DNA from: Chrysoperla carnea
Taxonomy: Eukaryota > Arthropoda > Insecta > Neuroptera > Chrysopidae
Assembly (NCBI RefSeq): GCF_905475395.1
Contig: NC_058340.1
Span: 211,501-275,500, forward strand
DNA length: 64,000 bases
Direction: 5' to 3'
The position numbers and the translations under genes were made by a program. The notes under the pieces are model-generated. The model did no database searches. It was not told the DNA's origin and worked only from the letters and a program-made list of their open reading frames with translations. Below are positions 1-64,000 of the stretch, piece by piece (the first letter of the stretch is position 1; every line of letters begins with the position of its first letter).

Positions 1-2
1 CT

Positions 3-140
3 GCACCTCATGCAAGAGACGTAGATGATCGTATTGGTGTTCGACGTGCACAATCATTTATGCCATCAACAGGTAGAGAACGTCCTGTACTACTTGAAGT
101 GAGATCAGCTACGTTACGTAGATCATCAAATCAACATTAA
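3..140 (+). CDS. C-terminal exon of an unidentified gene (5' part outside window)
   Basis: One frame is open from the window edge to a TAA at 138-140 and encodes 45 residues ending in RRSSNQH. The other two forward frames stop within about 30 bases. The peptide is rich in Arg and Ser, contains the stretch VRRAQSFMPSTGRERPVLLE, and has GC content and codon use above the surrounding DNA, as expected for coding sequence. No domain is recognisable, and no splice acceptor is visible inside the window, so the exon starts upstream. An AATAAA at 370-375 could serve as its polyadenylation signal. It could be the tail of a phosphorylatable, disordered region of a larger protein, but no function is assigned. 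Confidence 0.5.
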   Translation, partial: APHARDVDDRIGVRRAQSFMPSTGRERPVLLEVRSATLRRSSNQH

Positions 141-1332
141 TGTTAATGTCATCACTTTTATTTAATTCATTCAACAAACTTAATTTAATCAACTTGCCTT
201 GTCCATTCATTAATTAATATTTATTTGTTAATTATCTACTTATTGTTAATTATTTATTTACCTACTTTAAAAAATGCTCAAAACATTATTTATAATTAAA
301 ATGTATTATTAATTAAATTATATTATATTTTATTATTTTGTAATTATTGATCCTTTTCTTTTGAATTCTAATAAAGCTCTTTTTACTCGACTACGGGACG
401 CATAGAAGTGCTAATCTGTTTAACTCTTGAATTGAAATTAAAGAATTGTAAAATTGATATCGTTAGACAGGAGACAGGAGACAGGAGACAGGTAATGTAT
501 TGTAGTCTGTATCAGACGACTGCATTTTGATTCAGATCTCAGACTCAGATGATTTAGTTAGTCTAGAGTTGAGCTGTGAGTACCACAAGTACCACAAACA
601 TGGCAGGTACAGCAGGTACAGCAGGTACTGCAGGTACAGGTACACAAACAAATCAAATCAAATACAATGAATGGTAGCAGCTACAAACACATTCTAAAAT
701 AATCATCATTATATAATCAATATATTAAGTTAGTATTTGTATTCAAATGAGGTTATTTTATAAGATGCAGACATGTAGGTAGGCTAAAGCTTGATTATCA
801 ATGTGGTCTTGTTTTAGAATCAACTAATTCCATTTCTTTATTTACAAACTGATCACTATCACCATATTGGTAGATTGTAGTCATCTCTCCCCCCCCCCCC
901 CCCGTAGCATCCAAAGTACTTTAAGAAATTATAAAAAGTTTTTGTATGTTTGGTATCGATTACAATGGCCTAGGTTTCAGCTTTGTAAGTTTTTGCACAA
1001 TTTTTGAATTAAATTTGAATGTTTTATAAGTTCAATAATTTACAATGATTCTGTAGTACCTACCTAAACCTAAGAAGAGTTGCTGTTGAACTGAGTTGAA
1101 TATAAAATCTTTAAAAGCAATTGGAATTGGATCTGAATGTAGGTACCTGTACCTGTTGAATGCTGTTGTAGACCTATAGATCGATCTGTAGACCTGTTTG
1201 TTTGATGTTTATACAGTGTTCTTTATAGATTAAACCTAACTTGATGAAGAAACAAAACAAAACAAAACAAAATAAATATATAATAATTATTAATTAAAAT
1301 GATTAATAATAATAATTATTAATTAATTAAAA
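141..1332. other. Intergenic region with short simple repeats
   Basis: No coding exon is supported here. The stretch holds an AATAAA signal at 370-375, a three-copy GAGACAG repeat near 470-492, a GCAGGTACA-type minisatellite near 604-645, a run of about 15 C at 889-903, and increasingly AT-only sequence towards the XKR-like gene. The promoter of that gene should lie in this interval, but no convincing core element can be singled out in such AT-rich sequence. Confidence 0.6.
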
Positions 1333-4300
1333 ATGATTATTAATAATAATAATAATAATATAATAAATATAATTATTGAATCGATATCACTTATTTTATA
1401 TATTTTACAATTAATAACAGGTAAGTCACTTTAAACTAATAAACTAATAAATAAAATTTAAAAGATGCATTCATTTTTTCATTTTAGATATTATATTTAT
1501 TATATATAATTATAATTATAATTATATATTAATAATATATTTATTAATATTTATAATATTAATACAAATAATATCATTTGATTGGTGGTATCAACAAAAT
1601 AAACAATATAAACAATCTAATAATAATCATAATTATATTTATAATTATATTCAACAAATATGTTTATTAGCAATTATATACAGGTATGTATTATTTTTAA
1701 AAATTATCTTTATATGTAATTCTTACCAAATTCTATGACAAAAACTCCTTAGGAATCTGATGCACTGTGTGTTAAATTATTAAAGTTTCTTTAATTGTTT
1801 GTTTTTTAGACATTATATTTTAATAAAAACATATTATTTAAATAATAATGATAAAGAATTAAAATTAAAACAAGAACAAGAACAAGAACAAGATGATGAA
1901 GTACAAGTAATGAATAATAATAAAGAATTAATAAATGAATTATTAATATTACAATTCATAAATATATTTATATATTTAATACCAACACAATTATTTATAC
2001 AAATATTTAATTTTAAAAGTTTTATTACATCAACTGATGATGATGCTACATTATATTATAGTAAGTATAAACAATAACTTAAATTTAATTTAATTTTATT
2101 ATAGTTATTTAATTCAATCATAAAATACCACACAGACTCACATACCAATGTTTTAAATACATTATTAAACACTAGGTAGCGCCACATATTTTGAATCCAA
2201 ATAGCAGTATTATTTAATAATAATGTTAACGTAACGTTTATAATTAGTTTTGAACTGTAGTTGTAGATGTAGTAACAACATTGACTTTGTTGTTGGTAGC
2301 AACATAATTAAAATATTTATTTGGTGAATAATTAAATAATTGAAAATCAATTTGATATATTTGATATAATTGATATAATAATTCATGATTTAATTGTGAA
2401 TAATATTTATATAAAATTGTTTCATTAATATTATTATTATTATTATAATTAATAGTTGTTATATTAAAATAATTATAAATAAAATAATTAAATTCATAAT
2501 TAAATGAATCTAATTTTAATATATAATCATATTGTATAGAACATGGTGAACAATCATTAAAATAAGTTTTAAAATGTTCATCAATAAAATTATTTTTATT
2601 ATTTTTATTTATTTTTATTAAATATTTAATAAATTCAATAAATGTTGGTACTTTATTTATAATTAATTTATTATTATTATTATTATTATTATTAAACATT
2701 AATTTACTAAAACGTTGATAATAATATTCATGTTTAAAACGATTTTCAAATTTATCACGATATGCTGATAATAAACGTTCAAATGGATCGCGTACAATTA
2801 TCAATCTTAAATTAGTTTTATTCTAAAAACAAAAACATATAAATCATCGTCAGTAGCTAAATTAATATTACTAATAGTGTAAACTAACCTTTATAATATT
2901 ATTTAAAATATATGAATCTGAATATTTATTTGATAATTTAAAAGTACGACCATGTTTTATATTCTGAAAATAGTTGTGTACAAAAGTTGTTGCTACTTTA
3001 AAAGTTGGACACCATAATAATGATTTATTTGATCTAAAATTTAAAAAAAAAAAACTTGTTAGGGAATCAAATTCTAACGAAAATTTCTTTGCAGTTTTTT
3101 GAGACGATAAATAAAGCTTTGTTAATTATTAATATTCATCAAAAGTATTAAAGGAAAGTTTTTCAAAATTTATACCAAAATTACAAACGGCTGCATATTG
3201 TTTTTTAGAGTCAGGGTCTACCATTCTTAAATGGATCTTAGATCCTTCTATAATTAAATATGATATGATATAAGTTTTAAATAATATCTTTGGTAGAGGT
3301 ACTTACATTTGTATAAACATCATTTTTGATAATACATTATCATTATCATGATCATTATTATTTATAATATTATCACATAAATATTGTACTCTTTGATAAC
3401 GTTTACGTAATTCATTTTCAATATCAACCTACATAAATAATTACAATATTATTAATTAATTAAATTAATTATAAGTAAGTAGGTACTTACTGCAGTAATA
3501 GATGATGATGATGATATATTAATTTTATTTAATTTTAAAAACACTTTATTATTATTTATTTGTTGTATAAAATTATTAATAAATAAATAATAATTAATAA
3601 ATATAAATAATAAAATAAATATAATTGTTGTATTTATTTTAAAATAAATACAACAATTATAATAATTTAACATTATTTAACTATTATTTATTTATTTATC
3701 AGTCAGGTTGAAGTGTGAGTGTTGGTGTGGGTACTGTACTGTACTCTACTGTACTGTAATGTTGTAATTCTTATCATTACTTTGCAGCTTCCTCATCTCA
3801 ATTCTAAGTATTTTATTATCATTAAAAATGTATAAAACAAAACTACATTTTATTTTTATATCTAATTTCCTTTTAAATTATTTGCAAAAATTGATCAAAT
3901 TTTGTTTACGTTATTTCAAAAACTAAATCTATTTTAGTGTCAAACATTGCAATAATCCAATACTCCTGGAATAGCAGCTTCTGGAGTATTAAAAACACAA
4001 AAAGCTCCCATATTCGAGATAGTGAATTTTTTTTCGTTTTTCCAGAGCGTTTCACTACTTAATTCTATTTACAAAATTTTCAATTCCCTATCTTTTATAA
4101 TTTTGTAAAAAATGAATAACAAACTTTTTAATTTGGGCCTTCACGGGCAAATAATGGTGTTTATGAAAAAATGTTTCAAACAAAATTGTTTACTTTTTTA
4201 TAAGAAAGATTTTTAACATTTAAATTTTTGTTCTATCTCTAACGATTTAAAAGATACTTTAATTTTGAAATAGGTGTTCATAGAATCGCCTAATTAGTCC

Positions 4301-4752
4301 ATTTTCGGTAGTACGTATATGTGTAATGTGACAGTGTAATCAATACTGCATGTCTATACATGATATTTCAACAATTAACTCAATCAATTGTTTGTTTTGT
4401 ACTTGTTTTTACCTCATTTCAAAAAAGAATTTGATTATCTAAGCTTTAGTAAGTTATTTATGTACTTTATATAATTAATTATTAATTAAATATATTTTTG
4501 TTACAGATAATAATAATAATTATAATTTATCAACAACAATAATTATTTTAATATCAATATTATCAATAATAATATATACAATAAAATATATATTATTTAT
4601 AAATTATACAAAATATAATATAAATACAAGAACCACACAATCATTTTGTATAATTAAATATTATAATAAATATTTTACAATTATAATACATTATTGTAAT
4701 ATAATTATACGTATTATATCAATTATATTATTATTAAATATAATATTTATTA

Positions 4753-4785
<33 letters not shown>

Positions 4786-5280
4786 ATATTATATTTATAC
4801 ATATTATATGTAATATAATTATATTAACAATCATTTATTATAAATATAATAATCGATTAAATATAATACAAATTATATATAATTTATTATTATCAATTAT
4901 ATTATTTATTGATTATTTTAATATATTTAATAATAAATATATTAAATATATTTATTATATAATTATAATTATTGAAAATATAATAATACATATTATATAT
5001 ATTATTATTAAATCATCATATTTAATAACAATTATTACATTTATATTTATTATAATTATATGTAAGTATTTATTTTATTTAATTTTATTTATTTAATTTA
5101 ATAATAATAATATTAATAATTATTTATTTATTTATGTTTTAGATGCGTTTTTAAAAATATTACATAATTATGTAATAAAAATAAATAATCATTCAACAAC
5201 ATGCACTTGTTGTAATGATAATAATATTAATAAAAATATTAAAATACTACATTTACGTAAATTATATAATTTAGATTATC

Positions 5281-5316
<36 letters not shown>

Positions 5317-6455
5317 CATTATCACAATCAAAACAACAAGATAATAATGATATTGAATTCCATTCAATACATAATGAAACATTATCATTAAATAATATTC
5401 ATACAACTGCAACTACAACTACAACTGATAATGATCATGATAATGATAATGATAATTTAATAATATTAAAAAGACGTGCTATTTGTACATCAATTATCGA
5501 TTTTAACACAACAACACCATCAATTATTATCAATGATAATGATAATATTGATAATCAAACAGTTGCTGATCATAATAAAGTGATAATGATAACTAATGAT
5601 AATGATAATATTGATAATGAGATAATGTCAACGCATGATTATGAGAATATGTGTGCTGTCAATATAAATAGAGCACAGTATGGACATCATGGACTACGTT
5701 CATGGCAAGGTTACACTGACATTGACATTGATTTGCATGATGACAGCACAATACATGACAAACGTAGCACTACAAATACAAGTACATGGGATGATCATGA
5801 TCATGATCATGATCATGATACATGTACAACCATTAGCAGTTCTGATAATGATAATAAATATGATAGTATTGAATCAATACGTTGTTCATCAACATCAAAT
5901 GATCAAAATAATTATCATCATTATCATCATCATCAAACATCATCATTATCATCATTATTAATTAATAATAATAATAATAATAATACACAACCACCTAGTG
6001 CTGTAGCTGCATTATCATCACTTGAACCAATTAATGAAGATGATGAATTTGAATCATTATCATTATCATTATCATTTAATAATACAACTGATAATGGTGT
6101 TGATAATAATAATTATAATAAATATTCATCATCATCATTAAGTACATTAGTTGCAACTATTGATGAAATAAGACGTTCATCAACAACATTACATCATTAT
6201 CATAATGATAATGATAATGTTACAGATGATAGATCATTATCATTATCAGATAAATATGATAATGATAATACTAATATAGTTAATTGTAATAGTGCATCAT
6301 TTACATTAGATCAGATATTATTTTTATCAGAATTAAGAGCTGAACATGAACGTGAACGTGAACCATTATCAAATGATAATTATAATTATCATTTATCATC
6401 AATACCTGATATTGTTCAACATACAAGAGGAACAGATCATTATGATTTCTTTTAA
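1333..6455 (+). CDS. XK-related (XKR) family multipass membrane protein, five exons
   Basis: Exons 1333-1420, 1488-1683, 1810-2060, 4507-5061 and 5143-6455 join in frame with GT-AG borders (phases 1, 2, 1, 1) to give 800 residues. XKR proteins are plasma-membrane proteins; some vertebrate members are caspase-activated phospholipid scramblases. The family is suggested by ISFDWWYQQNKQYK near residues 60-75 (SLRWY-type position), CLLAIIYR before an R-containing helix, a helix with ..IPTQLFIQIF.. (family PQLvLQ), and FIDYFNIFNNKYIKYIYYII followed by ENII (family FN..E..R..YY....EN). Residues from about 370 on form a hydrophilic tail dominated by N, D, S, H and T, including an HDHDHDHD run. The start at 1333 is the least certain part; exon 1 is short and low in information. 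The membrane part is made almost only of I, L, N, Y, F and T, matching AT-biased codons. Intron 3 (2.4 kb) contains an antisense gene. Confidence 0.72.
2244..3673 (-). CDS. Carbohydrate sulfotransferase (CHST8-14/HNK-1ST type, Sulfotransfer_2), nested antisense gene
   Basis: Exons on the minus strand are 3673-3491, 3428-3307, 3033-2889 and 2822-2244, all with GT-AG borders and phases 0, 2, 0, giving 342 residues. Golgi enzymes of this family transfer sulfate from PAPS to sugars of glycosaminoglycans or N-glycans. Residues 1-61 carry a hydrophobic type II signal anchor (about 17-36). The PAPS 5'-phosphosulfate site is WCPTFKVATTF (109-119) and the 3'-phosphate site is IVRDPFERLLSAYRDKFE (159-176). 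The family signature DEH (231-233) and CSPC..YD (from 241) follows, then a YxxDFxxFxYS-like end. Length fits the family (about 340-420). An 8-Asn run and a short T/V/N-rich tail are the only oddities. The gene lies wholly within intron 3 of the XKR-like gene. The exact acceptor (chondroitin, dermatan, GalNAc) cannot be told. Confidence 0.88.
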
Positions 6456-6614
6456 TTACAACTATTTTATTTGGGATATAATAGTGAGTGAATGAATTAG
6501 AAAAAAAAATGTACCTGTCTTTGGTCCTTGGCTCTTGGTCCTTCTTGGGTGGATTCCTTGATCCAGCACTGGAAAAATAATAAAATAAAGTTGAATGTTG
6601 TGCAATTAAATATA

Positions 6615-6874
6615 CAGTTTGGCAACTAGCTCGTTAGCCATCTACGGTCTTATCTCGCTGTATCATATGTGTACAACTTTAAGCGATGTACAAGTAATGA
6701 GACTGACTGACCAGCTGTGTGCATCTATACACATGTATAACTACCGATCAAATGTTATGATTACACATAATATATTGTCTTAAGACTCTTTGTTTGTCTT
6801 ATACATAAGAACGTTCATAAGAACTCTTCGTACTTCATATATTTTAAATGGCTAACGAGATGGTTATCAAACTG
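6615..6874. mobile_element. TA-flanked MITE, 260 bp
   Basis: The left end CAGTTTGGCAACTAGCTCGT and the right end (complement) CAGTTTGATAACCATCTCGT are terminal inverted repeats of about 30 bp, extending into GTTAGCCAT / ATGGCTAAC. Both ends are flanked by TA, the target duplication of Tc1/mariner-type elements. No transposase is encoded, so it is a nonautonomous copy. Confidence 0.8.
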
Positions 6875-6945
6875 TATATAGATTAAAATTAAATTTCAAT
6901 TGAATTATAGGGTACGATACTGAGGCATGTTTAACTTACCTATTA

Positions 6946-7227
6946 CAGTAAAACCTCGATAACTCGGCAAACTAAAAGCCATTCCCTTACGCCGAACCTC
7001 TAAATACGCGGTGTCTCGAATTATATTACACTTTGTAACTCGAACAAAATGTTATTTCTGGCTGACTCCGTAAATCGTAATTCGTAAAATATAATGACAA
7101 CCTTTCGAAGTCGAAATTTTAGCAATAAAAGAAGGCTTTGTATCTCGAAATACTTGTTAAGTAGAAAATTCATTAATTCGAAATTGTTTGGCTTTCTCTT
7201 AAGGCTCGAATTATCGAGGTTCCACTG
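6946..7227. mobile_element. Pogo/Tigger-like nonautonomous element, 282 bp
   Basis: The ends are CAGTAAAACCTCGATAACTC on the left and, on the complement, CAGTGGAACCTCGATAATTC on the right, with TA on both sides. The CAGT..AACCTCGATAA terminus resembles pogo/Tigger-group elements by general knowledge. The interior contains further CTCGAA/TTCGAA motifs in both orientations and an incidental minus-strand open frame that is not a gene. Confidence 0.8.
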
Positions 7228-9004
7228 TAAATACAAATAATGAAATATTAGTTGGATAATATTTATCTGTGATTATATTAATAAATAAATAAAAATACCA
7301 AGTATTTTGTTTAATATTTTAATTTGAATACATTTATTTTAAAATGATTATAAAAAAACAATTAACAAAATTACCTAAATATACAATTTTATTAAATTTA
7401 ACTTTAAACAAAAGAAAACATAATTTTGTAAAAAATAAAATGTAAATGAATTTTAATAAAATTTATTTTAATTTTAAAAATGATTCATTTAATAATTATC
7501 ATCAAACAATACCTGATGCAATAAGGGCGTGCGTTACTTTTTGTACACCCAGTATAATAATACTGATATCTAATGTCAGTCAGTAAACACACATCCCCCT
7601 CCCTTCCCGAATTAGTTGATTTGAAAGTAAAAAATAGTGGAATTGAATGTGAACATAATAATTGTTAACATAAAAGAATATTAATTAAACAATAAAATGA
7701 ATTAAATCATTTAATTTATAATTAATTATATATGTTTTGTATTTGTGCCATCAAACAAACTTTACTCATATCTATAATTATATTATTATTAATAATAAAT
7801 ATGTAAATATTATTTTATTATTAATAATAATTATTTTAAAGTTTTTATTAATTCTTTATTTAATATTAAATCAATTAAATAGGTAGGTAGGTAGGTATAC
7901 GTATCATTTAAAAATTTAATATTTTAATTTGATTAATATCATTTATCATCTTTTTATTTAATATTAATTAATCAATTAATTAATATTAAATAAAGTAACT
8001 ACACAATTGTGTTTATAAATACTATCAGCTATCAACTTACTTGAATCTTACCAAAAATATATTTAATAATTATAAACATTATTATTATTATTATTTATTA
8101 ATAAAATAATGTTTATTTGTTTAAATATTATTTTAAATTTTAATTCGTTTAGTTTATTTTTAATGTTAATTACCAATAAATAAATAATTTATATTTTAAT
8201 AATCAATTATATTGGTATTGATTGGCACACAATTAATTAAAAATAAATAATTAAATTAAATGGACGGAGGATATCTAATTGAATTAATTAAATTAAAATC
8301 ATAAAAAATAAAAATAATAATAGTTTGATTATATTTTAATTATTGACTAGAACTTAAAATAAACTACGTATTTATTTTATTAATATGGTTTATTAATTAT
8401 TAATATTTAATAAGTATATTTAATGACTAGAATATGTTATTTTTATTATTATTAAAATATAATATAATAAAATAAAATTGAATATAATTAAACAATTATA
8501 GTTACGTTATATATTTATTTACTTTTAAATGTGTAATATTTAATTATTTTTTATATATTAATATATAATTATAAAAGTTTTAATTATTATTATTTTTAAT
8601 ATAATTAATTGGCAACAAATAACATATTTATAATATTATATTAATTAATATAATAATATTAATTAGATACATATTATATTATATGCATGTATTATTGTAT
8701 TTACTACATTCATTATAAATGTTTTATACCATTATCTATAATATCTTTCACATATTTATTTAATAATTATTAATAATAATAATAATAATATTTATGATTT
8801 CTATTATTTTATCATATTTAAAGTTACAGTAACTTTAATTATTTTTATTATTAATTATTATTATTAATAATTAAGTATTTAAATAAATGGAATGTAATAT
8901 AATTAACACTTAATTAAACTACTCCACTTAAAACATTCATTAATTATTTATTTAATTAAATATTTCTTATTATTATTATTAAAAGTGTTTATATTGTATA
9001 TGTA

Positions 9005-9345
9005 CAGGATGTTCTGTTATTGATAGCAGAAATTTATACCAGTAAGTTAAGCTTATCAAGATAAATAAAAAAGCTATGAATCAAATTTCGATTGACCCCT
9101 AATTTGGGAAATGTGAGAACAATAAAAGAAACAATAATTGATTGTACACAATTTAACCCCCCCCCCCCCCATATCTAAAATAATACTTATGTTGATAGCA
9201 CCCACATTTAAGTGTCTCTGTATTGGTCAAATAATTTAATAAATATGTATTATGTATTTGTTTTCTTTATAAATAAAGACAATAAAATAATTGATAAGCT
9301 TAATTTACTGGTATAATATTCTGCTATCAATAATATAATACCCTG
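9005..9345. mobile_element. TA-flanked MITE with long terminal inverted repeats, 341 bp
   Basis: The left arm starts CAGGATGTTCTGTTATTGAT and continues through AGCAGAAATTTATACCAGTA; the right arm ends with TACTGGTATAATATTCTGCT and ATCAATAATATAATACCCTG. The arms form inverted repeats of about 55 bp that reach the AAGCTTATCAA/TTGATAAGCTT motif. TA dinucleotides flank both ends. A run of 14 C lies inside near 9157-9170. A second, rearranged copy lies at 32943-33233. Confidence 0.82.
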
Positions 9346-9800
9346 TATAAAATGATAGAAGGTATTAATACAGTATGTTTCAGAATAAAGTGTGTGTATT
9401 CTAACGTCCATGTTAGTTAAGTAGAACTATTTGAAGGCCTTAAGATAGATATTTAATTGTTCTAAAAATGACCATTATTTTATTAAATACAGTTAGTTTA
9501 GCTTCCCAATTTTATTTAAATTTTTTTCAATCATTTTATGATTCAATATTGTTCACAAATAAGTACCTACTGTAATTAGTATTTTTTCTTTTTTAAATTA
9601 AACTTTTAATTGTTAATGTTTCAGTAATAACAAATTCGTTTATATTAAATAATAAAACAACAGCTTTTAAATAAATAATTAATAAAATAAATTTATGAAT
9701 GAATATGATATGTTTTATTACGATCAATAATAATATTTTTAATAAATGAATGTAAATGTAATGATTTATTATTATTATTATTATTATTATTGATTGATTC

Positions 9801-12800
9801 TCAAATGACAGTTTCTTGTTGTTGTTGTTTTGTTGTTATATTTATAGATGTCTCTGTTCTATTATTATTATTATTATTATTATTATAATGTTGTTGTTGT
9901 TGTTGTTGTTCAAGATCATCTTGTTCATTTGATAATAAATTATTATCATGATAATTATTATGATTATGATTATGATTTAATTTATTATTATTATTTTTAT
10001 AATTAAATAATAAATTAAATAAATATGAATTATTATGATTATAATTTAAATTAAATAATAATTGTTGTTGTATTTGTTGTAATGTTTTTAATTTCGTTTC
10101 AATTAATAATAAATATTGTAAAATCATTGTTATTAAACAAAATATTAAACTGCATTCATAAAAATCAATATTTAATATTTGATCTGAAACAAACAAACAA
10201 AAAACATTTAATTCATTAATTCAATTTTAAAATTGTTCAATCAAATGAAAAAAGTATATGAATAAAATAATAATGATAATTACCTGAAAAATAATTAGTA
10301 AATATTGATAAATATGTACTAAAACCATAATCAAAGATCCAATAGATTGATGTGATATACATGACAGATGTACAACATTTATTATCTTGTTGTATTAACT
10401 CTATGATCATGACAGTAATACAAGTTGATGGTCCTAATGCATGTGCAGCTTCATACACTAATATTATAATAACACTAATTACATTTAATAATGTTGTATT
10501 ATCATTATTAATAATATTATCACTATTATCATCACTTATTAATGATAATGGTGTTGGTAACATTGGATATAAAAATGGTGGTGATTGATTATCATCATCA
10601 ATAGTATTAATCATTTTCATATTATCACCAATAATATGTTGTTGTTGTTCACGAGCACCAAACAATAATAAACCACTTGAATCAATTATCTTAAAATATG
10701 GACAATATTCATCATTATATTTAATTAAATTTAATTTTATTAAATTAAATATATTTATTGTGGATGAATTATTATTAATTATTATTAATAATATTAATAA
10801 TGATATAAACATTATTAATTGTGACATTAATAATAATGATTTACGTCCTAATTTATCAATTATATTTAATGATATTAAACAGCATATTACCTAAAAAGTA
10901 CAAAATAAATAAATATGTATTATGTATGTAGATATATGTTAGGTAAATACTTACTCTAACAATACTTATTGTTATATTAACTGATTGTTGTGAATGTTTT
11001 GGATCAATACCAATATTAGTAAATATTGTTGGAGCTAATGATAAAATGGATTGTCTTCCACTCAAATGTATTCCAAATGTTATTAAAAATAATGTTAAAA
11101 ATGTTATATAAAACATTTTATTATTATTATTATTATTATTACCAATTCTTTTATTATTATTATTTATTTCTTCATTTGTATCATTTTCATTATCAGAATT
11201 AACTGCATTATTATTATTATTATTATTATTTAATTTTGGCACAAATATTGTTATTAATAATAAATGTAATAATATCGGTATTATATTTAATGCTATTAAA
11301 CAAAAAATTAAAAAAATTAATTAATTTATTAATATTTAATTACTTGTACAGGGGGGTGAAACATTTTTAATACATTTATGAGAATCTTATTCAAGAACAA
11401 ATACAAGCAAGACAGGAAAACACAAAATTCAATCTGAGACAGGTTTTCTTTCATATCACTGTTTACTTATGAAAACACAAATTAGGTTAGAACATTACAC
11501 AGAATGTATACAGGTATTGCATATATTTTAAATTTATACGTTATATATATTATGTATGTGTTTGTTTATTATTATATCCACTGAAGAAGTAAGAAGGAAG
11601 ATACTCTTATTATTTTGTTTGTAAGAGTGACTATCTTTCATTATTTACATCAACACTATCTATAAATGGTATTTAAACAATTAACTTAATCAATTGTTTG
11701 TTTTCACTTGTTACGGTAGTACATTTTTCGTATTTTAGAGAGTGGAAAAAAGTACTGATCATGGAAAGTAGTAAGTCTAAATCGAATTTTAAGTAATATT
11801 AATTATTTTTAGTTTTTTATTCATTTTGAATGTATTAAAATGTTGCATCACCCTCCCCTCCCTCCAACTTGTTTGATAAGAATCATATCATACCAGTAGC
11901 AGTACGCCATCCATAATCCATATTTGATTTAAAGAAGTATGTTGAACATAATGATATAAAGACACCAACAGTGACACCTAGTTGATGGTACGTTATACGA
12001 TAACCACGTTCTTTATTTAAATGATTACATGATGATGAAGCACAAGAAGATTGTATACCAGCACGACTACTAGTTGTTAATAATTCACATATATAACATG
12101 GATGTGCTGCAGATGATAATACACAACCAAATCCAATTAAAGCACGACCTCCATACAACAACATCCACATAGATTTAACACCAGGTGTAAATATTTGTAT
12201 TAAAGTACCAATTAATATAATTATCATGCTATATAACATGATTGTATAACGGCAATGTAACGATGTTATTGTACCTTAAATATAAACAAAAAACCATATA
12301 CCCCCATCTGTGTAATAAAACCATAAATGGTTGTCTCCTGACAGGACTGATGCTATAGTTACTAACCAGTAATTAATGCAACAACAACTTACCAATAATT
12401 AAGGCCATAAGACCACCAACAGCCCATGTAATCATTAATAATGATTGTTGGATGCATGTTAATTGAAATGTGTTAGCTAATTCAGATAAATATGATAAAA
12501 TCAATGGCATATCATAACCATAAATGAAACCAGCTAAAAATATAACTAATGATGTTATTTGTATTGTTTTATTATCATAATGATCATTATCAATACAACA
12601 ATCTGTTCCATCATGATTATCTGCATCTGCATCTTCATCTTCACCTTCACCACATGAATATGGTGATGTATATGATGATAAAGTTGATAATAAACGTTGT
12701 TTTGATTTCTTTGGACTCAACATCATTGAATGCTTTTCAATAATTGGTATAATAATCGTCATTTCTTTAAAGTTACCATTATTATTATTTTTATTATTAT

Positions 12801-12867
12801 TATTACTATTGTTATTCATTTTATTTACATTTCTTAATAAAATTGTTGTATCTTCTTCATCTGACAT
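9801..12867 (-). CDS. SLC2/MFS sugar-transporter-like protein, five exons
   Basis: Exons on the minus strand are 12867-12393, 12274-11894, 11292-10955, 10890-10284 and 10183-9801, with GT-AG borders and phases 1, 1, 0, 1, giving 727 residues. MFS sugar porters move hexoses or related solutes across membranes with 12 helices. Visible family features are GFIYGYD in TM1 (113-119), GGRALIGFG plus YICEL in TM4-5, GWRTATG, a TM7-like ..GRQSILSLAPTIFTNIG.. segment, NIIDKLGRKSLLL before TM9, ALGP in TM10 and the C-terminal LIETKLKTLQQI (family PETKgktleEI). A stretch of about 100 residues between TM9 and TM10 recalls class III GLUTs, which have a long exofacial loop there. Odd points: the PESPR motif after TM6 is replaced by FVPKLN plus poly-Asn, GPxPW in TM10 reads GPSTC, and the cytoplasmic ends hold Asn, Gln and His/Asn runs. 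Substrate unknown. The ATG at 12867 opens an acidic, soluble N-terminus. Confidence 0.82.
11348..11866. mobile_element. Foldback/MITE-like element in transporter intron 3
   Basis: Near the left end, GGGGTGAAACATTTTTAATA is matched in inverted orientation near the right end by TATTAAAATGTTGCATCACC. The element is bracketed by ACTTGT at 11342-11347 and 11867-11872, a possible target-site duplication. No coding capacity is visible. The interior includes one copy of a short dispersed repeat (about 11670-11712). The element occupies most of the intron at 11293-11893. Confidence 0.55.
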
Positions 12868-15070
12868 CTTTATTTATTTTATTTTATTTTATTACTAAAA
12901 TTAAATTTAAAAAATAATTTATAATATATCTGCTGTCTACTGCAGTCTAATTGACCTTTAAAACTAGTAAGAACAAGCATTGCCATCTGGTACTCTAAAT
13001 TGGAACAATTGAAAACGGATTCATTTCCTGTTTTAATTAGTACGAATTATTATCGCCAGGTAGCGCGTTTCATATCACAAATTGTTTTGCATAAAACATC
13101 GTAATTTCACTGAACTTTTTGACTTAAAATGATAATAACACTTTGTTCTGACATTTCTACACCGCCGCCATGATAGATTTGACCTAAGACCTAAGCAATT
13201 ACTTCAGTTGATGGTACGCTTAAAATCGTTTGACGCTCAATCAATGCAACTTAATAGTCTAAGATCGAAATTCATGCAACATTTTAATTTGATGTTATTT
13301 TTGAGAAAGCAAAAATAAAAATAAGCGTTACTTTATTTTTAACAATTCAGGTTCACAGTAATTAAAAATGAAATGGTACTCGAAAGAACTTCAATTTTTC
13401 ATCGTTGAGCAATATTTATAAAAGTTAATTTTATTTTTCGTACAAAATTTAGTCGGAATATTGATTTAACTTCACCAAAATTGTGAAAAGATAAAAAATT
13501 CAGTTCCCCTATATTAAAATTGATCGCTCAGATCAGACAATTTATCGCCTTTTGACAAAATCATGTTTTGAAGAGATAAATTACTCCTGTAAAGTTTTTT
13601 TTTTTTTGAGTTTTATTCAGTATACGAGTTAACAATTTTATTTAAAAATCTAGAATTATATGAATAAAATGACTTCTTGGGTGAATTTTTGATCGGTCTT
13701 TTACAAGCGTTCAGATAAAATGAAGAATAATTATAATCGTAACTACAGTTTCAATATTATTTATTTATACTTACGTTACGTGACGTTACGTTACGATATC
13801 CAATGTAATTGTTTATTTATTTATTTAAAACTTATAAGTTTGACAATAATAAATTGACAAACAAGACAATAATAACAGGTATGTTATGTTATGTTAGTAT
13901 GTATGTATGTATGTATGTATGTTTGTATGTATAGATATTATGTCAATATGTCAAAATAATAAATAAACGTTTATAAATAAATTGAATTAAACTAATTTAA
14001 TTTAATTAAATCACAAATACATTTTTATTTATATTTAATTCAAATCATTTTTCTTCAATTTATTTTATTTTAATTTAATATTAACAACCGTGAATTTATT
14101 CAGTAATCAAGTGAAGTAAACAACAGATGGATGCTCATTGCTCATTGCTCAGTGATAGTCGATAGATTGCATAGAATATTCTTCTGTGCAGTCTATAATA
14201 TAGTATTATATTCTATGATAGGCTGATAGTAAAGGTATGATTCTCATTATGCGACTGACGCAAGCGTCTAGCGATGAGCGTCCGGCGCGGTATACTTCCT
14301 GCCTTTAAGAAGTATTGACGCAACAGCAACCACATAAAAAGATATATATATACAACAATTTGTTTATACAACACAAAAACAATTAATTAATTAATTAATT
14401 AACAAGAATGACTTCTAAAGTAATAGTTTTAAGTGTTGATGGAAGACACATGGTAATGATAAACAACTATATCCATAATGGGTGCTCAATATGACTATCA
14501 ATTGTTAAAAAAAAATTATTTGGTAATGGCAATCAACTGAAAATAAAATTTGTTTTAAATTCAATCTTATTCTCGTTTTATTAAAGCATTAAAAAATATA
14601 TATTTTAAATATATTTATCCAATACTCTCAAAATAAATCCGGATAATAACAATAGTACATATATACTTTTCTATTATAAAAATCAGTTTAGGCCGTTCTG
14701 CCATCACGTTGAAAAAAAAAATCTTCAACAGCGGAAATCGTAAAAAACAAAACATTTAGGTTTTTACGATTTGACGCTGCTAAGATTTTTTTGCATCCAG
14801 ATGGCAGCACAGCCTACAAATAAATATTACAATGTTACGTATCGCATGACGTATCCGTAATCGTAATTAACATGACATAAAGAACAGCCTTTATACGTAA
14901 GTATCATAAAGTGCATATCTTTTATTAGTTGACATAAATAATAGTTTTATTTATCTAAAGCACGTGTACTGTAAAGTGACAACTCTTAGAGTTTGAATTG
15001 AATTCAATATTTTAAAAATAAAGATTTAAGTAGCACATTTTAATAAAAAGTTATAAATGTTGTTAATGAA
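12868..15070. other. Intergenic region between divergent genes (transporter and POLR3K)
   Basis: This 2.2-kb stretch separates the minus-strand transporter gene from the plus-strand POLR3K gene and should contain both promoters. It holds a TTTTA-type run at 12874-12893, a GTAT microsatellite near 13902-13931, a relatively GC-rich patch at about 14250-14300, a TATATATATA stretch at 14341-14351 and a small MITE at 14689-14816. A short open frame with a following GTAATG at 14408-14452 has no partner exon that I can recognise. Confidence 0.5.
14689..14816. mobile_element. Short inverted-repeat element (MITE), 128 bp
   Basis: The left half begins TAGGCCGTTCTGCCATC and the right half ends GATGGCAGCACAGCCTA. 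The inner parts also pair (AATCGTAAAAA against TTTTTACGATT, with CAGCG/CGCTG), so the element is nearly one long imperfect hairpin. A solo right half lies at 19049-19105. Confidence 0.75.
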
Positions 15071-15527
15071 ATGTTGTTATTTTGTCCATCCTGTTCAAAT
15101 GCATTAATCGTAGAATTAGGATCATCGAATGTGTTACGATTTTCTTGTGTGGTTTGTCCTTATATTTATAATATTACTGAAACTTTAACATCAAGAACGT
15201 ATCCTGCATTAAAGGTAATTTATAAAAAAGCTTTAATTAATTGAGCTTGATAATATTCTGATAATCGTAAATCGTTATTAATATTGATAACCTAAAAATA
15301 AATGACGCAACAAAAACTATATAAAATGTTTGATTTTGCAGGAAGTGGATCATATATTAGGCGGTGCCGAAGCTTGGAAAAACGCGGATTCAATTGATGA
15401 ACAGTGTCCTAAATGTCAACATCCTCGTGCATATTTTATGCAAATACAAATTCGTTCTGCGGATGAACCAATGACGACATTTTATCGTTGTTGTAATTTT
15501 GATTGCTCACATCAGTGGCGTGATTAA
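15071..15527 (+). CDS. POLR3K: RNA polymerase III subunit K (RPC10/RPC11, TFIIS-like), two exons
   Basis: Exons 15071-15214 and 15342-15527 join in phase 0 across a 127-nt GT-AG intron and encode 109 residues, against 108 for the human protein. This subunit supports transcript cleavage and termination-reinitiation by RNA polymerase III in the nucleus. The N-terminal zinc ribbon has C5, C8, C26 and C29. The C-terminal TFIIS-like ribbon has C70, C73, C98 and C103, with the catalytic hairpin QIRSADEPMTTFYRCC at 84-99 containing the acidic D89-E90 pair. The linker ..KEVDHILGGAEAW.. is strongly conserved in the family. The ATG at 15071 gives the expected MLLFCPSC start; the ATG at 15057 is in another frame. 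YRDC begins 43 nt after its stop codon. Confidence 0.97.
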
Positions 15528-15570
15528 AACAAAGTGATCAGTAGCGGTTTACTTTAAAAAAAAAAAAAAC

Positions 15571-16278
15571 ATGAAATATCCACAAAATTTATATAATAAA
15601 ATATTAAACGCTGTAAATTTAATGGATAAACGTATCTCAATTGAGCATCGTAATGCTGTAACATGCGCTGTTGAGCATCTACAAGCAAGCGGTGTGATAA
15701 GCATTCCAACCGATACCGTTTACGGTTTAGCATGTAATGCGTTAAATCAAAAAGCGATTCATAAGTTGTACGATATTAAAGGACGTTCCGAGCATAAACC
15801 ATTAGCGATTTGTTTGGGTCGAGTGAGTGACTTAAATCGATGGGCTAAAATCAATCACTTACCAACGAATTTATTAAATTCCTTGTTACCCGGTCCTGTA
15901 ACCTTAGTTCTAGAATGCACTTCCGTATTAGATAAATCATTAAAACCGGATAGCGGGAAAGTTGGAATTCGTATTCCAGATAATCAGTTTGTACAAAATG
16001 TATTAAGTTTAGTAAATTATCCGTTAGCGTTAACTAGCGCTAATGCAAGTGGTGAACCAAGTTCGTTAAATGTTGAAGAGTTTGAATCGTTATGGCCATA
16101 TTTAAATGGGATCTTTGATGCGGGTCCATTGGGGTTTGATGATTCACAAAGGGCTGCATCCACGGTTATTGATTTAGCATCGATGGGGTCCTTTAAAATA
16201 TTACGTCATGGCATCTCAAGTCACAAAATTATACAAATTTTAAATGCGCATGGTCTTCATGAGGCCATCAATAGTTAA
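15571..16278 (+). CDS. YRDC: YRDC threonylcarbamoyl-AMP synthase (Sua5/YrdC/TsaC domain)
   Basis: A single exon of 235 residues encodes the enzyme that makes L-threonylcarbamoyl-AMP from threonine, bicarbonate and ATP, the first step of t6A formation on ANN-decoding tRNAs. Signature segments are ISIPTDTVYGLACNA (about 43-57), YDIKGRSEHKPLAICLGRV, LLPGPVTLVLE and GIRIPD, then PLALTSANASGEPSS and STVIDL, in the order and spacing of animal YRDC. The first 25 residues could be a targeting sequence but are not strongly so. The ATG at 15571 follows a run of 14 A and lies 43 nt after the POLR3K stop codon, with no polyadenylation signal between, so both may sit on one mRNA. Codon use is somewhat less AT-biased than that of the XKR-like gene. 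The absence of introns fits a small downstream cistron but could also reflect a retrocopy. Confidence 0.95.
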   Translation: MKYPQNLYNKILNAVNLMDKRISIEHRNAVTCAVEHLQASGVISIPTDTVYGLACNALNQKAIHKLYDIKGRSEHKPLAICLGRVSDLNRWAKINHLPTNLLNSLLPGPVTLVLECTSVLDKSLKPDSGKVGIRIPDNQFVQNVLSLVNYPLALTSANASGEPSSLNVEEFESLWPYLNGIFDAGPLGFDDSQRAASTVIDLASMGSFKILRHGISSHKIIQILNAHGLHEAINS

Positions 16279-16315
16279 TGTTTTTTTTTTAAATATTACA
16301 AGTGGAATTCAAAAT

Positions 16316-16607
16316 TTTAAAAACCCCCGAGAAATTTTTATCGGGTACATCCTCTATTAAATTGCTCTTTTTCTTAGAATCTTATCCAAACTGAACCGAT
16401 TTTGAGGACCATCGCCTATTTTTTAGTTTTTACGGATACGGAACGACTGAAATCGTATTTGAAACATAGCTAAGAACATTCCCCATTAACTAACCTGTAA
16501 AACGAAACAAAAAATCTAAATCGGTTCATCCTTTTAGGCGCTACAATGCCACAGACAGACAGACATAGCGGTCAAACAACACCCCTTTTTTTGTTCGGGG
16601 GTTAAAA
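16316..16607. mobile_element. Nonautonomous element with AACCCCCGA/TCGGGGGTT ends and CAGACAGACAGACA tract
   Basis: The left end reads TTTTAAAAACCCCCGA and the right end reads TTCGGGGGTTAAAAA, giving inverted ends of about 15 bp. Inside are AAATCGGTTCATCC and ACAGACAGACAGACA followed by GGTCAAAC and ACACCCC, a combination seen in short interspersed elements of several insect orders (recalled, not searched). It begins about 40 nt after the YRDC stop and may supply part of that gene's 3' UTR. Confidence 0.65.
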
Positions 16608-19048
16608 ATATCCACACATGTTTATATTTGAACAAATTTATTGGTTATGCCCTAGAAAATTTTGAAAATTTATTGTTAAATAGTATTGATTCATATGCGA
16701 AATTTCGAAATCCGTGTAAGTGCAGTTTTACTGTCACTCATCAATCACATTGATTGATTCATTGAATTTTTGCGTGGGGCATAAAGCCCAATATTTTTTG
16801 TAAATAAATTTTTGTATATTTAATTAAAAATTTTTGTTTTTGTAATTTTAAAAATTTGTTCAAATAATAAAAAATGATTAGAAAACATTAGTTTGAATTT
16901 TTTATTATTAGTTATGGAATAAATTATGTCATTTTTTGAATAAAAACATTACTCTAGCAAGTATTTTTCTGTCCTACCCTTATTTTCCTTATTCCTTTAT
17001 CAAATTTCATGATTCACCCTCCCATTTTTAAGATTATTATGAATAGATTTGACGTAAAATATACGCAAGATCTAAAAATGTACCGCTTAGGAAAAAACAC
17101 GCTACACAAAAAATTTGAAGGAAAAAATATCATAAATTTAAATAGTAAGTTTATTAGGCAAACATGTTTGTTTTTACAAATGCTTTCTTAATACTCTAGA
17201 ATTAGGTATATTATTATTTTGAATGCATATTCTTTTAATATTCATTCACGAAATTGATTGTTTGCTGTTTTTAGTCACGGGTTACGGTAACTACGGCAGC
17301 GGAATTCCGCACTGGCCGAGTTAGTATATATTTATAAAACTGCAAACCAAAACGTGACCAAATTGTAAACAAATTTGATACAAGCACGTTGTGACCAGGA
17401 CACCACGTACGTAGTCGATGGAAGATCGATATTCTCATAAAGCAAGTTGATGAGATGTATGTGAACCCTTTTTACTCTACACCAGTGATCCACAGTTAAA
17501 TTTTATCAAGGTCCGTTTAAAATTTGTATAAGATTGGTGCGGACCGATCTTATTTACGAAGAAAAAAGTAGAACTTGAAATGTTTTTGTTGATGTTAAGA
17601 AAATGTAAATTTTGGAAAATTATTATTGATAAATGATAAGAAATCAGATGACTAGTCATCTAGGCAATTTACATGACGTAAATGTAAGAAAATCCTCTAT
17701 AAATATCGTAAAAGTGTCAAAAACCAAAGTTTTTTTATGTTTTCTTTTTGGAAAGCGCCGTTAAGTAATGTTTTTTTTTTTTTTTGCATACACAAAATAT
17801 TTGATAAATTTTCTTCATGGTGAAAACCAGGCCACTTTAAAAAACGTTTGCGATACATTTTTGTAGACATCATTTGTAGGAATTGAACAAGCTCTCACAC
17901 AGTATTTTTACGATCATTATCTCTATATTTCACCAATTTGAACTTGTTGACTGACTAATTAATAATTATAGAAGTATATTACATTCCTAAACTAAAATGA
18001 CTCCAATTTGGATACGGACCTGCTTCCACAAATACCTATCTAGTACTTATCCATTATTTTATAATAAAAATATGCAAAATAAAAATGTTTAACGTCTCTT
18101 TAGCAAACGTACCGAACAGACAGGGCCGGTTATGCAAATGAGATAAGAGTTACATTGAACTTTAATTACTGTACAGACTGTACTGTACTGTCCTGTCCTA
18201 TACGTAGCCCGTTGAATTTTAAATTTGGTATTTGATTTTGTAATATTTATTTAAAATAATCATAGAAAGTTACAAACAAGACTCACTACTCAACACTCAT
18301 TATCATTAACATTAACAAAATTAACTTTCATTATTTATACAATTGTTAATAATTAAACCAATAAAATTATAATTAATAAATGACCTTACAAATATTATAA
18401 ATTATAAATATATTTATTAATAATTATTATAGCGATAGATTCTTTAAAACTGAATAGTCAATTATTTGTGAAATTTTATGACAAGTCAACAACATTTTGT
18501 AAGTAAATATTTTTTAAAAAATTAAATTTCATATTTTTGTTTTATTATTTGAATTTCTTTTAAATTTAAAATTTAATCAAAATTTAGTTATAGAAAAGGT
18601 TGTCTTTAAAACAAATACATAGACCTACCGTCTGAAAGTTCCGGAGAGCTAACAGATAAACTAGAAAATCGGAGGAAAGTGATGTGCGAGTATCAAGACT
18701 ATTTTGGATAAAAGGCTTGATTTTTTTTGTAAGAAGTTGGACTAAATCTAAATCAACTTCCTTTGAAAGGCTATATTTGAAATGAGTAAATTTCATTTGA
18801 CTTGAACTAAGATTTGCTTTATTTATCAAAAATCATTAAAGTGTTTGATTAATTATTTAAAAAATCAAATAATTTATGTTTTATTTATAATTATAAATAA
18901 AATTAAAATTAAAGCGATAAAATTGATATGAATAGCAAACCTTTTTATAAAAAATTATGAATGGGCACCATTCATTTCAATTTTATAAGTTAAGTTTTAA
19001 TTTAGTACTTTATTAATAGACAAAGAAGTCGCTAGATATTGTTTAGCT

Positions 19049-19105
19049 TTTTACAATTTATCGCTGCTGAAGTTGTGTTTTCCATCCAGATGGCAGCACA
19101 GCCTA
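19049..19105. repeat. Solo right half of the 14689-14816 MITE
   Basis: TTTTTACAATTTATCGCTGC and the terminal CATCCAGATGGCAGCACAGC match the right half of the element at 14689-14816 (TTTTTACGATTTGACGCTGC and the same terminus). No left partner is seen, so this is a truncated or recombined copy. Confidence 0.7.
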
Positions 19106-19532
19106 AAGTGACCACGTGACCTAATTTGACGCTCAATGAAATATGAAATTATGAATTCCGATCTTTTAGACGAAAATTATATATGGACCAATAAACTACT
19201 GTTATTTTTATGATAAACAAATTTGCAAAATATAAAATTTACTACAAATTTATAGCCTTAGATTTATATAAAAATCATAAAAAATGCACCTAATACGCAA
19301 ATTATTAATATCTTGTACACGCGGTATTTCAGACATATTATTTAACCTCTATGACGTAATATTTTCGTTACACTAATTTTGATAAATATTTGAAATGTTG
19401 ATGAACGAGTCCCTTTAACATTTATTTCAAATAATAAAAACAAATAATATTGATTATCGTTTAATACTCAGCTGTATAACTGTAATCTTCAAAATTAAAT
19501 CGTTGTTCAATTTCAGTATTAAGTTTGTGAAA

Positions 19533-22500
19533 ATGTTGAAAAAGGACATGATCCTATTAATAGGATTATTAGTTTGTGTTAAAACTTGCTACTCATTGGA
19601 TAATGGTTTGGCTTTAACACCTCCCATGGGATGGATGCATTGGCAACGATATCGATGTATTGTGGATTGTAAAGAATATCCAGATGATTGTGTCAGGTAT
19701 GCATCAAAATTATCAAAAAGATCAAAATATTTAAAAATAAACAACGTCAATAGACTTGGAGACATTCATCCAAAATTCAAAAGTATTAACAGATGGTTCT
19801 GAACCTTACTATTGATGATCCATTAATAAATTGATTGGAAAATACTATAGCTTACAATTAGACTCTCAATCGACCAAAAAACTTTTTTGAGGAACACACT
19901 TTGTAACCATGGAGAGTGGGAGTGGGTTCTTAATATTATATAAAAACAAAAATTTTTAAAAATTTGTACGATCTTTTTGTCGGGTTCAATTCAAAAATAC
20001 GTATTTTGAGTCAGGGCCATGTTTATTGTTTTTGGAAATTGATGGACCACCAATTTTTTCCTAAGCGGTACATTTTTAGACTGTGAGTATATTTTTCGTC
20101 ACACCTAGACATAATTAAGCTTGAAAATGAGGGATGGATCATAGAATTTGGAAGGATGAATCATTGAGTAAGGATAGGATAGATAGACACAGCACAGGCA
20201 GTGACATCTAGTCATTAAAAACATAAACTAATTTAAATTTTTAAAGATTCAATTATGTAGGTATTTAAAAGTTGTAAATTTAAATTTTAGTGAACAACTA
20301 TTTAAAAAAGCAGCCGATTTAATTGTGTCAGAAGGTTACGATCAACTTGGCTATGAATATATAATTGTTGATGATTGTTGGTTAAATAAGACACGTGATG
20401 AAAATGGCAGATTACAACCAGACAAGGATCGATTTCCAAGTGGAATGAAGGCATTAGCTGATTATGTTAGTATAAAACTTATAAGATAACTAACTTCTTA
20501 GGATTCCGTCATCAAAGATGGATAAATGAACCTTTATAATTTTACCATTTTCGTCTGTGATACAAAAATTAACGTTTTTAAAATTTTAAAAGGACTTTTC
20601 AACTAAAATAACATATCTTTCAGAGATAAACAGTTTCAAATCAATCTTCTCAAATGAACATAACGTCAAATATGTGAAGCTTCAAAACGCATGAAGCTTT
20701 TTATACAATGTATATATGAAATATATCAAGGTATACTAAGTTTAGTCCGAAGTGAGTAACGCGTTTACCCGTGAGGGCGCAAATTATGTATGTTTGGCTA
20801 TCTTTCTTTCCTTACATGACGTCAAAGAACAAACGATTGCCTAACTTACATGATATTTCAACAATTACCTCAGTCAAATGTTGGTTTTAATTTAATTTTG
20901 AACTGTTATTTGATTGAAGCCTTATTATTATGCAGATCCATGGTAAAGGATTAAAATTTGGTTTGTATGAAGATTTTGGAACGAAGACATGTGCAGGATA
21001 TCCTGGTGTTTTGGGACATTTAGAACAAGATGCACAACAGTTTGCTGATTGGGATGTAGATTATGTTAAACTTGATGGCTGCTATTCTAATATTACCGAG
21101 ATGTACGATGGTCAGTATTTATAGGTTCTTGTGTAATGTAGCGTACTACGATAATGTACGCCTTTTATCAATATTTGAGAAAGATGGGCTTTCTAGGCGC
21201 CACGCTGGTGGTCAATTAAAATATTATACATTGTGCTCAAAGTTAAAATATCAATTTTATCTGTCATATCTCAAAGACATGTTTAATAATTTAAAATATA
21301 TAATTATATAGAATTGTACCGAATTATATAAAATTATTAGTAATTTTACTTGAATTTCTCCCGGGAACTGACTAATTCTGACTTTGTGAGTACATTTTGC
21401 CAGATAGCTTTAAAGAGCATTTCATTCGTTATAATTTTAGTTAAAAAATTCCTTTTTTTATGGCAGGTTATACACAATTTGGTAAATATTTGAATGAAAC
21501 CGGACGTCCAATGGTTTATTCGTGTAGTTGGCCTGCTTATACAGAACCACTTGGAATTCCGGTAAAACGACAGCGGCACCTTTCTAAAGATAACTTCACA
21601 TTGTAATATTTTTAATTGTTTTAGGGTGATTATGAAACCTTATCAGAATATTGTAATTTATGGCGTAATTGGGATGATATCGATGATAATTGGGCAAATG
21701 TATCTCGTATTATTGATTTCTTTGCTGAAAATCAAGATCGTTTTATACCTTATGCTGGACCTGGACATTGGAATGATCCTGACATGGCAAGTCTAAGTAT
21801 TTATTCATACAAATTGTATTTACGAACATAGTCACTTCAGCTGGCTGTACCTTACACGCTCAAAATACGATTCTTCCAAAAAGTTTTTTGACATATTGTT
21901 ATAAATGTTTGTATTTGGTCAAACGCTGACGCTCATAGCAATTTCAAGATAATTTAGCAGCTCATATTTTGATAAACTTGACTTTTTTGGATAAATACTG
22001 TAAACTACGTTTTTATATATTTTGTCGTGTCCAAAATTTTACTTTGACTACAAAAATTTTTGTCTAGAATTTAGCAAAGTTTTGCAATTTGTGAGGCTAT
22101 TGTATTTAAATTCTATGTAGCGATTAGCCACTTCAGGTGGTCATGACTTTGTGGCAAGTCAACATAAATTTATCGTTTTTGCTAGAGGCACTAATAGGTA
22201 AATTTAAAACATGTTTCAAGTTTTTTTTTTGAACTAGGCCATGTTCGTAATTGTTAGATGGTAATTTTTGTAAAATCAAAAACTGAAATTATATTTTGTA
22301 GTTAATTATTGGTAATTTTGGATTAAGTGATGATCAAAGTGAATTACAAATGGCGATTTGGGCCATAATGGCTGCACCATTAATTATGTCCAACAATTTG
22401 GCTACAGTAAAACCTCAACATAAAGCTATTTTACAAAATAAAGATGTGATTGCTGTCAATCAAGATGCATTGGGCATACAAGGACGACTTGTTTTTAAGG

Positions 22501-23139
22501 TTTGTTAATGTTTCTTAATTTGTATAGCCATAAATAATAATATTTGTTTAAATTTAGAAAAATAAACTTGAAATATGGACACGTCCAATATTACCAATTG
22601 TAAATAATCATACATCGTATGCGATTGCATTCATCAGTCAACGATTTGATGGTCGTCCATACCATTTAAATACAACTCTACAAGAGATCGGTCTTAACAA
22701 TCCAAATGGTTATACCTTTAAGGTATGTATTTTATGTATTTTTAAATAAATAGCTACTAACTATCCGTGCAGCGGATCAAAAAATGAAAACGAGTACCTA
22801 AACAGTGGTAAACAACTGATAAGTTATCTTATTGAATTTAAAAAGTGAAAGTGTACCTTAAATATTGTAGAGGTAGACTGATTGTATCATGTTCTAAATG
22901 ATTCCCTTTTTTAGGATCTGTACAATCCTGATAAATATGATTCGAGTGAAGTTTACAAAGCTATCAAAGTCACATTATTCCCAACAGGTATAAACAATTT
23001 TAATTGATTTTAAATCGTTCAAACTCTTTTACTAAAATTATTTTCAATTTTTTTAGCTGTGGTTTTCATAAAAGCCACCCCAGTTGACAACGAACAAGTC
23101 CCCAACGAGAAATTAATTGAAGTAAAACATATTTTTTAA
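19533..23139 (+). CDS. GH27 alpha-galactosidase family, NAGA-type (alpha-N-acetylgalactosaminidase), nine exons
   Basis: Exons 19533-19696, 20291-20465, 20936-21110, 21467-21561, 21625-21786, 22302-22499, 22558-22722, 22915-22987 and 23057-23139 join in frame to 429 residues. The enzyme is expected in lysosomes or secreted, removing terminal alpha-GalNAc or alpha-Gal from glycans. A signal peptide spans about 1-21. The mature part opens [16 protein letters not shown], has YIIVDDCW, the nucleophile D160 in YVKLDGC, and the acid/base D221 in WRNWDD. Substrate-loop residues are S192 and A195 (CSWPAY), the NAGA pattern rather than the E/L pair of alpha-galactosidase [18 protein letters not shown] and [18 protein letters not shown] follow, then a beta-sandwich domain. 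The intron at 21787-22301 starts with GC (ATG|GCAAGT); all others are GT-AG. AATAAA signals occur at 23144 and 23159. An acceptor at 19515 implies an upstream untranslated exon. Confidence 0.95.
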
Positions 23140-23605
23140 GTAAAATAAATTTTTTTAAAATAAATATTACTTTTATGTACCTGTAGTTACTTTCATTTTT
23201 AAACATCATTTAAATTTTAAGTTTTTCCTTTTTTAGTCGTAGTCGTAAATTTATTATTTTCGTTTATAGCGGTCCACTTCTTGTTTTAATTAGTACGAGT
23301 ACGAATTATTATCAAAATAATGATTGATCTAATTTAGCTTGTCAAACAAAGTGTGTGCAGTGGTGTGAATGAAGAGTGTAATTATCGACCAAACTTTTAG
23401 ATCATTTTTCATCACATTTTCATATTTATTCTTTTGAATAAAAGCAATATTGTTTAGTTTCTAAAATGATTCTCTGGTTTGAGGATTATTAACTGTAGAC
23501 CTTTGCCTTCACATATCTTTAAAGAAAAGAGGCAACAGACGTAAACTTATAAGCTCTAAATCTTCAATTATAACTTTATTGTTTTACGAGAGATTTATTT
23601 AATAG

Positions 23606-24252
23606 TTAAGGATGTATGAGCATGACAACAATGTTTGATTTAAAGGCTTAAAATTTGTTTGTAGGTAGTCTTTTACTCAAAGAATATGTGGTTAAAATTT
23701 CAGCTTAGGTATCCGTGCAAATTTTTAAGAAAAAAGTCATTAAAAATCGATATAAAATACATTGGCTCTTATGGAGGAATCTCAAAAAACGACATATTTT
23801 GGAAGTTTTTGATAATTTTCATTTGGAATGAATGAAAACAAATTTTAAAAAAACTTTTTAATAGAAAGTAAACATATTAGCAATGAATTAGAAAAGAAAA
23901 AAACTAAGTGTCACCGTCCATATAAGGGATGTAAGAGCAGGGTAGATTAAGGGTTGAAATTATTTTTATCTTATTTTCAACTTTGATGATGAATTTTGTT
24001 ATAACTTCATGAATGTAGACGAAAAATAAGAATAAAATTTTTCGATATGTGTCTTGGTTTTCGAAATATCGAAAGCTAAATAATTAAACAAAATTTTCAA
24101 TTTTCGATATTTTGAAAATTAAGCCAGATATTGAAAAATTTTATTCTTACTTTTCGTCTTATATCGTCAAGTAATAATATAAATTTATCATCAAAATTGA
24201 AAATATCTATTTTTAAATTTGTGCCCCCACTACCATGCTCATACATCCTTAA
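23606..24252. mobile_element. Foldback DNA element with TTAA-ended 19-bp terminal inverted repeats
   Basis: The perfect 19-bp terminal inverted repeat TTAAGGATGTATGAGCATG occurs at 23606-23624 and, inverted, at 24234-24252. An inner pair of arms (about 23970-24060 and 24120-24215) also matches inverted, including GAATAAAATTTTTCGATAT against ATATTGAAAAATTTTATTC. The TTAA at both ends could be a piggyBac-type target duplication, or TA plus AAGG termini. It has no coding capacity. Confidence 0.75.
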
Positions 24253-27200
24253 TAGCCAAACAGTTCAAATATAGGATTTATGGGATTTACTACCTCTTCA
24301 GACTTAATTAAGAAACTATGTGTTGCTCACCAAAAGCAAAGAATACAGATACCTACAATCTACTGCTACATACTAGATCTAGAAGGTTATTTTTATATAC
24401 GTATACAAACTCACTCACTCATTGGTAGATGGTAGTGTGTAAACTGTAAACTACTCCTCCAGGGGATTTAAGTGTTACAGATGTATAACGACTAGGCATG
24501 TATTGGTTTGTTATATTCATTGATAGATGACGCTACACGCCTAAAATGTTTATTTTATTTTATTGTCCCTTCATACATAGTGTTTATTGAAGTTTAATTA
24601 TTTATATATTTGTATAAAATTCAAGCAGTAAACTTGATTATGAATGATCTGAAAAATGTTATTTGAGGTGTAGCTGTAGGTAATAATAAACAATTTCATT
24701 CTTAATAAAAATTATTTAATTCAATTATGTATGCATGTATATTAAAACTAAATAAATACATTTTATAATTATTATCAATATCATTTTTATTTTTCCTTAA
24801 CTCTAATTTATAAAACAAAATTAGTTTTTATATTTTTGTATAAATTCATTTTATTAGATATAGAAAAAAACAACCTTTTGTTTATACTAAATATAGGTTT
24901 TTTTAATTTTCTTTGTTTTCAATTCCCAATTTTAAATTAAGAAAGAATTTGTTATCAGAATTGATCATCAAATTTTTTTCGGTATTAGCTTTAGTTAGCA
25001 GATTCCTAATTTCCGATTTTCGTAGTGAAAACTTTTTATTTTACTTACTTGTATACTTCATAGGTAAAATAAAAGGTGTATATCCCCCCCTCCAAATTGA
25101 AAATTTGTTATAAGTTATTGGTCTGCAAAGTTTTTGGTGAGTATGTATACATAATAAAATATTGTGCTTTTCGCAATAAAAAAAATATTATAATAAATAA
25201 TTCAAACATATAAAATAATATTTAAACATTTAACTCAGTTAGTTGTTAATTTTCATTTATTAAATAAAATAAAATATTATTTTAAATAAATGACCTTCAA
25301 ATTTTGATTTCATTAAAAATGATATTTTTGTTTGCATGAAAATAATTTTTATATCAAAATACTTAAACTTGCAACAACAAATTAATTATGTAATTCACAT
25401 TTTATTGAAATAAACATATTTGTACATTTTACACAGTAACGTAGCCGATATTATAATTCAGATATTATAATTAAATATCAATATTAATTAAAAGAAATAA
25501 TTGTATAAATACCATATTATATTAAAATAATAATTATAATACAAAAATAATTCATTTCTAATATAAATATCAACATTTAATAATTATTATTTAAGTATTT
25601 TTTAATCATTCACAGTTCCAAAGATAAAAAAATCAATTTCGAACAAAATTTTATATCTCTAATTTTAATTAAAACATGGGTTTTTATTAATTTAAATTCA
25701 GCGAAAACGGAACTCATAATGAGATTATTTGACTGATAATTTTGATTTTTCTTAAAGATTTCGAATATATTTATTTATTTACTTTACAGATAGTTAATGG
25801 TTTGACCTCTGTGGGTCATATCCATCATGACATTTTAAACTGAAATTTATATAAATATCTAAATTGTAATCCTTACTAAAATATAAATCCTTAAAAACAT
25901 TTAATTAAAAATATTGTTAATTAATATTCTTTTAATTACAGTTAATAAATCATTTTTATTAATTTTGGATCAATGCAATTAATATTTTTATGTAAATTAT
26001 TGATTCCTTTTCTGAAATACAAATATTATTTATTTAAATTTACTAACCTTTAAGAAATCTCCTTCTGGACGATCAGGATTATACGATTAACCAAAAAACA
26101 CTGAAAATAACAAAAATAAAAAAGTTTTTAATAAAAATCATATTTAAAATCATCTAAAAAATATTTATTAATTTACCTGTATATCAAGTTTCACTGATTT
26201 TCAAAATTGACTTTTTTTTTTTTGTTTTACACCACTTTAATACAAACATTTCACTAAATAGAAAAACTATTTATACAAATTTTTATATAAAAATTATTAT
26301 AAATTATAACGATTTTCCCAGAAAAAATCAATAAAATGTGGAGCATAATTTTAACGCGTCCTCCTAGCACCAAGTTTAACACTCAAATGGGACGCTTGTT
26401 AATTTAGAATTATGGGTATTATTTTTGAATTAAAGAGAGAGAGTCACTGTACTTAAAATATGCTTTTTAAATGAATATTTTGATTAATTTTAAAAGTTTC
26501 TGGTAAAATAAATTATGAAAAATTAATTTAAATTAATTTTAAAATATAAATTTTATTTTAAAATATGTTTAAATAATATTTAATATTAAATAAAACTTTT
26601 ATAAAAGTATACAATTCATATTTGTTATCCTTGTCTAACGCTTAAATAATAAAACAATTGAATACTTATAAATGTCAAACTGACAGATGATTTTAATATT
26701 TTAAAATGTTTTATTTTCATATAAATTGATGAAAATTATGAAAATTTAGGTTGAAAATAGAAAATTTCATAAAATTTTATCTATAAATGCACTTTTCTTT
26801 CAATTTTTGTTGAATTTTTTTTTATTCAATCTAATGCATATTAAGTACATATCTACCTATATTGAATCATATAGAAGTATATTTCAACTGTTTAGAAAAC
26901 AAAATAATCTATTTAAATGAATCTTGATAGAAATTTCAGCAACCTTATAAGAAGGCCTGGAAAATTCCTCCTTTTACTTATCTATCATCCCTTTTTTTAC
27001 CCATAAGAATAGTTTAATAATAATAAATTCAGATGTCCTATTTCTTTGCTTCTGTTTCAAAGGCAACTTATTTTGTTCTGTAATGGCATTTCGTAGAAAA
27101 TAAATAAATCACAGCATATACAGGATATTTAACTAATTTATAGTCTTGTTAGTTGTAAAATATTTTATTTGAGCTTACTATTTTGAATCATTTTTTATAA

Positions 27201-27798
27201 TAATTTCTCATAAGCCCTTTTAATAATAGATCTTTATAAATAGATCAAAAAAAGACATACTCTAGCCTTGGAAATAAAGGTTTTAAGGCATATCATGTTA
27301 TAAATATTTGATATAACACGTATTTAACCTAATTATTATTTTTTTGCACTTATTAAAAGCTTTAAGAAAGAAAAGCTTGTGTGTGCAACAATAGTTTTAA
27401 CTGCACAACCAGTCAGAGAGAGGCGCATGGCTGGCTGGCTATTACAACTGTACTCACTGTAGCTATACATTACATACACGTACGTAGGGAAAACGAAGGA
27501 TTTTAACGTACTATGATTCCGATCTCCAGCAATGTCAAGTCCGTGTTTGAACGCTTGTATTAAACACGTTTCCACTTTTCATATAATTTTACGTCTGTTT
27601 TTACAACAATCGACATGAAAAACTCGTTATATTCGTGTAAAATTTTAAAAGTTTCTAATATGAATCATTTAACATAAAGCTTTTGTGTGAAGTTTTTGAC
27701 AACAATAATGTTAGCTAATAAGTTAAGTGAAACTAAAAGTGTTTTTAAAACTTTTTAAATTTAGTTTGATTGTAAAACAAAAAGTATAATGTGTGCTT

Positions 27799-27863
27799 TT
27801 TATCTTTGTATGAACTGATGCTGTAGCTAAAGCTACAGCTACATGACACCAGTTCAAAGATAA
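27799..27863. repeat. Small imperfect hairpin
   Basis: TATCTTTGTATGAACTGATG followed by CTGTAGCT pairs with AGCTACAG and CCAGTTCAAAGATA. The loop is short and the arms contain several mismatches. It may be a relic of a palindromic element; there is no evidence for a small-RNA gene beyond the fold itself. Confidence 0.5.
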
Positions 27864-28236
27864 AATAGGTTTTTATAATTTTGGAATAAGGAATAAAAGT
27901 TGTTTTAATTTTATCTGAAAAATATTTCAAGTAATTTGTATAAAATTATTGCAAAGCGCAACAAGTAGTTGTAATTGAAAATGTAAGTTTTTAAAAATAA
28001 AAGTTGTAAATTTTATTAATTCATAAAATTACAAAGATTAAAACTATATAGTCGATTTCAGTTAGTTTGGAATATTCATATATTTCGATTAGTTTGGAAT
28101 TAATTTAGTTTTGGAATATGAAATTTATTTTTGTTAGTTGAGTTTAGTGAAAGTTTAATAAGTTTAATGGATTAAAAATATTTTGCGGTAGACCCACAGA
28201 AAAACATTTTCAATGGTTTTACCATTATGACGTCAT

Positions 28237-31200
28237 ATGAATAAAACAACAAGTGAACAATTTATGTATGGTTGGGTTATGGCATCTTCGTACCAACAAT
28301 TGACATTATCAAAGATTTTATCTATTTTTATTGTAATTGTGTTTATTAATCTGGCAACAATATCAACATTAACAGAACAAAGTAAGTACAATTATTACAT
28401 TTCAATCATATTCAATGAATAAACAATTAATTAATAATCGGATACAAGATTTAATAAAAATTAATTTTTGTAATCGTGTTAACTTCGTTGCTGAGAAAAA
28501 AACCAACTCAACCAACACCCACACCCACACCCACACCCACACCCACACCCACACCCACACCCACACCCACACCCACACCCACACCCACACCCACACCCAC
28601 ACCCACACCCACACCCACACCCACACCCACACCCACACCCACACCCACACCCACACCCACACCCACACCCACACCCACACCCACACCCACACCCACATCA
28701 ACACCCACATCAACACCCACACCCACATCAACACCCACATCAACACCCACACCCACACCCACACCCACACCCACACCCACACCCACACCCACACCCACAC
28801 CCACACCCACACCCACATCAACACCCACACCCACACCCACACCCACACCCACACCCACACCCACACCCACACCCACACCCACACCCACACCCACACCCAC
28901 ACCCACATCAACACCCACACCCACACCCACACTCAACCCAACCCAACCCAACCCAGCCTAACCCAGCCTAACCCAACCTAACCCAGCCTAACCCAACCTA
29001 ACCCAACCTAACCCAACCTAACCCAGCCTAACCCAACCCAACCCAACCCAACCCAACCCAACACAACCCAACCTAACCCAACCTAACCCAACCTAACCCA
29101 ACCTAACCCAGCCTAACCCAACCCAACCCAACCCAACCTAACCCAACCTAACCCAACCTAACCCAACCTAACCCAGCCTAACCCAACCCAACCCAACCTA
29201 ACCCAGCCTAACCCAACCTAACCCAACCCAACCAAAAATTACAAAAATTGTATTTTTTTGAATTTTTTATAATTTTTTCGATTTTTACAAATTGCAAAAA
29301 GTGTAAAAAAAGTTTTTGTTTCCGATTTCGATAAAACTAAGTTTATAAGGTAATTTTGACCCGAAAATTACAAAAATCGTGTTTATTTGACCATTAAATG
29401 AGTAATTTTCGAGATATTTTATGAATCTGACTGTAGAGCCAACATTTTCATTCCGTTCAGTCTCTGAAATTATTCCGCATTGAATCTAATTATTCCGAAA
29501 TTGTCCTTTTCATTTCAATTACGATTCATTACTGTTTCGGACACACAGTAATAAGTTGGAGATATATTGTTATTCATTTTATTGCATTAGATTTTTAAGA
29601 AACTGTCCGAACAAAAGGTAATCAATTTTTAAAATGAAAATGATTTTTTTTCTAAACCATCCCTGAACTATAGCGAACAAAACAAAAACAAAATTTTGAA
29701 AATCGGTCCAGCCGTTTTTGAGTTTTAGCGAGACTAACGCACAGCAATTTATTTTTATATATACAGATATACTACAATAAAGATTAATTTATTTATGTGT
29801 GTATGTATGGAGGTTACATGATGTATAAACTATATTTTTAGACCATGTGTGTTTGTACCATCTAGGCATATAGAGAGGTATTATATACATGTGCTGTAAG
29901 ACTACAGATACGATACGACAGATCTTCTGTTGTATGCATGCAGAGAGTGGTTATCTGTAACTAAAAAACTCCCACTCTCCAAGCGTCTTCCAACTAATGT
30001 TCAACACTTGTATATAATACCTCTCGCTTAGATGCATTACTAAACGGATGTATTCTGTCATGCTGCAGATATGTATATGCCTAGATAGTACAAACACACA
30101 TGGTATAATATACTAAACTGTACTTACTTATAATTTAATGTTCATTCTTTTATGTTTTTGTGTTTCTTTTTTTTTTACAGCGTTAAAAATGAATGTACGA
30201 GTAAGGCGAAGTTATGATGTTAGTACCACACATAGGACAAGTAAAAGTTCTGGAAAAGAGAACAGCAACGTAACAGGAAAGTTAGCGACCGGTGGTTCCA
30301 ACGACAGGAGTTCTATTTTTGTAACCGAGAATAGTACATCAATTATGGCACAAGTTGGGGGCACAGCAACATTACCGTGCGTTGTTAGGAAATTTAGTTC
30401 GGGAGTTGTAAGTAACATATGATATGTTACTTGTATCTAATACTAAATAATAGAAATATAACTTTCTAGGTATCATGGATACGACGTGAAGATTATCATT
30501 TATTAACGGTAGGATTAGCTACGTACAGTAGTGATGGTAGATTCCTTGTTGAACATGTTAGACATCTACAGAATTGGGCACTTCAAATCAAGTACGTGCA
30601 AGCTCGTGATGCAGGCATGTACGAGTGTCAAGTGTCTACACATCCACCAACTAGTATCTTTATTCATCTTATTGTAACAGGTAAGTAATTAAATAATTAT
30701 ATTCATTTGTTTATTATTAAGATGTTCCCACTTAACTCGCTGACAATCCATTTTTATCTTCTCTTAGACGATGGATATTGGTCGCGGTATATTATTCCTA
30801 CGATATTTAGCCATACCACTTGTGTGATGTGGTCTTATTATTTTTGCAAAGGTTTTTGTTTTTCATTTCAGAAGTGACAGCTGAAATACTTGGATCACCC
30901 GATCTTCATATAAAGAGTGGTTCAACATTAAAGTTAGTATGCAAATTGCGTCAATCAACTGAAGCCCCTGTGTACGTATTTTGGTATCATGAAGATAGAA
31001 TGATTAACTATGATAGCGCTCATGGTGTTTCTGTACATTCTGATAAGTCATCTAGTGTGTTAACAATTCAAGAAGCAAAGAAAAATGATAATGGCAACTA
31101 TACATGTATGCCATCAAATGCAAAACCTGCTAGTATTAATGTGCATGTGTTAAATGCCACTGCAGGTGAGTTTTCATAGAAAAATAATAATTTGCGCACA

Positions 31201-31494
31201 GTTCCCTTTATTTTTTGACTTTCTATCTTCAAAATTGACCAAGATATGGCAATTTTAAAGATGCATTAATTATTTATTTGTAGTTATTTAGTGTAATTGT
31301 ACTATACATATATAACTCTGATTGTTACAGGAGAACAACCAGCAGCCATGCAACATGCAAACAGCAGTTCATCAAGCACAACAATACATTGTTGTAGCTT
31401 TACAAGAACTCAACAATATAATAAAAGACTTTTATTAATAATTACATGTGTAACTTTAACAAGACTATTATTTTCTACCTTAAAGTTCAGTTAG
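28237..31494 (+). CDS. dpr: Dpr-family (defective proboscis extension response) two-Ig cell-surface receptor, five exons
   Basis: Exons 28237-28381, 30181-30407, 30470-30680, 30872-31165 and 31331-31494 join with GT-AG borders and phases 1, 0, 1, 1 to 346 residues. Dpr proteins are neuronal surface receptors that pair with DIP proteins in synaptic partner choice. Exon 1 supplies a signal or anchor segment (hydrophobic at about 27-42). Ig1 has C115, W127 in VSWIRRED, and C176 in [15 protein letters not shown], with [16 protein letters not shown] and NWALQIK between, both hallmarks of the family. Ig2 has C218, W232 in [13 protein letters not shown], and C273 in [13 protein letters not shown], ending [14 protein letters not shown]. 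The last exon ends in a hydrophobic segment (about 323-342) near the terminus, consistent with a GPI signal. Residues 52-95 are a basic, Ser-rich linker. Paralogue not resolved. Intron 1 (1.8 kb) carries several repeats. The ATG at 28227 reads into an immediate stop, which supports 28237. Confidence 0.93.
28515..28932. repeat. CCCACA hexamer array with interspersed CATCAACAC units
   Basis: About 415 bp of nearly pure (ACACCC)n inside dpr intron 1, interrupted at 28694-28745, near 28815 and near 28905 by ACATCAACACCC variants. Because the period is 6, every frame is open on both strands and gives artificial Thr-His, Pro-Thr, Val-Gly or Trp-Val polymers; these are not genes. The G-rich complement (TGTGGG)n could form quadruplex structures. 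Confidence 0.95.
28934..29233. repeat. Telomere-like interstitial tract of CCTAA/CCCAA pentamers
   Basis: About 300 bp of tandem five-base units alternating CCTAA and CCCAA (with some CCAGC variants), equal on the other strand to TTAGG and TTGGG. TTAGG is the ancestral insect telomere motif; a mixed TTAGG/TTGGG pattern is a degenerate or derived version. It abuts the CCCACA array with no spacer and lies inside an intron, so it is interstitial in this assembly. Confidence 0.9.
29318..29420 (+). repeat. Diverged relative of the 306-bp satellite
   Basis: The segment TTCCGATTTCGATAAAACTA, then GGTAATTTTGACCCGAAAAT, then ACAAAAATCGTGTTTATTTG parallels, in order and spacing, the satellite segments TCCAATTTCGCCCGAACT, GGTAATTTTGAGCC and ACAAAAATCATATTCATTTG, including the trailing TTTTCGAGA/TTTTTGAGA. 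Similarity is about three quarters by eye. It is a single copy, 6.4 kb before the array. Confidence 0.7.
29620..29768 (+). repeat. Retroelement-like 3' tail fragment
   Basis: The segment has AAAATCGGTCCAGCCGTTTT, then GAGTTTTAGCGAGACTAACG and an ending TATATATACAGAT, a motif order common at 3' ends of insect non-LTR elements or the SINEs they mobilise (recalled, not searched). No coding remnant is visible. Confidence 0.5.
29842..30104. mobile_element. MITE in dpr intron 1, 263 bp
   Basis: The left end ACCATGTGTGTTTGTACCAT continues CTAGGCATATA; the right end is TATATGCCTAGATAGTACAA followed by ACACACATGGT, an inverted match of about 31 bp. An internal pair GAGAGGTATTATATACA / TGTATATAATACCTCTC also matches. 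It ends about 76 bp before dpr exon 2. Confidence 0.8.
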
Positions 31495-34400
31495 TTACAA
31501 AAGCGTGTATTTTAGTTTTTTTAAATTATTATTTATTTTTTCTTTTTTAATTTGTTAGACAATTATTTATTTATCAAAAATTCAGTATAAAATATGGTGG
31601 GAGAATATGTAAATATGGAATATATCCTGAAAATTCTGATCAGGGTAATTGAAAAAAATAGTACGAATGTTCTGTAGCACCCTATATAAAGTTATTTCAA
31701 TATTATTATTATTATTATTTATAATAATACAAAAAACAATTTCTATGTCCATTAACAAAATTAAATATTAATATTAATAATTATAAACAAACAAACAATA
31801 ATACCAACAACCTATTCTAATAACAATCATTAAAATCAATATCAATATCTAATAATTAAAAATCATGTATTTATATTAATTGAATCAACCAACCATATGT
31901 TTTATTTTTATCGAAACAATCGAAAATAACTTTTGTTCATTTGTAAATATCCGAAAAATGTAAATTGAAAAGGAATAATTTGTCTTAAAATAATGATTGC
32001 AACCTAGTCATAAAGAACCTCTAATTCTCATTTTGAAATACTCATGTTTTGAAATGAATGTTTCCTCACAAAAATTCAGAATTTTTTTTTTTTTTTTTTT
32101 TTAATATTTATAAGATAAATTTTCATATTAATGTATGTATGTAAATTTGTAAATATTTTGTAAGAATAGGTTATTCCTACAAGTACAAGTTATTTCCTTG
32201 GCCACAGTGTACCTACCATTGATCACACATCTCTAAGAATTGAGTTTGGTAATTACTCCTTCGATCATTTTTGTATCCATTATTCTCAATTAAAATGTAA
32301 ATTAATTATTGTGATAATAAATGATTTTGTTGATTACCAATGTTTTTTTAAAATTTATTTTCACCATTCAAACCCTTTAAAATAAATACATACATGTGAC
32401 ATACTAGAGACTATACTTAATATACCTTACATATTACATATATGCATGGTATAAAAATATGGTTGCCTTTGCAAATTATTAAAATTAGTTGGTACCTACT
32501 TTAATATGGAATATGGAATATAATAATAGTTATATCAAAAGTTCAATTTTAGTTTTGATATATCTGTGCGCAGAATAGACATCATACTGAATAGACTACA
32601 TACATACATAGCTATAGTCCAGTTAAATTCAATAATTTTACTTTAATTTGAATCCCTTGAAGCTATATTGTTATTTATAAGTGCTTTCAAAAAGCTTCAT
32701 ATGTGCTTTATACATAAATACAGATTACCATAAATACAATGTGTTTTTGAGTACTGACGTATAATTTTTATCACAAAAATTATCAAAATCAGTCATTCTT
32801 ATACAAAAATTGTAATTTATGTAGATCTGAGCTAAGCGTATTTGAGTAATTTCAGAATGGATGAAAATTTTTATTTCCATTTTCGAAGTGTCTCAAGTTT
32901 GAAACGATTCCAGAAAAAATTAGAACCGGTTTTAATCGTTATACAGGGTGTTCAATTATTGATAGCAGAAAATTATTATAGTAAATTGAACTTATCAAGT
33001 GATTATGGGGAAATTAGAAGGATTTATGCATTCACAGACTAACAAAACTCAAAATAGGTGTCACTTTAGAATATAGAGAAGGCTATCATAAAACAATAAT
33101 TGATTGTAAATTGGTTTAATTGATGGATAGGCAATACTAAAAAACTATTTTGTTATAAATAAAGACAACAACAAAATACTACATATTTATCAAATTATTT
33201 CACCAATACAGACACACTTAGTTGTAGGAGATATCGAGGAGGAATAGCACGATGATGGTAGATTTATAATTGAGTTTTATGAATATGACTTCAAGTTCTT
33301 CCGAAATTTCAGGTGGATCGAAAAACGGGAAAATACTGACGTACGACCTGTAAAAGCTCAATGCTTTTTCAAACTGATCATACTCTTTGAGTTACCTCTG
33401 CTCACATAGATTATGAAGTGGATTTAAAATATTTAAAAATCAAAGCAAACTTTAATAATTAATTCTAAAAAGAGATAAAAACAATATAACTAAAAGCGTT
33501 CGATAAAACTGTGGATGAACATGAAAAAGCTAATAATCTCAGTGTAAAATTGAGTGTGATATTGTAATTTGCATTTATTTATAAAGCTTTTTTGTTTCAG
33601 CCTAGAGCATAATAACTACGGTCTACGGTCTACGGTCAACCAGTTATTATCAATGTTCATTTTAAAATAAATTAAAAGTAAACACTCTATATCTATATCT
33701 ATAACATAAATAATAATATGCAAGGCTTGTGTGCTTGTGCTTGTGTGTATGTACGTTCGTTCCTCGTCTACATACGTAAATATGGACAATATTTTTATAT
33801 ACAAGCTGATTTTGTGTGAAACTAAAAACTTCACAAAAAATACCTACTTGGAAATAATAGGTGATAGATCATAAATTTGATAGGCACGTTTGATTTCAAA
33901 TCACCGTCATACTGTCAGTCTGCGGTGTCTGCCACTATTTTTCCATAAAAGTACATGCTGTATCAAGAAAATGATACTTGTGTTTATCCGATTAGGATCT
34001 ACATTTTCCTTCGTTTGCTTCAACCCTACTCTCTGTGGTTCCAAAACCGGCATTAAGTTTTGCCTGCCACTATTTATCCCTATTTATAAAATAATAGATG
34101 GTTTGATTTACCGTTGCATTCACATTTTTATCCATATTTATTTACTAAGAGCGTATTTACTATAACGCGGTAGAAAGTTAGGTTTCATGGACGTTTTTAC
34201 GTGCCATATCCTTGAATATACTGTATACATATTATTTACCATTAAACGATATTAAGAACTTCTGGAACATACTGTATAGTTTAGTGGGCCATAGCCATAA
34301 TATATCACGAATATTGCACTAATATAAACTAGTATTCATAATTCTCAAAGCGCAAATTATATTTTCATTACGTCGAACAATATAGAATATGTAAATGTAA

Positions 34401-35686
34401 ATTTGCTGCTATTTCTGTAAGTAACAACAGAAATATGTTTGGTGATGCACCGTAATTATGAAATGGTCTACAATAATACGGGAATGTTGTCTAGGTAGAC
34501 TCTCTCTAGACTCTCAAAAGAGCTGTTTCGTAGAAATCACAATTAAATTTTTAAAAAGATTGTCTGAAAATTATGCCCGATATTATTTCGGAAAGTTTAT
34601 TAGAAATATAAATGAATATGTCTCAACTCGAAGTCAACAAGAATTATCCTTATAAAGCTTATCTATTTAGAGGTTTTATCCTTATAAACTGGAATACTTT
34701 TTCCAACTTATATGATTATGTAAGTATTAAATACATTTCCTCATTTAACTGATGACACACGTTGGGTTGGCGTGTCTGATAACGTCGTTTAATAAAATAA
34801 TAATATATACCAGATACCTGTTAAGTAAAATACGAATCGATTATAAAATGAAATTGCATTTTTTTTTGCAATTAATGTCATCATACACTTGGAAATGTTA
34901 GGTACTTCTACTTCTCTGGCAATGTAGATAACTAGATAGTAATAGTAATAGAGTGTTTCACTTAATCAAGTATTGAAAATGTTGTCTATAGATTACTATA
35001 TCATCAAATACGATCACTACCTACCTACCTGCTACTTACTGCAACTGACTGGATACGTATCTATAGATGCTATATACATTGAAAGCAACCTACCTACCTA
35101 TGAAGGATATGGTATTCGGAATCAGATCAATAACTTTCCGACTTCGGACTTACTTAAGACAAATATTTTTTGGAACTATAATGTTCCTTACCGCACGCTA
35201 TAATTTGTTTGCTGGTTAGGAAGTAAAATAAAAAAATGTGCAGCAAATGTGGAAATTCAGCTAATATTAACGTTTGAACACATCCAACATTTTATATACG
35301 TCAGACGTAAAAAGCCTAATATTAAAACTCATCTATAAAAAAGATGAATTTAAATTGAGTTCGGGGTGAAAAGTATAACTATCTATCAGAACGTTAATAA
35401 AAGGTGAACAGGGAATGCATTCCAACGAGGTAATTTATTACATTTTTATCTAATAGATTCTTCCTCTATTTTTTTTTTTTTTTATCATTTCAAGTAATTT
35501 CAAATGAATTTATTTATTGAACTATCTCCATCTCCATTGAGTGGTTAAATATTTTAAAATGTTTACGATATATTAAAAAAATATGAAACTTTAAGTGCAA
35601 TTCAATTATTAACTCTTATATATCGATGCTATTTTAAGGACAAAAGTCGATACGTATAATTTAAAGTGTGCCATTTTTTAAAATAT
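31495..35686. other. Intergenic region between dpr and the satellite array
   Basis: It includes the probable dpr 3' UTR at the left, a run of about 20 T near 32083-32102, one rearranged MITE copy (32943-33233) and otherwise unique-looking AT-rich DNA. Short open frames at 33616-33834, 33890-34165, 34458-34655 and 34973-35203 have no recognisable domains, no consistent splice sites and compositions like noncoding DNA. A poly-T run lies near 35469-35484 shortly before the array. Confidence 0.5.
32943..33233. mobile_element. Rearranged, 3'-truncated copy of the 9005-9345 MITE
   Basis: It starts after TA with CAGGGTGTTCAATTATTGAT then AGCAGAAAATTATTATAGTA, matching the left arm of the 9005 element, and shares ACAATAATTGATTGTA. 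Its right part, ACATATTTATCAAATTATTT then CACCAATACAGACACACTTA, matches the other element's right interior only when inverted. No right terminal repeat is present. Confidence 0.65.
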
Positions 35687-35789
35687 AAACAGATTCGCTC
35701 CGATTTGGATAAAAATCATTTTCTAGAGTGATTTCAACCTGGAAAATACAAAAATCGTGTTCATTTGACGATTCGATGCTCAGTTTCCA
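35687..35789 (-). repeat. Inverted half-unit at the left boundary of the satellite array
   Basis: AACAGATTCGCTCCGATTTG, then GATAAAAATCATTTTCTAGA, then TCAACCTGGAAAATAC and TTCATTTGACGATTCGATGC are the reverse complement of the right part of a standard monomer. The copy differs from the array consensus at several positions, for example GAGTGATTT in place of GACTAATTT. It switches at about 35790 to the forward array. Confidence 0.88.
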
Positions 35790-38700
35790 GAAAAAATTCG
35801 AAAAATCGAAAGTAATTTTATGCCTCCAATTTCGCCCGAACTTTGTATAACAGGTAATTTTGAGCCAAAAAATACAAAAATCATATTCATTTGATGATTC
35901 GATTATTAGTTTTTGAGAAAATTGCACTTTTCGTTAAATTTTTGCCGATATTTTGGAAACTGAGCATCGAATCGTCAAATGAACACGATTTTCGTATTTT
36001 CCAGGTTGAAATTAGTCTAGAAAATGATTTTTATCCAAATCGGAGCGAATCTGTTGACTCGATTTTTTTAATTTTCTGAGGCCGACCCCCCCTTTGAAAA
36101 AATTCGAAAAATCGAAAGTAATTTTATGTCTCCAATTTCGCCCGAACTTTGTATAACAGGTAATTTTGAGCCAAAAAATACAAAAATCATATTCATTTGA
36201 TGATTCGATTATTAGTTTTTGAGAAAATTGCACTTTTCGTTAAATTTTTGCCGATATTTTGGAAACTGAGCATCGAATCGTCAAATGAACACGATTTTCG
36301 TATTTTCCAGGTTGAAATTAGTCTAGAAAATGATTTTTATCCAAATCGGAGCGAATCTGTTGACTCGATTTTTTTAATTTTCTGAGGCCGACCCCCCCTT
36401 TGAAAAAATTCGAAAAATCGAAAGTAATTTTATGTCTCCAATTTCGCCCGAACTTTGTATAACAGGTAATTTTGAGCCAAAAAATACAAAAATCATATTC
36501 ATTTGATGATTCGATTATTAGTTTTTGAGAAAATTGCACTTTTCGTTAAATTTTTGCCGATATTTTGGAAACTGAGCATCGAATCGTCAAATGAACACGA
36601 TTTTCGTATTTTCCAGGTTGAAATTAGTCTAGAAAATGATTTTTATCCAAATCGGAGCGAATCTGTTGACTCGATTTTTTTAATTTTCTGAGGCCGACCC
36701 CCCCTTTGAAAAAATTCGAAAAATCGAAAGTAATTTTATGTCTCCAATTTCGCCCGAACTTTGTATAACAGGTAATTTTGAGCCAAAAAATACAAAAATC
36801 ATATTCATTTGATGATTCGATTATTAGTTTTTGAGAAAATTGCACTTTTCGTTAAATTTTTGCCGATATTTTGGAAACTGAGCATCGAATCGTCAAATGA
36901 ACACGATTTTCGTATTTTCCAGGTTGAAATTAGTCTAGAAAATGATTTTTATCCAAATCGGAGCGAATCTGTTGACTCGATTTTTTTAATTTTCTGAGGC
37001 CGACCCCCCCTTTGAAAAAATTCGAAAAATCGAAAGTAATTTTATGCCTCCAATTTCGCCCGAACTTTGTATAACAGGTAATTTTGAGCCAAAAAATACA
37101 AAAATCATATTCATTTGATGATTCGATTATTAGTTTTTGAGAAAATTGCACTTTTCGTTAAATTTTTGCCGATATTTTGGAAACTGAGCATCGAATCGTC
37201 AAATGAACACGATTTTCGTATTTTCCAGGTTGAAATTAGTCTAGAAAATGATTTTTATCCAAATCGGAGCGAATCTGTTGACTCGATTTTTTTAATTTTC
37301 TGAGGCCGACCCCCCCTTTGAAAAAATTCGAAAAATCGAAAGTAATTTTATGCCTCCAATTTCGCCCGAACTTTGTATAACAGGTAATTTTGAGCCAAAA
37401 AATACAAAAATCATATTCATTTGATGATTCGATTATTAGTTTTTGAGAAAATTGCACTTTTCGTTAAATTTTTGCCGATATTTTGGAAACTGAGCATCGA
37501 ATCGTCAAATGAACACGATTTTCGTATTTTCCAGGTTGAAATTAGTCTAGAAAATGATTTTTATCCAAATCGGAGCGAATCTGTTGACTCGATTTTTTTA
37601 ATTTTCTGAGGCCGACCCCCCCTTTGAAAAAATTCGAAAAATCGAAAGTAATTTTATGCCTCCAATTTCGCCCGAACTTTGTATAACAGGTAATTTTGAG
37701 CCAAAAAATACAAAAATCATATTCATTTGATGATTCGATTATTAGTTTTTGAGAAAATTGCACTTTTCGTTAAATTTTTGCCGATATTTTGGAAACTGAG
37801 CATCGAATCGTCAAATGAACACGATTTTCGTATTTTCCAGGTTGAAATTAGTCTAGAAAATGATTTTTATCCAAATCGGAGCGAATCTGTTGACTCGATT
37901 TTTTTAATTTTCTGAGGCCGACCCCCCCTTTGAAAAAATTCGAAAAATCGAAAGTAATTTTATGCCTCCAATTTCGCCCGAACTTTGTATAACAGGTAAT
38001 TTTGAGCCAAAAAATAAAAAAATCATATTCATTTGATGATTCGATTATTAGTTTTTGAGAAAATTGCACTTTTCGTTAAATTTTTGCCGATATTTTGGAA
38101 ACTGAGCATCGAATCGTCAAATGAACACGATTTTCGTATTTTCCAGGTTGAAATTAGTCTAGAAAATGATTTTTATCCAAATCGGAGCGAATCTGTTGAC
38201 TCGATTTTTTTAATTTTCTGAGGCCGATCCCCCCTTTGAAAAAATTCGAAAAATCGAAAGTAATTTTATGCCTCCAATTTCGCCCGAACTTTGTATAACA
38301 GGTAATTTTGAGCCAAAAAATACAAAAATCATATTCATTTGATGATTCGATTATTAGTTTTTGAGAAAATTGCACTTTTCGTTAAATTTTTGCCGATATT
38401 TTGGAAACTGAGCATCGAATCGTCAAATGAACACGATTTTCGTATTTTCCAGGTTGAAATTAGTCTAGAAAATGATTTTTATCCAAATCGGAGCGAATCT
38501 GTTGACTCGATTTTTTTAATTTTCTGAGGCCGACCCCCCCTTTGAAAAAATTCGAAAAATCGAAAGTAATTTTATGCCTCCAATTTCGCCCGAACTTTGT
38601 ATAACAGGTAATTTTGAGCCAAAAAATACAAAAATCATATTCATTTGATGATTCGATTATTAGTTTTTGAGAAAATTGCACTTTTCGTTAAATTTTTGCC

Positions 38701-41700
38701 GATATTTTGGAAACTGAGCATCGAATCGTCAAATGAACACGATTTTCGTATTTTCCAGGTTGAAATTAGTCTAGAAAATGATTTTTATCCAAATCGGAGC
38801 GAATCTGTTGACTCGATTTTTTTAATTTTCTGAGGCCGACCCCCCCTTTGAAAAAATTCGAAAAATCGAAAGTAATTTTATGCCTCCAATTTCGCCCGAA
38901 CTTTGTATAACAGGTAATTTTGAGCCAAAAAATACAAAAATCATATTCATTTGATGATTCGATTATTAGTTTTTGAGAAAATTGCACTTTTCGTTAAATT
39001 TTTGCCGATATTTTGGAAACTGAGCATCGAATCGTCAAATGAACACGATTTTCGTATTTTCCAGGTTGAAATTAGTCTAGAAAATGATTTTTATCCAAAT
39101 CGGAGCGAATCTGTTGACTCGATTTTTTTAATTTTCTGAGGCCGACCCCCCCTTTGAAAAAATTCGAAAAATCGAAAGTAATTTTATGCCTCCAATTTCG
39201 CCCGAACTTTGTATAACAGGTAATTTTGAGCCAAAAAATACAAAAATCATATTCATTTGATGATTCGATTATTAGTTTTTGAGAAAATTGCACTTTTCGT
39301 TAAATTTTTGCCGATATTTTGGAAACTGAGCATCGAATCGTCAAATGAACACGATTTTCGTATTTTCCAGGTTGAAATTAGTCTAGAAAATGATTTTTAT
39401 CCAAATCGGAGCGAATCTGTTGACTCGATTTTTTTAATTTTCTGAGGCCGACCCCCCCTTTGAAAAAATTCGAAAAATCGAAAGTAATTTTATGCCTCCA
39501 ATTTCGCCCGAACTTTGTATAACAGGTAATTTTGAGCCAAAAAATACAAAAATCATATTCATTTGATGATTCGATTATTAGTTTTTGAGAAAATTGCACT
39601 TTTCGTTAAATTTTTGCCGATATTTTGGAAACTGAGCATCGAATCGTCAAATGAACACGATTTTCGTATTTTCCAGGTTGAAATTAGTCTAGAAAATGAT
39701 TTTTATCCAAATCGGAGCGAATCTGTTGACTCGATTTTTTTAATTTTCTGAGGCCGACCCCCCCTTTGAAAAAATTCGAAAAATCGAAAGTAATTTTATG
39801 CCTCCAATTTCGCCCGAACTTTGTATAACAGGTAATTTTGAGCCAAAAAATACAAAAATCATATTCATTTGATGATTCGATTATTAGTTTTTGAGAAAAT
39901 TGCACTTTTCGTTAAATTTTTGCCGATATTTTGGAAACTGAGCATCGAATCGTCAAATGAACACGATTTTCGTATTTTCCAGGTTGAAATTAGTCTAGAA
40001 AATGATTTTTATCCAAATCGGAGCGAATCTGTTGACTCGATTTTTTTAATTTTCTGAGGCCGACCCCCCCTTTGAAAAAATTCGAAAAATCGAAAGTAAT
40101 TTTATGCCTCCAATTTCGCCCGAACTTTGTATAACAGGTAATTTTGAGCCAAAAAATACAAAAATCATATTCATTTGATGATTCGATTATTAGTTTTTGA
40201 GAAAATTGCACTTTTCGTTAAATTTTTGCCGATATTTTGGAAACTGAGCATCGAATCGTCAAATGAACACGATTTTCGTATTTTCCAGGTTGAAATTAGT
40301 CTAGAAAATGATTTTTATCCAAATCGGAGCGAATCTGTTGACTCGATTTTTTTAATTTTCTGAGGCCGACCCCCCCTTTGAAAAAATTCGAAAAATCGAA
40401 AGTAATTTTATGTCTCCAATTTCGCCCGAACTTTGTATAACAGGTAATTTTGAGCCAAAAAATACAAAAATCATATTCATTTGATGATTCGATTATTAGT
40501 TTTTGAGAAAATTGCACTTTTCGTTAAATTTTTGCCGATATTTTGGAAACTGAGCATCGAATCGTCAAATGAACACGATTTTCGTATTTTCCAGGTTGAA
40601 ATTAGTCTAGAAAATGATTTTTATCCAAATCGGAGCGAATCTGTTGACTCGATTTTTTTAATTTTCTGAGGCCGACCCCCCCTTTGAAAAAATTCGAAAA
40701 ATCGAAAGTAATTTTATGTCTCCAATTTCGCCCGAACTTTGTATAACAGGTAATTTTGAGCCAAAAAATACAAAAATCATATTCATTTGATGATTCGATT
40801 ATTAGTTTTTGAGAAAATTGCACTTTTCGTTAAATTTTTGCCGATATTTTGGAAACTGAGCATCGAATCGTCAAATGAACACGATTTTCGTATTTTCCAG
40901 GTTGAAATTAGTCTAGAAAATGATTTTTATCCAAATCGGAGCGAATCTGTTGACTCGATTTTTTTAATTTTCTGAGGCCGACCCCCCCTTTGAAAAAATT
41001 CGAAAAATCGAAAGTAATTTTATGTCTCCAATTTCGCCCGAACTTTGTATAACAGGTAATTTTGAGCCAAAAAATACAAAAATCATATTCATTTGATGAT
41101 TCGATTATTAGTTTTTGAGAAAATTGCACTTTTCGTTAAATTTTTGCCGATATTTTGGAAACTGAGCATCGAATCGTCAAATGAACACGATTTTCGTATT
41201 TTCCAGGTTGAAATTAGTCTAGAAAATGATTTTTATCCAAATCGGAGCGAATCTGTTGACTCGATTTTTTTAATTTTCTGAGGCCGACCCCCCCTTTGAA
41301 AAAATTCGAAAAATCGAAAGTAATTTTATGCCTCCAATTTCGCCCGAACTTTGTATAACAGGTAATTTTGAGCCAAAAAATACAAAAATCATATTCATTT
41401 GATGATTCGATTATTAGTTTTTGAGAAAATTGCACTTTTCGTTAAATTTTTGCCGATATTTTGGAAACTGAGCATCGAATCGTCAAATGAACACGATTTT
41501 CGTATTTTCCAGGTTGAAATTAGTCTAGAAAATGATTTTTATCCAAATCGGAGCGAATCTGTTGACTCGATTTTTTTAATTTTCTGAGGCCGACCCCCCC
41601 TTTGAAAAAATTCGAAAAATCGAAAGTAATTTTATGCCTCCAATTTCGCCCGAACTTTGTATAACAGGTAATTTTGAGCCAAAAAATACAAAAATCATAT

Positions 41701-43920
41701 TCATTTGATGATTCGATTATTAGTTTTTGAGAAAATTGCACTTTTCGTTAAATTTTTGCCGATATTTTGGAAACTGAGCATCGAATCGTCAAATGAACAC
41801 GATTTTCGTATTTTCCAGGTTGAAATTAGTCTAGAAAATGATTTTTATCCAAATCGGAGCGAATCTGTTGACTCGATTTTTTTAATTTTCTGAGGCCGAC
41901 CCCCCCTTTGAAAAAATTCGAAAAATCGAAAGTAATTTTATGCCTCCAATTTCGCCCGAACTTTGTATAAAAGGTAATTTTGAGCCAAAAAATAAAAAAA
42001 TCATATTCATTTGATGATTCGATTATTAGTTTTTGAGAAAATTGCACTTTTCGTTAAATTTTTGCCGATATTTTGGAAACTGAGCATCGAATCGTCAAAT
42101 GAACACGATTTTCGTATTTTCCAGGTTGAAATTAGTCTAGAAAATGATTTTTATCCAAATCGGAGCGAATCTGTTGACTCGATTTTTTTAATTTTCTGAG
42201 GCCGACCCCCCCTTTGAAAAAATTCGAAAAATCGAAAGTAATTTTATGCCTCCAATTTCGCCCGAACTTTGTATAACAGGTAATTTTGAGCCAAAAAATA
42301 CAAAAATCATATTCATTTGATGATTCGATTATTAGTTTTTGAGAAAATTGCACTTTTCGTTAAATTTTTGCCGATATTTTGGAAACTGAGCATCGAATCG
42401 TCAAATGAACACGATTTTCGTATTTTCCAGGTTGAAATTAGTCTAGAAAATGATTTTTATCCAAATCGGAGCGAATCTGTTGACTCGATTTTTTTAATTT
42501 TCTGAGGCCGACCCCCCCTTTGAAAAAATTCGAAAAATCGAAAGTAATTTTATGCCTCCAATTTCGCCCGAACTTTGTATAACAGGTAATTTTGAGCCAA
42601 AAAATACAAAAATCATATTCATTTGATGATTCGATTATTAGTTTTTGAGAAAATTGCACTTTTCGTTAAATTTTTGCCGATATTTTGGAAACTGAGCATC
42701 GAATCGTCAAATGAACACGATTTTCGTATTTTCCAGGTTGAAATTAGTCTAGAAAATGATTTTTATCCAAATCGGAGCGAATCTGTTGACTCGATTTTTT
42801 TAATTTTCTGAGGCCGACCCCCCCTTTGAAAAAATTCGAAAAATCGAAAGTAATTTTATGCCTCCAATTTCGCCCGAACTTTGTATAACAGGTAATTTTG
42901 AGCCAAAAAATACAAAAATCATATTCATTTGATGATTCGATTATTAGTTTTTGAGAAAATTGCACTTTTCGTTAAATTTTTGCCGATATTTTGGAAACTG
43001 AGCATCGAATCGTCAAATGAACACGATTTTCGTATTTTCCAGGTTGAAATTAGTCTAGAAAATGATTTTTATCCAAATCGGAGCGAATCTGTTGACTCGA
43101 TTTTTTTAATTTTCTGAGGCCGACCCCCCCTTTGAAAAAATTCGAAAAATCGAAAGTAATTTTATGCCTCCAATTTCGCCCGAACTTTGTATAACAGGTA
43201 ATTTTGAGCCAAAAAATACAAAAATCATATTCATTTGATGATTCGATTATTAGTTTTTGAGAAAATTGCACTTTTCGTTAAATTTTTGCCGATATTTTGG
43301 AAACTGAGCATCGAATCGTCAAATGAACACGATTTTCGTATTTTCCAGGTTGAAATTAGTCTAGAAAATGATTTTTATCCAAATCGGAGCGAATCTGTTG
43401 ACTCGATTTTTTTAATTTTCTGAGGCCGACCCCCCCTTTGAAAAAATTCGAAAAATCGAAAGTAATTTTATGCCTCCAATTTCGCCCGAACTTTGTATAA
43501 CAGGTAATTTTGAGCCAAAAAATACAAAAATCATATTCATTTGATGATTCGATTATTAGTTTTTGAGAAAATTGCACTTTTCGTTAAATTTTTGCCGATA
43601 TTTTGGAAACTGAGCATCGAATCGTCAAATGAACACGATTTTCGTATTTTCCAGGTTGAAATTAGTCTAGAAAATGATTTTTATCCAAATCGGAGCGAAT
43701 CTGTTGACTCGATTTTTTTAATTTTCTGAGGCCGACCCCCCCTTTGAAAAAATTCGAAAAATCGAAAGTAATTTTATGCCTCCAATTTCGCCCGAACTTT
43801 GTATAACAGGTAATTTTGAGCCAAAAAATAAAAAAATCATATTCATTTGATGATTCGATTATTAGTTTTTGAGAAAATTGCACTTTTCGTTAAATTTTTG
43901 CCGATATTTTGGAAACTGAG

Positions 43921-43970
43921 CATCGAATCGTCAAATGAATATGATTTTTGTATTTTCCAGGTTGAAATTA
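43921..43970. repeat. Satellite unit with right arm changed to the left-arm sequence
   Basis: In this unit the right-arm stretch reads AATGAATATGATTTTTGTAT rather than AATGAACACGATTTTCGTAT, with changes at 43940, 43942 and 43949. The new sequence is exactly complementary to the left-arm consensus ATACAAAAATCATATTCATT. Confidence 0.85.
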
Positions 43971-46900
43971 GTCTAGAAAATGATTTTTATCCAAATCGGA
44001 GCGAATCTGTTGACTCGATTTTTTTAATTTTCTGAGGCCGACCCCCCCTTTGAAAAAATTCGAAAAATCGAAAGTAATTTTATGCCTCCAATTTCGCCCG
44101 AACTTTGTATAACAGGTAATTTTGAGCCAAAAAATACAAAAATCATATTCATTTGATGATTCGATTATTAGTTTTTGAGAAAATTGCACTTTTCGTTAAA
44201 TTTTTGCCGATATTTTGGAAACTGAGCATCGAATCGTCAAATGAACACGATTTTCGTATTTTCCAGGTTGAAATTAGTCTAGAAAATGATTTTTATCCAA
44301 ATCGGAGCGAATCTGTTGACTCGATTTTTTTAATTTTCTGAGGCCGACCCCCCCTTTGAAAAAATTCGAAAAATCGAAAGTAATTTTATGCCTCCAATTT
44401 CGCCCGAACTTTGTATAACAGGTAATTTTGAGCCAAAAAATACAAAAATCATATTCATTTGATGATTCGATTATTAGTTTTTGAGAAAATTGCACTTTTC
44501 GTTAAATTTTTGCCGATATTTTGGAAACTGAGCATCGAATCGTCAAATGAACACGATTTTCGTATTTTCCAGGTTGAAATTAGTCTAGAAAATGATTTTT
44601 ATCCAAATCGGAGCGAATCTGTTGACTCGATTTTTTTAATTTTCTGAGGCCGACCCCCCCTTTGAAAAAATTCGAAAAATCGAAAGTAATTTTATGCCTC
44701 CAATTTCGCCCGAACTTTGTATAACAGGTAATTTTGAGCCAAAAAATACAAAAATCATATTCATTTGATGATTCGATTATTAGTTTTTGAGAAAATTGCA
44801 CTTTTCGTTAAATTTTTGCCGATATTTTGGAAACTGAGCATCGAATCGTCAAATGAACACGATTTTCGTATTTTCCAGGTTGAAATTAGTCTAGAAAATG
44901 ATTTTTATCCAAATCGGAGCGAATCTGTTGACTCGATTTTTTTAATTTTCTGAGGCCGACCCCCCCTTTGAAAAAATTCGAAAAATCGAAAGTAATTTTA
45001 TGCCTCCAATTTCGCCCGAACTTTGTATAACAGGTAATTTTGAGCCAAAAAATACAAAAATCATATTCATTTGATGATTCGATTATTAGTTTTTGAGAAA
45101 ATTGCACTTTTCGTTAAATTTTTGCCGATATTTTGGAAACTGAGCATCGAATCGTCAAATGAACACGATTTTCGTATTTTCCAGGTTGAAATTAGTCTAG
45201 AAAATGATTTTTATCCAAATCGGAGCGAATCTGTTGACTCGATTTTTTTAATTTTCTGAGGCCGACCCCCCCTTTGAAAAAATTCGAAAAATCGAAAGTA
45301 ATTTTATGTCTCCAATTTCGCCCGAACTTTGTATAACAGGTAATTTTGAGCCAAAAAATACAAAAATCATATTCATTTGATGATTCGATTATTAGTTTTT
45401 GAGAAAATTGCACTTTTCGTTAAATTTTTGCCGATATTTTGGAAACTGAGCATCGAATCGTCAAATGAACACGATTTTCGTATTTTCCAGGTTGAAATTA
45501 GTCTAGAAAATGATTTTTATCCAAATCGGAGCGAATCTGTTGACTCGATTTTTTTAATTTTCTGAGGCCGACCCCCCCTTTGAAAAAATTCGAAAAATCG
45601 AAAGTAATTTTATGTCTCCAATTTCGCCCGAACTTTGTATAACAGGTAATTTTGAGCCAAAAAATACAAAAATCATATTCATTTGATGATTCGATTATTA
45701 GTTTTTGAGAAAATTGCACTTTTCGTTAAATTTTTGCCGATATTTTGGAAACTGAGCATCGAATCGTCAAATGAACACGATTTTCGTATTTTCCAGGTTG
45801 AAATTAGTCTAGAAAATGATTTTTATCCAAATCGGAGCGAATCTGTTGACTCGATTTTTTTAATTTTCTGAGGCCGACCCCCCTTTGAAAAAATTCGAAA
45901 AATCGAAAGTAATTTTATGCCTCCAATTTCGCCCGAACTTTGTATAACAGGTAATTTTGAGCCAAAAAATACAAAAATCATATTCATTTGATGATTCGAT
46001 TATTAGTTTTTGAGAAAATTGCACTTTTCGTTAAATTTTTGCCGATATTTTGGAAACTGAGCATCGAATCGTCAAATGAACACGATTTTCGTATTTTCCA
46101 GGTTGAAATTAGTCTAGAAAATGATTTTTATCCAAATCGGAGCGAATCTGTTGACTCGATTTTTTTAATTTTCTGAGGCCGGCCCCCCCTTTGAAAAAAT
46201 TCGAAAAATCGAAAGTAATTTTATGTCTCCAATTTCGCCCGAACTTTGTATAACAGGTAATTTTGAGCCAAAAAATACAAAAATCATATTCATTTGATGA
46301 TTCGATTATTAGTTTTTGAGAAAATTGCACTTTTCGTTAAATTTTTGCCGATATTTTGGAAACTGAGCATCGAATCGTCAAATGAACACGATTTTCGTAT
46401 TTTCCAGGTTGAAATTAGTCTAGAAAATGATTTTTATCCAAATCGGAGCGAATCTGTTGACTCGATTTTTTTAATTTTCTGAGGCCGACCCCCCCTTTGA
46501 AAAAATTCGAAAAATCGAAAGTAATTTTATGCCTCCAATTTCGCCCGAACTTTGTATAACAGGTAATTTTGAGCCAAAAAATACAAAAATCATATTCATT
46601 TGATGATTCGATTATTAGTTTTTGAGAAAATTGCACTTTTCGTTAAATTTTTGCCGATATTTTGGAAACTGAGCATCGAATCGTCAAATGAACACGATTT
46701 TCGTATTTTCCAGGTTGAAATTAGTCTAGAAAATGATTTTTATCCAAATCGGAGCGAATCTGTTGACTCGATTTTTTTAATTTTCTGAGACCGACCCCCC
46801 CTTTGAAAAAATTCGAAAAATCGAAAGTAATTTTATGCCTCCAATTTCGCCCGAACTTTGTATAACAGGTAATTTTGAGCCAAAAAATACAAAAATCATA

Positions 46901-49900
46901 TTCATTTGATGATTCGATTATTAGTTTTTGAGAAAATTGCACTTTTCGTTAAATTTTTGCCGATATTTTGGAAACTGAGCATCGAATCGTCAAATGAACA
47001 CGATTTTCGTATTTTCCAGGTTGAAATTAGTCTAGAAAATGATTTTTATCCAAATCGGAGCGAATCTGTTGACTCGATTTTTTTAATTTTCTGAGGCCGA
47101 CCCCCCCTTTGAAAAAATTCGAAAAATCGAAAGTAATTTTATGCCTCCAATTTCGCCCGAACTTTGTATAACAGGTAATTTTGAGCCAAAAAATACAAAA
47201 ATCATATTCATTTGATGATTCGATTATTAGTTTTTGAGAAAATTGCACTTTTCGTTAAATTTTTGCCGATATTTTGGAAACTGAGCATCGAATCGTCAAA
47301 TGAACACGATTTTCGTATTTTCCAGGTTGAAATTAGTCTAGAAAATGATTTTTATCCAAATCGGAGCGAATCTGTTGACTCGATTTTTTTAATTTTCTGA
47401 GGCCGACCCCCCCTTTGAAAAAATTCGAAAAATCGAAAGTAATTTTATGCCTCCAATTTCGCCCGAACTTTGTATAACAGGTAATTTTGAGCCAAAAAAT
47501 ACAAAAATCATATTCATTTGATGATTCGATTATTAGTTTTTGAGAAAATTGCACTTTTCGTTAAATTTTTGCCGATATTTTGGAAACTGAGCATCGAATC
47601 GTAAAATGAACACGATTTTCGTATTTTCCAGGTTGAAATTAGTCTAGAAAATGATTTTTATCCAAATCGGAGCGAATCTGTTGACTCGATTTTTTTAATT
47701 TTCTGAGGCCGACCCCCCCTTTGAAAAAATTCGAAAAATCGAAAGTAATTTTATGCCTCCAATTTCGCCCGAACTTTGTATAACAGGTAATTTTGAGCCA
47801 AAAAATACAAAAATCATATTCATTTGATGATTCGATTATTAGTTTTTGAGAAAATTGCACTTTTCGTTAAATTTTTGCCGATATTTTGGAAACTGAGCAT
47901 CGAATCGTCAAATGAACACGATTTTCGTATTTTCCAGGTTGAAATTAGTCTAGAAAATGATTTTTATCCAAATCGGAGCGAATCTGTTGACTCGATTTTT
48001 TTAATTTTCTGAGGCCGACCCCCCCTTTGAAAAAAATTCGAAAAATCGAAAGTAATTTTATGCCTCCAATTTCGCCCGAACTTTGTATAACAGGTAATTT
48101 TGAGCCAAAAAATACAAAAATCATATTCATTTGATGATTCGATTATTAGTTTTTGAGAAAATTGCACTTTTCGTTAAATTTTTGCCGATATTTTGGAAAC
48201 TGAGCATCGAATCGTCAAATGAACACGATTTTCGTATTTTCCAGGTTGAAATTAGTCTAGAAAATGATTTTTATCCAAATCGGAGCGAATCTGTTGACTC
48301 GATTTTTTTAATTTTCTGAGGCCGACCCCCCCTTTGAAAAAATTCGAAAAATCGAAAGTAATTTTATGCCTCCAATTTCGCCCGAACTTTGTATAACAGG
48401 TAATTTTGAGCCAAAAAAATACAAAAATCATATTCATTTGATGATTCGATTATTAGTTTTTGAGAAAATTGCACTTTTCGTTAAATTTTTGCCGATATTT
48501 TGGAAACTGAGCATCGAATCGTAAAATGAACACGATTTTCGTATTTTCCAGGTTGAAATTAGTCTAGAAAATGATTTTTATCCAAATCGGAGCGAATCTG
48601 TTGACTCGATTTTTTTAATTTTCTGAGGCCGACCCCCCCTTTGAAAAAATTCGAAAAATCGAAAGTAATTTTATGCCTCCAATTTCGCCCGAACTTTGTA
48701 TAACAGGTAATTTTGAGCCAAAAAATACAAAAATCATATTCATTTGATGATTCGATTATTAGTTTTTGAGAAAATTGCACTTTTCGTTAAATTTTTGCCG
48801 ATATTTTGGAAACTGAGCATCGAATCGTCAAATGAACACGATTTTCGTATTTTCCAGGTTGAAATTAGTCTAGAAAATGATTTTTATCCAAATCGGAGCG
48901 AATCTGTTGACTCGATTTTTTTAATTTTCTGAGGCCGACCCCCCCTTTGAAAAAATTCGAAAAATCGAAAGTAATTTTATGCCTCCAATTTCGCCCGAAC
49001 TTTGTATAACAGGTAATTTTGAGCCAAAAAATACAAAAATCATATTCATTTGATGATTCGATTATTAGTTTTTGAGAAAATTGCACTTTTCGTTAAATTT
49101 TTGCCGATATTTTGGAAACTGAGCATCGAATCGTCAAATGAACACGATTTTCGTATTTTCCAGGTTGAAATTAGTCTAGAAAATGATTTTTATCCAAATC
49201 GGAGCGAATCTGTTGACTCGATTTTTTTAATTTTCTGAGGCCGACCCCCCCTTTGAAAAAATTCGAAAAATCGAAAGTAATTTTATGTCTCCAATTTCGC
49301 CCGAACTTTGTATAACAGGTAATTTTGAGCCAAAAAATACAAAAATCATATTCATTTGATGATTCGATTATTAGTTTTTGAGAAAATTGCACTTTTCGTT
49401 AAATTTTTGCCGATATTTTGGAAACTGAGCATCGAATCGTCAAATGAACACGATTTTCGTATTTTCCAGGTTGAAATTAGTCTAGAAAATGATTTTTTAT
49501 CCAAATCGGAGCGAATCTGTTGACTCGATTTTTTTAATTTTCTGAGGCCGACCCCCCCTTTGAAAAAATTCGAAAAATCGAAAGTAATTTTATGCCTCCA
49601 ATTTCGCCCGAACTTTGTATAACAGGTAATTTTGAGCCAAAAAAATACAAAAATCATATTCATTTGATGATTCGATTATTAGTTTTTGAGAAAATTGCAC
49701 TTTTCGTTAAATTTTTGCCGATATTTTGGAAACTGAGCATCGAATCGTCAAATGAACACGATTTTCGTATTTTCCAGGTTGAAATTAGTCTAGAAAATGA
49801 TTTTTATCCAAATCGGAGCGAATCTGTTGACTCGATTTTTTTAATTTTCTGAGGCCGACCCCCCCTTTGAAAAAATTCGAAAAATCGAAAGTAATTTTAT

Positions 49901-51570
49901 GTCTCCAATTTCGCCCGAACTTTGTATAACAGGTAATTTTGAGCCAAAAAATACAAAAATCATATTCATTTGATGATTCGATTATTAGTTTTTGAGAAAA
50001 TTGCACTTTTCGTTAAATTTTTGCCGATATTTTGGAAACTGAGCATCGAATCGTCAAATGAACACGATTTTCGTATTTTCCAGGTTGAAATTAGTCTAGA
50101 AAATGATTTTTATCCAAATCGGAGCGAATCTGTTGACTCGATTTTTTTAATTTTCTGAGGCCGACCCCCCCTTTGAAAAAATTCGAAAAATCGAAAGTAA
50201 TTTTATGCCTCCAATTTCGCCCGAACTTTGTATAACAGGTAATTTTGAGCCAAAAAATACAAAAATCATATTCATTTGATGATTCGATTATTAGTTTTTG
50301 AGAAAATTGCACTTTTCGTTAAATTTTTGCCGATATTTTGGAAACTGAGCATCGAATCGTCAAATGAACACGATTTTCGTATTTTCCAGGTTGAAATTAG
50401 TCTAGAAAATGATTTTTATCCAAATCGGAGCGAATCTGTTGACTCGATTTTTTTAATTTTCTGAGGCCGACCCCCCCTTTGAAAAAATTCGAAAAATCGA
50501 AAGTAATTTTATGCCTCCAATTTCGCCCGAACTTTGTATAACAGGTAATTTTGAGCCAAAAAATACAAAAATCATATTCATTTGATGATTCGATTATTAG
50601 TTTTTGAGAAAATTGCACTTTTCGTTAAATTTTTGCCGATATTTTGGAAACTGAGCATCGAATCGTCAAATGAACACGATTTTCGTATTTTCCAGGTTGA
50701 AATTAGTCTAGAAAATGATTTTTATCCAAATCGGAGCGAATCTGTTGACTCGATTTTTTTAATTTTCTGAGGCCGACCCCCCCTTTGAAAAAATTCGAAA
50801 AATCGAAAGTAATTTTATGCCTCCAATTTCGCCCGAACTTTGTATAACAGGTAATTTTGAGCCAAAAAATACAAAAATCATATTCATTTGATGATTCGAT
50901 TATTAGTTTTTGAGAAAATTGCACTTTTCGTTAAATTTTTGCCGATATTTTGGAAACTGAGCATCGAATCGTCAAATGAACACGATTTTCGTATTTTCCA
51001 GGTTGAAATTAGTCTAGAAAATGATTTTTATCCAAATCGGAGCGAATCTGTTGACTCGATTTTTTTAATTTTCTGAGGCCGACCCCCCCTTTGAAAAAAT
51101 TCGAAAAATCGAAAGTAATTTTATGCCTCCAATTTCGCCCGAACTTTGTATAACAGGTAATTTTGAGCCAAAAAATACAAAAATCATATTCATTTGATGA
51201 TTCGATTATTAGTTTTTGAGAAAATTGCACTTTTCGTTAAATTTTTGCCGATATTTTGGAAACTGAGCATCGAATCATCAAATGAACACGATTTTCGTAT
51301 TTTCCAGGTTGAAATTAGTCTAGAAAATGATTTTTATCCAAATCGGAGCGAATCTGTTGACTCGATTTTTTTAATTTTCTGAGGCCGACCCCCCCTTTGA
51401 AAAAATTCGAAAAATCGAAAGTAATTTTATGCCTCCAATTTCGCCCGAACTTTGTATAACAGGTAATTTTGAGCCAAAAAATACAAAAATCATATTCATT
51501 TGATGATTCGATTATTAGTTTTTGAGAAAATTGCACTTTTCGTTAAATTTTTGCCGATATTTTGGAAACT

Positions 51571-51610
51571 GAGCATCGAATCATCAAATGAATATGATTT
51601 TTGTATTTTC
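51571..51610. repeat. Second satellite unit with converted right arm
   Basis: Four changes from the consensus (51583, 51593, 51595, 51602) make this right arm perfectly complementary to the left-arm consensus over about 33 nt. The preceding unit (51277) and a unit at 54337 carry only the first of the four changes. Confidence 0.85.
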
Positions 51611-52759
51611 CAGGTTGAAATTAGTCTAGAAAATGATTTTTATCCAAATCGGAGCGAATCTGTTGACTCGATTTTTTTAATTTTCTGAGGCCGACCCCCC
51701 CCTTTGAAAAAATTCGAAAAATCGAAAGTAATTTTATGTCTCCAATTTCGCCCGAACTTTGTATAACAGGTAATTTTGAGCCAAAAAATACAAAAATCAT
51801 ATTCATTTGATGATTCGATTATTAGTTTTTGAGAAAATTGCACTTTTCGTTAAATTTTTGCCGATATTTTGGAAACTGAGCATCGAATCGTCAAATGAAC
51901 ACGATTTTCGTATTTTCCAGGTTGAAATTAGTCTAGAAAATGATTTTTATCCAAATCGGAGCGAATCTGTTGACTCGATTTTTTTAATTTTCTGAGGCCG
52001 ACCCCCCCTTTGAAAAAATTCGAAAAATCGAAAGTAATTTTATGCCTCCAATTTCGCCCGAACTTTGTATAACAGGTAATTTTGAGCCAAAAAATACAAA
52101 AATCATATTCATTTGATGATTCGATTATTAGTTTTTGAGAAAATTGCACTTTTCGTTAAATTTTTGCCGATATTTTGGAAACTGAGCATCGAATCGTCAA
52201 ATGAACACGATTTTCGTATTTTCCAGGTTGAAATTAGTCTAGAAAATGATTTTTATCCAAATCGGAGCGAATCTGTTGACTCGATTTTTTTAATTTTCTG
52301 AGGCCGACCCCCCCTTTGAAAAAATTCGAAAAATCGAAAGTAATTTTATGTCTCCAATTTCGCCCGAACTTTGTATAACAGGTAATTTTGAGCCAAAAAA
52401 TACAAAAATCATATTCATTTGATGATTCGATTATTAGTTTTTGAGAAAATTGCACTTTTCGTTAAATTTTTGCCGATATTTTGGAAACTGAGCATCGAAT
52501 CGTCAAATGAACACGATTTTCGTATTTTCCAGGTTGAAATTAGTCTAGAAAATGATTTTTATCCAAATCGGAGCGAATCTGTTGACTCGATTTTTTTAAT
52601 TTTCTGAGGCCGACCCCCCCTTTGAAAAAATTCGAAAAATCGAAAGTAATTTTATGTCTCCAATTTCGCCCGAACTTTGTATAACAGGTAATTTTGAGCC
52701 AAAAAATACAAAAATCATATTCATTTGATGATTCGATTATTAGTTTTTGAGAAAATTGC

Positions 52760-52785
52760 ACTTTTCGTTTAGATATTTTGGAAAC
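52760..52785. repeat. Satellite unit with a short deletion in the hairpin loop
   Basis: The loop reads CTTTTCGTTTAGATATTTTG, lacking about 9-10 bases that include TTTTTGCCG of the consensus. This is the only multi-base deletion noticed in the array; other length differences are single bases in homopolymers. Confidence 0.8.
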
Positions 52786-55700
52786 TGAGCATCGAATCGT
52801 CAAATGAACACGATTTTCGTATTTTCCAGGTTGAAATTAGTCTAGAAAATGATTTTTTATCCAAATCGGGAGCGAATCTGTTGACTCGATTTTTTTAATT
52901 TTCTGAGGCCGACCCCCCCTTTGAAAAAATTCGAAAAATCGAAAGTAATTTTATGCCTCCAATTTCGCTCCGAACTTTGTATAACAGGTAATTTTGAGCC
53001 AAAAAATACAAAAATCATATTCATTTGATGATTCGATTATTAGTTTTTGAGAAAATTGCACTTTTTCGTTAAATTTTTGCCGATATTTTGGAAACTGAGC
53101 ATCGAATCGTCAAATGAACACGATTTTCGTATTTTCCAGGTTGAAATTAGTCTAGAAAATGATTTTTATCCAAATCGGAGCGAATCTGTTGACTCGATTT
53201 TTTTAATTTTCTGAGGCCGACCCCCCCTTTGAAAAAATTCGAAAAATCGAAAGTAATTTTATGCCTCCAATTTCGCCCGAACTTTGTATAACAGGTAATT
53301 TTGAGCCAAAAAATACAAAAATCATATTCATTTGATGATTCGATTATTAGTTTTTGAGAAAAATTGCACTTTTCGTTAAATTTTTGCCGATATTTTGGAA
53401 ACTGAGCATCGAATCGTCAAATGAACACGATTTTCGTATTTTCCAGGTTGAAATTAGTCTAGAAAATGATTTTTATCCAAATCGGAGCGAATCTGTTGAC
53501 TCGATTTTTTTAATTTTCTGAGGCCGACCCCCCCCTTTGAAAAAATTCGAAAAATCGAAAGTAATTTTATGTCTCCAATTTCGCCCGAACTTTGTATAAC
53601 AGGTAATTTTGAGCCAAAAAATACAAAAATCATATTCATTTGATGATTCGATTATTAGTTTTTGAGAAAATTGCACTTTTCGTTAAATTTTTGCCGATAT
53701 TTTGGAAACTGAGCATCGAATCGTCAAATGAACACGATTTTCGTATTTTCCAGGTTGAAATTAGTCTAGAAAATGATTTTTATCCAAATCGGAGCGAATC
53801 TGTTGACTCGATTTTTTTTAATTTTCTGAGGCCGACCCCCCCTTTGAAAAAATTCGAAAAATCGAAAGTAATTTTATGTCTCCAATTTCGCCCGAACTTT
53901 GTATAACAGGTAATTTTGAGCCAAAAAAATACAAAAATCATATTCATTTGATGATTCGATTATTAGTTTTTGAGAAAATTGCACTTTTCGTTAAATTTTT
54001 GCCGATATTTTGGAAACTGAGCATCGAATCGTCAAATGAACACGATTTTCGTATTTTCCAGGTTGAAATTAGTCTAGAAAATGATTTTTATCCAAATCGG
54101 AGCGAATCTGTTGACTCGATTTTTTTAATTTTCTGAGGCCGACCCCCCCTTTGAAAAAATTCGAAAAATCGAAAGTAATTTTATGCCTCCAATTTCGCCC
54201 GAACTTTGTATAACAGGTAATTTTGAGCCAAAAAATACAAAAATCATATTCATTTGATGATTCGATTATTAGTTTTTGAGAAAATTGCACTTTTCGTTAA
54301 ATTTTTGCCGATATTTTGGAAACTGAGCATCGAATCATCAAATGAACACGATTTTCGTATTTTCCAGGTTGAAATTAGTCTAGAAAATGATTTTTATCCA
54401 AATCGGAGCGAATCTGTTGACTCGATTTTTTTAATTTTCTGAGGCCGACCCCCCCTTTGAAAAAATTCGAAAAATCGAAAGTAATTTTATGTCTCCAATT
54501 TCGCCCGAACTTTGTATAACAGGTAATTTTGAGCCAAAAAATACAAAAATCATATTCATTTGATGATTCGATTATTAGTTTTTGAGAAAATTGCACTTTT
54601 CGTTAAATTTTTGCCGATATTTTGGAAACTGAGCATCGAATCGTCAAATGAACACGATTTTCGTATTTTCCAGGTTGAAATTAGTCTAGAAAATGATTTT
54701 TATCCAAATCGGAGCGAATCTGTTGACTCGATTTTTTTAATTTTCTGAGGCCGACCCCCCCTTTGAAAAAATTCGAAAAATCGAAAGTAATTTTATGCCT
54801 CCAATTTCGCCCGAACTTTGTATAACAGGTAATTTTGAGCCAAAAAATACAAAAATCATATTCATTTGATGATTCGATTATTAGTTTTTGAGAAAATTGC
54901 ACTTTTCGTTAAATTTTTGCCGATATTTTGGAAACTGAGCATCGAATCGTCAAATGAACACGATTTTCGTATTTTCCAGGTTGAAATTAGTCTAGAAAAT
55001 GATTTTTATCCAAATCGGGAGCGAATCTGTTGACTCGATTTTTTTAATTTTCTGAGGCCGACCCCCCCTTTGAAAAAATTCGAAAAATCGAAAGTAATTT
55101 TATGCCTCCAATTTCGCCCGAACTTTGTATAACAGGTAATTTTGAGCCAAAAAATACAAAAATCATATTCATTTGATGATTCGATTATTAGTTTTTGAGA
55201 AAATTGCACTTTTCGTTAAATTTTTGCCGATATTTTGGAAACTGAGCATCGAATCGTCAAATGAACACGATTTTCGTATTTTCCAGGTTGAAATTAGTCT
55301 AGAAAATGATTTTTATCCAATCGGAGCGAATCTGTTGACTCGATTTTTTTAATTTTCTGAGGCCGACCCCCCCTTTGAAAAAATTCGAAAAATCGAAAGT
55401 AATTTTATGTCTCCAATTTCGCCCGAACTTTGTATAACAGGTAATTTTGAGCCAAAAAATACAAAAATCATATTCATTTGATGATTCGATTATTAGTTTT
55501 TGAGAAAATTGCACTTTTCGTTAAATTTTTGCCGATATTTTGGAAACTGAGCATCGAATCGTCAAATGAACACGATTTTCGTATTTTCCAGGTTGAAATT
55601 AGTCTAGAAAATGATTTTTATCCAAATCGGAGCGAATCTGTTGACTCGATTTTTTTAATTTTCTGAGGCCGACCCCCCCTTTGAAAAAATTCGAAAAATC

Positions 55701-58700
55701 GAAAGTAATTTTATGCCTCCAATTTCGCCCGAACTTTGTATAACAGGTAATTTTGAGCCAAAAATACAAAAATCATATTCATTTGATGATTCGATTATTA
55801 GTTTTTGAGAAAATTGCACTTTTCGTTAAATTTTTGCCGATATTTTGGAAACTGAGCATCGAATCGTCAAATGAACACGATTTTCGTATTTTCCAGGTTG
55901 AAATTAGTCTAGAAAATGATTTTTATCCAAATCGGAGCGAATCTGTTGACTCGATTTTTTTAATTTTCTGAGGCCGACCCCCCCTTTGAAAAAATTCGAA
56001 AAATCGAAAGTAATTTTATGCCTCCAATTTCGCCCGAACTTTGTATAACAGGTAATTTTGAGCCAAAAAATACAAAAATCATATTCATTTGATGATTCGA
56101 TTATTAGTTTTTGAGAAAATTGCACTTTTCGTTAAATTTTTTGCCGATATTTTGGAAACTGAGCATCGAATCGTCAAATGAACACGATTTTCGTATTTTC
56201 CAGGTTGAAATTAGTCTAGAAAATGATTTTTATCCAAATCGGAGCGAATCTGTTGACTCGATTTTTTTAATTTTCTGAGGCCGACCCCCCCTTTGAAAAA
56301 ATTCGAAAAATCGAAAGTAATTTTATGCCTCCAATTTCGCCCGAACTTTGTATAACAGGTAATTTTGAGCCAAAAAATACAAAAATCATATTCATTTGAT
56401 GATTCGATTATTAGTTTTTGAGAAAATTGCACTTTTCGTTAAATTTTTGCCGATATTTTGGAAACTGAGCATCGAATCGTCAAATGAACACGATTTTCGT
56501 ATTTTCCAGGTTGAAATTAGTCTAGAAAATGATTTTTATCCAAATCGGAGCGAATCTGTTGACTCGATTTTTTTAATTTTCTGAGGCCGACCCCCCCTTT
56601 GAAAAAATTCGAAAAATCGAAAGTAATTTTATGCCTCCAATTTCGCCCGAACTTTGTATAACAGGTAATTTTGAGCCAAAAAATACAAAAATCATATTCA
56701 TTTGATGATTCGATTATTAGTTTTTGAGAAAATTGCACTTTTCGTTAAATTTTTGCCGATATTTTGGAAACTGAGCATCGAATCGTCAAATGAACACGAT
56801 TTTCGTATTTTCCAGGTTGAAATTAGTCTAGAAAATGATTTTTATCCAAATCGGAGCGAATCTGTTGACTCGATTTTTTTAATTTTCTGAGGCCGACCCC
56901 CCCTTTGAAAAAATTCGAAAAATCGAAAGTAATTTTATGTCTCCAATTTCGCCCGAACTTTGTATAACAGGTAATTTTGAGCCAAAAAATACAAAAATCA
57001 TATTCATTTGATGATTCGATTATTAGTTTTTGAGAAAATTGCACTTTTCGTTAAATTTTTGCCGATATTTTGGAAACTGAGCATCGAATCGTCAAATGAA
57101 CACTATTTTCGTATTTTCCAGGTTGAAATTAGTCTAGAAAATGATTTTTATCCAAATCGGAGCGAATCTGTTGACTCGATTTTTTTAATTTTCTGAGGCC
57201 GACCCCCCCTTTGAAAAAATTCGAAAAATCGAAAGTAATTTTATGTCTCCAATTTCGCCCGAACTTTGTATAACAGGTAATTTTGAGCCAAAAAATACAA
57301 AAATCATATTCATTTGATGATTCGATTATTAGTTTTTGAGAAAATTGCACTTTTCGTTAAATTTTTGCCGATATTTTGGAAACTGAGCATCGAATCGTCA
57401 AATGAACACGATTTTCGTATTTTCCAGGTTGAAATTAGTCTAGAAAATGATTTTTATCCAAATCGGAGCGAATCTGTTGACTCGATTTTTTTAATTTTCT
57501 GAGGCCGACCCCCCCTTTGAAAAAATTCGAAAAATCGAAAGTAATTTTATGCCTCCAATTTCGCCCGAACTTTGTATAACAGGTAATTTTGAGCCAAAAA
57601 ATACAAAAATCATATTCATTTGATGATTCGATTATTAGTTTTTGAGAAAATTGCACTTTTCGTTAAATTTTTGCCGATATTTTGGAAACTGAGCATCGAA
57701 TCGTCAAATGAACACGATTTTCGTATTTTCCAGGTTGAAATTAGTCTAGAAAATGATTTTTATCCAAATCGGAGCGAATCTGTTGACTCGATTTTTTTAA
57801 TTTTCTGAGGCCGACCCCCCCTTTGAAAAAATTCGAAAAATCGAAAGTAATTTTATGCCTCCAATTTCGCCCGAACTTTGTATAACAGGTAATTTTGAGC
57901 CAAAAAATACAAAAATCATATTCATTTGATGATTCGATTATTAGTTTTTGAGAAAATTGCACTTTTCGTTAAATTTTTGCCGATATTTTGGAAACTGAGC
58001 ATCGAATCGTCAAATGAACACGATTTTCGTATTTTCCAGGTTGAAATTAGTCTAGAAAATGATTTTTATCCAAATCGGAGCGAATCTGTTGACTCGATTT
58101 TTTTAATTTTCTGAGGCCGACCCCCCCTTTGAAAAAATTCGAAAAATCGAAAGTAATTTTATGTCTCCAATTTCGCCCGAACTTTGTATAACAGGTAATT
58201 TTGAGCCAAAAAATACAAAAATCATATTCATTTGATGATTCGATTATTAGTTTTTGAGAAAATTGCACTTTTCGTTAAATTTTTGCCGATATTTTGGAAA
58301 CTGAGCATCGAATCGTCAAATGAACACGATTTTCGTATTTTCCAGGTTGAAATTAGTCTAGAAAATGATTTTTATCCAAATCGGAGCGAATCTGTTGACT
58401 CGATTTTTTTAATTTTCTGAGGCCGACCCCCCCTTTGAAAAAATTCGAAAAATCGAAAGTAATTTTAATGCCTCCAATTTCGCCCGAACTTTGTATAACA
58501 GGTAATTTTGAGCCAAAAAATACAAAAATCATATTCATTTGATGATTCGATTATTAGTTTTTGAGAAAATTGCACTTTTCGTTAAATTTTTGCCGATATT
58601 TTGGAAACTGAGCATCGAATCGTCAAATGAACACGATTTTCGTATTTTCCAGGTTGAAATTAGTCTAGAAAATGATTTTTATCCAAATCGGAGCGAATCT

Positions 58701-61700
58701 GTTGACTCGATTTTTTTAATTTTCTGAGGCCGACCCCCCCTTTGAAAAAATTCGAAAAATCGAAAGTAATTTTATGCCTCCAATTTCGCCCGAACTTTGT
58801 ATAACAGGTAATTTTGAGCCAAAAAATACAAAAAATCATATTCATTTGATGATTCGATTATTAGTTTTTGAGAAAATTGCACTTTTCGTTAAATTTTTGC
58901 CGATATTTTGGAAACTGAGCATCGAATCGTCAAATGAACACGATTTTCGTATTTTCCAGGTTGAAATTAGTCTAGAAAATGATTTTTATCCAAATCGGAG
59001 CGAATCTGTTGACTCGATTTTTTTAATTTTCTGAGGCCGACCCCCCCTTTGAAAAAATTCGAAAAATCGAAAGTAATTTTATGTCTCCAATTTCGCCCGA
59101 ACTTTGTATAACAGGTAATTTTGAGCCAAAAAAATACAAAAATCATATTCATTTGATGATTCGATTATTAGTTTTTGAGAAAATTGCACTTTTCGTTAAA
59201 TTTTTGCCGATATTTTGGAAACTGAGCATCGAATCGTCAAATGAACACGATTTTCGTATTTTCCAGGTTGAAATTAGTCTAGAAAATGATTTTTATCCAA
59301 ATCGGAGCGAATCTGTTGACTCGATTTTTTTAATTTTCTGAGGCCGACCCCCCCTTTGAAAAAATTCGAAAAATCGAAAGTAATTTTATGCCTCCAATTT
59401 CGCCCGAACTTTGTATAACAGGTAATTTTGAGCCAAAAAATACAAAAATCATATTCATTTGATGATTCGATATTAGTTTTTGAGAAAATTGCACTTTTCG
59501 TTAAATTTTTGCCGATATTTTGGAAACTGAGCATCGAATCGTCAAATGAACACGATTTTCGTATTTTCCAGGTTGAAATTAGTCTAGAAAATGATTTTTA
59601 TCCAAATCGGAGCGAATCTGTTGACTCGATTTTTTTAATTTTCTGAGGCCGACCCCCCTTTGAAAAAATTCGAAAAATCGAAAGTAATTTTATGCCTCCA
59701 ATTTCGCCCGAACTTTGTATAACAGGTAATTTTGAGCCAAAAAATACAAAAATCATATTCATTTGATGATTCGATTATTAGTTTTTGAGAAAATTGCACT
59801 TTTCGTTAAATTTTTGCCGATATTTTGGAAACTGAGCATCGAATCGTCAAATGAACACGATTTTCGTATTTTCCAGGTTGAAATTAGTCTAGAAAATGAT
59901 TTTTATCCAAATCGGAGCGAATCTGTTGACTCGATTTTTTTAATTTTCTGAGGCCGACCCCCCCTTTGAAAAAATTCGAAAAATCGAAAGTAATTTTATG
60001 CCTCCCAATTCCCCCCGAACTTTGTATAACAGGTAATTTTGAGCCAAAAAATACAAAAAATCATATTCATTTGATGATTCGATTATTAGTTTTTGAGAAA
60101 ATTGCACTTTTCGTTAAATTTTTGCCGATATTTTGGAAACTGAGCATCGAATCGTCAAATGAACACGATTTTCGTATTTTCCAGGTTGAAATTAGTCTAG
60201 AAAATGATTTTTATCCAAATCGGAGCGAATCTGTTGACTCGATTTTTTTAATTTTCTGAGGCCGACCCCCCCTTGAAAAAATTCGAAAAATCGAAAGTAA
60301 TTTTATGCCTCCAATTTCGCCCGAACTTTGTATAACAGGTAATTTTGAGCCAAAAAATACAAAAATCATATTCATTTGATGATTCGATTATTAGTTTTTG
60401 AGAAAATTGCACTTTTCGTTAAATTTTTGCCGATATTTTGGAAACTGAGCATCGAATCGTCAAATGAACACGATTTTCGTATTTTCCAGGTTGAAATTAG
60501 TCTAGAAAATGATTTTTATCCAAATCGGAGCGAATCTGTTGACTCGATTTTTTTAATTTTCTGAGGCCGACCCCCCCTTTGAAAAAATTCGAAAAATCGA
60601 AAGTAATTTTATGTCTCCAATTTCGCCCGAACTTTGTATAACAGGTAATTTTGAGCCAAAAAATACAAAAATCATATTCATTTGATGATTCGATTATTAG
60701 TTTTTGAGAAAATTGCACTTTTCGTTAAATTTTTGCCGATATTTTGGAAACTGAGCATCGAATCGTCAAATGAACACGATTTTCGTATTTTCCAGGTTGA
60801 AATTAGTCTAGAAAATGATTTTTATCCAAATCGGAGCGAATCTGTTGACTCGATTTTTTTAATTTTCTGAGGCCGACCCCCCCTTTGAAAAAATTCGAAA
60901 AATCGAAAGTAATTTTATGTCTCCAATTTCGCCCGAACTTTGTATAACAGGTAATTTTGAGCCAAAAAATACAAAAATCATATTCATTTGATGATTCGAT
61001 TATTAGTTTTTGAGAAAATTGCACTTTTCGTTAAATTTTTGCCGATATTTTGGAAACTGAGCATCGAATCGTCAAATGAACACGATTTTCGTATTTTCCA
61101 GGTTGAAATTAGTCTAGAAAATGATTTTTATCCAAATCGGAGCGAATCTGTTGACTCGATTTTTTTAATTTTCTGAGGCCGACCCCCCCTTTGAAAAAAT
61201 TCGAAAAATCGAAAGTAATTTTATGCCTCCAATTTCGCCCGAACTTTGTATAACAGGTAATTTTGAGCCAAAAAATACAAAAATCATATTCATTTGATGA
61301 TTCGATTATTAGTTTTTGAGAAAATTGCACTTTTCGTTAAATTTTTGCCGATATTTTGGAAACTGAGCATCGAATCGTCAAATGAACACGATTTTCGTAT
61401 TTTCCAGGTTGAAATTAGTCTAGAAAATGATTTTTATCCAAATCGGAGCGAATCTGTTGACTCGATTTTTTTAATTTTCTGAGGCCGACCCCCCCTTTGA
61501 AAAAATTCGAAAAATCGAAAGTAATTTTATGCCTCCAATTTCGCCCGAACTTTGTATAACAGGTAATTTTGAGCCAAAAAATACAAAAATCATATTCATT
61601 TGATGATTCGATTATTAGTTTTTGAGAAAATTGCACTTTTCGTTAAATTTTTGCCGATATTTTGGAAACTGAGCATCGAATCGTCAAATGAACACGATTT

Positions 61701-64000
61701 TCGTATTTTCCAGGTTGAAATTAGTCTAGAAAATGATTTTTATCCAAATCGGAGCGAATCTGTTGACTCGATTTTTTTAATTTTCTGAGGCCGACCCCCC
61801 CCTTTGAAAAAATTCGAAAAATCGAAAGTAATTTTATGTCTCCAATTTCGCCCGAACTTTGTATAACAGGTAATTTTGAGCCAAAAAAATACAAAAATCA
61901 TATTCATTTGATGATTCGATTATTAGTTTTTGAGAAAATTGCACTTTTCGTTAAATTTTTGCCGATATTTTGGAAACTGAGCATCGAATCGTCAAATGAA
62001 CACGATTTTCGTATTTTCCAGGTTGAAATTAGTCTAGAAAATGATTTTTATCCAAATCGGAGCGAATCTGTTGACTCGATTTTTTTAATTTTCTGAGGCC
62101 GACCCCCCCCTTTGAAAAAATTCGAAAAATCGAAAGTAATTTTATGCCTCCAATTTCGCCCGAACTTTGTATAACAGGTAATTTTGAGCCAAAAAATACA
62201 AAAATCATATTCATTTGATGATTCGATTATTAGTTTTTGAGAAAATTGCACTTTTCGTTAAATTTTTGCCGATATTTTGGAAACTGAGCATCGAATCGTC
62301 AAATGAACACGATTTTCGTATTTTCCAGGTTGAAATTAGTCTAGAAAATGATTTTTATCCAAATCGGAGCGAATCTGTTGCCTCGATTTTTTTAATTTTC
62401 TGAGGCCGCCCCCCCCTTTGAAAAAATTCGAAAAATCGAAAGTAATTTTATGTCTCCAATTTCGCCCGAACTTTGTATAACAGGTAATTTTGAGCCAAAA
62501 AATACAAAAATCATATTCATTTGATGATTCGATTATTAGTTTTTGAGAAAATTGCACTTTTCGTTAAATTTTTGCCGATATTTTGGAAACTGAGCATCGA
62601 ATCGTCAAATGAACACGATTTTCGTATTTTCCAGGTTGAAATTAGTCTAGAAAATGATTTTTATCCAAATCGGAGCGAATCTGTTGACTCGATTTTTTTA
62701 ATTTTCTGAGGCCGACCCCCCCTTTGAAAAAATTCGAAAAATCGAAAGTAATTTTATGTCTCCAATTTCGCCCGAACTTTGTATAACAGGTAATTTTGAG
62801 CCAAAAAATACAAAAATCATATTCATTTGATGATTCGATTATTAGTTTTTGAGAAAATTGCACTTTTCGTTAAATTTTTGCCGATATTTTGGAAACTGAG
62901 CATCGAATCGTCAAATGAACACGATTTTCGTATTTTCCAGGTTGAAATTAGTCTAGAAAATGATTTTTATCCAAATCGGAGCGAATCTGTTGACTCGATT
63001 TTTTTAATTTTCTGAGGCCGACCCCCCCTTTGAAAAAATTCGAAAAATCGAAAGTAATTTTATGTCTCCAATTTCGCCCGAACTTTGTATAACAGGTAAT
63101 TTTGAGCCAAAAAATACAAAAATCATATTCATTTGATGATTCGATTATTAGTTTTTGAGAAAATTGCACTTTTCGTTAAATTTTTGCCGATATTTTGGAA
63201 ACTGAGCATCGAATCGTCAAATGAACACGATTTTCGTATTTTCCAGGTTGAAATTAGTCTAGAAAATGATTTTTATCCAAATCGGAGCGAATCTGTTGAC
63301 TCGATTTTTTTAATTTTCTGAGGCCGACCCCCCCTTTGAAAAAATTCGAAAAATCGAAAGTAATTTTATGTCTCCAATTTCGCCCGAACTTTGTATAACA
63401 GGTAATTTTGAGCCAAAAAATACAAAAATCATATTCATTTGATGATTCGATTATTAGTTTTTGAGAAAATTGCACTTTTCGTTAAATTTTTGCCGATATT
63501 TTGGAAACTGAGCATCGAATCGTCAAATGAACACGATTTTCGTATTTTCCAGGTTGAAATTAGTCTAGAAAATGATTTTTATCCAAATCGGAGCGAATCT
63601 GTTGACTCGATTTTTTTAATTTTCTGAGGCCGACCCCCCCTTTGAAAAAATTCGAAAAATCGAAAGTAATTTTATGCCTCCAATTTCGCCCGAACTTTGT
63701 ATAACAGGTAATTTTGAGCCAAAAAATACAAAAATCATATTCATTTGATGATTCGATTATTAGTTTTTGAGAAAATTGCACTTTTCGTTAAATTTTTGCC
63801 GATATTTTGGAAACTGAGCATCGAATCGTCAAATGAACACGATTTTCGTATTTTCCAGGTTGAAATTAGTCTAGAAAATGATTTTTATCCAAATCGGAGC
63901 GAATCTGTTGACTCGATTTTTTTAATTTTCTGAGGCCGACCCCCCCTTTGAAAAAATTCGAAAAATCGAAAGTAATTTTATGTCTCCAATTTCGCCCGAA

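Follow-up and report, generated by a model that had tools for sequence, protein, structure and literature searches.

In Tribolium brevicornis, the 1061-bp major satellite contains inverted segments of ~470 bp (Mravinac et al., 2005, as cited in excerpts of PMC8122249 and PMC13081366). The TmSat2 satellite of Tribolium madens has a 704-bp monomer with arms of ~300 bp, and lies interspersed with a second satellite across multi-megabase stretches (PMC13081366, in excerpt), whilst the 385-bp satellite of Trichogramma brassicae carries ~80-bp inverted repeats within its monomer (Landais et al., 2000, as cited in the same two excerpted sources). A further system relevant here is Cg_HINE of Crassostrea gigas, a non-autonomous Helentron in which a microsatellite lies beside satellite-like central repeats, some of them related to a classical satellite (PMC7492417, in excerpt).

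We analyzed a 64,000-nt stretch of the Chrysoperla carnea genome (C4:211501-275500, hereafter the window). The assembly comprises 559 Mb in 337 contigs, with C1 to C6 measuring 140.0, 100.7, 94.1, 77.5, 76.4, and 38.6 Mb, respectively. Satellites arise and are replaced fast, and their origin is rarely traceable. The 306-bp satellite found in the window is probably a non-coding satellite located near chromosome ends that originated when a unit related to that of a dispersed element formed an inverted dimer, which was then amplified and homogenized. Related units occur in three states in this one genome (in the dispersed element, as a half-unit at the array edge, and as the amplified inverted pair), so that related species could be used to test how a scattered repeat became a satellite.

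A long and highly uniform satellite array

TRF identified a 306-bp tandem array at window positions 35790-64000, with 92.2 copies and 99% matches. Cutting the array at a fixed anchor, with up to three substitutions allowed, gave 92 complete monomers, of which 70 were 306 bp and 14 were 307 bp long, the remaining 8 ranging from 299 to 308 bp. The array and the parts of its monomer are listed here by window position.

35790..64000, plus strand, extending beyond the window to ~C4:285480: 306-bp satellite array (TRF, monomer alignment)
36096..36401, plus strand: example monomer, unit A forward and then unit B reversed
36175..36218, plus strand: A arm, best 44-nt core (monomer 80-123; ungapped inverted match 37/44, pair counts)
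36219..36262, no strand: loop of 44 nt (monomer 124-167), with 10 of the 15 fixed differences between satellite subfamilies
36263..36306, minus strand: B arm, best 44-nt core (monomer 168-211; ungapped inverted match 37/44, pair counts)

This is a long tandem array of near-identical repeats: pairwise identity among the 92 monomers had a mean of 0.994 and a minimum of 0.939. There were 33 distinct sequences, and the two commonest aligned sequences accounted for 38 and 21 monomers. A first-pass annotation of this DNA had proposed recent amplification or strong homogenization, and both the mean identity and the dominance of two sequences agree with that proposal. Its estimate of about 92 near-identical copies was right for complete monomers in the window but is only a lower bound, because the array continues past the window end to a 200-N assembly gap at ~C4:285480, giving a length of at least 38 kb. 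No higher-order periodicity was seen in the window array, where mean inter-repeat identity was flat (0.9929-0.9941) over lags 1-24. Pattern scans with the unit core gave no matches in viral and prokaryotic contig collections, a result that says little given the nature of such collections, and three sequence strings looked for in literature text found no match.

Two homologous units face each other within the monomer

Each monomer contains homologous subunits in opposite orientation. The two 61-nt arms described by the first-pass annotation (36160-36220 and 36261-36321, about 74% matching) were confirmed, with 45 of 61 positions matching in opposite orientation; the 40-nt loop given with them measures 44 nt when counted from the best core. 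That core, an ungapped inverted match of 37/44 with a 44-nt loop, scored 26.5; among 100 dinucleotide shuffles the mean score was 9.7 and the highest 14.0. Aligning the monomer to its own reverse complement with gaps, a check that had been suggested alongside the initial description, likewise gave a significant inverted match (score 66; mean 27.5 and maximum 53 in 300 shuffles). A longer extension of the inverted match between A and B reaches 58 nt at 78% and leaves 44 nt separating the arms.

As a single strand, the monomer folded better than 100/100 shuffles, with z = -6.1 for RNA and z = -4.1 for DNA, and a C1 monomer gave z = -6.1 when folded as DNA. Folding better than shuffles is what would be expected of any inverted repeat. 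It would also suit a reading in which selection keeps the inverted arms, with cruciforms or hairpins positioning nucleosomes, loading centromere protein or feeding small RNAs. We regard such selection as quite improbable.

Satellite monomers in this genome fall into two subfamilies, one on C4 and C5 and the other on C1 and C2 and on the small contigs C249, C250, C256, and C260; the window subfamily is also found at the start of C5, and the other at the start of C1. Fifteen fixed differences separate them, 10 in the 44-nt loop, 3 at the 88 arm positions and 2 at the 171 positions elsewhere (loop versus all else, Fisher’s exact test p = 2.8e-6). Structural constraint could produce the contrast between arms (3/88) and loop (10/44), but positions belonging to neither arms nor loop differ just as little (2/171), and within the window array arms, loop, and remainder vary alike (0.0022, 0.0032, and 0.0024, respectively, with one common C/T site left out). 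Across five monomers from four contigs, 88.6% of cells pair over the 44 arm pairs and none of these pairs (0/44) has changed on both sides; this is a weak test, as there are five sequences and 36 of the 44 pairs never vary or never pair differently. Rfam returned no family at the gathering score for window positions 28000-38000. The best match to the CENP-B box consensus in the monomer had 2 mismatches; 73 of 300 mononucleotide shuffles did at least as well, and a CENP-B box was dropped as a candidate. Flipping of the loop was also considered as an origin for the differing loops of the two subfamilies, and was dropped on a judgement made by eye.

The functional hairpin or cruciform put forward in the first-pass annotation thus gains no support from compensatory changes, within the limits of that test, and divergence is concentrated in the loop and not in the stem. 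A hairpin could form, and nothing here shows that it is maintained; it would most likely be a by-product of the inverted origin of the monomer. Beyond forming repetitive terminal chromatin, the array probably has no sequence-specific role.

The placed satellite sites lie near contig ends

The first-pass annotation had also proposed a search of the monomer against the whole assembly. Genome searches with satellite queries, in which the best 2 of 782, 5 of 724, and 7 of 537 candidates were scored and very common words were skipped, placed the satellite or its half-units at ten sites on C1-C5. These were C1:1-8053 and C1 at 0.55 and 1.00 Mb, C2 at 0.67 and 1.30 Mb, C3 at 92.7 and 93.4 Mb, C4 at 0.247 Mb, and C5 at 1 and at 0.10 Mb; the satellite was seen on the four small contigs as well. 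None of the 10 chromosome-placed sites is more than 1.41 Mb from a contig end. They are spread over five of the six largest contigs, and among the candidates scored the satellite was not seen on C6. Given the partial scoring and the skipping of very common words, sites away from the ends may be missed. Several placed sites are a few repeats long, that at C1:1.00 Mb being a single half-unit and that at C5:0.10 Mb two half-units.

A terminal or subtelomeric satellite is the likely account of this placement. Centromere identity, which had been raised as one possible significance of the satellite, was not shown: with every placed site near a contig end, the pattern fits a centromere only if the chromosomes are telocentric and the satellite-bearing contig ends are the centromere ends. 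C1 and C5 do begin inside the array, which counts for a centromeric location since assemblies often stop at centromeric satellites. No TTAGG-type tract was present at the eight contig ends read, which would suit centromeric ends and makes a position beside telomeres less certain; the left ends of C2 and C4 consist only of N. Intra-monomer dyads are moreover discussed for (peri)centromeric Tribolium satellites (PMC13081366, in excerpt). Against this, other contig ends carry different satellites: one of 165 bp on C3 (left end), C2 (right end) and C4 (right end), and one of 146 bp, interrupted by (GGTTG)n blocks, at the right end of C3. The window array, for its part, begins ~247 kb inside C4, with the dispersed element ~6 kb away and an open frame with a Sua5/YciO/YrdC domain at a distance of 19.5 kb, and the shortness of several sites also counts against a centromere. 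Taken together, we consider it rather doubtful that the array is centromeric, and prefer a terminal or subtelomeric satellite.

The open frame with the Sua5/YciO/YrdC domain (15571-16278) is presumably the YRDC gene. Another open frame, at 2244-2804 on the minus strand, matches the Sulfotransfer_2 family and contains asparagine runs. A repeat at 23606-24252 has several copies, 92-98% identical, within 50 kb to the right of the C4 array.

A dispersed element carries a relative of the satellite unit

Outside the array, the window holds a solitary relative of the satellite units, S0, which forms part of a dispersed element; a further half-unit stands at the array edge.

28511..29772, plus strand: dispersed element holding S0 (second C4 copy, genome search, 30 copies read, self-match)
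29289..29431, plus strand: S0, solitary unit relative outside the array (blastn, nhmmer)
35688..35789, minus strand: edge half-unit, a unit B oriented oppositely to the B units of the array and abutting the first A unit (similarity to monomer)

The element begins with (ACCCAC)n, followed by an array of CCCAACCTAA type, then by a partial unit and S0, and lastly by a 3' part ending in ATATACAGAT. On the other strand the CCCAACCTAA-type microsatellite reads TTAGGTTGGG, a telomere-like repeat with a 10-bp unit; the telomere repeat of Bombus terrestris, TTAGGTTGGGG (PMC9841428, in excerpt), is one base longer. S0 adjoins this TTAGGTTGGG-type microsatellite, such that a microsatellite stands beside satellite-like units over window positions 28511-29431. 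In a self-match of the non-microsatellite part, the partial unit matched S0 at 79% over 52 bp.

A second copy of the element was found on C4 at ~309 kb, and in a genome search the best 40 of 2049 candidates were 95-100% identical to the window copy. Thirty copies were read, the window copy included; their flanks differ (by eye), and 28 of them have ATATACAGAT at the 3' end, the other 2 having a one-letter variant. Nineteen of these 30 loci were aligned, the other 11 being left out as both ends were not found by simple string matching, and had a mean pairwise identity of 0.947 (minimum 0.718). Beside the window copy there is a 35-nt inverted repeat (29838-29872 and 30074-30108, 94% complementary, 201 nt apart), which could be a small mobile element.

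In blastn searches with the monomer, S0 aligned to unit A over 126 bp (72%, E = 2.5e-13) and to unit B over 75 bp (79%, E = 8.7e-13); a repeat search gave 74% over 97 nt for the latter. The nhmmer E-value for S0 was 1.8e-34, from a model that was itself built including S0. Units A and B and the unit of the dispersed element therefore share ancestry, and A and B form an inverted pair.

The inverted half-unit that the first-pass annotation had noticed at the array boundary is real: positions 35688-35789 match the reverse complement of monomer 165-266 at 97% over 102 bp, and the same half-unit was detected as a 105-nt inverted pair at 96%. Three of the six array edges that we read carry satellite in reverse orientation (blastn E < 1e-3), namely the left edge of the C4 array and, for both of the short C2 arrays, one of their two edges. 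At the same threshold no reversed satellite sequence was found at the C1 edge or at the opposite edge of either C2 array, although one of these C2 edges has a short loop-like stretch, as judged by eye.

The direct match between A and B, the edge half-unit and the relationship of S0 to both units support the earlier suggestion that the monomer arose by head-to-head joining of an older repeat of ~150 bp. Probably an older ~150-bp unit, a relative of which is also carried in the abundant dispersed element, was fused head to head to a diverged sister, and the resulting 306-bp pair was then amplified as one block. Unequal exchange, conversion or break-induced copying could account for the homogenization, and the satellite would have spread between chromosome ends. 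As to the direction of descent, we infer that the dispersed element or its relative came first and the satellite later, although matches of 71-79% among S0, A, and B leave their branching order unsettled.

The reverse direction, in which one unit of an already existing satellite was captured by the dispersed element, is the less likely of the two, though it deserves some weight. The element holds just one full unit and one partial unit, as a capture would leave it, and elements of the Helitron superfamily, in which its membership is a candidate assignment, are described as prone to capturing genomic sequences (PMC7492417, in excerpt). The degree of divergence speaks the other way. A search with S0 alone yielded 1906 candidates, and the best 40 of them show complete identity over 143 bp, whilst S0 matches the satellite units at only 71-79%, which argues against a recent capture. 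Nor is the edge half-unit (79% over 80 nt) any nearer to S0 than is the inner B (79% over 75 bp), so nothing at the array edges points to a closer intermediate. We thus favor the dispersed element or its relative as the older of the two.

Orientation of the sampled copies of the dispersed element depends on chromosome arm

More surprising than the satellite itself is the orientation of the dispersed element, which depends on the chromosome arm in 67 of 71 sampled loci (Fisher’s exact test p = 4.4e-10). In left contig halves 55 of 58 copies lie on the plus strand, and in right halves 12 of 13 lie on the minus strand, meaning that the G-rich strand of the microsatellite runs towards the nearer contig end. 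Sixty-three of the 71 loci are within 12 Mb of a contig end. The 71 distinct loci combine the best 40 of 2049 candidates from the element search with the best 40 of 1906 from the S0 search, full-length, with 9 shared and two partial matches of the element search left out of the orientation count. As these loci are the top scorers among ~2000 candidates, and no hit came from five of the twelve contig halves, a full count is needed before the pattern is relied upon.

If upheld by a full count, arm-dependent orientation needs an explanation tied to chromosome ends. One speculative and on balance unlikely explanation is that the dispersed element is a telomere-directed mobile element, with the TTAGGTTGGG track pointing towards the nearer end and with copies accumulating in the outer regions of the arms in one orientation per arm, and that its unit gave rise to the terminal satellite via an inverted dimer. 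Were this true, a single family would link insertion directed to chromosome ends with the birth of a satellite.

Comparison with known satellites and mobile elements

Given that inversely oriented subunits are known in satellites of Tribolium and Trichogramma, the architecture of the 306-bp satellite is of an already known kind, as far as the excerpted sources describe these systems. Like the major satellite of Tribolium brevicornis, it has a monomer of long inversely oriented subunits that could in principle fold as one dyad; as the latter is described, its inverted segments are ~470 bp, whereas here the strong match covers 44-60 nt between two ~150-bp units. The 385-bp satellite of Trichogramma brassicae, again compared by description, is similar in monomer length and in having internal inverted repeats. 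TmSat2 resembles the present satellite in that its monomer is described as derived wholly from an ancestral unit (~110 bp in TmSat2) with subunits in both orientations (PMC13081366, in excerpt), but here there is one dimeric unit near contig ends in place of multi-megabase intermingled arrays. For the dispersed element the nearest likeness is Cg_HINE, in layout alone, as both place a microsatellite beside satellite-like repeats (PMC7492417, in excerpt); the element described here is set apart from the published description by its telomere-like 10-bp microsatellite and its arm-dependent orientation.
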